Part shown: positions 1-64,000 of the stretch, piece after piece | Layout of the letters: each line of letters starts with the position of its first letter | Numbering within the stretch: position 1 is the first letter of the stretch | From: Nyssa sinensis | Taxonomy: Eukaryota > Streptophyta > Magnoliopsida > Cornales > Nyssaceae | Reading direction: 5' to 3' | NCBI GenBank assembly: GCA_008638375.1 | Contig: CM018038.1 | Location: 15,832,515-15,896,514 of the forward strand | Length of the DNA stretch: 64,000 nucleotides | Program-made: the position numbers and the translations under genes | Notes under the pieces: generated by a model | What the model was told of the DNA's origin: nothing | The model's database searches: none | The model's input: the letters and a program-made list of their open reading frames with translations, nothing else

Positions 1-1285
1 TGGGAGATAAATTTGAAAGTGCTCGGTCAGGTAGAAAAGTTTTTCAAAACACTTGCCTGGGTCAAAAATTCCAATAAGAGAGGTATTGTTTCCAAATTGA
101 AGCTAAGAAGGGACAAAGGGAAATCAAGTGGTCAGTTGTTTCATCTTGGGAAAAACAGAGGAGGCAGCGTTGGGGAAAAGGCAAACCCCATCTGATTATC
201 TTTTCTCTGGTAGTCAAACGATCCTTTCAAAGCAGTCAGAGGATGAAGGAGAACTTTGGGACAATTTTGGAGAACTTTGGTCTCTGAGAGCATTCCAAGC
301 TGATCATTTAGAAGTGAAAGAGCCTAGGGATGCAGAGACCAATGGATGTAATCCGCAACATTAGGATTGGGCTTGAAATCAATGGGAGTGAGACTTTATC
401 AAAGAGGAAACAGAATCAGTAGGGTATGATAGATGGACCAATTCCAGTCATTTTTCCTAATGATGGAGGAAACTTTAGCTTGGTGAGAACTACCAAAATC
501 GCTAATGGTTCTTCTCCCAGGTCTCTCTAGGCCCCATAGGGTGCCCGTTGTAGTCATTGGATACTCCTGCATTATTATTATTATTATCATCATCATCATC
601 ACAATTATGATATTAATTTCAACACTAGGTTTAAGTTCGTCCATGACCAATGTTAATTATGATTACCACACTCATTAGAAAGGTTAGGCATTATCATAAT
701 ACAGCTTTGGAAGCAAAGGAAAAAAAGAAGAAGAGAGAGCGAGAGAGAAGTGAAGAGAAAAAAAAAAAAAGGTAATATTTAGAAATGCAAGAGCAAAACA
801 GCCATGTAAAGTAAAGCAACTCATAAATAGAGACAATGATTATTTTTATTTGACAATTGCCTAATTTTTAACTCAAACTTTTAAGGCATTTTTAGTATTT
901 ATCTCCTTTTTTCACTTTAAAATCTCTCCAAAATTGGAGAGATTAGAGAAGATAACCTAATAACTAAACTCTTCCTCTTGATCTTTTCTTTTTTCTCTTC
1001 TTTATAACAATTCAAAAAAAGTGATATTACTTCATTTAAATCTTTTTCTCTATCCCCAAATCATCCCATGCAAAAGAACTGCAAGTTGCAGTTTTATCAT
1101 GAAAACGCATGTACATTAGACAAGCAAGAATTGAAAAACTGCAAGAAAGAATTGCCCCTGTTCCTTCCCCCCCCCCCCCTCGATAATTCCTGCACACATG
1201 CTATCGTATATAGTTAGATGCACCTTCACTCATTGCATGCAGTTTAGTAACGATTGTGCTTTGGAATGGTTGGTTGTAATATCAG
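1..1285. other. No recognisable gene; simple repeats
   Basis: Short open frames near 13-364 show no domain I recognise, and no splice-consistent series links them. The stretch has an ATT/ATC microsatellite (571-602), a purine-rich tract (about 721-772) and a run of 13 C at 1167-1179. It reads as intergenic DNA or very old transposon sequence. Confidence 0.5.
571..602. repeat. ATT/ATC trinucleotide microsatellite
   Basis: An uninterrupted run of att units changes into atc units. On the reverse strand it gives a low-complexity isoleucine/methionine-rich frame, which is not a gene. Confidence 0.85.
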
Positions 1286-1711
1286 CAAATTGCTTATGAA
1301 TACGCGAAGAGAAAGGCGAATATTGTATTGGTCGCCCGCAGAGAGTACAAACTTCGAGGGATCAGTGAGAATGCAATGCTGCTGGGTGCAAATCATGTCT
1401 TGATAATGGCTGCAGATGTTGTCAAGGAAGATGATTGTAAGAGATTCATCAATGAAACCATGAACTTGTACGGGCGTGGTAAGTTTGAAGTGACACCCTA
1501 CTCATGTTTGATGAATTGTAGCAACTAGAAATTACACATTCTGGTCACCTAGAATGTCTTATTGCAATTGACCAAACATAAGAAAATCTAGCCTTAATGT
1601 TATGTCTTGGCCTCCATTTCTGCAGTGGATCATCTAGTAAACACGACAAGTTTGGGACATACTTTCTACTTGGAGGAAGCTGCCGACACATCTGTGTTTC
1701 CCATTCTGATG
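1286..1711 (+). pseudogene. Fragment of SDR-family 11-beta-hydroxysteroid dehydrogenase-like gene (two exons)
   Basis: Two exons are visible: 1286-1478, after an atatcag acceptor and ending at gtaagt, and 1626-1711, after tgcag and ending at gtaaat. Joined, they read in phase as QIAYEYAKRKANIVLVARRE...AADVVKEDDCKRFI...NLYGR-VDHLVNTTSLGHTFYLEEA. This is the cofactor-binding half of the plant 11-beta-HSD/steroleosin branch of short-chain dehydrogenases, NADP-dependent enzymes often attached to oil bodies or the ER. The Gly-rich TGxxxGIG exon should lie upstream and the YxxxK catalytic exon downstream; neither is visible. It is therefore a gene fragment with preserved splice sites. The family is clear; whether it is transcribed is unknown. 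Confidence 0.72.
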
Positions 1712-3280
1712 GTAAATATTGCAAGTGGCATTAGTAATTAAACTTTGAAGAGCGAGCACCTTTATGCCAGTTGATTAGTAAGTGGCTTTGAATTGTTTGC
1801 ATTTTGAGGGAGGTGAGGGATGGGAGAGAAAAAAAAGAAAAGAAAAATACTGTTAAATAGTGTTTAATCTAAATGTAAATTCACCTTTTCTATTGATTTA
1901 TTTGATTTAAATGTTTTGTTTTGGTCCTTCGATAAATTTACTTGCATGTATCAGAATTTAGAGGTTCAGTCACTGAGACACAACAAGAAAACAGAACACA
2001 AATAAATTATTTTGAGGGAAAAAGATTAATGATATTTTTTGGATGGTATTGAGACGGTGAATGGGAATGATAATCCTTATAATGTCATTGTTGGAGCCCA
2101 AAAAAGTGGTATATAAACAACTGGAATGGTTTAAAACAAATTTTTGTATTGTCCCCAACATCTTTCCAAATACCATGCACATCTGGGTCCCATTATCCGG
2201 TCATGCTAACAATTTGGCCTCTTATACAAAAAACTTCATGACAAAAGAAACTTAACACTACAGTCACATTGTTCTTAATTTTCATACATCGGTGTCACCG
2301 AAAATAAAAATTTTGGTGCTACATTTTTTTATTTAATTTTTTGTGGGTACTTGTTTAGATGAAATAATACGGGAAATAAAAATTATAATCATATAAAAAA
2401 TTTTCTTGCACCTGATAAAAATAAAAATTTGGATACTTCCCGCGCCATTAGGAGGCACGTTCAAAGCAAAGTTCCAATATCAGGTGCAAGAAAATACTTT
2501 AAAAAAGGTAAAGATGTTTTTTCTGAATTGGTGGAGCATACACTACAAAATGAATTTTATTTTAAATATTTATTTACGCAACACCTGTTTTTACCATTCA
2601 CCTAAATGGACACTTAATAAAGTTAAAAAAAAAAATTGATCACCATTTCTGAATTTTTCCTTAACAATCAAACTAATTTTTTCTTACTCTTCCTTTGGAC
2701 AGGATAACACTACTATTATTATTTCTTTATTGCATCGATAATTACTATTTTAAATTAGTTTATTCTTATTAGAGTAAATTTTAAGATTTGAATTTAAGAT
2801 ATTTATATTTTATTCTTAATATTTTTATTATTCATATATATTAACAAAGTGATTTTAATTATTATTATTATAAAAAAAATGGTAAATTCTTAAAATGGGA
2901 ACACTAGGTTTGGTGGTCAATTGTTTATTATCAATCTATTTATCTTCTCTCCTGGTTGAAGGACAAAAGTTCTAATAGATGTCATCTGATTCACAAGTTC
3001 CCGGCAGTTCTTTCACATGCAATATCAAACTGGTTTGTAGCACAATGGTAAAAGGCAACTGACAGGCAGAAAGTAGGTAAGGATCATGGTTTGATTTTTG
3101 AATCAAAATTCACAACTCCTCAAAACAACCTTACTAATAAAAATTCAATATATAACTGTCAAATTTACATTAACTGACAAAGAATCCAATTGGAAAAAAA
3201 AACACAAATAAGACATTTACTGGTACTATTTTTATAACTGTTATTTTTTCATTAACATTTGATAGGTTTGGACAAGCAAA
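1712..3280. other. AT-rich intergenic stretch, no gene seen
   Basis: No continuation of the SDR fragment and no other coding signal was found. The one structured item is the small inverted repeat at 2401-2494, listed separately. Confidence 0.5.
2401..2494. repeat. Small inverted repeat (17-bp perfect arms)
   Basis: The sequence ttttcttgcacctgata at 2401-2417 recurs as its exact reverse complement at 2478-2494, with a 60-bp loop between. It could be a tiny foldback element or the remaining core of a MITE. No target-site duplication is evident. Confidence 0.6.
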
Positions 3281-3379
3281 TATCCGATCTTTTGCGAACT
3301 CCAGCTCTGCTCCAGTTAACTTCTCAGCACCTTCAACAGCAGCCTTGATGGCAGCAATGTTCACCAAGTTTGCCAAATC
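3281..3379 (-). pseudogene. FtsH11-like protease fragment (33 codons)
   Basis: On the minus strand 33 codons read DLANLVNIAAIKAAVEG... to ...LEFAKDRI. This is the C-terminal part of the AAA+ module just before the zinc-protease region in FtsH proteases, and it looks closest to the organellar FtsH11 type. Homology begins abruptly after DL (the preceding conserved GA is absent) and ends abruptly after DRI. No neighbouring FtsH exon (Walker motifs or HExxH) is seen. It is an orphan fragment, probably carried here by a transposon or left by a decayed duplicate. The family call is fairly sure; the paralogue is not. Confidence 0.65.
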
Positions 3380-3752
3380 CAAAAGTGAAGTTAGTTATAA
3401 AGGAGAGCAAAGATAAACTGGGTCCTACCTTATCTATTGGAAAAAAAATATATGGAATGTGGTTAGACTAAATTAAAAAAAGTTTTCCCCATATCAGTGA
3501 AGGGATCTGCTCTAAAGTCTAAACTAAAGCTATCTATTCATGCATGTATTCATGCATTTAATTTTTTTAAAAGATTTCAATTACAAAGAAATATAAAAAT
3601 AAACTAACAATTGATGATTAATTGACTTAGATCATTAATATGCCAAGATCTATGATAATGGGAAATATTATTTTCCACACTAATTATCTCAAGATAGTAC
3701 TACACATCTAACAGGAGGGTTGGAGTTACCGTTTCAATTTTTATCACTGTCA

Positions 3753-3774
3753 AGAGAGAGAGAGAGAGAGAGAG
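3753..3774. repeat. (GA)n microsatellite
   Basis: An uninterrupted GA dinucleotide run. Confidence 0.85.
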
Positions 3775-4287
3775 TGAGTGTTGCAAATCTAATATCTAGC
3801 TCCTTCATAGCAGCATCACAAGGCATTATGTAAGCGAAGGGAAGAAAATCACCTATAGGGTATCCTTTAGAATTCTTGTGAATTCAACCTTCCAAGACAA
3901 AACAATGCAGGCATGCAGTTTGATGGCACAGCTAGATTTTACTTGAAGTTGTCATTCACAATTACCTCAAATTGAATGATTTTATTCACCAAAAATATCA
4001 CATTTAAAAATAAAACTCATCATTTCAATGGATTCATTTGAAAAAATAATTATCATATAAAAAATGATGTTTAAAATCACAAATTTGGTCATTTCAAGAA
4101 AACTTTAAAAGATTGTGAAGGAAGAAATACGTTAGAATTTCTTATTTTTCTGAATGACTCCATTCAAAAAGATGAATTTCTATACTAAAATGCCATGTAA
4201 ATAAATAATTGAACCATTTAAATAAGAAATTACAATTTTCATGGGACCAATGGGAAGTTTGAGAATGAAAAATATGTTTTAGGATAC

Positions 4288-7163
4288 CTGCAACTTCCTC
4301 AAATTCTCATTCAACTTGCTTACTGCCATTTTCGCTTCACTTGATTCCTGCACCCAGAGATGGAACAGATAAGCAATTTTTTCTGTTTAGATTTTACTTT
4401 GTTAGTCACACTTTATCCTGAAAAGTCTGCAAAGGTATTGTTATGCAGTGTGAGAAGTTGCAAGCCTTCCAGCTTATGACAAAGATCCTTTCTTTCTTTG
4501 GGCACTTAATGTCAATACATGTGGAACATTATATATGAACAACTTTCCACAGTCCTCCTTGCATGCATGATTAAATGTAAGCATTCAATTGCCAATGCTA
4601 TGAGCCATGTGGAAGTTGAGCTAATACAAGATCAAAGAGTGGTCCAAAACTCAAGGTGCAAATTAGCCCTCATCCAGGTTTGAATGTCTAAATAGTCTTA
4701 GACCAGTAAGGGTATTGAAAGTCAACAGTCTTCATAATGAACCAACTCGACAAAATGTAGATTGATGGAGTGCAGTTCTTTTTCCAGAAAACCTTCTTCT
4801 TTTTTTTTCCACTTGAACATCATATATTATACTTTGCCTATTGTAGCCCACCTTATGATATCATAGAAGAAAACTAAAAGAGAATTCCTTTAGTTTTACT
4901 GCATCGAAAACACATCTACTTATATAGTTTTATATTTCCTTTATCGTTTCCTATTTACATTTTAAAAACTAGAGAATTCAGTGCAAATTATAGTCTTCAG
5001 AAAGAGAATTCATATCTTCTAGAAAGGAGATGAACATGGTGAAGATGGAAATATACATAGCTAGTTCATTGTGTGCCAATGGAATGTCCTCATGATGTTC
5101 GTCTTTAGCATATTGAAGAAGTATTGACGAGGACATAAGTGTTAATATGATAACTTATTTTTTTGGGTTTGTGCTAGTTCCTATTATAAGGGAAAGTCAT
5201 CAGTTCTTTAGATTCAGTTTGGTCACAAGTAACAAGATCAAACTGGGATGCATAAAAGCAGTGTCTATCCCCACCTGAATCACTACATTGTTAAGGATAG
5301 GCATAATATTGATGCTATTCTTGGTAACCAAGGCAAGGACCCATCCAAGGTGTGTCAATGGCTAAAGACTAAGGAGGGCAAAAGAAATGTTGGCATCTAA
5401 CTACGTTAAAATATCCATGTTACTTAGGCTTGTTTAGGTCATGGAAAGAAGTAGAGAAAGAAAAAGAAAATGAGAAAAGCTGTAATGGAAACCAAACCAT
5501 TTAGAAACAATTTAAAGATTAATAAATCCCATCTATAGCAGTCAGTGAACATAATAGCGCTGCAATGAAATGAAACAGTAAGAAGTTGGAAAAAAACAGT
5601 ATCAGTGAATTGGGAACAAAGTAAATTAAGTTCCACTGCTTGCAGATATTGGTGATCTAGCAGCTTGGACTGACCTTTTAATGCCTGGAATTTGCTTGTC
5701 AATTTCTGTTTGTTTAGTACTGCCATCATAGGATGTCCTTTTGGTTTTTCTACTGGATCTTCAATGTCGATGTCATCTTTAAAAAATAAAAAAAAGGTTA
5801 ATGTGGCTGGCTATCTAAACAATCCACTCGACATAAAATTTTAGAGGAAGAAGAAACAACAGGCTTAATGGCATGAAAATGCAAATGAGGTGAGGAATGC
5901 TAATCAAGTTCCATAAATTAGGCTCAGCTCAACCAGATGTGCATACCTATACATTTGCTTTTCATGCAAAACTGAGACAAAAAAGATTTCCTGATCACCA
6001 TTCACCTGTACAGGGAGAAATTTGATCAGTTAATGAAAAAATTCCAACTCCTATGTCCAAATGAGAAATATACCCAACTTATGAAGTTACACTTTTATAC
6101 CATAATAAGTTCTCCATCCCGTGACGAGCATACTGAACTTTCAGAAATTGATTTCAGTTTTGGAGTTGAAAATGTGAGACCTCTAATTGAAGTTTCCTTC
6201 AAAAGGGACAACTCTGGCAAGGACCTAAAATTTCACAAAGTTTTGTTTAGGTAAATATGAATTCAATCACTTAATAAAATAGAAATTATACAAGTTAGAT
6301 TCCACTGTTCCAAATAACTAGATCCATTTTACCAAGGAACACAAACTGAGTAGTATTGCTTGCTGCGGGAAATTATATTAGAGGAATTGTTGACGAAGCT
6401 TCTTATTTTCTTGAAATAAATATAGCATCATTTCATGCTGAAAAAAAAAATTAATGCAATAGGTACCAAACATAGTAGTTTTGCATATCACAGGTGCCCA
6501 CATAAAGTATTATTACCTGAACTGCATGCACTACGGAATAGACATAAGCAGCTTTCTCAGAACATATCAATATTAATAACTGCTTTGGTATGACATCATC
6601 AATAGAGTGCCCCTTACTCGAGTCTGGACCCTCCAATTTATTAGATCCTCTACCTGATGTATCATGTCCCTCTGTGCAACATTAACAAATTAATCTTTTA
6701 GTTGATTTTGATGTTGGCATAAAGTAAAATCCTGAAAAAGATTATTGCAGTGGGAAGGTATCCACATGAAGTTTTTATATATCAGATATGTCTTGTCAAG
6801 TAAAGTACAATACAAAAACCTGAAAAAGTGACTGGTGAATTACCGAAAATCTGCATGAATAAAGCTCTAGAGGGTTTCTTAGGACAGACCATGCTAGAGC
6901 TAATAGTGTTTCCTGTATCACTCTCAAGAGCCAAAACTGATGAATCCTTTGTTGCCACCACTAAAACATTCTTATCAAAACGTTTGTAAACAAGTAATCC
7001 AAAGCCTGAAGGTTCTGAAATTTTAAATCCAAAACATCAATTGTAACAAAAGTTAATTTTGTGCATGTGCATAAGTGTAAGCAAGCATATAGCTGCAACC
7101 AAGAAAACTTCAATGCTTACCTCGATGTAATAGGACACTATCTTCACAGAGTTCCATTTATTC
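4288..7163 (-). pseudogene. Tomosyn/LLGL-type syntaxin-binding protein, incomplete exon series
   Basis: Minus-strand exons with good splice sites lie at 7121-7163 (ELCEDSVLLHR), 6844-7014 (EPSGFGLLVYKRFDKNV...), 6517-6671 (DSSKGHSIDDVIPKQLLILI...), 5947-6005 (VNGDQEIFFVSVLHEK), 5675-5776 (DDIDIEDPVEKPKGHPMMAV...) and 4288-4347 (ESSEAKMAVSKLNENLRKLQ). Their order matches the C-terminal half of plant tomosyn-like WD40 proteins, which bind syntaxins and end in an R-SNARE coil; the last two exons are the acidic linker and the start of that coil. The N-terminal WD40 exons, the exon expected after HAVQ, the linker after KFQALKG and the end of the coil are not visible. A TAA lies in frame just inside exon 7121-7163. 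I call it a truncated pseudogene or captured fragment, although a very divergent working gene cannot be excluded. Confidence 0.68.
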
Positions 7164-7265
7164 CTACAAAAAAGAAGTGAAGCGAAGAAATCAAACACAT
7201 GTTGCTTGGCAAATTTGTACTCAAGCTGTTATCATCAACAAAAAAAATATAATATACCCTACCAG

Positions 7266-9724
7266 TTAAGTGCCACATGTTGGTTTTTTCTTTTGTCGTA
7301 CTGGTCTGCTTTGTGGAGGCTGAAACGTGGCCTGAGTCAACTGTGACGAACCCTCATCAATCTGTGTATGCCAGTGACCTCGTCCATGCTCACGTGGTCT
7401 GGCTCGTGCAGTCCGTCGTCTCTTGTACACTATAACATCACTTCGACCATCTTGCATTTCTGGCTGCACCTCCATGTCAGCAGCCTGTGTCAGACACTGT
7501 GTCTCCATCCCATGTTGTGCCGGCTCTGGCACTGGAACATCACCAACGGGCTCCTCCACCCAATCATCACCCCCGACATGCACAGAGTCAGGCTCCATGA
7601 TGAAGTATGAGGAAAACGGATCTGGTACAGGGGAGGAATGGTGTGAAGCAATCCCATGATCAGCCACAGGTGTGCTCATAGAATGATGAAAACTCGTGTC
7701 TTCAGGCTCTTGTGACTGTGGCTGAGTATGGTGATTGGCTGATGGCGCTGAATGTGCGTACTGCTGGCCCTCCCCGTCACGCACTCGCCGATCCTCGTCG
7801 ACAGCAGCCAAGCATGCTGTAGACATGGCATGGATATGGCGGACTAGGTGGAATAAGTCCTGATGAACTGTATCACCAATCTCGGGGATAATTGAAATCT
7901 GAGATATGCGTGTCATTGTATCCTCCTGAAAAAATTAAATTCATCAATAAATAATAAGAAGTAGGTGCAAGTCAGGAGTGAGTTCTAGAAGAGATATTTC
8001 TTATACCAGCAGATGTCGAATGCTGCCAACGGGTTGGAATCCAACCGCTGGCATCTGAATAACTGGCCCGATTAATCTCCGTGTAATCCCTGTGTACCAG
8101 GGCATATAGTCATCGGTACACTGATCAGTAGCTCTATCTGAACCATCCCCAAACACGACGTGGTCGAGACGGTGGTCCCACTGGCCGATATATGCCCTGT
8201 GATGATCCGACCAATCACAGCCATGCCTCCCTCGCATGTCGATACGATGTAGCTCCTGGGAAGAATCACACGAAGCTGGTATGCCCTGCACTACTCCAAA
8301 CTGCCGTAGTACGCGGTCTGGGAAGTGCCACTCAATAACTGCAAAGTAAATAAGTGGCACCCGTGCTCCCCAAATCGCCTGACCACGGAGGCAGTAATCG
8401 GGCAATGACTGCATGACATCTGCAGTATATGGCTCCTAGATCATCTACATTATGTAATACATGTTGTCAGTTTGAATACTAATACCATTTTTTATATCTT
8501 AGGTGAGGTACATATGTTATATGACATAATCATGTACATACATGCTCCGGCCTCATCTGGTCTAGCTGGTCTCGGTAGTGGCGTAGACTGTGGGCAGGGG
8601 TGTCCTTATGGTAGTGAGGGACATCCCACCTATACTTGACAAATTTTACGTAAGCTAAACTATATATTCAATTAAATTTTACTCGTGTCAAAAAATAAGT
8701 AATCCAATACAACAAAAATAAAGTATAATAATTGAAAGCATACTATATACCTGCATCCTAGGGGAGCACCAGGTAAGCCTGCAGCTATCGGTGGGGATGG
8801 TGCACGTGGATGTACATCGGGACACTCAAGTCGAACATGACGAAGTCGCTCCCAAGCCCATAGCTGGAGAAAGTATAACAACATAAATGGGATGACACTT
8901 TTAATTCATTTTATAAATATTGAACATAAAATGTTAAACATAATGTTAACAATTCGCACCTGTAGAAGAACAAGTGGGCCAGCAATAGATGATGCCTCGG
9001 CCCTAGTAGCAAGACACAGCTCACGGTATAAACAGGCTAAAGCTGCACTACCCCAGCTAAGCCTGCCCGCTGCATCAAGGTCCCGCAGTAGTGGTAAAAA
9101 CATCAACTTGACCTTACTGGATGACTTGTCTGCAAAAAGGCACCCACCTAGCTGAACCAAAATGTATGTCCTGCTATACGCCTCGATAAATCTCTGGTCA
9201 GCGTCATTGGGGATCGGCTGAGATAAATGGTGCGTCAATGCACTCAGCCTAAGACGTGATCCATCAAAAGCTCAATCAGGTGGAGCAATCCCGAGCAAGT
9301 CGCGGCACAACTGCTGCCACTCGGGAATAGGCTTCTGCACCTCTTGACTTGTAACGGCACCGCCATCAATCGGCAACCCAAGTAATAATGAAACATCCTG
9401 TAGTGTAATAGTCGCCTCACCCACAGGCAAATGGAATGTGTGAGTCTCAACTCTCCACCGCTCGACCAGTGCAGTGATGAGGGACCAATCTAGCGCCATG
9501 AAGCCTAACCGATACAACCCATAGAACCCGGCCCTCATCAAACATCGCAATACCCGTGTGTCTAACACACGTACTACTCTACGTAATGATGCCTCAATGC
9601 GCCGACAATGCAATGTGGGCAAGTCATGACTGTCCCAAATAGCGGTCAACCGATGCTGATGTTGTAAGTACAACACCGATGGATCGCTAGGGCCTGGCTC
9701 AGGTAAATCTCTCCGTTCATCCAT
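7266..9724 (-). pseudogene. MAIN-like plant mobile domain (PMD) gene with one in-frame stop
   Basis: Five minus-strand exons join in phase: 8960-9724, 8751-8863, 8542-8629, 8007-8435 and 7266-7925, totalling 2,055 bp or 684 codons. The start is the ATG at 9724 (MDERRDLPEPGPSDPS). Exon 1 carries the PMD hallmarks LPTLHCRRIEASLRR, FHLPVGEATITLQDVSLLLG and LPIDG. Exon 3 has the WDVPHYHKDTPAHSLRHYRD stretch and exon 4 the GQAIWGARVPLIYFAVIEWH stretch. The last exon is a low-complexity tail ending in a basic KRRRTARARPR segment. PMD proteins (MAIN, MAIL1 and transposon-borne relatives) act in the nucleus in silencing and genome stability, and many copies ride on transposons. A single TGA at 9272-9274 (codon 151, after IAPPD) interrupts an otherwise open frame, so loss is recent or it is a sequencing error. 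Confidence 0.75.
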
Positions 9725-9969
9725 ATTTAACTAAAAGTAAATAAGTACAAAAAGTAAAATAACTAAGTCATTAAAGCTGAAAAAAATTTGATTCACATAG
9801 GCAACAATACCGGGAGCATAATATGCAAGAAAATAGCATAAAGTAGAACTTATGTATGAAAAAATAAAAATTTCCATGAACTGGTATTAGGGAAACTAAA
9901 CACACATTCTCCTTATGAAAATTGATTTCTTTTATTACCAAATATTAACAAGTAATAAGTCACACAGAT

Positions 9970-10893
9970 GGTTGGGGTTCAAATGAAGTTGAGGGATCTT
10001 TGGGGGTGAGCCAATGGAAATCCATTAGAAGAGGAAAAGATGAAATGTTTAAAAGAATTGGTCTTGAGGTTGGAGATGGAGTTCAGGTCCACTTTTGGTA
10101 TGATATTTGGTGTGGTGATGTCGCTTTGAAGGAGAAATTTCCTAGGCTCTACCACCTTGCTACAAATCCAGATGCAAAGGTTTGGAAGTACTTATCTTTA
10201 TTGGAGGAAGGAATTGTGTGAAATCCTTCCTTCCGAAGGAATTTCCAAGATTGGGAAAATGGAGGAAACATTGATTTTTGGGCTTTAGCCAAGAGAATAT
10301 GCCAAAAAGTGGTGAATGACAATTCCATTGAAAAGTTGTCTCGGGTACGAAGGTGCCAATGAAAGCAAATTTTTTTACTCGGTCTCTTGTTTGGGGTTCA
10401 GTTCTAACAATGGATAACCTCAAGAAAAGAGGTTTTGTTATGCGTTTGAATGAGGAAGAATTAATCAACCATCTCTTCCTTCATTGTCCATTTGTGAGGG
10501 AAGTATGGAACTAGGTATTCTCATTATTTGGTTATTGGCTGATGCATTTTTCGGTAAGGGATTGTTTGAAAAGTTGGGTAGGGGGATGTGGAAGGGGGAG
10601 TATAGGAAGAGTGTGGAGAATAGTGCCTATTTGTTTATTTTAGTGTTTATAAATGGAAAGGAATAGGCACATTTTTGAAGGGAAAAATATGGGCATTTGT
10701 AGATTCAATGATTTTTATTTTTTTTAAGTTTTATGCTTTTGGACTTCGGAGGCATATGTCGGTATGTATATAATTTTGTTGTTTTTTTGGAGAATATGAG
10801 AATCTAGTTTTAGTGAGTCTCTTTTGTATACAGGTTGCCCCCCTTGGGCACTTTTAATGAAATACATTTACTTATCAACAAAAAAAAAAAGAA
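9970..10893 (+). mobile_element. LINE (L1-type) 3' end remnant
   Basis: The frame from 10000 reads WKSIRRGKDEMFKRIGLEVG, then a DGVQVHFWYDIWCGD-type block, which is the zinc-binding region after reverse transcriptase (zf-RVT) of plant L1 elements. Further on, NHLFLHCPFVREVWN (about 10465-10510, another frame) is the conserved His/Cys part. Several stops and frameshifts break the frame. The end, gggcacttttaatgaaata followed by an A-rich tail near 10,880-10,905, is a typical L1 3' terminus. The endonuclease and catalytic RT parts are absent (5' truncation). Confidence 0.75.
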
Positions 10894-10909
10894 AGAAAGA
10901 AGACCAGCC

Positions 10910-12540
10910 AACACTTTTTTTTTTTTAATTTAAGAATCAATTGGATGCATAAAGTTTCATCAACTTAAGGAAATATGTTCTCTTTAAAATCCATGTTTTC
11001 GAACTGAAAATTGATTGAATGAAAATGAAAACATAAGCAACAAGAAATTTTGCAATTACCAACAATATGGGCCTCTCTTCTAGATAGACCCAGATTCTAA
11101 CATATTAAACTATCAAACAATAATTATGTATTGGTGGATAAGCTTTTCACTGTGAGTTATTGGTTTTTTCCCCCTTTTGGTGTAGGGAAGTTAGGGTGGT
11201 CTTTTCTGTGGTTTTTTTCAAACAAAGCATTTCTGGCAAAGAAATATAAAAAAAAAACGAATATTCTACGAAAATGTCACCAGACAATATAAAAAATAAT
11301 GCAAGTTGCATTATATTGAAACCCATTTTGACATAGCAACCGGAGGTCAACTTAACAGCAATAGCCACATATCACCAATAATAAGTTTGGGTTAGACAAG
11401 CAATATGCCAGCACATGTATAAATCATAACGGCAGAAAACTAAGAAACTTTTGAAACTTTCTCATCAAAATTCATCATATAATGGATTCAAATTACATGC
11501 TCTTTCTCTCTCTATACACACACACACAACACATGTATAATTGTGATAGGACTAAAACAAAGTGTTGAAGCAGCATTAAAATAATGTTAGAAGATACATG
11601 TACATCTCATAACATTTTTCTATTTATCATTAATAAGTTTCTCTTCTAAGATAAAATTTTATTGAGATATGCATATAACTAAGCATGCTGTTTGGTATGC
11701 ACCCATAATTATTTCAACAAAGATAATGGTAATATACAAATTCTATGCTAAACTCAAACCTTATTCCAAGTACCAATCAAAATCTGCCGTGTAGGTATGA
11801 AGTACCAAGAAGTAGAACTTTAAGTTCTGACCCACAAGTATGTCAAATGCCACTTTATACTATAGGCTTAGCCAATGAGAAATGTAACAAGAAAAGTACC
11901 CTGGAAGTGTAACAAGGAGACTAGATCTCTTGCACAAACATGCAAAACACTAAAATTTTCTCTATGAAATTGTGCTAGAGTTGCTTACTTCAGCACCAAA
12001 TAAGTCACTAGTATTAATGGATATACATAAACATGACTACCACATTTTTTCCTCTTTTTCCACCTAATTTCTTCCGTCTATGTTGTTCTTTTCTTCACTA
12101 CAAGCAATAACCTGCCTCATTTTAACACCCTTCATGGCTTCATCTCCCCAAGTTTTACTTCAACAAGTGTATAATTCTAATATAGTCCAATGTTGTGAGA
12201 ACATAGATGGTCAGGCAAGAATGAGCCTTCCAATTTCTGATCCCCCTTACATATCAACGATTAATCATGAAAAAACAAAAAAAAAAGTAATTACTCTGTT
12301 ATTTAAAAAAATTGTAATTTTTCAATCAAGCAAATTAATCACTTGAGCATTAACTTGGGTGTTATAAAAAATGATAAAATATTTAGAGATTTTTTTTGGA
12401 TGAGCCAGAAAATACATTTAAATGTTTTTTCTTCTAAAAATTAAATAACATGTATAATAAATAGGAAAGGGTGATTAGACTGATCAGGGAATAGGATCAT
12501 GCAAAAACTATATGGTATAAGAAGTTAGAGATGTACGTAC
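10910..12540. other. AT-rich stretch, no gene recognised
   Basis: I looked on both strands for upstream tomosyn exons and saw none. Only short unsupported frames are present. Confidence 0.5.
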
Positions 12541-12640
12541 AGCGACGACGGCAAGCGAAGCGAAGCGACGGCGACGGCGACGGCGACGGCGGCGAGCGAT
12601 GGTGACGAACGGCGGCTAGGGTTTTCCTGTTGCAGAAAAG
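12541..12640. other. GC-rich CGG/CGA-triplet patch
   Basis: Repeated gcgacg/gcgaag triplets stand out in an AT-rich region. The reverse complement contains aaaccctagccgcc, a motif frequent in plant 5' UTRs, so this may be a remnant first exon or promoter of a minus-strand gene. No start codon with a usable frame follows, so the function is unknown. Confidence 0.4.
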
Positions 12641-12702
12641 TCGTAATGACAGAGGACGCTTCTGTGGTGTTATATAACTAGTAAAAGGCGTCTAAAGGTT
12701 TT

Positions 12703-12786
12703 ACGCCTTTGAAAGGCGTATGAGTTTCCTCCGCCTTTCAAAGGCGTAGGAGTTTCCTCCGCCTTTCAAAGGCGTATGGGTTTCCT
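12703..12786. repeat. Three 28-bp tandem repeats, each a mini-hairpin
   Basis: Three units of pattern (a/c)cgccttt(g/c)aaaggcgta..gtttcct follow head to tail. Each contains the inverted repeat gccttt-N-aaaggc. The outer edge of the giant palindrome's left arm falls inside this array (about 12746), and the right arm ends in the same motif at 37565. Confidence 0.8.
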
Positions 12787-14313
12787 CGGCTTTTGTTGAA
12801 AAAAATTATAGAGGCGTCTTAGATTTAGACGCTTTTCAAAAAGACATGCCTCCAGGAAATAAGTTGAAACTAACCTGGGTCCGAGAAATATATTTTTAAA
12901 TTGCGTGCCTCAGGTCAAAAATTCAGACTTCTGTATTAAAGAGTTAAAATGCCTTAAGCAGTCACACAAATTTAAGTAAAAAATTTATTTGAATTTGATA
13001 TTTTTTAACTGTTCATAAATAATTTATAATTAATGTAAATTTAATTTTATGAATAATATTTTATAGATTTAAATTTAAATTTTAAAAAAATTAATATGAA
13101 TTTGATTGAAAAGATTTTTCTAAAATTTTGATTTAAATTTAAATTTAAATATGAGTTTAATTCTTTTTTTAAATTGTAAGAGAAAGGCAGTTGTTGTTTT
13201 TTAATTTTTTTTATTCATTTTAATCACATGATACTTACAAAAAATATTTATATATACAATAGTGTAGTATGAATAGAATGGATGAGACCTACCGTAAATT
13301 AAAATTTTTTTGTTCAAATTTTATGCTTTTTCTGACTTGTTGATACATGAGACATGAATTTTATGCTCTTTCTCACTTGGGACATAAGATCATTTTGTAT
13401 ATTTTTATGTGAAATTAGTATGAATTAAAAGTTTAAAACGCCTCATGTAAAAAAAAAATATATATATATATATAATTTTTTTTATTATAAATAATAATAA
13501 CACTAACATGTATTTTCACGCGAATACATCTCCACTCCACCACATAGTCCCTTGTCAAGCCTATCATAGAATCCGACCAAAATTGCAACTCATCATCAAC
13601 GATGCCAAATTCACAATTCACGCATCACTGCCAGCCTCCACCGTGACCAGAACCTGTCCAAATATTCAGTGCACCCCCATTGTCTCAAACCCCATTCTGT
13701 TGGCAGCCTTTTGTCTGCAACCCCATGAACCACCATCGGCACCGCCATTCAACACATGACCAAACATCACCCACGCATCATAGCCGCCCACCACCGTAGC
13801 CAGAAAACCACCGATCATCAATTTGCAGGAGAATCGCAGAATGTAGTGAGACTTGTGAATTGCAATTTAAAGAAAGCAACCTAGGGCTGCTTACAAAAAA
13901 TGTGATGCGTGTTGTGGCCTCAATTTTCAGCTTCACACGTTGCCTTCAACAATTTCAAAATCCACACATTTTCAACTTTTCACTTCACGCCCTATATACA
14001 GTATCCACATTTCAAATTGCAAGAATAACCTAAAAAGTCCATCCCATATAAGTAACAATAGTCTACACATTTATGCCTTGGTGCCATTGAGATTATGGAT
14101 TCAAATAAAAAATAATGTATTCTTTATCTATAATCTATACAGAAGTGAGCGTTTCGTTAACCTACTTCATATGCTTCAGTTGCTTCACTATTTAAGAGTT
14201 AGTTTCACAATGGATCTGTAACATGATAAGACATTCTCTAGGTAGTTGTTATACACATTTGTTATAATTTGTTCACCTCACTAGTAATTTGTGCTTTAGC
14301 TGTTCATAGTGGA
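12746..14313. other. Outer flank of left arm, no gene
   Basis: Very AT-rich DNA between the hairpin repeats and the left element, mirrored at 35998-37565. Short frames (for example 13508-13759) lack recognisable domains. It includes an AT dinucleotide run near 13459-13474. It ends in gtgga, the target-site duplication of the element. Confidence 0.7.
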
Positions 14314-15017
14314 TGATGCTGCACTTTTTGGCCCACGTGAGATCCAAGCTCGGCTCCCTGCGAAACACTCGAAACAGAAGATCAGAGGACCACCGGGTTG
14401 GCTCCGGCGGTAGCCGCTCCGATGCTTAAGTCAATAAATTGAATTAAAAGACTCGTAATGAAAGCCAAAATAATGAGCATGAAAATAAAGCGTACCTTTA
14501 GGGTTGAATTTATAGGCAATATCTCTCCTAAGTTGATTAGGATTTGGAGCCATGAATATAGGGATTGGATCTCTGGAGATATCAGTTACCTTGTTGAATA
14601 TGGTAACTCAGTGTGGCAGTTTCCTTGTTGGAGATAGCTTCCTTATTTCCTACTTGGTGCTTACTGAAGCGATGATTAGGTCTGATCATTGATGTGTTGT
14701 ATTGCAAGCTTGCATCTATACAAGTTAGTCTTTATGGGAGAACTGTCTTGCTTTGATACTATGAGCTCGGCCCATGTAGGTTATGCCCTTGACTGACTGA
14801 GGATGAGATGTATGACCGGGCATGTACTAAATGGCCGAACACAGATTATAAGGCCGAACATGAACTAAGCGACTGAGCACAAGTTATGTGGCCGAGCCCG
14901 AGCTGGGCGACCGAACACAAGTTATATGGCCGAGCCTGAGCTCTATTATGGGTCATGAACCGATCTTGCAGTTGCACGTGTCATGCAGTGGTTGGTGTGT
15001 CACATAGTGGTATATCA
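14314..15017 (-). repeat. 3' LTR of left element
   Basis: 704 bp, identical by eye to the right element's 3' LTR (35294-35997). It is preceded by the TSD gtgga and followed, in plus coordinates, by the complement of the polypurine tract (gttactcccccccc). Confidence 0.93.
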
Positions 15018-15223
15018 GTTACTCCCCCCCCAAGCCTTAGTTGGAGCTCGGGGGATAACTAAGGTCTTAAGAGTGCCCGAAAAGTCACGCGTTCTGTCGT
15101 CTCGTTTTCCTAGACGTCCGTTGGTACATCATTTATTGCGCAGCCGGTTTTTGGGTTTCTCAAATCATTATTGTTGCGATACTGTCGTGGCGGTTCGCCT
15201 GGGTAGCCATTATTCTCCGAATG

Positions 15224-15232
15224 TATATAAAA
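15224..15232 (+). promoter_or_regulatory. TATA box for the antisense ORF
   Basis: A tatataaaag-type box lies 198 bp upstream of the antisense ORF's ATG at 15430, just inside the 3' LTR. It faces against gag-pol, so the antisense gene appears to have its own internal promoter. Confidence 0.6.
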
Positions 15233-15429
15233 GGGGGAAAGAGCCTTGTACGACTCTTTTTACCATCTTCTATTTTGCAAAGCGAGATATACATCCGCCA
15301 TTGTCGAACCAGCAAGCTACCTTGTGAAGAATCCCATCCATCCGAAGTCCCTTACTTTGATTCAGGTTCGGTTTTAGTGTTTTCGTTCATCTTTTCACTT
15401 TCTCTTCTTCTCCTTTTGGTTATTTTGAA

Positions 15430-17416
15430 ATGTCGACTTCTTCGGCATCTTCTGATGTTGGTAATGGGTCGGGGAGCCTTCCGGAAGCTCCTTCCTTGTC
15501 ACAAACCCTAATTAGGGGTAGCACTTCCTCGGGGACTGAATCGGAGGAGACTCACTCTAGTCCCTCAGTTAGAATAGTTGATGCCTTCTCGGAGTCTAGG
15601 GATAGAGAGGGTGAAGTCTCGGGTCGGTCTTCTCAGGTAGAGAGTGCTGTAACATCCTCTTGGTTGGAGGTTATTAGGGAGAAGTATGAGATTCCTCCAA
15701 ATGTCACCCTTAGGGCTCCTGAGGACTTCGACTACCCTTGGGAAGTTCAGGATGGGGAAATTTGTGTTTATACCGCTTGGTTTGAGATGGGGTTACGCCT
15801 TCCTTTCCCTAGACTGCTTAGGGATTTTTTCTGTTGGTTCAATCTCTGCCCGGCCGATCTGCTTCTGAACAGTTGGAGGCACCTGTTAGGGTTTATGGCC
15901 CTAGGTCGCCTGAATGGTGTTGAGGTCTCCTTAGACTTGATCCGTAGCAAAATGGATCTTAAATATAGGAAGGCGGAGGGCCTCTACTATATGTCGTTTG
16001 ACAAGGGCTTCCGGCCTTTGACTTTCGTGCCGTCCTCCAATAAATTTTGGAAGGATCGGTTCTTTTTTGTTGGTGGAAAATGGGAGGTGACCGACCCTGA
16101 GGACCAGTTCTCCACGTTCCCCCGGAGCACGGGGTTTATGGGTGAGACACCCTTTTCTTCTGTAATTTTGCTTTGTGCCTGTCCTTTGTGTATCTGACTG
16201 ACCTTTGTTCAAAACTCTTTTATGTAGCCAAGAGCGTCAAGAAGAGGCCGCAATTTACCCCTGTTTTGAAAGACCAATACAAGAGACTCCTCCAGACTTC
16301 AAACCGGGATTACCGAGCCATTCTTCATTCAGGCCCTACAATGCCTCCCAAGGATAAGGGTGTTGTTGACGACGTCCTCAAATCCCTCGCTGGCAAATGG
16401 GGGTCGTCAAAGAAGAAGAGGGTGGCTAGCCAGCCCCCTCCCACTGCGTCTTCTTCGAAGAAGACGAGGACGACCGCCCCTTCCCCATCTGCGCTTCCCA
16501 AGAAGGGGGCGGTCTCCTCTGCTTCTCCCTCTTCCCGACCTCCTCTGCGGGGAGTTGTGATCAGGGAGCCCTCCTCTGCCCCTCAAAAGGGGGTGGTGAT
16601 CGGGGAACCCTCTTCTGCCCCTCAGAGGGGTACGGCGGTTCTTCGGCCTGTCCCCTCTTCGGCCCAAAAATCTCAACAGAGGGGTAAGGCGAAGATGGGT
16701 ACTGACATGCCTGATGGATACAAGGCCGTCCATCAGGCCATTGAAGATTTCTGGGCTGAGGCCCCTTGTACTGACATCCCTTCCTGCAGCACCAGGAAGG
16801 GTACTGAGAAGACTGTGGCCGGTGCCATGAGGGCTCATCTGAAGGTAACGACCGACCTTTCTGCTTTTGTGCTCTTCTTCCTTTTCCTCTTTACTGATAC
16901 GTCTTCTTATTTTTGCAGACCCTCCATAGCTTGGCTGCTTTAATGGAGGCCACGGTGGATCTCCAGGCCGTGGAGAGGTTGGAGGAGGAGCTGGATGAAG
17001 CCAGGCTTCAGCTCGGTACGGCTCAATCTCAAGCCACCACAGCCGAGGACGAGCTGAAGGAGGCGAGGAATTGCTTCTCAATTATGGAATCCGAAAGGGA
17101 TTCTATTAAACTTGAGAGGGATTCTTTGCGATCTGAACGAGACTCCCTTCTTCAGGACCTGACCAAACTGAAGGAGGAGAACAGTGCTCTTCAGTCTTCA
17201 CTTGTTCAGAAGGTTGATGAGGCCAAGGTTGAGACCGAGGCCAGGTTGAAGACCGAGCTTGAGAAGATGGGTGATACTATTGCGCAGCTCGGTTATGATA
17301 ACTTCAAGTCCAAGCTTCTTGCCAAGTACCCGGATATTGACCTGTCTGGGATTGACGACGATGACGAGGACGAGGATGGTGATCAGGACGACGGATCTGC
17401 AAGCCCCTTAGTTTAG
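15430..17416 (+). CDS. Antisense ORF of Tat element (spliced, 608 aa)
   Basis: Three exons, 15430-16141, 16228-16844 and 16919-17416, have clean GT/AG sites and join in phase (712+617+498 bp) to 608 aa plus stop. The N-terminal part carries FEMGLRLPFPRLLRDFFCWF and then a block with LCPADLLLNSWRHLLGFMAL. This resembles the 'putative gypsy type transposon' family (Pfam Transposase_28) found antisense in Tat elements. The middle is rich in Ser, Pro and basic residues. The last exon is a long Glu/Lys coiled coil (ERDSIKLERDSLRSERDSLL) with an acidic DDDDEDEDGDQDD tail. Its role in the element is unknown. It runs convergently towards pol, with the minisatellite between. Its protein is identical to the right-arm copy. 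Confidence 0.8.
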
Positions 17417-18039
17417 GGAAAACTTTTGTAGTCCTGTTTCATCTTTTTGTAACCGAGCTCAAATATTAATGAAAATATCTTCTCTTCAGTTTTTGTCTCT
17501 ATCTTTCTTTGATTGTTGGCAATCTTTGAATTCTGTTCTAAATATGTATCAATGTTTTGTGGTGTATGAACGGACTTCGGCCTTTGAGGCTTGTATCATG
17601 ACCCAAGTAAACCTGCTCGGAACCTAGAGTATTGTTTTTACCGACCATGGGTTGTCTCCAGAACTAACTTATGGCAATCCTGAAGTAATGTGTAGTAATA
17701 ACCAACTTATGCCGAACTCTTGGTATTGGAGGGGTTTTTGAATCATGGATTTTCTTTAAGAAAGATGACTTGAATAATAATTAATCAATCTGATCTCTGA
17801 TTAACAGTCGTAGAAACTGGTACAAGACAGTTACTCTGATCTTTTAGAGTAGGAACCTGAGCTTGATCGCCGAACTGAGCGACTTGTATTTGTAAGGATT
17901 TTTTTGATGGTCAGTGTGACTGAGCATTTAGAGTTATCCTCGCCTGTTTATAACTGCCGGCACCTAGTTTCGTGTTCTTGCAATAGAACATCATCCTTAT
18001 ATATCAAGATAGATCAGACTTAGGGATTTTGTTTATTAA

Positions 18040-18680
18040 GATGGAACAGACCTGAGGTCTGTGCATTGAAACGTACCAGACCTGAAGTCTGTACATTAAG
18101 ATGGACCAGACCTGAAGTCTGTACATTGAAATGGACCAGACCTAAGCCTGTGCATTAAGATGGACCAGACCTGAAGTCTGTACATTGAGATGGACCAGAC
18201 TTATAGTCTGTGCATTGAGATGGACCAGACCTGAAGTCTGTACATTGAAATGGACCAGACCTGAGCCTGTGCATTAAGATGGACCAGACCTGAGAGGTCT
18301 GTACATTGAGATGGACCAGACTTATAGTCTGTGCATTAAGATGGACCAGACCTGAGAGGTCTGTACATTGAGATGGACCAGACTTATAGTCTGTGCATTG
18401 AGATGGACCAGACCTGAAGTCTGTACATTGAAATGGACCAGACTTATAGTCTGTGCATTGAGATGGACCAGACCTGAAGTCTGTACATTGAAATGGACCA
18501 GACCTGAGCCTGTGCATTAAGATGGACCAGACCTGAGAGGTCTGTACATTGAGATGGACCAGACTTATAGTCTGTGCATTAAGATGGACCAGACCTGAGA
18601 GGTCTGTACATTGAAATGGACCAGACCTGAGCCTGTGCATTAAGATGGACCAGACCTGAGAGGTCTGTACATTGAGATGT
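18040..18680. repeat. Hairpin minisatellite (about 21 units of about 30 bp), left copy
   Basis: Units of pattern atggaccagacctgaagtct-gtacattga repeat head to tail. Two alternating flavours (gtacattga and gtgcattRag) give a roughly 60-bp higher-order period. Most units have their own short palindrome (cagacct..aggtctg or cagact-ata-agtctg). Arrays between pol and the 3' end are known from Tat/Ogre-type elements. The 211-aa frame crossing it is a by-product of the repeat. Confidence 0.9.
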
Positions 18681-18714
18681 TTCACGAAAGATGTTGAAAT
18701 AAAAAGAAAGTACT

Positions 18715-21536
18715 TTATTGATAATATTTTCGCAAATGTTCCATGTTCCAAGGCCTGGGAACAGGTTTCCCATTCATGCTTTCCAACCAATAAGTGGTCG
18801 GTCTAACTGTTTTGATAATTCTGTAGGGGCCTTCCCAGTTCGGTGATAACTTCCCCATGGTGGGGTCCTTGGTGTTCTGGAAAACCCTTCTTAGGACGAG
18901 GTCCCCAACTTGGAAATTGGTAGGTTTGAGGCCAATTTTTGAGCGGTTAACCATCCTGCGCTGATATGCTTCCATTCTGATTACGGCCTGCTCTCTTCTT
19001 TCTTCGAGCAAATCCAAATTTTCTGCTAGTTGTTGGTCATTGGTCTCTTCGTTGAAAGCCTCAGCCCTTAAGGTCGGCATGCCGACCTCAACAGGGATTA
19101 CTGCCTCAGTTCCGTAGGCTAGGGAGAAGGGAGTTTCCGATGTTGGAGTTCTCCTGGTTGTCCGGTAGGCCCAGAGTGCCCCAGGGAGTTCCTCGACCCA
19201 TCCCCCTTTAGCTTCCTCTAATCTTTTCTTGAGAGCGTCGAGGATAGTTCGGTTGGTGACCTCGGCCTGCCCGTTGGCCTGAGGATGACCAGGGGAGGAA
19301 AAGTGCTGTTTGATGTTTAGGTCCTGGCAGAATTTCTTGAATATTTTCCCAGTGAACTGCGTGCCATTATCTGAGACGATCACATGAGGTATGCCGAACC
19401 TGCAGACTATATTTTTCCAAGTAAAACTCTTTATCTCTTTTTCAGTGATGCGAGTCAGTGGTTCTGCTTCGGCCCATTTTGAAAAGTAGTCAACAGCCAC
19501 CAATAGGTATCTCCTGTTCGGCTTGGCTTTAGGTAATGGTCCTATGATGTCCATTCCCCACTGTGCAAAGGGCCATGGGCTAGTAATGGGGATGAGCTCA
19601 TGTTGCAGCTGATGCTGATAAGGGGCGAACCTTTGGCATTTGTCACACTTTCGAGTATATTCCTTTGCTTCCTTCAGCATCCCAGGCCAGTAGTAGCCTT
19701 GGGTTAGAGCTCGGTGGGCTATGGTTCTCCCCCCATTGTGATTTCCACAGATTCCTTCATGGATTTCTGCCAAGACATATTGAGACTCTTCAGGTGCTAG
19801 GCATTTTAACAATGGCTGGGTGTAAGACCTTCGGTAGAGTTTTCCGTTAAGGACAAGATACCGAGCTGCTCTGATGCGGATTCTTTTTGCCTTATTTCTG
19901 TCCTCTAGGAGGAGTCCCTCCTCCAGGTACTGGAGTATAGGAGTCATCCAGCTCTGAGGCTGTTCCGTGACTTGGGCGACCTGGATCTCCTCGGTGCTAG
20001 GCCTTGGCTGGTGAGAGAACTTTATCGTTGACTCCACCCCCGTTTTCATGTGAGATGCCATGTTTGCTAAGGCATCGGCTCGGCTGTTCTGTCCTCTTTC
20101 TATTTTTTGGATTGAGAATGCTCGAAAGGAATGTTTTAGCAAGTTGACTAGTTCCGAATATCGGAGCATTCTTTCATCCTTGATGGCATATTCTCCTTGA
20201 ACCTGGCTAACCACCAGTTGGGAGTCAGAAAATACCTCGAGGCTCTGTACCTCGCACTCCTGAGCTAGCTTCATTCCTAAGATAAGGGCCTCATATTCCG
20301 CTTCGTTGTTGGAGGCTCTGAACCCCAAGCTAATTGCCCTTTCGGTTGTAAGTCCATCAGGAGAGTGTAGTACTAGCCCTGCTCCGGCACCTCGGTCAGT
20401 GGATGATCCATCAGCATACAACTTCCAAGTCCCCACCTCGTCTGAGACTTGAGCTTTGCCTAGCAGCGCGGGAGTGAATTCTGCGATGAAGTCTGCCAAG
20501 GCTTGCCCTTTAATTGAGACTCGTGGAATGTAGGACAAATCGAACTCCCCCAGTTCCACTGACCACTTGACCAACCGTCCTGATACTTCTGGTTTTCTTA
20601 GGACTGCTTTCAGTGGGTAGGCAGTCGGAATTTCTATGGGATGTGCTTGGAAGTATGGTCTCAGCTTCCGTGCAGAAACTATGAGAGCAAGGGCTAGCTT
20701 CTCAATTTCGGGGTACCTCTTTTCTGTGTCTAGTAATGCCTTGCTGACATAGAAGATGGGCCTCTGCACGCTCCTGTCTTGCCTAACCAGTACCGAACTG
20801 ACAGCGTTCTCAGAGACTGCGAGATAGAGAAGCAGCCTTTCTCCTTGGATTGGTTTTGATAAGAGCTCGGGCGAAGCCAAGTATCTTTTGAGTTCCTGAA
20901 AGGATTTTTCACACTCGTCAGTCCATTGCAAAGATTTGTTACCTTTCAGAGCCTCGAAGAAGGGTAGACACCGATCCGTGGATTTGGAGATGAATCTGCT
21001 GAGAGCTGCTATCCGGCCGTTCAGAGCTTGAATGTCCTTTCGGGCCTTTGGGGATTTCAGTCCGATCAGAGCCCCGATCTGAGTCGGGTCTGCTTCTATA
21101 CCTCTTTGAGAGACTATGTACCCAAGGAACTTCCCTTTTGTTACACCAAAGGTGCACTTTGAGGGATTGAGCTTCATTTTATATTGTCTGAGGATATCGA
21201 AGGTTTGCGCTAGGTGTTGGAGATGACTGCTCTTCCTTAGGCTCTTGACCAGCATATCGTCAGGTCGGGATCTATCCCTTCCATGTCGCTTGTCTCCCAG
21301 GCAAATACGGAGAGGTTTTTCTTTAAAAACTTGACCAGCTCATCCTGCTCGGTATGTGTCAGGTCGGGACCTATCTGCAGGTAACGTCCCTGATCCTCTG
21401 AGCTGACCAGGATTTTAATAGGCTCCCCTATAGGCTTGGCTCTACTATCCCTTCCTCTGGGGCTCAATGGTTCTTCAATTTTGGAGGGACAGTCTTCTGC
21501 CTCGTGACAGCAAGGGTAGATTGCATCCTTGCACAC
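18715..21536 (-). pseudogene. Left-arm pol, inactivated by 502-bp RT deletion
   Basis: On the minus strand 99 codons (21237-21536) match the start of pol. The frame then shifts at about 21,255, and the rest (18715-21255, 846 aa) resumes in another frame at MLVKSLRKSS. Compared with the right copy, 502 bp are missing between gatcccgacctga and cgatatgctgg, with a shared 'ga' at the joint. The lost part holds the RT fingers and palm up to the catalytic YIDD. The downstream RNase H domains and integrase are open and differ from the right copy by one residue (L versus P near 19,909). The deletion is not a multiple of three, so no full polyprotein can be made. Confidence 0.9.
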
Positions 21537-21554
21537 ACGGGCGTGCAGTAATTG

Positions 21555-23834
21555 CTATTTGGGGGCCTTAGCTTTGAGTGCGAGGGCGTGGCACTCTCGG
21601 GAGGTCGGTTGGCATCCTCTGATGGAGTAGACTGTCTGATTGTGAACGTATTTTAAGCATTGGTGGAGGGTTGAGGTGACCGCTCCCATCTCATGTAGCC
21701 AGGGCCTTCCAACTATGACGTTGTAGGGAGATTTGGCTTTTATGACCATGTACTCGGCTATCGTGGTCTTCTGTCCGTCCCCTTCACCCGCAGTGGTGGC
21801 CAGATCGACCCTTCCTAGTGGAGTGTTAGTGTTTCCATCAAAGCCCGTCATGATTATGCTCGTGGGCTTAATGTTATTGGGGTCGAGCTTCATATGCTTG
21901 AAAGGGTCGTAGAACAGTACATTGGTCGAACAGCCAGTGTCGACGAGAACTCTCCGGATATCGAAGTTGGCGATCTTAAGGGAGATAACCAGGGCGTCGC
22001 TGTGAGGACAATGTACTCCCCTAAGGTCGTGATCCGTGAATTGGATTTCCGGCAAGGGCTTTAACCTTTTTTCCACGTTAGCGACCTGCATGATGTTGGG
22101 AGCAGACCTGGCCTCCCGAGCGTATCGTTTTCTTGACCTGTTAGAGGTTCCTGTTGCAGGGGAATCTGCGTGTAGGACATAGATCACCTGATTGTTCTGT
22201 GGGGGTTCGTTCCTGCCTCCTTTCTGCTCCTGCCTCTGGTCGGTTTTTCTCTGCTGGGGTCGTTCGTCACGGGGGTTCTGTCCTCCGTCCTGCTTGACGA
22301 ACTCCTGCAGCCTTCCTCTCCTTATTAGCTGCTCAATCTCATGCTTGAGAGCTTTGCAGGTATTGGTGGTGTGCCCTCGGTCTTTGTGAAAGTCACAATA
22401 TTTGGTCTGATCTCGATAGCTGGGGTCTCCTTTCAAAGGCTCCGGCCATCTCATATTTTCTCGAGATCTTACTTGCTTCAGTATGTTGTACGGAGAGGCG
22501 TTTAGAGGAGTGAAATGGTTGAATTCCCTTAGTCCAGAATTGAAGGAGGTTCTGGGGGCCCCCCTTTTTTCTGGGCTCCTGACTCTCTTCCTGGCCGAGC
22601 TGGTGTCCTTCTTTTGACTATCTTTCTTGTGATCGTCTTTCTGAGCTTGTTCTTTGACCTTTCTAGAGGTGTCCCTGGCCTCCTCCAGGTTGATGTACTT
22701 CCTTGCACGGTCCATGAGTGCTGCCATGTCCGCAGGGGGACTTTTGGTCAGGGAGTCTCTAAACCCTCCTTGAGCAAGTCCAGCGGCTAGAGCAGCCACT
22801 AGGAAACCGGGGCTGCAATCTGTTACCTCAGTGAGCTCGGCGTTAAAGCGTGCTATATACCCCCTGAGCGATTCTTCCCTCGTTTGCTTTATGTTCAGAA
22901 GGAATTCCGGACCCTTTCTTAGCCTCCTGCTAGTCATGAATCTGTCCAAGAACCTTCTGCCGAGCTCATAAAAGCCAGATACTGAGTTCGGCGGGAGGTG
23001 GTGGAACCACTTTAGGGCGGTACCATTGAGGCTGGTTACGAACGTTCTGCATAAGAAGGCATCAGAAGCGCCGTGCAAAGCCATGGTGTGCTGGTAGTGG
23101 GAGAGGTGGTCCTCCGGGTCCCCAGTCCCATCATAAGGGGTGAATTTAGGGACGATAAATTTCTTGGGTCTTTCCTCGGCCATGACAGCATTGGTGAACG
23201 GGGTGGCCGACCTCCCGAGCAATCTGGCCAGCTCGTCCTGTTCTGGATACTGGGCACCCCTTATGATAGCAGTACGGTCTATTGATTCAGCAACTTCCTC
23301 GGCTCTTACTGACCCTCTTGGTAGAACAGGTTGCTGCGAGGCAGGTCTCACGGCCTCAGGGCCTATATGGGTAGGCTGATCTTGGCCCGCTACTGGGGGG
23401 TTGTTCTGATTCTCTGGTACTGGTGGTACAGGAACTACTCGAGGAGGTGATCCTTGTGGAATGTAGTTTACTCCCGAGGCCCCCGGGACGGGGGGTCGGG
23501 TAGTACTTCGATAATGGACCTCCGGGACAAAGGCGGGAATCCCTCGACCGGCTGCCGACGACGGTTGGGGGTCTATATGAACACCGGCGGCCGCAGGAGG
23601 CTGCTGCTGTTGAGTGACAACGGGTGGATTTTGAGGATTGGTTTCATGGTTCTGGGTGAACATTGCCAGGGTCCTGGTCATGGTTACAAGCTGTTCCCGT
23701 AGCAACTGGTTCTGCCGCCTAGTTTCGATTAGTTCTTCCTGTGCAGGGTTATTCACTCGCCCTCTTCCTCGTCCAGCAGTTGGTTGAGGATGAGGGTTTT
23801 GAGTGTTATTCCTGGGTCGCAAGTTGGGAGCCAT
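21555..23834 (-). CDS. gag-protease of left element (759 aa)
   Basis: An open frame from the ATG at 23834 (MAPNLRPRNNTQ). It has a Gln/Pro-rich N-terminus, a retrotransposon gag domain (around LKWFHHLPPNSVSGFYELGR), a knuckle of pattern C-x2-H-x4-H-x4-C and an aspartic protease (VLVDTGCSTNV). It ends at TAG, followed in element orientation by CAATTA (see the right copy). Relative to the right copy it has about ten substitutions and lacks one Arg codon (RNEPPQ versus RNEPPRQ), far more change than in the outer half of the arm. Confidence 0.88.
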   Translation of the reverse strand: MAPNLRPRNNTQNPHPQPTAGRGRGRVNNPAQEELIETRRQNQLLREQLVTMTRTLAMFTQNHETNPQNPPVVTQQQQPPAAAGVHIDPQPSSAAGRGIPAFVPEVHYRSTTRPPVPGASGVNYIPQGSPPRVVPVPPVPENQNNPPVAGQDQPTHIGPEAVRPASQQPVLPRGSVRAEEVAESIDRTAIIRGAQYPEQDELARLLGRSATPFTNAVMAEERPKKFIVPKFTPYDGTGDPEDHLSHYQHTMALHGASDAFLCRTFVTSLNGTALKWFHHLPPNSVSGFYELGRRFLDRFMTSRRLRKGPEFLLNIKQTREESLRGYIARFNAELTEVTDCSPGFLVAALAAGLAQGGFRDSLTKSPPADMAALMDRARKYINLEEARDTSRKVKEQAQKDDHKKDSQKKDTSSARKRVRSPEKRGAPRTSFNSGLREFNHFTPLNASPYNILKQVRSRENMRWPEPLKGDPSYRDQTKYCDFHKDRGHTTNTCKALKHEIEQLIRRGRLQEFVKQDGGQNPRDERPQQRKTDQRQEQKGGRNEPPQNNQVIYVLHADSPATGTSNRSRKRYAREARSAPNIMQVANVEKRLKPLPEIQFTDHDLRGVHCPHSDALVISLKIANFDIRRVLVDTGCSTNVLFYDPFKHMKLDPNNIKPTSIIMTGFDGNTNTPLGRVDLATTAGEGDGQKTTIAEYMVIKAKSPYNVIVGRPWLHEMGAVTSTLHQCLKYVHNQTVYSIRGCQPTSRECHALALKAKAPK

Positions 23835-23892
23835 AATCCCTCTGATAGACGAAAGATGAGCTTAGATTGAGTAGAGCACTTGGTGATTGTCG

Positions 23893-23910
23893 TTCCCACA
23901 GACGGCGCCA
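23893..23910 (-). other. Primer binding site, left element
   Basis: In element orientation tggcgccgtctgtggga lies 3 bp after the 5' LTR. The first nine bases resemble the PBS used by other Tat/Athila elements (end of a tRNA with ...GGCGCCA, possibly tRNA-Asp). The tRNA assignment is inference. Confidence 0.65.
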
Positions 23911-23913
23911 AAC

Positions 23914-24617
23914 TGATGCTGCACTTTTTGGCCCACGTGAGATCCAAGCTCGGCTCCCTGCGAAACACTCGAAACAGAAGATCAGAGGACCACCGGGTTG
24001 GCTCCGGCGGTAGCCGCTCCGATGCTTAAGTCAATAAATTGAATTGAAAGATTCGTAATGAAAGCCAAAATAATGAGCATGAAAATAAAGCGTACCTTTA
24101 GGGTTGATTTTATAGGCAATATCTCTCCTAAGTTGATTAGGATTTGGAGCCATGAATATAGGGATTGGATCTCTGGAGATATCAGTTACCTTGTTGAATA
24201 TGGTAACTTAGTGTGGCAGTTTCCTTGTTGGAGATAGCTTCCTTATTTCCTACTTGGTGCTTACTGAAGCGATGAATAGGTCTGATCATTGATGTGTTGT
24301 ATTGCAAGCTTGCATCTATACAAGTTAGTCTTTATGGGAAAACTGTCTTGCTTTGATACTGTGAGCTCGGCCCATGTAGGTTATGCCCTTGACTGACTGA
24401 GGATGAGATGTATGACCGAGCATGTACTAAATGGCCGAACACGGATTATAAGGCCGAACATGAACTAAGCGACCGAGCACAAGTTATGTGGCCGAGCCCG
24501 AGCTGGGCGACCGAACACCAGTTATATGGCCGAGCCTGAGCTCTATTATGGGTCATGAACCGATCTTGCGGTTGCACGTGTCATGCAGTGGTTGGTGTGT
24601 CACATAGTGGTATATCA
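23914..24617 (-). repeat. 5' LTR of left element
   Basis: 704 bp. It differs from the left 3' LTR at 12 sites, about ten of them private to this LTR among the four. It is followed in plus coordinates by the TSD gtgga. Confidence 0.93.
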
Positions 24618-25187
24618 GTGGAATTTTTCTTTTTAATGAGTCATTCCAGTGACATGTTTATGTGTCATTCTAATAATATTTTATCATGTGTGATATGAAT
24701 CTTTTTTTAGTGAGACATAATATATATGACAAAATATAATTAGAATGGTATATTGCACCGCCTTAATCTGCTCAAATGAATCCTTAATACAAACAGTCTC
24801 GTCAATTAAAATGGCAATATAGTCCACTGCCTAAACCAACTCCAACCACCAATAACAAAGAAAAGACAATGACTAGAATTTTACAAAATTATTTTTTTTC
24901 AAACAATTTATCGTAGATGTCTATAACAGTTAACTTATTGTAGGACCCAATGTAGAATCTACCACTGAACAGGTGAAACACAAATTGCTAGAGCAAAAAA
25001 AAATTATGAAACTCGTGATATTTTCTCATAAGTTCGGTATATCACATGACAATATACCATTCTAATTATATTTTGTCATATATATTATGTCTCACTAAAA
25101 AAAGATTCATATCACACATGATAAAATATTATTAGAATGACACATAAACATGTCACTGGAATGACTCATTAAAAAGAAAAATTCCAC
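24618..25187. other. Centre of the palindrome (138-bp inner flanks and 294-bp spacer)
   Basis: 24618-24755 and 25050-25187 are exact reverse complements by eye and are the host DNA next to the insertion site, starting with the TSD. Between them, 24756-25049 is single-copy, AT-rich and shows no gene. The sequence ggtatat occurs beside both inner breakpoints (24748 and 25037), a possible template-switch microhomology. Confidence 0.85.
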
Positions 25188-25891
25188 TAATATACCACTA
25201 TGTGACACACCAACCACTGCATGACACGTGCAACTGCAAGATCGGTTCATGACCCATAATAGAGCTCAGGCTCGGCCATATAACTTGTGTTCGGTCGCCC
25301 AGCTCGGGCTCGGCCACATAACTTGTGCTCGGTCGCTTAGTTCATGTTCGGCCTTTTAATCTGTGTTCGGCCATTTAGTACATGCCCGGTCATACATCTC
25401 ATCCTCAGTCAGTCAAGGGCATAACCTACATGGGCCGAGCTCATAGTATCAAAGCAAGACAGTTCTCCCATAAAGACTAACTTGTATAGATGCAAGCTTG
25501 CAATACAACACATCAATGATCAGACCTAATCATCGCTTCAGTAAGCACCAAGTAGGAAATAAGGAAGCTATCTCCAACAAGGAAACTGCCACACTGAGTT
25601 ACCATATTCAACAAGGTAACTGATATCTCCAGAGATCCAATCCCTATATTCATGGCTCCAAATCCTAATCAACTTAGGAGAGATATTGCCTATAAATTCA
25701 ACCCTAAAGGTACGCTTTATTTTCATGCTCATTATTTTGGCTTTCATTACGAGTCTTTCAATTCAATTTATTGACTTAAGCATCGGAGCGGCTACCGCCG
25801 GAGCCAACCCGGTGGTCCTCTGATCTTCTGTTTCAAGTGTTTCGCAGGGAGCCGAGCTTGGATCTCACGTGGGCCAAAAAGTGCAGCATCA
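25188..25891 (+). repeat. 5' LTR of right element
   Basis: 704 bp; begins taatatacc where the three other LTR copies begin tgatatacc. A TATA box (tataaat) lies at 25691-25697, a likely U3 promoter for gag-pol. It ends tgcagcatca. Confidence 0.93.
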
Positions 25892-25894
25892 GTT

Positions 25895-25912
25895 TGGCGC
25901 CGTCTGTGGGAA
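25895..25912 (+). other. Primer binding site, right element
   Basis: tggcgccgtctgtggga starts 3 bp after the LTR. The right copy has one more A than the left just after it (gggaaacg versus gggaacg). Confidence 0.65.
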
Positions 25913-25971
25913 ACGACAATCACCAAGTGCTCTACTCAATCTAAGCTCATCTTTCGTCTATTAGAGGGATT

Positions 25972-28254
25972 ATGGCTCCCAACTTGCGACCCAGGAATAA
26001 CACTCAAATCCCTCATCCTCAACCAACTGCTGGACGAGGAAGAGGGCGAGGGAATAACTCTGCACAGGAAGAACTAATCGAAACTAGACGGCAGAACCAG
26101 TTGCTACGGGAACAGCTTTTGACCATGACCAGGACCCTGGCAATGTTCACCCAGAATCATGAAACCAATCCTCAAAATCCACCCGTTGTCACTCAACAGC
26201 AGCAGCCTCCTGCGGCCGCCGGTGTTCATATAGACCCCCAGCCGTCGTCGGCAGCCGGTCGAGGGATTCCCGCCTTTGTCCCGGAGGTCCATTATCGAAG
26301 TACTACCCGACCCCCCGTCCCAGGGGCCTCGGGAGTAAACTACGTTCCACAAGGATCACCTCCTCAAGTAGTTCCTGTACCACCAGTACCAGAGAATCAG
26401 AACAACCCCCCAGTAGCGGGCCAAGATCAGCCTACCCATATAGGCCCTGAGGCCGTGAGACCTGCCTCGCAGCAACCCGTTTTACCAAGAGGGTCAGTAA
26501 GAGCCGAAGAAGTTGCTGAATCAATAGACCGTACTGCTATCATAAGGGGTGCCCAGTATCCAGAACAGGACGAGCTGGCCAGATTGCTCGGGAGGTCGGC
26601 CACCCCGTTCACCAATGCTGTCATGGCCGAGGAAAGACCCAAGAAATTTATCGTCCCTAAATTCACCCCTTATGATGGGACTGGGGACCCGGGGGACCAC
26701 CTCTCCCACTACCAGCACACCATGGCTTTGCACGGCACTTCTGATGCCTTCTTATGCAGAACGTTCGTGACCAGCCTCAATGGTACCGCCCTAAAGTGGT
26801 TCCACCACCTCCCGCCGAACTCAGTATCTGGCTTTTATGAGCTCGGCAGAAGGTTCTTGGACAGATTCATGACTAGCAGGAGGCTAAGAAAGGGTCCGGA
26901 ATTCCTTCTGAACATAAAGCAAACGAGGGAAGAATCGCTCAGGGGGTATATAGCACGTTTTAACGCCGAGCTCACTGAGGTAACAGATTGCAGCCCCGGT
27001 TTCCTAGTGGCTGCTCTAGCCGCTGGACTTGCTCAAGGAGGGTTTAGAGACTCCCTGACCAAAAGTCCCCCTGCGGACATGGCAGCACTCATGGACCGTG
27101 CAAGGAAGTACATCAACCTGGAGGAGGCCAGGGACACCTCTAGAAAGGTCAAAGAGCAAGCTCAGAAAGACGATCACAAGAAAGATAGTCAAAAGAAGGA
27201 CACCAGCTCGGCCAGGAAGAGAGTCAGGAGCCCAGAAAAAAGGGGGGCCCCCAGAACCTCCTTCAATTCTGGACTAAGGGAATTCAACCACTTCACTCCT
27301 CTAAACGCCTCTCCGTACAACATATTGAAGCAAGTAAGATCTCGAGAAAATATGAGATGGCCGGAGCCTTTGAAAGGAGACCCCAGCTATCGAGATCAGA
27401 CCAAATATTGTGACTTTCACAAAGACCGAGGGCACACAACCAATACCTGCAAAGCTCTCAAGCATGAGATTGAGCAGCTAATAAGGAGAGGAAGGCTGCA
27501 GGAGTTCGTCAAGCAGGACGGAGGACAGAACCCCCGTGACGAACGACCCCAGCAGAGAAAAACCGACCAGAGGCAGGAGCAGAAAGGAGGCAGGAACGAA
27601 CCCCCACGACAGAACAATCAGGTGATCTATGTCCTACACGCAGATTCCCCTGCAACAGGCACCTCTAACAGGTCAAGGAAACGATATGCTCGAGAGGCCA
27701 GGTCTGCTCCCAACATCATGCAGGTCGCTAACTTGGAGAAAAGGTTAAAGCCCTTGCCGGAAATCCAATTTACGGATCACGACCTTAGGGGAGTTCATTG
27801 TCCTCACAGCGACGCCCTGGTTATCTCCCTTAAGATCGCCAACTTCGATATCCGGAGAGTTCTCGTCGACACTGGGTGTTCGACCAATGTACTGTTCTAC
27901 GACCCTTTCAAGCATATGAAGCTCGACCCCAATAACATTAAACCCACGAGCATAATCATGACGGGCTTTGATGGAAACACTAACACTCCACTAGGAAGGG
28001 TCGATCTGGCCACCACTGCGGGTGAAGGGGACGGACAGAAGACCACGATAGCCGAGTACATGGTCATAAAAGCTAAATCTCCCTACAACGTCATAATTGG
28101 AAGGCCCTGGCTACATGAGATGGGAGCGGTCACCTCAACCCTCCACCAATGCTTAAAATACGTTCACAATCAGACAGTCTACTCCATCAGAGGATGCCAA
28201 CCGACCTCCCGAGAGTGCCATGCCCTCGCACTCAAAGCTAAGGCCCCCAAATAG
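25972..28254 (+). CDS. gag-protease of right element (760 aa)
   Basis: Start ATG at 25972 (MAPNLRPRNNTQ), the first long-frame ATG after the PBS. The N-terminal part is low-complexity and Gln/Pro-rich. The gag domain lies at roughly residues 220-340 (KFTPYDGTGDP, LKWFHHLPPNSVSGFYELGR), followed by a basic Lys/Arg stretch. A zinc-knuckle variant, C480-x2-H-x4-H-x4-C, has His where the standard knuckle has its second Cys. The aspartic protease has D633-T-G in VLVDTGCSTNVLFY. It would form the particle, bind RNA and process the polyprotein. Pol continues in the same frame after one TAG, in a readthrough-type context, so gag-protease would be made in excess of pol. Confidence 0.92.
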   Translation: MAPNLRPRNNTQIPHPQPTAGRGRGRGNNSAQEELIETRRQNQLLREQLLTMTRTLAMFTQNHETNPQNPPVVTQQQQPPAAAGVHIDPQPSSAAGRGIPAFVPEVHYRSTTRPPVPGASGVNYVPQGSPPQVVPVPPVPENQNNPPVAGQDQPTHIGPEAVRPASQQPVLPRGSVRAEEVAESIDRTAIIRGAQYPEQDELARLLGRSATPFTNAVMAEERPKKFIVPKFTPYDGTGDPGDHLSHYQHTMALHGTSDAFLCRTFVTSLNGTALKWFHHLPPNSVSGFYELGRRFLDRFMTSRRLRKGPEFLLNIKQTREESLRGYIARFNAELTEVTDCSPGFLVAALAAGLAQGGFRDSLTKSPPADMAALMDRARKYINLEEARDTSRKVKEQAQKDDHKKDSQKKDTSSARKRVRSPEKRGAPRTSFNSGLREFNHFTPLNASPYNILKQVRSRENMRWPEPLKGDPSYRDQTKYCDFHKDRGHTTNTCKALKHEIEQLIRRGRLQEFVKQDGGQNPRDERPQQRKTDQRQEQKGGRNEPPRQNNQVIYVLHADSPATGTSNRSRKRYAREARSAPNIMQVANLEKRLKPLPEIQFTDHDLRGVHCPHSDALVISLKIANFDIRRVLVDTGCSTNVLFYDPFKHMKLDPNNIKPTSIIMTGFDGNTNTPLGRVDLATTAGEGDGQKTTIAEYMVIKAKSPYNVIIGRPWLHEMGAVTSTLHQCLKYVHNQTVYSIRGCQPTSRECHALALKAKAPK

Positions 28255-28260
28255 CAATTA
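28252..28260 (+). promoter_or_regulatory. Leaky stop: TAG CAA TTA between protease and RT
   Basis: The gag-protease frame stops at TAG and is followed in the same frame by CAATTA, then opens into pol. UAG-CAA-UUA fits the UAG-CAR-YYA consensus of tobamovirus replicase readthrough in plants. Both arms keep it unchanged (left copy near 21,549-21,557 on the minus strand). That readthrough occurs is inference. Confidence 0.75.
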
Positions 28261-28272
28261 CTGCACGCCCGT

Positions 28273-31200
28273 GTGTGCAAGGATGCAATCTACCCTTGCT
28301 GTCACGAGGCAGAAGACTGTCCCTCCAAAATTGAAGAACCATTGAGCCCCAGAGGAAGGGATAGCAGAGCCAAGCCTATAGGGGAGCCTATTAAAGTCCT
28401 GGTCAGCTCAGAGGATCAGGGACGTTACCTGCAGATAGGTCCCGACCTGACGCATGCCGAGCAGGATGAGCTGGTCAAGTTTTTGAAGAAAAACCTCTCC
28501 GTATTTGCCTGGGAGACAAGCGACATGGAAGGGATAGATCCCGACCTGATCACGCACAGACTAATGGTGGATCCAGATCATCCACCAATGAGACAAAAGA
28601 GAAGGCCTCTCGCTCCAGAACGGCATCAGGTCATCAACGACGAGGTTCAAAGGTTGCTCAACGCCAACATGATACGAGAGGTATCTTATCCTGATTGGTT
28701 GGCCAACACTGTTCTGGTCAAAAAGAAGAATGGTAAATGGAGAGTCTGTGTCGACTACACAGATCTCAACAAAGCATGCCCAAAGGATAGCTTCCCTCTT
28801 CCACGAATAGATCAGTTAGTCGATGCAACTGCAGGGCACGAGCTCATGAGCTTCATGGATGCTTATTCTGGGTACAATCAAATACAGATGCATCCTCCCG
28901 ATCAAGAGAAGACTTCATTCATCACCGAACGAGGTCTCTATTGCTACAAAGTGATGCCGTTCGGACTAAAGAATGCTGGAGCTACCTACCAACGTCTTGT
29001 TAATAAGATGTTCGGCTCCTTGATCGGCAGCACTATGGAAGTTTATATCGACGATATGCTGGTCAAGAGCCTAAGGAAGAGCAGTCATCTCCAACACCTA
29101 GCGCAAACCTTCGATATCCTCAGACAATATAAAATGAAGCTTAATCCCTCAAAGTGCACCTTTGGTGTAACAAAAGGGAAGTTCCTTGGGTACATAGTCT
29201 CTCAAAGAGGTATAGAAGCAGACCCGACTCAGATCGGGGCTCTGATCGGACTGAAATCCCCAAAGGCCCGAAAGGACATTCAAGCTCTGAACGGCCGGAT
29301 AGCAGCTCTCAGCAGATTCATCTCCAAATCCACGGATCGGTGTCTACCCTTCTTCGAGGCTCTGAAAGGTAACAAATCTTTGCAATGGACTGACGAGTGT
29401 GAAAAATCCTTTCAGGAACTCAAAAGATACTTGGCTTCGCCCGAGCTCTTATCAAAACCAATCCAAGGAGAAAGGCTGCTTCTCTATCTCGCAGTCTCTG
29501 AGAACGCTGTCAGTTCGGTACTGGTTAGGCAAGACAGGAGCGTGCAGAGGCCCATCTTCTATGTCAGCAAGGCATTACTAGACACAGAAAAGAGGTACCC
29601 CGAAATTGAGAAGCTAGCCCTTGCTCTCATAGTTTCTGCACGGAAGCTGAGACCATACTTCCAAGCACATCCCATAGAAATTCCGACTGCCTACCCACTG
29701 AAAGCAGTCCTAAGAAAACCAGAAGTATCAGGACGGTTGGTCAAGTGGTCAGTGGAACTGGGGGAGTTCGATTTGTCCTACATTCCACGAGTCTCAATTA
29801 AAGGGCAAGCCTTGGCAGACTTCATCGCAGAATTCACTCCCGCGCTGCTAGGCAAAGCTCAAGTCTCAGACGAGGTGGGGACTTGGAAGTTGTATGCTGA
29901 TGGATCATCCACTGACCGAGGTGCCGGAGCAGGGCTAGTACTACACTCTCCTGATGGACTTACAACCGAAAGGGCAATTAGCTTGGGGTTCAGAGCCTCC
30001 AACAACGAAGCGGAATATGAGGCCCTTATCTTAGGAATGAAGCTAGCTCAGGAGTGCGAGGTACAGAGCCTCGAGGTATTTTCTGACTCCCAACTGGTGG
30101 TTAGCCAGGTTCAAGGAGAATATGCCATCAAGGATGAAAGAATGCTCCGATATTCGGAACTAGTCAACTTGCTAAAACATTCCTTTCGAGCATTCTCAAT
30201 CCAAAAAATAGAAAGAGGACAGAACAGCCGAGCCGATGCCTTAGCAAACATGGCATCTCACATGAAAACGGGGGTGGAGTCAACGATAAAGTTCTCTCAC
30301 CAGCCAAGGCCTAGCACCGAGGAGATCCAGGTCGCCCAAGTCACAGAACAGCCTCAGAGCTGGATGACTCCTATACTCCAGTACCTGGAGGAGGGACTCC
30401 TCCCAGAGGACAGAAATAAGGCAAAAAGAATCCGCATCAGAGCAGCTCGGTATCTTGTCCTTAACGGAAAACTCTACCGAAGGTCTTACACCCAGCCATT
30501 GTTAAAATGCCTAGCACCTGAAGAGTCTCAATATGTCTTGGCAGAAATCCATGAAGGAATCTGTGGAAATCACAATGGGGGGAGAACCATAGCCCACCGA
30601 GCTCTAACCCAAGGCTACTACTGGCCTGGGATGCTGAAGGAAGCAAAGGAATATACTCGAAAGTGTGACAAATGCCAAAGGTTCGCCCCTTATCAGCATC
30701 AGCTGCAACATGAGCTCATCCCCATTACTAGCCCATGGCCCTTTGCACAGTGGGGAATGGACATCATAGGACCATTACCTAAAGCCAAGCCGAACAGGAG
30801 ATACCTATTGGTGGCTGTTGACTACTTTTCAAAATGGGCCGAAGCAGAACCACTGACTCGCATCACTGAAAAAGAGATAAAGAGTTTTACTTGGAAAAAT
30901 ATAGTCTGCAGGTTCGGCATACCTCATGTGATCGTCTCAGATAATGGCACGCAGTTCACTGGGAAAATATTCAAGAAATTCTGCCAGGACCTAAACATCA
31001 AACAGCACTTTTCCTCCCCTGGTCATCCTCAGGCCAACGGGCAGGCCGAGGTCACCAACCGAACTATCCTCGACGCTCTCAAGAAAAGATTAGAGGAAGC
31101 TAAAGGGGGATGGGTCGAGGAACTCCCTGGGGCACTCTGGGCCTACCGGACAACCAGGAGAACTCCAACATCGGAAACTCCCTTCTCCCTAGCCTACGGA

Positions 31201-31596
31201 ACTGAGGCAGTAATCCCTGTTGAGGTCGGCATGCCGACCTTAAGGGCTGAGGCTTTCAACGAAGAGACCAATGACCAACAACTAGCAGAAAATTTGGATT
31301 TGCTCGAAGAAAGAAGAGAGCAGGCCGTAATCAGAATGGAAGCATATCAGCGCAGGATGGTTAACCGCTCAAAAATTGGCCTCAAACCTACCAATTTCCA
31401 AGTTGGGGACCTCGTCCTAAGAAGGGTTTTCCAGAACACCAAGGACCCCACCATGGGGAAGTTATCACCGAACTGGGAAGGCCCCTACAGAATTATCAAA
31501 ACAGTTAGACCGACCACTTATTGGTTGGAAAGCATGAATGGGAAACCTGTTCCCAGGCCTTGGAACATGGAACATTTGCGAAAATATTATCAATAA
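28273..31596 (+). CDS. pol of right element: RT, RNase H, archaeal-type RNase H, integrase (1,107 aa from first Met)
   Basis: In frame with gag across a single TAG; 28273 is only the first Met and translation probably enters by readthrough. RT (about 95-300) includes NGKWRVCVDYTDLNKACPKD and the catalytic Y258-IDDM. A first, degenerate RNase H follows (LYLAVSENAVSSVLVRQD... about 385-500). A second RNase H of archaeal type follows (D543 in LYADGSSTDRG, then SNNEAEYEALILGM and FSDSQLVVSQ), the Tat-lineage hallmark. Integrase has the zinc region (HNGGRTIAHRAL...CDKCQRF) and D830, D890, E926 with DD35E spacing (MDIIGP, SDNGTQFTG, GQAEVTNR). No chromodomain is evident at the end. It appears intact. 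Confidence 0.93.
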   Translation: MCKDAIYPCCHEAEDCPSKIEEPLSPRGRDSRAKPIGEPIKVLVSSEDQGRYLQIGPDLTHAEQDELVKFLKKNLSVFAWETSDMEGIDPDLITHRLMVDPDHPPMRQKRRPLAPERHQVINDEVQRLLNANMIREVSYPDWLANTVLVKKKNGKWRVCVDYTDLNKACPKDSFPLPRIDQLVDATAGHELMSFMDAYSGYNQIQMHPPDQEKTSFITERGLYCYKVMPFGLKNAGATYQRLVNKMFGSLIGSTMEVYIDDMLVKSLRKSSHLQHLAQTFDILRQYKMKLNPSKCTFGVTKGKFLGYIVSQRGIEADPTQIGALIGLKSPKARKDIQALNGRIAALSRFISKSTDRCLPFFEALKGNKSLQWTDECEKSFQELKRYLASPELLSKPIQGERLLLYLAVSENAVSSVLVRQDRSVQRPIFYVSKALLDTEKRYPEIEKLALALIVSARKLRPYFQAHPIEIPTAYPLKAVLRKPEVSGRLVKWSVELGEFDLSYIPRVSIKGQALADFIAEFTPALLGKAQVSDEVGTWKLYADGSSTDRGAGAGLVLHSPDGLTTERAISLGFRASNNEAEYEALILGMKLAQECEVQSLEVFSDSQLVVSQVQGEYAIKDERMLRYSELVNLLKHSFRAFSIQKIERGQNSRADALANMASHMKTGVESTIKFSHQPRPSTEEIQVAQVTEQPQSWMTPILQYLEEGLLPEDRNKAKRIRIRAARYLVLNGKLYRRSYTQPLLKCLAPEESQYVLAEIHEGICGNHNGGRTIAHRALTQGYYWPGMLKEAKEYTRKCDKCQRFAPYQHQLQHELIPITSPWPFAQWGMDIIGPLPKAKPNRRYLLVAVDYFSKWAEAEPLTRITEKEIKSFTWKNIVCRFGIPHVIVSDNGTQFTGKIFKKFCQDLNIKQHFSSPGHPQANGQAEVTNRTILDALKKRLEEAKGGWVEELPGALWAYRTTRRTPTSETPFSLAYGTEAVIPVEVGMPTLRAEAFNEETNDQQLAENLDLLEERREQAVIRMEAYQRRMVNRSKIGLKPTNFQVGDLVLRRVFQNTKDPTMGKLSPNWEGPYRIIKTVRPTTYWLESMNGKPVPRPWNMEHLRKYYQ

Positions 31597-31630
31597 AGTA
31601 CTTTCTTTTTATTTCAACATCTTTCGTGAA

Positions 31631-32271
31631 ACATCTCAATGTACAGACCTCTCAGGTCTGGTCCATCTTAATGCACAGGCTCAGGTCTGGTCCATTTCAA
31701 TGTACAGACCTCTCAGGTCTGGTCCATCTTAATGCACAGACTATAAGTCTGGTCCATCTCAATGTACAGACCTCTCAGGTCTGGTCCATCTTAATGCACA
31801 GGCTCAGGTCTGGTCCATTTCAATGTACAGACTTCAGGTCTGGTCCATCTCAATGCACAGACTATAAGTCTGGTCCATTTCAATGTACAGACTTCAGGTC
31901 TGGTCCATCTCAATGCACAGACTATAAGTCTGGTCCATCTCAATGTACAGACCTCTCAGGTCTGGTCCATCTTAATGCACAGACTATAAGTCTGGTCCAT
32001 CTCAATGTACAGACCTCTCAGGTCTGGTCCATCTTAATGCACAGGCTCAGGTCTGGTCCATTTCAATGTACAGACTTCAGGTCTGGTCCATCTCAATGCA
32101 CAGACTATAAGTCTGGTCCATCTCAATGTACAGACTTCAGGTCTGGTCCATCTTAATGCACAGGCTTAGGTCTGGTCCATTTCAATGTACAGACTTCAGG
32201 TCTGGTCCATCTTAATGTACAGACTTCAGGTCTGGTACGTTTCAATGCACAGACCTCAGGTCTGTTCCATC
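31631..32271. repeat. Hairpin minisatellite, right copy
   Basis: Mirror image of 18040-18680, with the same number and order of unit variants by eye. It begins just after the pol stop. Most units contain a short palindrome such as cagacctctcaggtctg. Confidence 0.9.
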
Positions 32272-32894
32272 TTAATAAACAAAATCCCTAAGTCTGATCT
32301 ATCTTGATATATAAGGATGATGTTCTATTGCAAGAACACGAAACTAGGTGCCGGCAGTTATAAACAGGCGAGGATAACTCTAAATGCTCAGTCACACTGA
32401 CCATCAAAAAAATCCTTACAAATACAAGTCGCTCAGTTCGGCGATCAAGCTCAGGTTCCTACTCTAAAAGATCAGAGTAACTGTCTTGTACCAGTTTCTA
32501 CGACTGTTAATCAGAGATCAGATTGATTAATTATTATTCAAGTCATCTTTCTTAAAGAAAATCCATGATTCAAAAACCCCTCCAATACCAAGAGTTCGGC
32601 ATAAGTTGGTTATTACTACACATTACTTCAGGATTGCCATAAGTTAGTTCTGGAGACAACCCATGGTCGGTAAAAACAATACTCTAGGTTCCGAGCAGGT
32701 TTACTTGGGTCATGATACAAGCCTCAAAGGCCGAAGTCCGTTCATACACCACAAAACATTGATACATATTTAGAACAGAATTCAAAGATTGCCAACAATC
32801 AAAGAAAGATAGAGACAAAAACTGAAGAGAAGATATTTTCATTAATATTTGAGCTCGGTTACAAAAAGATGAAACAGGACTACAAAAGTTTTCC

Positions 32895-34881
32895 CTAAAC
32901 TAAGGGGCTTGCAGATCCGTCGTCCTGATCACCATCCTCGTCCTCGTCATCATCGTCAATCCCAGACAGGTCAATATCCGGGTACTTGGCAAGAAGCTTG
33001 GACTTGAAGTTATCATAACCGAGCTGCGCAATAGTATCACCCATCTTCTCAAGCTCGGTCTTCAACCTGGCCTCGGTCTCAACCTTGGCCTCATCAACCT
33101 TCTGAACAAGTGAAGACTGAAGAGCACTGTTCTCCTCCTTCAGTTTGGTCAGGTCCTGAAGAAGGGAGTCTCGTTCAGATCGCAAAGAATCCCTCTCAAG
33201 TTTAATAGAATCCCTTTCGGATTCCATAATTGAGAAGCAATTCCTCGCCTCCTTCAGCTCGTCCTCGGCTGTGGTGGCTTGAGATTGAGCCGTACCGAGC
33301 TGAAGCCTGGCTTCATCCAGCTCCTCCTCCAACCTCTCCACGGCCTGGAGATCCACCGTGGCCTCCATTAAAGCAGCCAAGCTATGGAGGGTCTGCAAAA
33401 ATAAGAAGACGTATCAGTAAAGAGGAAAAGGAAGAAGAGCACAAAAGCAGAAAGGTCGGTCGTTACCTTCAGATGAGCCCTCATGGCACCGGCCACAGTC
33501 TTCTCAGTACCCTTCCTGGTGCTGCAGGAAGGGATGTCAGTACAAGGGGCCTCAGCCCAGAAATCTTCAATGGCCTGATGGACGGCCTTGTATCCATCAG
33601 GCATGTCAGTACCCATCTTCGCCTTACCCCTCTGTTGAGATTTTTGGGCCGAAGAGGGGACAGGCCGAAGAACCGCCGTACCCCTCTGAGGGGCAGAAGA
33701 GGGTTCCCCGATCACCACCCCCTTTTGAGGGGCAGAGGAGGGCTCCCTGATCACAACTCCCCGCAGAGGAGGTCGGGAAGAGGGAGAAGCAGAGGAGACC
33801 GCCCCCTTCTTGGGAAGCGCAGATGGGGAAGGGGCGGTCGTCCTCGTCTTCTTCGAAGAAGACGCAGTGGGAGGGGGCTGGCTAGCCACCCTCTTCTTCT
33901 TTGACGACCCCCATTTGCCAGCGAGGGATTTGAGGACGTCGTCAACAACACCCTTATCCTTGGGAGGCATTGTAGGGCCTGAATGAAGAATGGCTCGGTA
34001 ATCCCGGTTTGAAGTCTGGAGGAGTCTCTTGTATTGGTCTTTCAAAACAGGGGTAAATTGCGGCCTCTTCTTGACGCTCTTGGCTACATAAAAGAGTTTT
34101 GAACAAAGGTCAGTCAGATACACAAAGGACAGGCACAAAGCAAAATTACAGAAGAAAAGGGTGTCTCACCCATAAACCCCGTGCTCCGGGGGAACGTGGA
34201 GAACTGGTCCTCAGGGTCGGTCACCTCCCATTTTCCACCAACAAAAAAGAACCGATCCTTCCAAAATTTATTGGAGGACGGCACGAAAGTCAAAGGCCGG
34301 AAGCCCTTGTCAAACGACATATAGTAGAGGCCCTCCGCCTTCCTATATTTAAGATCCATTTTGCTACGGATCAAGTCTAAGGAGACCTCAACACCATTCA
34401 GGCGACCTAGGGCCATAAACCCTAACAGGTGCCTCCAACTGTTCAGAAGCAGATCGGCCGGGCAGAGATTGAACCAACAGAAAAAATCCCTAAGCAGTCT
34501 AGGGAAAGGAAGGCGTAACCCCATCTCAAACCAAGCGGTATAAACACAAATTTCCCCATCCTGAACTTCCCAAGGGTAGTCGAAGTCCTCAGGAGCCCTA
34601 AGGGTGACATTTGGAGGAATCTCATACTTCTCCCTAATAACCTCCAACCAAGAGGATGTTACAGCACTCTCTACCTGAGAAGACCGACCCGAGACTTCAC
34701 CCTCTCTATCCCTAGACTCCGAGAAGGCATCAACTATTCTAACTGAGGGACTAGAGTGAGTCTCCTCCGATTCAGTCCCCGAGGAAGTGCTACCCCTAAT
34801 TAGGGTTTGTGACAAGGAAGGAGCTTCCGGAAGGCTCCCCGACCCATTACCAACATCAGAAGATGCCGAAGAAGTCGACAT
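32895..34881 (-). CDS. Antisense ORF of right element (spliced, 608 aa)
   Basis: Mirror of the left antisense gene: exons 34170-34881, 33467-34083 and 32895-33392 on the minus strand. The predicted protein is identical to the left copy. It has a Transposase_28-like N-terminal half, a Ser/Pro/Lys-rich middle, then a coiled coil with an acidic tail. Its TATA box is at 35079-35087. It runs tail-to-tail against pol, so both transcripts would read towards the minisatellite between them. Function unknown. Confidence 0.8.
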
Positions 34882-35078
34882 TTCAAAATAACCAAAAGGA
34901 GAAGAAGAGAAAGTGAAAAGATGAACGAAAACACTAAAACCGAACCTGAATCAAAGTAAGGGACTTCGGATGGATGGGATTCTTCACAAGGTAGCTTGCT
35001 GGTTCGACAATGGCGGATGTATATCTCGCTTTGCAAAATAGAAGATGGTAAAAAGAGTCGTACAAGGCTCTTTCCCCC

Positions 35079-35087
35079 TTTTATATA
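35079..35087 (-). promoter_or_regulatory. TATA box for right antisense ORF
   Basis: Mirror of 15224-15232; a ttttatata block on the plus strand, 198 bp upstream of the minus-strand ATG at 34881. Confidence 0.6.
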
Positions 35088-35279
35088 CATTCGGAGAATA
35101 ATGGCTACCCAGGCGAACCGCCACGACAGTATCGCAACAATAATGATTTGAGAAACCCAAAAACCGGCTGCGCAATAAATGATGTACCAACGGACGTCTA
35201 GGAAAACGAGACGACAGAACGCGTGACTTTTCGGGCACTCTTAAGACCTTAGTTATCCCCCGAGCTCCAACTAAGGCTT

Positions 35280-35293
35280 GGGGGGGGAGTAAC
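35280..35293 (+). other. Polypurine tract of right element
   Basis: Eight G followed by agtaac immediately before the 3' LTR; mirrored at 15018-15031 in the left element. It is the expected plus-strand primer site. Confidence 0.7.
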
Positions 35294-35997
35294 TGATATA
35301 CCACTATGTGACACACCAACCACTGCATGACACGTGCAACTGCAAGATCGGTTCATGACCCATAATAGAGCTCAGGCTCGGCCATATAACTTGTGTTCGG
35401 TCGCCCAGCTCGGGCTCGGCCACATAACTTGTGCTCAGTCGCTTAGTTCATGTTCGGCCTTATAATCTGTGTTCGGCCATTTAGTACATGCCCGGTCATA
35501 CATCTCATCCTCAGTCAGTCAAGGGCATAACCTACATGGGCCGAGCTCATAGTATCAAAGCAAGACAGTTCTCCCATAAAGACTAACTTGTATAGATGCA
35601 AGCTTGCAATACAACACATCAATGATCAGACCTAATCATCGCTTCAGTAAGCACCAAGTAGGAAATAAGGAAGCTATCTCCAACAAGGAAACTGCCACAC
35701 TGAGTTACCATATTCAACAAGGTAACTGATATCTCCAGAGATCCAATCCCTATATTCATGGCTCCAAATCCTAATCAACTTAGGAGAGATATTGCCTATA
35801 AATTCAACCCTAAAGGTACGCTTTATTTTCATGCTCATTATTTTGGCTTTCATTACGAGTCTTTTAATTCAATTTATTGACTTAAGCATCGGAGCGGCTA
35901 CCGCCGGAGCCAACCCGGTGGTCCTCTGATCTTCTGTTTCGAGTGTTTCGCAGGGAGCCGAGCTTGGATCTCACGTGGGCCAAAAAGTGCAGCATCA
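35294..35997 (+). repeat. 3' LTR of right element
   Basis: 704 bp, starting tgatatacc and ending gcagcatca, followed by the TSD tccac. Identical by eye to the left 3' LTR. Confidence 0.93.
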
Positions 35998-37565
35998 TCC
36001 ACTATGAACAGCTAAAGCACAAATTACTAGTGAGGTGAACAAATTATAACAAATGTGTATAACAACTACCTAGAGAATGTCTTATCATGTTACAGATCCA
36101 TTGTGAAACTAACTCTTAAATAGTGAAGCAACTGAAGCATATGAAGTAGGTTAACGAAACGCTCACTTCTGTATAGATTATAGATAAAGAATACATTATT
36201 TTTTATTTGAATCCATAATCTCAATGGCACCAAGGCATAAATGTGTAGACTATTGTTACTTATATGGGATGGACTTTTTAGGTTATTCTTGCAATTTGAA
36301 ATGTGGATACTGTATATAGGGCGTGAAGTGAAAAGTTGAAAATGTGTGGATTTTGAAATTGTTGAAGGCAACGTGTGAAGCTGAAAATTGAGGCCACAAC
36401 ACGCATCACATTTTTTGTAAGCAGCCCTAGGTTGCTTTCTTTAAATTGCAATTCACAAGTCTCACTACATTCTGCGATTCTCCTGCAAATTGATGATCGG
36501 TGGTTTTCTGGCTACGGTGGTGGGCGGCTATGATGCGTGGGTGATGTTTGGTCATGTGTTGAATGGCGGTGCCGATGGTGGTTCATGGGGTTGCAGACAA
36601 AAGGCTGCCAACAGAATGGGGTTTGAGACAATGGGGGTGCACTGAATATTTGGACAGGTTCTGGTCACGGTGGAGGCTGGCAGTGATGCGTGAATTGTGA
36701 ATTTGGCATCGTTGATGATGAGTTGCAATTTTGGTCGGATTCTATGATAGGCTTGACAAGGGACTATGTGGTGGAGTGGAGATGTATTCGCGTGAAAATA
36801 CATGTTAGTGTTATTATTATTTATAATAAAAAAAATTATATATATATATATATATTTTTTTTACATGAGGCGTTTTAAACTTTTAATTCATACTAATTTC
36901 ACATAAAAATATACAAAATGATCTTATGTCCCAAGTGAGAAAGAGCATAAAATTCATGTCTCATGTATCAACAAGTCAGAAAAAGCATAAAATTTGAACA
37001 AAAAAATTTTAATTTACGGTAGGTCTCATCCATTCTATTCATACTACACTATTGTATATATAAATATTTTTTGTAAGTATCATGTGATTAAAATGAATAA
37101 AAAAAATTAAAAAACAACAACTGCCTTTCTCTTACAATTTAAAAAAAGAATTAAACTCATATTTAAATTTAAATTTAAATCAAAATTTTAGAAAAATCTT
37201 TTCAATCAAATTCATATTAATTTTTTTAAAATTTAAATTTAAATCTATAAAATATTATTCATAAAATTAAATTTACATTAATTATAAATTATTTATGAAC
37301 AGTTAAAAAATATCAAATTCAAATAAATTTTTTACTTAAATTTGTGTGACTGCTTAAGGCATTTTAACTCTTTAATACAGAAGTCTGAATTTTTGACCTG
37401 AGGCACGCAATTTAAAAATATATTTCTCGGACCCAGGTTAGTTTCAACTTATTTCCTGGAGGCATGTCTTTTTGAAAAGCGTCTAAATCTAAGACGCCTC
37501 TATAATTTTTTTCAACAAAAGCCGAGGAAACCCATACGCCTTTGAAAGGCGGAGGAAACTCATAC
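35998..37565. other. Outer flank of right arm, no gene
   Basis: Mirror of 12746-14313. AT-rich, no recognisable gene; short frames only. Confidence 0.7.
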
Positions 37566-37722
37566 TACACTTATCAAATTTTTTTACCAAAAAATATTTA
37601 CACGCTGACGTGGCAGTGTGGTATTGGTTGTGCATTACATTATGATATGATGCACAACCAATACCACACTGCCACGTCAGCGTGTAAACACTTTTTGGTA
37701 AAAAAATTTGGTATGTATAGCA
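37563..37722. mobile_element. Foldback MITE
   Basis: Two arms of about 59 bp (from aaattttttt at about 37576 to ggttgtgca at about 37634, and from tgcacaacca at about 37651 to 37709) are reverse complements with about two mismatches around a 16-bp loop. Weaker complementarity (ctacacttatcaaa against ctatacataccaaa) extends to about 37563 and 37722. It abuts the outer end of the palindrome's right arm. Superfamily and TSD could not be decided. Confidence 0.75.
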
Positions 37723-39615
37723 TTGCTCTTTTAATACAGCAGCACTTGCTGCTTATGTCATCTAAATGAATACAAAATGTCATGGCACGAGGTTTGTGTA
37801 CGTTTTAGACAAGCGGTCGGAGCATTATTAGTTTTGGTACTCTCGAGTAAAGTAGAAGTTTCTTACGCTATTTGTATAAATTTATCATGAATATTGTTGC
37901 CTCTATGATGTGGGATGTTAATATTCATGTTTTAGGACAGATATTCTAATTACATTTTAGATGTGCGACTTGTCCTACCTATTTCAGATGTATTGTTATG
38001 CAGAAGGCACACATTTGTTTTTTTTTTTTACCTTAAACTCAATAGGTGACTCTTTTTATTATAAGTGTCTTGTACCGCCTTTATAAGTTTATCATATAAA
38101 TCGTTTGTATCATATGTAAAATGTAACATCCCCATCTCATAAATGTGAATTTTTTACTAAACTTACGTAGTTTAGTTTTATTAAATTGGACCCACGTGGT
38201 TTTTTAATTATTTTTCAAACCTATATAATTTTAGAAATCACATTTTAAAGATATAATTTCACCGTTAATTTTTAACTGACAAAATACGATTTCAAAATCA
38301 CATATTAAAAATACGATTTTATTGAAAAATGGTTATTAATGTGATTTTAATAATTACGCGGGTTTTAGAAATAGTTTAAAAAGAGCGTGAGTTTAGTTAA
38401 ATAAAACTTAAATTACGTGAGTTCGGTAAAATATTCTATATGTACTCCACATGCGATGTAAGATGCAATGTCCCTGCTTTGGGACAAACATGATCCTGAC
38501 TTTAATACTATGATAAACACACGATTAATCTTTATTTTAAAATATTATCTGTTTTAATTTACTACCTTATTACCTAAACTTTCAACCCGTTAACAAGTCG
38601 TCATCAACATGTCCGCATCCAATGGAAAACGCCAATGGTATGAACTAGATTTGAGCGGAAAACTTTTCTCTAGTCACCCCACTGGCATCATTTAACCCAT
38701 CTTACCCTCCATTCAGAGTCGTTCACGCATGAAACAATCTCATGCGTGCTAGGCATTTCCACTTAATCTAATCAATTCTAGGAGAGTGCAGAAGGCATGA
38801 CATTGCCGTTTGGGGTCATTTCAAGACTTCCAGTAGGGCATTTCATTTTTTATTCAGTTCAAATTAACTGTAATATATATGACAATACATCAACAAAACC
38901 TTGTCGTTTTAATCTTTATTTTGCCAGAACGGCATTGTTTTGTTGATATAACACTGAAGATAATTTTTTTTTGGTGCGGACCTTATATATAACCACCACC
39001 CTTGAAGAGAATGGCATGGCCAAAACTGATCATAGCTGATTTTATCAAACACAGAGTGCACTTCGTCAACGCATTTTCTTAGTTTGAGTTTTCCAAACCC
39101 TTTCTAATAATTCAGCAAGCTCAAAAGACCACATTTGCAGGTAAATTTCATGCCACCATAGCCTCTTTCCAGTTTAATAGACCTTTTGAAACCTTTAAAT
39201 TACTCCAATGAACAGCTCTTCATTGTTTGACCAAATGTGTATATACATTTTACTTTTACTGTCTCTCTTTCTCACTTGGACACATTATCATTTCAAACAA
39301 GAAGTGGCTGGACATTTAACTGGTTGATCATAGAGTCCACTTCCCCCAATTCACTATTTTCATTGACACATTGAAGTGGCTGGGCATTTGATTGGTTGAG
39401 TATAAAATCCACTTCCCCCTATTCACTATTTTTATTGAGAACATAGATGATTTCGACATCTATCTGGAAGCATGAGAAGTTTATTTTATACAATGTCACA
39501 TGTGAAGGATTATTGAATTAAAAAAATTATTTTTTAAAGATTTTATGTTGTTTTGATGAAATTGGACTGCAGGGAAAAATAGTCTTTCTTTAGTGCGTAA
39601 TTTTTGAAGTGAGGA
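37723..39615. other. Upstream region of GRDP copy 1
   Basis: No gene up to the GRDP start. From about 38,640, and in patches from 37,735, the sequence matches 48,668-49,631 upstream of the second copy. A likely TATA box sits at 38983-38992. A probable 5'-UTR intron runs from gcag|gtaaat near 39,140 to ctgcag near 39,572. Confidence 0.6.
38983..38992 (+). promoter_or_regulatory. Probable TATA box of GRDP copy 1
   Basis: ttatatataa, preceding a region conserved in the second copy (tataaat at 49106-49112). A transcript starting about 30 bp downstream would carry the proposed 5'-UTR intron. Confidence 0.5.
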
Positions 39616-42600
39616 ATGGAGCAGCACCAAGAATTAGAGTGGGCTGAAGCACAGAAGATTGCCATAAGCGAAGACCTTGTTGCCGCAGCCAAGCAGCAAC
39701 TACAATTTCTGGCAGCTGTTGATAGGAACCGCCTTCTCTATGATGGCCCTACATTAGACCGCGCCATATATAGGTACACACTCCAACTAGTTAGTTAATT
39801 GCTTCTGTTCCAATTCTGATTTGAAGCTAATATCGTGGATCAGATATATATTTTCCTATTTTTTTTCTCAACATTTGCAGAGTTTAAAGTGACCTTATCA
39901 AGCCCTGAAGTATATGCATTTGTATGAACTGTTGCTGCAGCATGATTTTCAATATAAACTCTTATAAAGTGGAATTTTCTACTTTATAACCGCAACTTTG
40001 TGAAAAGAAAATAGGTGAAAGAAATCAGTTAGTTTTGGTATTCCATATTAACTGGAAAAGGCAGTTGTGTATTTAAGGTGCAATGTCATAAAATTATATG
40101 GTAGTTGAACTAAAAGACCAGAGGAAAAACTTTTGAAGCCTTCTATTCAACCATTAGGTCACTGAAGCAGTCCAAGCTTGTCTACCAAGACTAAAAAGAA
40201 GAGAAGTTGAAGACTGATTTTAGTTTTAATGGCAGTGACTGTCCAATCTATATTCCTAATTTTCTTTCCTTTTTTTTTTTTGTTTTGAAAAATAATTGGT
40301 TAGCTTTTGCATCATGATTATGGTAACCAAGATAATTATGAAACCAAGAGAATTTGAGTCCAGGATCGTGTATAACATCCATTTCTTTGGAAGTTCCCGT
40401 TAATACTTTAATTCATGAGCGTTAAGTTGTAATTTGTGACATATGTTCAAATATTTCAGGTACAAATTCTTTTGGCTTCCCTTACTTGGCAAACATGCTG
40501 AGTGTCAGTTTGTTGAAAGTCCTTTGGTTGTGCCTCTTGATTGTGAATGGATATGGCACTGTCACAGGCTCAATCCGGTAGGCTTCTTGATGAGAACAAA
40601 CACATATGTTCCAATTCTCGTCAGGTGATACTATTTGAGCTAAGTTTAATGATTTTTTAGGTATGCTACTTGACCGATTGCAAGGAACTTTATGGGAGGA
40701 TCCTTGACAATAGGAATGTTGTATCCTCTGTTAATGGGACTTCCAAAAAGGAAACTGAAGAAATCTGGAACATGATGTATCCAAATGAACCATATGAACT
40801 TGATTTGAGTGGCCATTTGGAAACTGTTGCTGAAAATAAAGTAGGAGCTTTGGAAAGCACCAAGTATGATCTGGTTTCAGCTGTCAAAAGGCAAACTCCT
40901 TTCTATTATCAGGTGATGAGAAAACTTCTGAAATTCTGCACTGCTCTTAATAAGAATAAAGAAGATCTATGACCAACTGGATCCTAACTAGTAAAATTAT
41001 TTTCAGTGTGTGTACAAAATAGACACTAGCTCCTTTAGTAATTTTATCTCGTTTTATCCATGCACTAAAATTTAAGATCACCAGATGGTAAAGACTGCAT
41101 GTTACATGAACAACTTGTTATTTGATTGCTATTGGAACAAAATGGAATGCACTCAAATGCCAGCTTAGAATATGATTGAAATAAATTTAGCAGTATCATC
41201 AGAGTAATTGATAATTCAACTCTGAGACCTTGAACACAGGTTTTATAAATTATCTTAATGATTTCAAGTTTAAACATTAGCTGTTGGCATTTGGCACCAT
41301 ATAATCATGTCCTTGTTTTCTTATTTTTATTGAATGGACATTAAAATGATTGTCATTTTTTTAAGATTTCGTTGGGGAAATCCTTCCATTTCTCCAACTG
41401 ATTTACGTACTTTTGCATGTGATAATTTCTTTTAACAGGTGTCCAAACCCAGTATAAATGATGATCTTTTTCTTGAAGGAGCTGTGGCAAGGTATAAGGG
41501 GTTTCTGCATCTGATCAAGAGAAATAGGGAGAGGAAAATTAAGCGCTTCTGTGTTCCTACTTATGATATTGACCTTATCTGGCACTCTCACCAATTGCAT
41601 CCTATTTCTTACTATAAAGATCTAGTGGCAATATTTGGCAAGGTGTTACAGCATAATGACATGGATTCTGATAGAACAGAAGGAAAGAAGCTGGATGTTG
41701 GGTTTTGTGAAACCACCAAGCAGTGGGAAGAGACATTTGGTTCAAGGTACTGGAGGGCAGGGGCAATGTATAAAGGCAGCACTCCATCTCCTCTTACCAT
41801 CAATTTGTGGCCAACAAACACTGCGAGCAAGAAGGTGGTTCCGTCCATTGAGTACCAGAAAATTATTCAGCTACCCAAGAAAATGCTTATGGAGGTAGCC
41901 TTGAATACCCTGCCCAACATTTCTTGTTTTTTTAGAGAGAATACAATAAAAAAATGTTTGACTTTTAGAGGAGAAGAAAAAAAAAAAAAGGTGCTTATAT
42001 TACCTTAACTTGCCACTAAAAACTGTCAGACATGGAGGATGATCATGTTTTCATTTCTTCGGAATCAAAGGGCATCGTATGCAGCTATTCATTACATCGG
42101 GAACATTGACATTTTGCTACAATTGTGATGGAGTTCTATTTCGAAGAATAATCCAGGCTAAGCTACATGCATAAATAACTGATAATTTTTTCGTGGAGTG
42201 TTTGAATGCTAATTTATTAACTAAAATCTTGACATGCTCCTAAAAGTACTTAATTGAAGTTGTTCGACCTATGTAAAAAGTATATGTTTTCTTTTGAATG
42301 ATTTTAGAAGAGAATTTCTCTTTCCTCTTATGTTTTTAACTCCCTGCTTCTTCAAATAATTCAAATGTTTTGCATATGTCAAGTGTTAAACCTATATTCA
42401 TGTATGAGTTTTTTTCATTCCTAATTATTATTCAGGTCCTGCTGGAGATTGTGGGGGTAAAAAATTTACCAGCTGAGCATACAGGAAGCCTTGTTCTCTC
42501 TTTAAGTAAAAAGCAGCCTGATATACTCTCCAACACCAGGAGAAGGTTAAGTATTTTGTGTGAGTCAGGGAAGAAACAGGTTGCAGATTTCCAATGTGAA

Positions 42601-45330
42601 CCTACGGGAGAGTTGCTCTTGGAACTTATGTCCTATTCACCTTCCAATTTATCGGGCTTTCCCAAAATTTTGGGAACTACCTTGATCTCCTTAGAGAACC
42701 TCCTGAACCCAGTTTTCAAACTGTCAGTGGAAAATTGGTTTGAGTTGGAGCCTGCCTCTGAAGTTGTGGGTCCTGAACCAATTAGTCTGCGAATTGCTCT
42801 CTCTTGTACTGCTCCAGTTCCAGCACCATATGTGATGCACATGGTTTGGGCACACCGATTCTCAAAAAGTTCTCTTTTCTTTCCCCTTCCTGAAAGGGTT
42901 CGGCATGCTAAGAGTTGGACATCTGTTGTAGATGAGACTGGCAATCAGGTCATCAGCATTCAAATGAGGTGCATAAAACTCAAACCCACAGTTATACTAC
43001 TTGAGAGTACTATCATTTCCTTGCAGGTGTTCATATGGAACTCAAATAAATGATAGTAGAAGTGTTGAAAACATGCAGCTGACACCTACTTAGTTACACA
43101 TGGGACAATGAAGAGATCCAAGTTGCGGACAGAATTATTTGAAAATGACATTTTGTCTATTAAAATAGTTTGGTATAAATTGTTTGGCCCATTCTCTAAC
43201 AGTTTAAGCTTTTAGAGCAACTGGTGATCTACCAAAGTATCAGAACTATTGGTTCTGGGAGTTCTTGGGTTCAAGTCTCTCTTCCTGTTAATTCAATGCA
43301 AGGTTTGCACTATCTCACCCTGTTCCGCCAGTGTGCCGCTTCACCACTCCATATATACTCTCTACGTGCAAGACGGGGTTGCATGTGAGGGCGGGTGTTA
43401 AAATATCTTGGTATAAATTGTTGGGCCCATTCTTTAACAACTTACGCTTTTAGAGTAACTAGCGATCTGACATTGTCAATGCCATATCAATATTTATTGC
43501 TGAAAATTAGACTTTGGAATTCACAATCTCCTGTCTTCCCTTTAAATTCTTTAAATCCATTGGCTAGTTTTTGTTGCATACATACACAATGAGGTACCTG
43601 TGATGATTAACATGTAATGCCCCAAGATCGCTATCCCAACAACCTGAAGAGCTCCTAACATTATGGCTCAAAATCTTAAGCCCAAGTTGTAGCAAGGTTT
43701 GTGGTGTCTTATGTGCCAATCAAACTACTCTCACCCAACCGATGTGGGATAAGAATATCATATTCTCCTCCCTTAGGACCACATGTCCTTGTGGGATTGG
43801 TAGAAGTATCACATTCTCCCCCCCTGAAGGATCACACACCATCGTGTGGTTGGTCCAAAATCTCTCTCGGCTGCCTATTAAGCGGACATCCTAGGGGTTT
43901 CTACCTTCCGGGAGCTAACTCTAAAACCATTTGTAACGCCCCAAGCCCGTTCTTCCAACCTGAAGAGCCCTCAACAAGTTGTTAGTAGCAAGGTTTGTGG
44001 TGCCTTATATATCAATCAAACTATTCTTACCGGCTCTGATACTACTTGTAACTCCCCAAGCCCGCTATCCCAAGAACCTGAAGAGCTGATAATATTATGG
44101 CTCAAAAGTCTAATCCCAAGTTATTATTAGTAAGGTTTGTGGTGTCTTATGTACCAATCAAACTACTCTTACTCAATTGATGTGGAATAGTATCACATTC
44201 TCCCCTTTTAGGACCACACATCCTCTTGGGGTTGGTAGGAGTGTCACGTTACAGAATTTTGCTTAACTACCTTTTGTATGACATGATTTTCTGTGAATAG
44301 AGATTCGTGATGCAAATCAAGAACCCATTGAAGCCCTAATTTTAGTTATTTGCCTCCTTGTTATATCCTCAGGGATCCAAAAAGATCAGAGGGGAGAAAC
44401 ACTTGTACTTCCAAGAAAGAAGTAATTGGCATGACAGAATCTGGGGAAACACTTGTTCTTGCAGAGTTTGTTGGAGAAGGATGGTCTTTGATGGCCTCTC
44501 AATGTTTTTTTCAGCTTCAAAAGAAAGTAAGTGAGGAAGACCATATCTTTGAGCTCACAGGCGCACGAAAGGTTAGTGCTTATACTATTTTTGGTTTGAT
44601 TTTATGAGATTGAAAAATAAAAAATGGTTTCATTTTTTAGGCTTGAAAATGCAAGTCAAGAAGACTAATTATGAGAAGAGTAAATCAGATGACCTAGAAG
44701 TCAATTTTGCAAGAAATGCATATTATTTTCATGTACAGTGTATAGCTCACATAATTTTCAATAAATTTTTGCTCCAGGTGGCCATTTTTCACGGAAGGAA
44801 ACTGGGTTATGAAATCAAGAACTGTGAGAGGCATAAAAATGAACAGGATTTCATGACAGTAATTGAATTTTCTACAGAAAATCCTTATGGAAAAGCAATA
44901 GCTTTGCTAAACTTGAAATCTGGTTTTCTCAAGGTACATTCCCTTGTTTCTTACTTTATTTTCTTTTTCTTGTTTCATTATCTTAAACTTGAAGCTTTTC
45001 AGGAGATTGTGAAATGATTAAGTTTAGGTATGAGATGAACAGGTTGACGAACAATGGTTTGTATTGCCTGGAATCACACTGGCTTTTATACTTACTGACA
45101 TCTTGAAGAAAGAGGGCTTTAATTGTTTAACTACCAAAGAAGAGAACTCAAGAGTAACAGATGAAGACTGTGGTGTGTGTGGCCATGAAAATGAAGTGAA
45201 GAGCCATTGTTTTAATGGATGGACTGAATCTGGTGCTTGCAGTGCTTGTGGTAGTTGCGGCGGCGGTTGTGGTGCTTGTCGCAGTTGTGGTGGAGGTTGC
45301 AATAGTGATGATGGCTCTCACAATCATTAA
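39616..45330 (+). CDS. GRDP1: Glycine-rich domain-containing protein (GRDP1-like, DUF1399), copy 1, intact
   Basis: Eight exons: 39616-39773, 40460-40577, 40661-40912, 41439-41894, 42436-42968, 44373-44571, 44778-44933 and 45043-45330. They total 2,160 bp in one open frame, 719 aa. The start MEQHQELEWAEAQKIAISED is shared with copy 2. DUF1399 signatures are DCEWIWHCHRLNP (exon 2) and YDIDLIWHSHQLHP (exon 4). Exon 5 starts a C2-like segment (VLLEIVGVKNLPA). The C-terminus is a short Cys/Gly-rich tail (CSACGSCGGGCGACRSCGGG) ending in GSHNH. GRDP proteins of Arabidopsis are linked to ABA and stress responses and auxin-related growth; the molecular activity is poorly known. The symbol follows the family and does not claim one-to-one orthology. 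Confidence 0.88.
43130..44270. repeat. Repeat insertion in intron 5 of GRDP copy 1
   Basis: The block tggtataaattgtttggccc occurs at about 43170 and again at about 43409. A second block (taacgccccaagcccg..., aaggtttgtggtg, ccaatcaaactactctta) occurs about three times at 43,610, 43,930 and 44,050. The equivalent intron of copy 2 (about 54,150-54,670) lacks it, so it arrived after, or was lost since, the duplication. It resembles repetitive LTR or SINE-like sequence; class unknown. Confidence 0.65.
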
Positions 45331-48300
45331 CATGCTTCCTCCTTGATGCTGGTGTCTCACAATAAATCAGCATTGTGTTATCCCATCTGTGTCAGTGTTG
45401 ATATCCCATAACAAGCATAGGGCAACACAACACAACACAAATAAGGGACTTGCCACCAAGAAATTATGTTAAATGAAGCTCTGAATAATAGTTAACTAAG
45501 TAAGTTGTCTTTTATGTAATATTGCAGTTATAAATCTATGGGACCCATAACTAAGTGAAAAGGTTTCTGTGTATCAGTGTTTGAATATCCACCTAAGGTT
45601 CCTAGCCTAATTAAAAATACTACTTGTATGGTTTTGCAGTTCATTCATCCATAGTGTCTGTCTTGTAAAAACAGAAAATTTACACACAATGGGGGATGAT
45701 GATGATGATTTTCACTCTTCTCTAAGCAATTAAATGTTGTGCGGAAGCGATTAAACAAACAATAAATTGATCTCAAACAAGAAAAATAAACAAAACGCAC
45801 AGAGAAGACACAAGATTACGTGGTTCAACAAGATGTCTATGTTCACGGGTAGCGATGATTAACCCACTATGTATCAAAGAGATTATAAGAGTAAAAAACT
45901 CTCAAAACTCGAAACCCCCCTTTTATCCCAATGACAACTATTTTCTCATAAGTCAAAACCCTAAAAGATAATAATACCCTTATATAAGCAGGTTACAACA
46001 TAAGAGACAAAATGATCCCAAAACAAAAGCATGTCAAAAAAATTTCCAGGTACCCTTCCCATTTTTCAGGTTGCAAATAGGTCATTAAGAATACAGATGA
46101 ATTCATGACAATCACCCGACATTAAAATCATTGTTTACTGGTCATAAGATTAGATGATAGCAAATTGCATTGTTTACCAACAATAGAAAAGCCACAGTGG
46201 TAAGTGGCTTTAATCTTCCCATTCCAGAAAACATAATAGTGAGTGAAAGAGAAAGCAACATGGCCTGAAAATATGGAATCCTTAGAGATTCATTTGTCTA
46301 CCTTGAAGATTGTTAAAAAGTGAAGGGAAAAAGCAACTTCACCAAAAGGTGGTATTTTACCAGCATTTGAGTAGAGTGAAACTGTGAATTAGCTTTCCAT
46401 ATGAAGAAGTTGCATGAGTTGATCAAATATCATAGAAATACACATATTTTTTTAGTTTGAGTCCAAAAAAGCTTTGATATGCATTGATCTGTAAAACGAA
46501 AAGAGAGAAACAATTACAAAATGAATCCTCTTGATATTTTCAAAAAATCTCCAAAATCCAGGCTTCTTATCTAAGGGTAATGTAGCAATGGTGCAAAGAG
46601 AGCACCTTCATAGTTCATATGCTAACATGAACTCTCCCATGTGCACCTTTTTGCATGGGCTAGCTGAATCACAATTGATTTCCAACTCCAAACTCCTACG
46701 CGATGGTTACACCTGAGGATCATAATCTCTCTTTTCTTTTGAACTGGAATCTGGTGCAAAAATATTATGTCCTAAATTTTTGTATCAAATTTTGCATTCC
46801 AAATAACGTGGTGTTGAATCATTGGTGGTGGACACATTATTTAATGATTTACTATTAATGTACTATCACTTCATCTGAGATACAAAATTTCATAGAAAAT
46901 TTTGGAACACATAAAATTACTAAACCTGGGGATGAGGGGAAGTGGTACTTGGCAATGTTACCTGGAATGTGGATCATCATGATATGTTGAATGGGAATGT
47001 AGATTGTTACTTGTTATAGGACATGGTATGTTAGGGATAAGCTTGTTCGGATCGTTTTGTTGGAACTAGATACGTTTAGTTAGAACGTGATATGCTTTTT
47101 TATTGTATTTTTAATAATATTCGTTTGTATATATATGTACCAACAAATTTTCAACAAATCCAAGCCATTATACAATAAAATATCAATGATGTGCACATGT
47201 ATTTTCTTGTATGCTGTATAATTTTTTTTGATTTTTGATATTTTATATTTGAATGTTAAATCTTGTATTTCAAATAATTAATGATCCAAATTTTGAATCG
47301 TGTGATCCCAATTCTCAATTTGCTAGGGGATGAGCGAATTGTCCTAACTATGCCTGGAAGTATCTGCAAACAAGAGGTAAACTCCTAGTACTCTTCCACC
47401 AAACCTGCTTTGCCTTATTGTGATAACCTTCATTCTGAAGCATATTTCACTATAAGTTTAGACTGAAAAGGAATTGAAAGTCATGGAAGAAGCTGAAGTT
47501 CGTTGTTAAGAAGAAGAAAAAAGGAGAAGGGGGAGCCTAATTTAATTTATATCTAATGTATGCTCATTATCATTTTAACTATTACTATTCAAGTGTATCA
47601 TGATATTCATGTCAAATTTAATGTTTTTTTTTGGTAAGATCCATAGGAAGTTATAATTCATATAACAAATCACACACACAAGATAACAAATCATCCAAGG
47701 ACCTTATTGATCTAAAATGTTCCTTACTAGTTAGCAAGCATATAGAGTAGCTATTCTAGGGTTTTTTTTTCAACTCTACACCCTTTAAACTTTATTTATA
47801 AAAAGATATCAAGTTGCATTTGATGTTAATGGCACACAAAAAAAAAAACTTCGAGATTGCAGGTTCGAATCCCTTCTTAGGATGTTTGCTTGGGGCTGGG
47901 GGTATCTTCATTTCAACAACATCCATATCTCTCACAAGCATGCAGTGACTATTTTCATCATGTGAAAAACATTCTTGTGAGAGAAACGAAAATTGTCCAT
48001 TTATGTTGAAATGGATACACTCTCAACTCATTTGCTTCTATTGATAATTTGAATTGTGCTCGTCATTGGAAGGATTCTTGATCATTATATTTATATATAT
48101 ATATATATATATATAAAGAACACAGATCTTAATCCCAAGTGGTCATGTGTTGGTTGACATTTCATTAGAAACAAGTTAGAGAAAAGAGATGATTTCGCCT
48201 GCAATGTGATCTTCCCGCAATTGATTAATTTTATTATTTGAAATTAGAAACAATTCCATTCCACATTGTAGGAAAATTGCAGTTTGGGAAATTAACGCAG

Positions 48301-48665
48301 TAGCCTTCTAGCCAACTCCCATACTGGGATTGAATTTTTGGATTCATAGCAACTTAAGGCATGACCCTAAAAGCTTATCCCAACCTATATTATATATGAT
48401 CAACAATAGTATGTAATTGAGGTCACCAGTTTAAGTCATGGAAATAGTTTCTCTCCTACATCTATTCCTCTGCAGACCCGACAGCAGTGGGCTATTTTTT
48501 AGCAATAGTCTACACATAGATTCCAGATAAATTATGCCATGGTTGAAGCAATTTCAATACAATGGTAGTTTCCACTTGTATCATCCATAATCATAAAATA
48601 ATAAGTCTACATATAGAAGTCAACTGTTCTGCACTGGTTGATGACTTATGTTACTTTTAAGTTTC
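45331..48665. other. Interval between GRDP copies, transposon debris
   Basis: To about 45,690 this is the GRDP 3' region shared with copy 2. Around 45,740-46,050, gtgcggaagcg...acgtggttcaacaagatgtct...gttcacggg looks like part of a Ty1/copia LTR; its ends were not found. From about 47,480 the block shared with 57,126 follows. An (AT)n run lies near 48,091-48,115. No gene was recognised. Confidence 0.5.
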
Positions 48666-49631
48666 AATACAGCAGCACTTGCTGCTTGTATCATCCAAAT
48701 ATAATTCAGTAGGGTATGGCATGAGGTTTATGTGTGAACCTAGATTTGAGAATGAATCTATTCTCTAATCACCCTACTGACATCATTTGATCCAACTTTC
48801 CCTCCATTCAGAGTTGTTCACGCATGAAACAATCTCATGTGTGCTATGCATTTCCACTGAATCTGCTCAACTCCAGGAGAGCGCATAACGCATGATATGA
48901 CCATTTGGTGTCATTTCAGGACTTCCAATAGGGCATTTCTTCCCTTTTTTTCCCTTCAGTCCAAACTTACTGCAAAATATATGACAAAACCTTGTCGTTT
49001 TAATCTCTAATTTTCCGGAACGGCATTGTTTTGTTGGTGTAACACTGAAGATAAATTAAGGGTGTTTAGACCCTTTGAAGATAAATTTTGTTGGTGTTTG
49101 GACCTTATAAATCTCCATCACGTTTTACAGATTGGCATGGCCAAAACTGATCATAGCTGAATTTATCAAAAAGAGTTCATTTTGCCAACAAATTTTCTTA
49201 GTTTGAGTTTTCCAACCCTTTCTATTAATTCAGAAAGCTCAAAAGACTACATTTGCAGGTAAATTTCATGCCACCATAGCCTCTTTCTAGTTCAATGCCC
49301 CTTTTGAACCTTTAAGTTACTCCAATGAACAGTTCTTCATTGTTTGACCAAATGTGTGCATATACACATTATCATTTCCAACAAGAAGTGGTTGGACATT
49401 TGACTGGTTGATCATAAAGTCCACTTCCCCCAGTTCACTATTTCAATTAAAAACATAGATGATTTCTACATTTATTTTGAAGCATGACAGTTTTTTATTT
49501 TTATACAATGTCAAATGTGAAGGATTATTAAATTTAAAATTTTATTTTAAAAATTTTTTGATGCTGTTTTGATGAAATTGGATTGCAGGAAAAAATGTTC
49601 TTTTGTTAGTGAGTAATTTTTAAAGTGAGGA

Positions 49632-52600
49632 ATGGAGCAGCACCAAGAATTAGAGTGGGCTGAAGCACAGAAGATTGCCATAAGTGAAGACCTTGTTGTC
49701 GCAGCCAAGAAACAGCTACAATTTCTGGCAGCTGTTGATAGGAACCGCCACCTCTACGATGACCCTGCATAAGACCGCACCATATATAGGTAAACACTTC
49801 AACTAGTTAATTAATTGATTCTGTTCCAATTCTAATTTGAAGTTAATATTCTGGAGCAGATATGTATTTTCCTATGTTCTTCTCAACATTTGCTGAGTCT
49901 TTATGCATATATAAAATGACCTTATCAAGCCATGCAATATAAGCATATTGGTGTATTCCCCTTGAACAAACTGTTGTTGTAGCATGATTGAAAAATATTC
50001 AACAATCTTACTATATATTTTCTTAATGTAAGATGACCGGTATGATTTCCGATAGAACTCTTATAAAGTGAAATTTTCTAATTTATAACAGCAACTTTAT
50101 GAAAAGAAAATGGATGAAAGAATCAGTTAGCTTTGCTATTCCATAGTAAGTTAGTAACTGGAAAAAGTAGTTGTGTATTAAGGTGCAATGTCATATAATT
50201 ATATGTTAGTTACTAGTTATTGTAGGGCTCTTCAGGTTTAGAACTAAAAGACCAGTGAAAAAACTCTTGAAGCCTTATATATGCAATCATTAGGTCACTG
50301 GAGCAGTCCCAGCTTGCCTGCCAAGACTAGAAAGAAGAGAAGTTGAAGACTGGTATTACTTTTAATGGCAGTGACTGTTCAATCCATATTCCCAATTTTC
50401 ATTCCTTTTTTCTTATTATTTTTGGTTAGCTTATGAAGCCAAGGGGCATGTATTGATAACCTTGAGAGTTGAGTTTACAATTATGTATAACATCCCTTTC
50501 TTTGTAAGTTCATGTTACTACTTTGATTCATGATTGTCATGTTGTGATTTGTGACATATGTTCAAATATTTCAGGTACAAATTCTTTTGGCTTCCCTTAC
50601 TTGCCAAACACGCTGAGTGTGAGTTTGTTGAAGGTCCTTTGGTTGGTGTCTCTTGATTGTGAATGGATATGGCACTGTCACAGGCTCAATCCGGTAGGCT
50701 TCTTGATGAGAATGAACACATGTTTCAATTCTCATCATGTGATACTATTGAGCTAATTTTATTGATTTTTCAGGTATGCTACTTGACCGATTGCAAGGAA
50801 CTTTATGGGGAGGATCCTTGACAATCAGAATGTTGTATCCTCTGTTCATGAGACTTCCAAAAGGCAAACTGAAGAAATTTGGAATATGATGTATCCAAAT
50901 GAACCATATGAACTCAATTTGAGTGGCCATTTGGAAACTGTTGATGAAAATAAAGTAGGAGCTCCAGAAGTACCAAGTATGATCTAGTTTCAGCTGTCAA
51001 AAGGCAAACTCCTTTCTATTACCAGGTGATGAGGACTGCACTGCTCTTCATAACATTATGGAAGATCCTAACTAATAGAATTATTTTCAGCGTGTTTACA
51101 TAATAAATTAATGCATTCAAATCTAATGATATAATGTAGTATTGAAAAATCATTGTACTTCAGCAGTTAATGTCATAGTATCAGCTGGGGATCTATATTC
51201 ATCTCATTTTTATCCTTGCACTAAAATTGTAAGGTCACTAGATAGTAAAGACTGCATGCTACATGACCAACTTTTTATTTGATTGCAGTTGGAACACAAT
51301 GGAATGCACTAAAATGTCAGCTTAGAATATGATTGAATTAAATTATCAGTGTCCTTGATCATGCAACTTGTTATTTGATTGCTATTGGAACACAATGGAA
51401 TGCACTAAAATGTCAGCATAGTACTTGATCATGCAACTCTGAGACCTTGAACGTATGTCCTTTAAATTAGTTTCATGATTCAAGTTTAAGTTCAATGGGG
51501 AAACCCTTTCATTTCTCCAACTGATTTACCTACTTTTGTGTGTGTGAAATAATATGTTCTGTTAACAGATGTCCAGACCTGGTATGAACAATGATCTTTT
51601 TCTTGAAGGAGCTGTGGCAAGGTATAAGGGGTTTCTGCATCTGATAAAGAGAGATATGGAGAGGAACATGTTAGCCTGTATTATACTGAAAATAAATATA
51701 TGTAAACACTGTTACAATAAATTAAAACCAGAATGAAAGACACTGTATTAAAATAAACTCACTGTTATTGAAGTTTGAATAGAATTAAATCCGAGCCTTG
51801 TGAAATTCACAATTTCCTTAAGACGAATTTGCTCCCTCTTGGTGCTCAAGGTGATGAGCAATCGTCTCCCAAGATAGAACGGATTTCGGTTCTAAACACT
51901 TCAATCTTTAGAACCCTAGGAACACAACTGTATCAACACTCGAACTTGACTTATGCAGAGAAAGAGAAAGAATGCAATATTTCGAATGAATGGAATGCAA
52001 TGAGGGTCTGGTATTTATAGGCTTCTTCATGACTATTTGGTATAGTCATGAATGTTCAGTTGTGTCTGTTCATGGCGAACAGACACAGGCGCAACCATGG
52101 AAAAGGACGACTGTTCAGTCAAATCAACGCGATCGCAGAACGACGGTGTTTTGGACTCCCAACGGTAACCATACGCAGGTCGCAAAACGACTGCGTTTTG
52201 GACTCCCAACGGTAACCATACGCACGTCGCAAAACAATAGCATTTCGGAATCCCAATGGTAACTTAAACGCATGTTTAAAACGACTGCGTTTCTGGTTTG
52301 AAAAATTTTAAATAAATTTTCTCTAAAAAGATATATACACAGTAAGCCCAAGCCCAATCCCGGCCTGGCCCTGGGCGGCGGCGGCGCGCGTGTGGTGAAC
52401 CAAGCATGTGCTAGGTCCTCCCCCTTCCACAAAACTGGGGTGCCCCTTGGGGCCCAAACCCCACTCCAAGGTAGGTGTATATATACTAATAAAAGGCCTT
52501 GCACCCATCCTATGTGGGACACAAGCTTTTTGCACAAGCTTCAAGCTTTTGTTACCATTTCCAAGTGGTGATGTTTGGAGGCAATTTCTCATTCACTCCT

Positions 52601-55600
52601 TAATGGTTTTGAGCAACCCAATATATAATCTTCATCTCCTCATGGAGGAGAACACATTCCCATGTGGACCCACTAAAATTAATTTGTGGGACCCACTTTA
52701 ATTTTAGCTCAAAGTTAGCTAATTATAATGCTCAAACCCATTATTTTCCAACAGAACATTAAGCGCTTCTGTGTCCCAACTTATGATATTGACCTTATCT
52801 GGCACTCTCACCAATTGCATCCTACTTCTTACTGTAAAGATATGCTGGCAATATTTGGCAAGATATTAGAGCACAATGACAAGGATTCTGATAGGAAAAA
52901 AGGTAAGAAGCTGGATGTTGGGTTTTGTGAAAACACCAATCAGTGGGAAGAGACATTTGGTTCAAGGTACTGGAGGGCAGGGGCAATGTATAAAGGCAGC
53001 ACTCCATCTCCTTTCACCATCAATTTATGCCGAATAAACACTGCGAGCAAGAAGGTGGTCCCGTCCATTGAGTACCAGGATATGATTCAGCTACCCAAGA
53101 AAATGCTTGTGCAGGTAGCCTCAAAAACCCTCCCCACCATTTCTTGTTTGATTTAATAGTAAACTTTAAGAGAAGAAGGAAAAAAAAGGATGCTTATATT
53201 GCCTTAACTTGCCACTACAAACTGTCAGACATGGAGGATCATGAAAGCATTTCTTCAGAATCAAAGGGCATCATATGCAGCTATTCATTACATCCAGACC
53301 ATTGACATTGTCCTACTATTGTGATGGAGTTCTGTTTCGAAGTATAATCTTGTCTGAGCTACATGCATAAAAAAACAGATAATTTGGAGCGTTTGAATAT
53401 CAATTTATTAACTAAAATCCTGATATGCTCATAAAAGTACTTAATTGAAGGTTTTGACCTGTGTGAAAAGTACATATTTCTTTTGAATGATTTTGGACGA
53501 ATATTACTCTTTCTTCTTAAGTTTTAGTTCCCTGATGCTTCAATGAATTCAAATGTTTGCATTTGTTTAGTGTTAAATCTATATTCAGGCATGAAAATTT
53601 TCCTAATTATTATTCAGGTCTTCCTGGAGATTGTGGGGGTCAAAAATTTACCAGCTGGGCATACAGGAAGCCTTGTTCCCTCCTTTAGTAAGAAGCAGCC
53701 TGATTGGCTCTTCAACATGAGGAGAAGCTTAAGTATTTTTTGTGAGCCAGGGAATAAAGAGGTTGCAGCTTTCCAATGTGCACCTGCTGGAGAGATTCTC
53801 TTTGAACTTATGTCCTATTCACCTCCCAATTTATCGAGCTCTCCCAAAATCTTGGGAACTACCTTGATCTCCTTAGCAGACCTCCTGAACCCAGTTTCCA
53901 AATTGTCAGTGGAAAATTGGTTTGAGTTGGTGCCTGCCTCTGGAATTGTGGGTCCTAAGTCAATTAGTCTGCGAATTGCTCTTTCTTGTACTGCTCCATT
54001 CTAGCACCATATGTGCTGCACGTGGTTTGGGAACACCGATTCTCAAAAAGTTATTTTTTATTCCCACTTCCTGAAAGGGTTTGGCATGCTAAGAGCTGGA
54101 CATCTGTTGTAGATGAGACTGGCAATCAGGTCATCAGCATTCAAATGAGGTGCAAAAATCTCTAACCCACAATTATACTAGTTGAGAGCACTAATCATTT
54201 CCTTGTAGGTGTTCATATGGAACTCAAATAAAGGATATTAATTGTTGAAAACATGCAGTTGATGCCTACTGAGTGAGTTACACATGGTGCAATGAGGAAA
54301 TTTAAGTTACAGACACGATTATTATGAAAATGACATTTTGTCATTGGCATATCAATTATACATTGATGAAAAATTGAAAATGACATTTTGTTAATGGCAC
54401 AATGACATTCACAATCTCATGTCTTCCTTTTTAAATTTTTAAATACAAAGATAATGACCATCAATACATTCTTTTATTGGCTACTCCTTTTTGTTGCATA
54501 GATACAAAATAAGGTGCATGAGATGGTTGTTATAGAATTTTTCTTAACTCCCCTTTGTATGAACCCCCTTGGATTTTTGTGAAGAGAGACTATTGATACA
54601 AATTATGAACCCACTGAAGCCCTGATTTCAGTTATTTGCTTCTTTGCTATACACCCAAGGATTCAAAAATTTCAGAGGGGAGAAATGCTTGTATTTCCAA
54701 GAAAGAAGTAATTGGCATGACAGGATCTGGGGAAACATGTGTTCTTGCAGAGTTTGTTGGAGAATGATGGTCTTTGATGGCTTCTCAATCGTTCTTTCAG
54801 CTTCAGAAGAAAGTAAGTGAGGAAGACCATATCTTTTAGCTCACAGGCACAAGAAAGGTTAGTGTTTATACTTTTTTAGGAATAATTTTATAAGATTGAA
54901 ATGGAAAATGGTCTATTTTTAAGGATTGAAAATGCAATTCGAGAAGACTAATTAAATGAAAATCAGATTACCTAGAAGTCAATCTTGCAAGGAATGCATA
55001 TTATTTTCATGCACAGTGTATAGCTCATATAGTTCTCAATAAATTTTTGCTCGAAGTGGCCATTTTGCATGGAAGAAAACTGGGTTATGAAATCAAGAAC
55101 TGTGAGAGGCAGAAAAATGAACAGGACTTCATGACAATGGTTGAGTTTTCTGCAGAAAATCCTTATGGAAAAGTAGTAGCTTTGCTTAAATTGAAATCTG
55201 GTTTTCTCAAGGTACATTCAATTCCACTGTTTCTATAATTTCTTTTCTTTTTCATTATCTTAAACTTGAAGCTTTTCAGGAGATTGAGAAATGATTAAGT
55301 TTGGGGATGAGATGAACAGGTTGAGGAACAATGGTTTCTTTTGCCTGGAATCACACTGGCTTTTATACTTACTGACATCTTGATGAAAGAGGGCTTTAAT
55401 TGTTCAACTACCAAAGAAGAGAACTCGAGAGAAACAAATGAAGAGTGTGGTGGCTATTCTTTTAGTGGATGGACTGAAGCTGGTGCTTGCGGCGGTAGTG
55501 GTGGGTGCGGCGCTAGTTGTGATGGAGGAGGTTGCAGTAGTGATCATGGCTCTCACAATCATCAGCATGCTTCCTCTGTGACTTTAATCCATCTGTGTCA

Positions 55601-55607
55601 GTGTTGA
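49632..55607 (+). pseudogene. GRDP1-like pseudogene (copy 2)
   Basis: Same exon order as copy 1 with many lesions. Exon 1 has a TAA where copy 1 has a Leu codon (gcataagacc versus acattagacc, near 49,770). Exon 2 has an extra base (ttggttggtgtctc). Exon 3 has an extra G (tatggggaggatcc) and a later TAG. Exon 4 is split by a solo LTR. Exon 5 shifts frame and stops after ALSCTAPF (54,004). Exon 6 has a TGA (gagaatgatgg) and a TAG. Exons 7-8 are still recognisable, ending in a shorter Cys/Gly-rich tail. No full protein is possible, although parts could still be transcribed next to the intact copy. Confidence 0.9.
51669..52753. mobile_element. Solo LTR (1,085 bp), probably copia-type, in exon 4 of GRDP pseudogene
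   Basis: Begins TGTTAG and ends CCAACA, and is flanked by the perfect 5-bp duplication gaaca (51664-51668 and 52754-52758). Copy 1 has the uninterrupted exon (gagaggaaaattaagcgc), which gives the empty site. There are no internal coding domains and no second LTR. A solo LTR left by LTR-LTR recombination is the simplest reading; a non-autonomous TRIM/LARD-type element is possible. Confidence 0.85.
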
Positions 55608-56406
55608 TATCCCATAACAAGCATAGGGCAACACAATTAAGGACTTGCCAGTTGCCACCAAGAAATTATGCTAAATAAAGCTCTGAATAATAGTTAGCTA
55701 AATAAGCTGCCTTTTATGTGGTATTGCAGTTCTAAATCTTTGGGGGCCATAACTAAGTGAAAAAGCTTTTGTCTATCAGTGTTTAAATATCCGCCTAGGG
55801 TTACTAGCCTAATTTAATATACTGCTTGTGTAGTTTTGCAGTTCATTCATCCATAAAAACAGAAAATTTACACAATTCTCCGCCACACTTTCTCTTTTTG
55901 CTTCCGCCTCTGCCTTGTTTTTGGTCTAAAGATGAAATTCTTAATGGTAACGGGTCGTATTCACCGATTTTTGCAATGGAAAAAAGTTATGTATCCCCGA
56001 TTTCAGTAATGTTATCTTTATTATCAAATTTTTTCACATGTTGACGTAACCGTTCGGATGTTAATAAATGCAGCCTAATGTGACATTATTACATTACTTG
56101 GTACCATGACGCTTTATTAACTAGTATTCGGATATATCAAGAAACTTCATTAACTAGCATCTGAACAACCACGTCAACAAGTAAAAGAATTTGGTAAATC
56201 TTATAATAAGTATAACAATACTCAAAAAATATTTGCAATTGTATTTTCAATGTGATGTGTCAGGATATAATAATTTTGGGTCTCACATGATATAATTTTC
56301 AAAAATATTATATTCTGATATATCACATTGAAGATACAAGTGGAGATATAAATTGAGAATATCTAACACTACTATTTGTAATAATAGCTTGACCATCATT
56401 TTTAAG

Positions 56407-57064
56407 CAATGTTTTCAGACCCCGTCTGTTCATCGAATCGAAAAAATGTCCGAGTTACGGGTTATTGGTTCAACCGTCGAGTCAATCGGAATTAAATTGT
56501 GATGTCATAATTATGTAATTAATAAATTTAATAATACATATTATTGATATTTTAAATTTAAAAAATTATACAAAAATTATATAAAAAAATTTACAAAATA
56601 TGAATTTTCTTAATATGTAAAACTTCAAGAAAAAAATGAAAAAAGTATAGTAGACATATCTTATTACAATGTTGAAAGTTGAAACTTCATTGTCATTCTT
56701 CCATAATCGTAAGGACCGTAACAAAAATCATTTTAACATCCAATCCAAGCATAATCCAATAATTTGGTCTTCGACTACATGAAAAAAAGAGAGATAAAAA
56801 CACTAATAATCATGCATAAAATAAAATAAAATACCACATGATACATAAAATAAAATAAAATAAAATCATGCATATAGACAAGAACTGGTGTGAACCGGTG
56901 ACCCAGTACCGGGTCACCCGGTTCGATGGTCCGATTGATCGGTTTTATATTTTTAGAACGGTTTTGAATTATAAACAGTTTTATGGGTTAAACCGGACCG
57001 TTTTATGAACTGGTCGACAGTTCAACCGATTGAACCAGTCGATCCGGTGAGTTTTAAAACATTG
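56407..57064. mobile_element. Non-autonomous element with 8-bp TSD (hAT-like)
   Basis: Ends are caatgttttcagacc and, inverted, caatgttttaaaactcacc. They are flanked by tttttaag (56399-56406) and ttcttaag (57065-57072), a 7/8 match. The interior is rich in ccggtt/aaccgg-type words (gaaccggtgacccagtaccgg). There is no coding capacity. The 8-bp duplication suggests hAT; the family is not certain. Confidence 0.65.
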
Positions 57065-57096
57065 TTCTTAAGTAAAACATATTTCCACTGTACGTT

Positions 57097-57097
<1 letters not shown>

Positions 57098-57126
<29 letters not shown>
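57098..57126. repeat. (GA)n microsatellite
   Basis: A GA run just after the TIR element, before the duplicated gaaagtcatggaagaagc block. Confidence 0.85.
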
Positions 57127-57129
<3 letters not shown>

Positions 57130-58527
57130 GAAAGTCATGGAAGAAGCTAAAGTTTGTTGTTTAGAAGAAGAAGAAGAAAAAAGGAGGAAGATATCTAGCA
57201 TTTTGAAACCCTAGCTTGAGCTAATTTATACCTAATGAATGCTGATTATCATTTTATCTATTACTGTTCAAATAAATTATCTTCATACATGTAAAATTCA
57301 ATGATTTTTTTTTTGGGGTAAAGATCTACAGGAAGTTCCTTATTAGTTAGCATATAGATGCTATTCTAAACCTTTTTTTTCCCAACTCTACACCCTCTAA
57401 ACACTGTTTGTTAAAACACATCAAGTTCCATTTTCTCAAGGGAACAAAAAAAGTGTACAAGATGCACCCAAAAAAATACTTCAAAGGTTTAAGTATTTCA
57501 AGATTGCAAGTTAGACTTTTATTTAAGAGTAATTATTGTGAGATTACATCATTATTAGATGTGGTGTGATTTTTTATTTTTATAACTTTCCTAATTTCAA
57601 GAAAAGTTATTATCATAAATATTAAAAAATCTTAAAATTTCGTGAGAGAAAACACATCAAATAATAATGTTAAATGACCATAAAAAATGTTTAAAAAACT
57701 CATGACTATGCTCCAAAGGCCCCCCGGGCCCGCGGCGGTTATTGAATAGATTCTAACATTGAGTTTAAGATTTTTGATTGAAAGTATCTCAACCAAAAAA
57801 AGCTTGTGGTTGGAAGAATTCTTAATCACACACACATATAAGAGTGGAGTAATGATATTCTTATTATGAGATTTTGCCAATTTTCTTTATATGTTGACGT
57901 GGCTGTGCAAGTAATAGTTAATGCAGACTCTTGGTATGTTTAGGTACTAAACAATGAAGCATCTCAGTGTTAGATAATTCAATCATGCTAGGTGAGTTCA
58001 AGATGATTCGTTGATTAGCATTAAGAGACTACATTCACTAGTACCTGCACATACTAAAATATTGTATTTACTAGCATTCACATATATTAAGAAACTATAT
58101 TTATTAGCATCTGAACAATCATGTCATCCAGTAAAAGAATTTGGTCAAATGTCAATATCAAAAGGCTGACACAATATTTTATTAGATTGAAAAAAATTCT
58201 TGAATGAATCTAGTATAGTGAGGTGGTAATATGACTATCTAACGATGTTCTATTATATGTAATATGACTAAATTGTTTTTTAATAAAACATAATAAATGT
58301 GTCAGTGTTATTGAAATAACATATTAATACGTAGTGTACCGGATTATTCAACAATATCTCGTTAGATTGGGCGTGGGCCAAAGGTCAAGCTACGATCCAC
58401 AACCCCCAAGGCCCAAGCTGTAGAACGACGCCCGTTAAAACCCATGTAATGTTATTCACGGTGGTCGGCAAAATCAAAAGTGAAACGCTCGTTGGGTTTG
58501 GTACTGAGAGCGCAGAGAGATTCAATA

Positions 58528-61500
58528 ATGGTGAAAGCTGTGGTTGGAGAGGAAACCCGACTTAAATTGGCCGAAGATCGCCTCAGCCAATCCGGAGTCC
58601 CTTCTCAGGTTTCTCTCTACATATATATATATGTGTGTGTCTGTGTGTGTATCTACATATGTGTGTACATATATACTATCAATAGCTGAGGATTTTGAAC
58701 TGAGGGTTTTGCACTCAAACAGGTAGGTCTTGTCATAGGAAAGCTTAGTTCGATCTTAGACCGAGGGTTTGTGTTCGATTTGGTTCCGACACCACCAAAC
58801 GATGCCGGAGAGCCAGCTTGTTCGATTGTGGAGAGCGTCAGAGATGATAAGAAGAAGGGATCGAAAGCAAAATCTGTGGCCGAATCTTCATCTTTGATCA
58901 TTGACAAAGATTGGGTTGCCGAACATGCTCGTCAGGTCTAATTTGTTATATTTATAGGCACACCTGTTATAATCGACTATGTGATTTTCAGTTCAAACTC
59001 ACTAACAGTGTGTGCGCGTGCGTGAATTACTGAATCAATGGCATTCATGTGTAGACGTACGAAATTTGATTGTACTGTAAAAAAAAAATTCCTTGATTGC
59101 TTATGAGGCAGCATAGAATTTATTTGGAATTGGCATTTTGTTTGCTAATACTTAGTCTGTTTTCCAAACTTTGTTTGTTTGTTTGTTTTTTTTTTCCGGT
59201 TCTTGTGTGGATGGTCGCCCTTTTTCTCTTAATTTTAACATGGGTTCTCATTCAGTTATATACAATTTTTTTCCTAAAAATATTTGGGAGGATATATTCA
59301 TAGGACATTGAATGTTGGGAAAACGATTCAAAGAAATAGACTCACACTAAATTGAAAAAACTGATCATTGGTTGGATACGAATTACTGGTAAAGGGGTTC
59401 TATTTGCCCTACTATAACATAAGCAGGATGAATTCCGTAAAGTGACACACTGATGTGTCTTTTCATTGACATATGAAGAAAGCATGCAATAGGAAAGAGA
59501 GCTTTTCTGTTAGGGCCACCTTACCCTGCCTAAAATTTGGATCTCCATGGATTGAACATTTCAAATGGTTGTAACTATCACATTGTGAGGATCGAAGTTG
59601 TTTACTTGCATTAAATTTTCTGTTCCTCCCGATAACCTGGCAAGAAAAAAATGGATTCAGACAGTCTCTTACTGGAAGTATGGGTTCTGATTGGGTGTCG
59701 GCACTACAGTCAGGCATATGCCAACCCTCTTTTCTCTTTTTTTTTTTTTTGTTTTTCCTTCTAAAAGCTCCATCCCTACTTAAGGATTGTTTTGCTGCTT
59801 TGCTTCAATTATCTTTGACTTTCCTTTATTGGTAATGTACTATTGACTTTATACTTATCAAAACAAATTAAAAAAATGATGACGTTCTGTGGTTTTATAT
59901 TAATGGCATCTTATTTAGCATTCAATTTTACATATATATTGTGAAATGAAGTTCCTAGCTGGCATTTAACCGTGTAATGCATTGGTTAATGTGTGTTAAG
60001 GTCTCAAGAATGCTATTGGGCGGCATGAAGGTTGTTGGCATCTATATATGGGTCAACGAAAGCTCATTCAAGAATTCTACCATAATACTTTGCCAGGTCC
60101 TAGTTATTCTACTTTGCTTAAAATTTTGTATTTTTCATGTTTTTGCTTCAGGTCTGAAGGGGGAAAAAAGTAAATCATTCACTTCTTCAAATTTAAGCCA
60201 GCCCAGACTGTCCAGTTCTTATGTATTTTGAGTTCATATATTCTGTGTCCTTACACTCAACTTACAGTACCTAGAAATGAAAATTTACATGAAGATATAA
60301 CTTCTAAATCACATTATTTTCTTTTGCTCACATCTGTAAAACTTCCTTTGTAACCAGTATTATGAGAACTTAGTGTTCATGAATGATTATTTGGGCAACA
60401 TTCCTAGGTTCATTTGTGAATACTGAGCTGATTTATTTTTAATGGAATGGCTCTTGCAGACTGTAAAGGGAGTTGCAGAAGCAGCACCATTGTTGGAGAG
60501 TAATTCGGATGAGAGACTGCTTATTCACATTAGTTATAGTCCAAGGAGGTAGCTTTAGGCAGGTTCTTTAACTTTTTCATCCAAATCAATTCCTTTAATT
60601 GACATAGTAGCCATAAAATTACTTTGTGTAGATGGACATGTCGTAATTGCACACTGGCTTCAAATATTACATCAACCAGCCTACGACCTTGTGACTTCAA
60701 ATTGGGGAGGGTGTTAACTTCCCTCCAGACATTTAGGTGCACATATTACTTTCATCTGAGGTAACAATTCTACTTAAGCTATGATATATTTCCATAAAAA
60801 ACTCTGTTATTTGCCTTTTGATTTATGACAGTTTCAACTTGACGAGCTGATTTGTTTTGATTCTTGGTGGCTTTTGAATCATTGTTTTAAATCGTGGTCG
60901 CGAGATACGATGTGGTCGTGGTGTAATAATATCGAGAGTATTAGGCCATTTGTAACGGAAACTAGAAATCGTGACTTTGAATTTCTTTCAAATACTAGCA
61001 AACCTCTTAAAAATCACTAATATGTAAATTTTGACAATAATTTATTACATTTTAGTTTTTTTATTATTAGTTTTCAATTTTCAACCACCTAACAATATAG
61101 TTTTTTTATATGTAATACCTAGACAAATGTTTTACTATTTTTATATAAATTTTTTTAAATTAAACTAATAAAAAAGTATCATTTGATTTGAATAATATTG
61201 CAACAACTAATACAAATCATCACAAATGATCATAAGCATGAAAATCAATTTAATGTGATTAATTATGGAATAATTTTTTTTACAATTAAGCCCAAAAGGC
61301 TTTCTCTGTGGTTGTGATAGCTTGATTTTTTTAGTAACTCGTTTAAATTTTTTGAATTATTTTGTTACGTATGCCTTTTGTATTTAGATCTCATAAAAAT
61401 ATGAATCATAAGAATTTTGTGTAAAAAAAAAATTCAAAACAGTTGTACCGGTCTTGTAATGGTGGTATTAGCCGATACAACTATGAATTTTGGTATCACC

Positions 61501-63574
61501 AATATATCGGCCTGTATCAATATCCAAAGGTAAAAAGACTTATAAGTAACGGTCGATACGATACGATACCATACCATACATAACGGTTGTTATTTAAATC
61601 CATATTTTTTATTTAGTTTTCATATCGGTATCGGCTGATACGACTGTAAATTTTGGTATCACCAATATATCGACCTGTATTGGTATCAGATGATTAATAT
61701 GTAAGGGGTCGATACGATACATAACGACTCTTTTTTAAATCTATGTTTTTGATCTACTTTTTGTATTTGTCTTGAATAGTCATATTTAGGGATGTCAATG
61801 GAGCGGGTTTGGGACCGGACACCCTTTTCCCAATCCTGCCTCAAGAAATATGTATTACTTCCCAAGCCTAATCCCAAATATACATAATATGTCCCAAATC
61901 CCAATCCTGTGATGAGGTGGAATTCCCCGATGGGTTACAAAATAATTAAAAAAATTTAAACTTCAATAAAATTGCTTTGTTAATAAGCCACATCACCATT
62001 TAACTTTCTATCTTCAAAGCAATTTTTTAATTTTTTAGACATATATTCCTCTTTCAATCACGCGATTCACGTGACACGGTAATACATAAATTGTGATGCT
62101 TGGCTGTTGCTTTTATAGAGGAAAAGTTGTCTCACTTTTCCTAGAACTTCCAATATGGGACAACATGAGAGATGTTTGTTGCTGTCAGGATAGACATTGC
62201 TTTCATAAAGGAAAAGTTTCTAAACTTTTCCTTAAACTTTCAATATGGGTTTAATGAAAATACTATATACATAAATGGGGAGGGGCGAGTATGCAATCTT
62301 TTATATCACTCCTGCTCTATACCCAGCTCAAGTATTAATTTTTTTTTTCCCAAACCTGCCCCTACCCCATTTAATATTCCAAACCCATTCCATTAGAAAC
62401 CCACCCAATTAACATCCTTAGTCAAAACTCAGAATCATCCTTGATTTGCTTGGTTCCTGCTTGATTTTAAATGTACCCAACTTAGATTGAGGTGCACCAT
62501 ACAAATTTACATGAAAGAGAGAGAGTTCTACTATTTATACAATGTATCAATAAAACTAATTCAAATTATCTAATTAATTTAATTGATTTCTCTTGAACAA
62601 GTTTGGTTTAAAGTTAACTTTGTTGAAGTTGCTTAATGAATGGGGAATCTATTGTATATGGCAAAGTGTGTACTGCTCCTTTATGCCTTTTCTGGTGTGT
62701 GTGGAAGGAGAGGAATTGCCGAACTTCTGATGGGGAGAGAGCATAGAGGGTGGTTTTTGAATTCCTTACATTTTTGGATTGTTCAGTGTTACAATGTGTG
62801 TATATTATTACTTCTTTGGTGGACTTATGAGTAATATTGACTTATTGTAAGGTTTTGAGTGTGAGTCAGGTGTTTTATTTACTTTGTTTTAATGATGTAC
62901 ATCTTTCGTGTACATGGCTGTGCCCTCCATTGGGTATTGTTTTATAAGGTTACTTATTAAAAAAAACATTTTTAGCTTAATTATGTTGTAAACCCAACCA
63001 TTACAACCTTGAAATTTTTGAAGAGGGGTACCTATGGTTAACTTTAGCCACACTTTGCCTTTCAAAAATTAATATGATATGTTTGTAGGAGCGGGAGAGT
63101 TTTTCTACAGTAGAAACCACTGGTTCTGAATAAGACAAGGGTAGAAAATAGAAGATTTGGGAATTCATGAATAATATATTACATTAGATGGAAGCAATCT
63201 AAAGTTAGCAGCTTATTGCTTGGATTAATCCCTATAATTTGACATCTTGTGACCACATACAGATTATAATTTTACTATATTGTAACTGTATGCTAATTGT
63301 TTTTTCTTTGTTTAACTTTTAAGAAAGTATCCACTTGCAATCTAAAATTTTCTTGTTTGATTGCTATTCCAAATGTTTATTAAGCCACCACTGCTAGCAT
63401 TGGGAAGATACTTGGGGTGGTTGTGTCTCATGGCTCAAACTATCTTTTCTCAGATTGCCAATATGCCGTGAGAATGCATCAAATATCAGAAGATATGCTG
63501 ATATTCTACGTCAGGGAATTTCAAGTCATGCCAAAGAGCTTAAAGGTGCAAAGGCTTTGATTGATGGAAAACTG
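58528..63574 (+). CDS. ODR4: ODR-4 homologue, 5' part (exons 1-6; continues past window)
   Basis: Exons 58528-58608, 58723-58935, 60001-60096, 60460-60548, 60632-60760 and 63454-63574 have GT/AG borders and join in phase. The protein starts MVKAVVGEETRLKLAEDRL and continues through VGLVIGKLSS, GFVFDLVPTPPNDAGEPAC, VSRMLLGGMKVVGIYIWVNE, VKGVAEAAPLLES and WTCRNCTLASNITS to LPICRENASNIRRYADILRQ. This matches plant ODR-4-like proteins, related to the nematode ER-associated factor needed to deliver odorant receptors to cilia; the plant function is not known to me. 243 codons are visible with no stops. Intron 5 is 2.7 kb and full of repeats. The C-terminal half, with the expected membrane anchor, lies beyond the window. 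Confidence 0.85.
61440..61740. repeat. Duplicated repeat in ODR4 intron 5
   Basis: gccgatacaactatgaattttggtatcaccaatatatcggcctgtat-type sequence at about 61470-61590 recurs, diverged, at about 61630-61735. Both end in gtcgatacgatac. Class unknown; likely part of a decayed transposon. Confidence 0.65.
61789..62417. mobile_element. Non-autonomous TIR element flanked by TTA
   Basis: Begins gggatgtcaatggagcgggt and ends as the inverse of ggatgttaattgggtgggt. It is flanked by tta on both sides (61786-61788, 62418-62420). A 3-bp TTA duplication suggests PIF/Harbinger, but other groups fit. An internal repeat ending in ttcctaga/aaacttYcaatatggg occurs twice (about 62100-62160 and 62195-62250). Non-coding. 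Confidence 0.6.
62640..62968 (+). mobile_element. LINE 3' end fragment in ODR4 intron 5
   Basis: In broken frames, LCLFWCVWKERNCRTFDG followed by a hydrophobic stretch is the usual C-terminus of plant L1 ORF2. The 3' part (ggctgtgccctccattgggtat...cttattaaaaaa) resembles the tail of the LINE at 9970-10893 and ends in A. It is severely 5' truncated. Confidence 0.65.
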
Positions 63575-63721
63575 GTAAGAAGCAATTTGATATGCCACTT
63601 TTGGGAGCACTGTTTTTTTATTACCGACTACCTCTCTACATCTTGACACCTTGTATGAACTCATATCATTGTTCCTGATGTAAAATCTTCAATCCTTTAG
63701 ACTTTAGAGAAAACGTTAGTC

Positions 63722-63998
63722 TATCCCACATATTAGATTGGCGAATAGCATCTTCATTATTTAGGTACGACGTAATATCCTACTGTTCATTTTTGTTAGT
63801 TAAGAGTTATTTAATATTTGACTGCTTACATTGACAATAACATGATAACATTCTTCCGTCAAAGAAAAACCTCACATGTTGATTTACTATAGTGGATGAT
63901 TATCCTACATATTAGACTGGCGAATAGCATCTTCATTATTTAGGTACGACGTAATCTCTTACTGTTCATTTTTGTTAGTTAAGAGATTTTTAATATTT
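63722..63998. repeat. Two direct repeats of about 98 bp
   Basis: 63722-63819 recurs at 63901-63998 with few changes (tattagaYtggcgaatagc, aggtacgacgtaat, gttcatttttgttagttaag). It lies in ODR4 intron 6 at the window edge. It may be part of a longer array continuing outside. Confidence 0.75.
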
Positions 63999-64000
63999 AA

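Follow-up and report, generated by a model that had tools for sequence, protein, structure and literature searches.

The stretch of 64,000 nucleotides from Nyssa sinensis analysed here (the window) contains two long arms that mirror each other, and this raises the question whether such a palindrome is a true part of the chromosome and, if so, by which process it arose. Self-alignment confirmed, at the same positions, the near-perfect palindrome with a 294-bp spacer that an earlier note had described. Our preferred reading, to which we give a probability of about 0.7, is that of a real and young inverted duplication, made when replication changed its template at short homologies.

Geometry of the arms and the duplicated retrotransposon

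As delimited by self-alignment and a base-by-base list of differences, the left arm lies at 12746-24755 (plus strand) and the right arm at 25050-37565 (minus strand); the length of the palindrome alone excludes an origin by chance. In the outer pairing, 12746-21261 matches 29050-37565 (minus strand) with 6 mismatches in 8516 bp (0.07%), where one mismatch, at 12749, sits in 28-bp tandem repeats and depends on the repeat unit that is aligned. The inner pairing of 21260-24755 with 25050-28549 shows 54 mismatches and 2 gaps in 3500 bp (1.5%). The substitutions are clustered, with 54 of 60 located at 21260-24617, within the retrotransposon. The gap sizes reported previously, 502 bp (missing from the left arm), 3 bp and 1 bp, were found again in the base-by-base comparison.

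The flanks inside the arms had been described as single-copy-looking. This applies to 12925-13746: the 40 candidates scored, out of 653, included no close copy beyond the palindrome itself, and the sole match other than two short low-complexity self-matches was one of 71% over 193 bp. It does not apply to the outermost 179 bp, where a repeated Mutator-like element ends, or to the 136 bp adjoining the spacer, which are part of an interspersed repeat. The host DNA between the Mutator-like element and the left retrotransposon extends over 12925-14308 (plus strand) and from about 14125 on represents the far side of this interspersed repeat, here called Y. Among continuous ORFs of at least 110 aa in the arms, Pfam revealed no host gene: its hits, in 10 ORFs, were retrotransposon domains or sub-threshold coiled coils. 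Rfam had zero matches in the 64-kb window, and no relative or second haplotype of the palindrome locus was found in the assembly. The DNA to the left of the second gene unit (45500-48661) shares with the arms nothing more than two 20-bp TA-repeat matches, which overlap.

Each arm carries a retrotransposon. The left copy (14309-24622, minus strand) has its 5' end at the centre of the palindrome and LTRs at 14314-15017 and 23914-24617. The right copy (25183-36002, plus strand) has LTRs at 25188-25891 and 35294-35997 and ORFs at 25945-28254 and 28255-31596. Gag, RT, RNase H and integrase follow in this order between the LTRs, and together with the 5-bp target site duplication (TSD) this identifies a Ty3/gypsy element, which we take to be Tat-like. 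The TSD GTGGA flanks both copies on both sides (read on the minus strand for the right copy). Since GTGGA is found at all four ends, there was one insertion, which was later duplicated. The arms are inverted copies of one locus that included this earlier insertion, as expected of an inverted duplication.

New joints at the centre and at the right end

The spacer (24756-25049, plus strand) is part of repeat Y and belongs natively with the right arm. At all 39 other places scored, it forms a single stretch with the right inner flank, with 74-83% identity. Moreover, in all seven copies read with their flanks, Y continues to the left of 24746 with sequence that is absent from the window; hence, the boundary between left arm and spacer is a new joint, and the candidate explanation that Y begins at the palindrome edge was rejected, as Y does not start at 24746. 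Five of the seven copies have a match that spans the insertion point of the retrotransposon into 36000-36186 (mirror about 14125-14311). At this junction, J1 (24746-24755), where the left arm meets Y, the 10-mer TGGTATATTG is the reverse complement of 25050-25059. The inverted microhomology is perfect in the present sequence (10/10 bp; rough chance 1.6e-5). However, other Y copies as a rule have several mismatched bases in the inner counterpart of the 10-mer; the homology available to the original event may therefore have been imperfect or less than 10 bp long.

The outer ends of the arms are formed by a Mutator-like element, X. The window holds its right part (1-12924, minus strand), recognised by its TIR pair, its TSD and the Pfam Plant mobile domain (PMD); the whole element measures 21.6 kb, with its left end at window coordinate -8712. 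Its TIRs of about 245 bp are 83% identical over 247 bp, and on the left an identical 10-bp TSD, AGACTTCTGT, flanks both sides of X. Mutator-like elements have TSDs of 8-11 bp. ORFs with the PMD lie inside X at 8001-9730 (minus strand). The transposase ORF of X falls outside the window, and an 871-aa ORF in L009 carries MULE, DBD_Tnp_Mut and SWIM domains. X thus combines long TIRs, a TSD of Mutator-like length and a MULE transposase. The possibility that X starts at the palindrome edge was rejected: it ends at 12924 and its body extends leftward. On the left side X is intact, and its terminal 179 bp (12746-12924, plus strand) are contiguous with the rest; the right arm retains at its outer end these final 179 bp only, as a cut-off tip (37387-37565, minus strand).

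At the second junction, J2, the tip of X meets a hairpin-forming MITE (37562-37728, plus strand), which is part of the right-hand flank and has a predicted fold of -70.3 kcal/mol (z -19.2). Homology to X extends to 37565 and homology to the MITE begins at 37562, leaving an overlap of about 4 bp, ATAC (37562-37565). This overlap is short, which counts against a microhomology reading at J2. Alignments of genomic MITE copies mostly begin at 37562 and end near 37728; the symmetry of the MITE suggests that one end is missing. One MITE copy aligns from 37552 on. We rejected a later insertion of the MITE into a finished joint, as X sequence overlaps its left end; a matching TSD around the MITE was not seen by eye.

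Template switching or fold-back as the probable origin

A spacer natively contiguous with one arm, here the right, and microhomology at J1 (inverted, at the spacer edge of the present-day sequence) and at J2 are signatures of fold-back or template switching. Inverted duplications of this type are a known kind of event. According to the TSDs, X and one Ty3/gypsy retrotransposon within Y were already present. Replication coming from the X side would then have reached TGGTATATTG in Y, changed strands by jumping to the 10-mer's inverted copy 294 bp farther on, and returned, copying the spacer, the inner flank, the retrotransposon and the host DNA up into the tip of X. Such back-copying should leave X intact on the left and the spacer continuous with the right arm, and both were observed. 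The joint within the 28-bp repeats of X suggests that the new end left X there and was joined, probably with the help of about 4 bp of homology, to the outer few base pairs of the MITE.

A classic fold-back after a double-strand break, followed by breakage-fusion-bridge and with the right arm as template, would yield a nearly identical product. Here, a resected end in Y would fold on the 10-mer, copying would give a two-armed chromosome, and a later break in the right-hand X would be joined to the MITE flank; the intact left X would belong either to the copy or to the arm that was retained. In continuing into the right arm and in being edged by inverted microhomology, the spacer resembles those of human cases (PMC3907307), and the folding of spaced inverted repeats in single-stranded DNA has a precedent in yeast (PMC10164571). 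We consider this route unlikely, however, because it calls for a dicentric chromosome as intermediate and for another break falling by chance in the right-hand X. A simple local fold-back with the left arm as template would place the spacer the other way round.

For template switching at short homologies, one may ask whether the MITE was the trigger. Its hairpin or its transposase might have broken or stalled replication at its end, producing the palindrome in one event through the X tip, the retrotransposon and Y, with a later ectopic patch from another chromosome; MITE-rich plant genomes could then make such structures repeatedly, possibly with double-stranded RNA against the retrotransposon family. 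We regard this extension as rather improbable.

The foreign patch and the age of the palindrome

Judged by their letters, 3.36 kb in the inner part of the left arm come from another lineage of the retrotransposon (patch at 21262-24617, minus strand); their closest relatives are two copies on contig C17, L027 and L028. At the 54 inner differences, these copies match the left letter at 50, while L037 matches the right letter at 47; relatives of the right lineage are known solely from loci retrieved with a left-arm query. Sixteen left letters are unique to L027 and L028 among 28 other copies. At LTR sites that separate L027 from L037, both outer LTRs carry the right letter (7/7), and at 24209 the outer and right inner LTRs have in common a C that neither the left inner LTR nor any of the 28 other copies carries. 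The outer part 19140-21259 has 9 mismatches to a C4 copy and 26 to a C17 copy, whereas left-arm 21262-21632 has 7 and 1, respectively. The switch of lineage falls exactly at the left-only 502-bp deletion (21260-21262; the right arm retains about 28549-29050), and all 28 other copies continue into the deleted segment (about 160 bp visible; full in two copies read further).

A break in the left retrotransposon, later or during the event, may have been patched from a family member of the C17 lineage. The patch would not have left the element at its inner end, and end joining would have sealed the opposite end at the cost of 502 bp. The lineage switch and the deletion are observed; synthesis-dependent repair with end joining is a plausible cause. 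The inner border can be placed only within 24570-24617, near the LTR end, leaving little homology for an invading end, which counts against such a repair.

As the left inner segment is of another lineage, the uneven divergence of the arms (6/8516 versus 54/3500) does not reflect age; for this reason, and from the LTR comparison, we discarded the divergence between the arms as a clock. The divergences of 0.07% outside and 1.5% inside would also be explained by an old palindrome, if gene conversion between the arms, known from sex-chromosome palindromes, had homogenised its outer 8.5 kb and the inner 3.5 kb gave the true age. This is highly improbable: the left and right inner LTRs differ at 13 sites, but the right inner and outer LTRs of the same insertion at 5, so the inner arms cannot have separated before the insertion common to both; moreover, the left inner letters come from another lineage. 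Arm genes kept alike by arm-to-arm conversion were not found, and the sole clear conversion tract is ectopic.

The lineage of the left inner segment also bears on the assembly. Haplotypes or copies misjoined head to head might mimic a palindrome, since 12-kb arms that each carry a 10-kb repeat are difficult to assemble, and small contigs, C118 and C9 with equal scores, appear to resemble second versions. We hold such a composite to be quite unlikely. A folded or duplicated read cannot produce an inner segment that differs from its mirror partner by lineage, which upholds the view that the indels and substitutions speak against a trivial duplicated read, and its 14 mismatches from L027 and from L028 show that it was not copied in from either locus. 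At the switch lies a deletion unseen in 28 other copies, J1 and J2 both carry microhomology, and the matches listed (211 contigs) include no close second copy of 12925-13746, the spacer or 37729-37960. A limited search found no literature on palindrome artefacts of long-read assembly. A partly artificial structure appears less likely.

The palindrome itself we take to be a scar in which we see no function; a role as a source of hairpin RNA against the retrotransposon family is unlikely. Should it be real, it represents a naturally occurring plant example of a known event with unusually readable joints: its sequence reveals the two new joints, which arm served as template, in what order the insertions came and a later tract of ectopic repair, one copy having been partly overwritten from a similar element elsewhere. 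It would offer a testable case of microhomology-driven inverted duplication beside MITEs, and a caution against dating palindromes by raw arm divergence, which here was mostly imported from another element lineage.

Hermetz et al. (2014, PMC3907307) described human inverted duplications with a single-copy spacer, with 2-8 bp of homology at 13 sequenced junctions, and fold-back of spaced inverted repeats was demonstrated in yeast (PMC10164571). Common to the human and Nyssa cases are a pair of arms in inverted orientation, the continuity of the spacer with one of them and a short inverted homology at the spacer edge. The patients' duplications reach megabases and are tied to terminal deletions or translocations, whereas the Nyssa case is 12 kb, interstitial in a plant chromosome, with a 294-bp spacer and 10 bp of homology. 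The palindromes of the willow W chromosome (PMC7023750) are likewise from a plant, span tens of kilobases and have LTR retrotransposons with identical TSDs in their arms and an insertion/deletion of about 500 bp between them. The willow arms, however, contain genes and show arm-to-arm conversion, whereas in the Nyssa arms no host gene could be identified and conversion was ectopic, with its source in the lineage of another chromosome. Maize Mu killer (PMC3440606) is also an inverted duplication with Mutator-type termini, but it duplicates transposase sequence and yields a hairpin RNA; the Nyssa palindrome contains only the last 179 bp of X, and its duplicated body is a Ty3/gypsy element with LTRs pointing outward.

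Geometry and content of the arms

The earlier note had claimed a palindrome with a 294-bp spacer and indels of 502, 3 and 1 bp, and we could see this both on a self-alignment of the window and on a base-by-base list of differences. In the self-alignment, the outer arms (12746-21261 against 29050-37565, minus strand) show 6 mismatches in 8516 bp and the inner arms (21260-24755 against 25050-28549) 54 mismatches and 2 gaps in 3500 bp. The list gives the spacer length as 294 bp, and the 502-bp, 3-bp and 1-bp stretches are each absent from the left arm.

Each arm begins with the last 179 bp of a repeated Mutator-like element, X, followed inwards by about 1.4 kb of host DNA. Inside this lies a Ty3/gypsy retrotransposon (gag, RT, two RNase H-type domains, integrase; LTRs of 704 bp), and a portion of an interspersed repeat, Y, adjoins the spacer (133 bp, or 136 bp counting from 24620, as in our searches). 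The TSD GTGGA is found at all four retrotransposon ends. Both elements have their 5' ends toward the palindrome centre, so that their LTRs are directed outward. They also carry, 3' of pol, a 645-bp array of 30/60-bp tandem repeats (18035-18679 and 31632-32276) and, past it, antisense ORFs, one with a sub-threshold Transposase_28 match.

The searched assembly comprised 1,000,968,657 bases in 211 contigs, and the window occupies C16:15832515-15896514 in it. In some pairs, a small contig scored the same or nearly the same as a chromosome-sized one (C118:22100-22536 and C9:12196203-12196639; likewise C127 and C22). Such small contigs are perhaps leftover haplotypes.

A second retrotransposon lineage in the left inner arm

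When the left inner segment (22600-24619) was used as query, two copies on contig C17 ranked first after the segment itself, while its mirror partner came 20th (40 of 7837 candidates scored). Thirty loci were extracted, two of them the window itself, and the remaining 28 were aligned. At the 54 sites that differ between the arms, the C17 copies L027 and L028 agree with the left arm at 50, with the right arm at 3 and with neither at 1, and L037, a copy on contig C4, agrees with the right arm at 47 and with the left arm at 7. Sixteen of the left-arm letters are restricted to L027 and L028 among the 28 aligned other copies. BLAST counts 14 mismatches between the left segment and each of the C17 copies, and 14 between the right segment and L037; in the multiple alignment, the differences are 17/3360 (left to L027), 15/3359 (right to L037) and 54/3360 (left to right). 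L027 (C17:34812567-34814586) and L028 (C17:30258305-30260324) lie 4.5 Mb apart on one contig, differ at 8/3360 sites and form a separate lineage.

At 7/7 LTR sites separating L027 from L037, the two outer LTRs agree with the right arm. Moreover, the C at position 24209 is common to the outer and right inner LTRs and absent from the left inner LTR and from 28/28 other copies. By these sequence patterns, the insertion was originally of the right type and the left inner part is foreign.

The lineage switch is located at the 502-bp deletion, since the mismatch pattern reverses across it: outside (19140-21259) the sequence mismatches the C4 copy at 9 sites and the C17 copy at 26, and just inside (left arm, 21262-21632) at 7 and 1, respectively. 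All 28 other copies read on into the deleted stretch, of which the fetched loci cover 157-160 bp, hence the deletion is private to the left arm; both copies followed further contain the 502 bp completely. The deletion joint has 0-2 bp of microhomology. Switch and deletion fit the repair of a left-arm break, in which synthesis starting at the inner side would have copied a C17-like donor and the break would then have been closed through end joining.

The joints at the centre and at both ends

The spacer with the right inner flank (24746-25185) matches in one piece, at 74-83%, at 39 other scored places (40 of 732 candidates scored). In all seven Y copies whose flanks were examined, the repeat extends left of 24746 in sequence absent from the window, and in five of the seven the match extends over the retrotransposon insertion point into right-arm host DNA. 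Judged from these alignments, the spacer and right arm are native neighbours, with the left arm newly attached at 24746-24755. This 10-mer, TGGTATATTG, is a perfect inverted copy of 25050-25059; the chance of such a flush match is roughly 1.6e-5. The homology may have been shorter or imperfect at the time of the event, because the partner site mostly differs by several bases in other Y copies.

X is a Mutator-like element of 21.6 kb (-8712 to 12924), with TIRs 83% identical over 247 bp and an identical 10-bp duplication, AGACTTCTGT, flanking both ends; two more copies each have 10-bp duplications of their own. Its transposase ORF (871 aa, L009:5980-8595) contains MULE transposase, DBD_Tnp_Mut and SWIM domains. 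ORFs with a Plant mobile domain lie on the opposite strand to it (window 8001-9730), making X a transposon with a PMD gene aboard. With the outermost 1001 bp of the arm as query, 53 matches were listed (40 of 653 candidates scored); among these, the close matches past 179 bp of X are the two window arms only. Since X has both ends and its duplications on the left, the left arm runs on continuously into undisturbed X, and the right arm holds the tip alone.

On the right, X homology extends to 37565, where it meets a hairpin element (MITE). Homology to the MITE family mostly starts at 37562 (37552 in one copy) and ends at about 37728; its fold energy is -70.3 kcal/mol, and shuffled sequences average -17.0 (z -19.2). 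From its own symmetry the MITE would be expected to extend as far as about 37557, so the X tip seems to have taken the place of its outermost bases. Among the matches listed from the assembly, no second copy of 37729-37960 was found except for 37729-37799, which matches the beginning of unit two, at 48662, in a local tandem duplication. The units (38638-45686 and 48732-55874; about 10 kb each, 77-87% identity) carry a gene with GRDP-like, C2_GRDP and GRDP_C domains, the first starting directly beside the MITE. A second, weaker inverted-repeat element lies nearby (38147-38436, 67% to its own reverse complement).

That the palindrome is a composite made by the assembly appears quite improbable. 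A simple artefact is at odds with arms that differ in retrotransposon lineage and have distinct flanks, with a deletion coinciding with the lineage switch, with the microhomology at the joints, and with the host parts having no other close copy among the matches listed.

Age and origin of the palindrome

Plant substitution rates of 7e-9 to 1.3e-8 per site per year were taken. At these rates, the 6/8516 outer differences place the duplication at about 27-50 thousand years, and the 5 differences between the LTRs of the right element place the retrotransposon insertion at about 0.27-0.5 million years; both rest on few events and have a wide error. Three outer differences could be polarised: the left arm has the derived state at one of them and the right arm at two.

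A nascent strand arriving from X probably switched at the 10-mer onto the opposite strand, 294 bp ahead, and copied back as far as the X tip; the new end, after leaving the tip, would have joined the MITE. Such a path would leave X intact on the left, keep the spacer beside its native neighbour, the right arm, and put microhomology at each of the two joints. Fold-back through a dicentric intermediate, the route described for human inverted duplications with inverted microhomology of 2-8 bp (PMC3907307), accounts for the same joints, but it requires a second break and we regard it as unlikely. Template switching, the path we prefer, and fold-back are one known kind of event.
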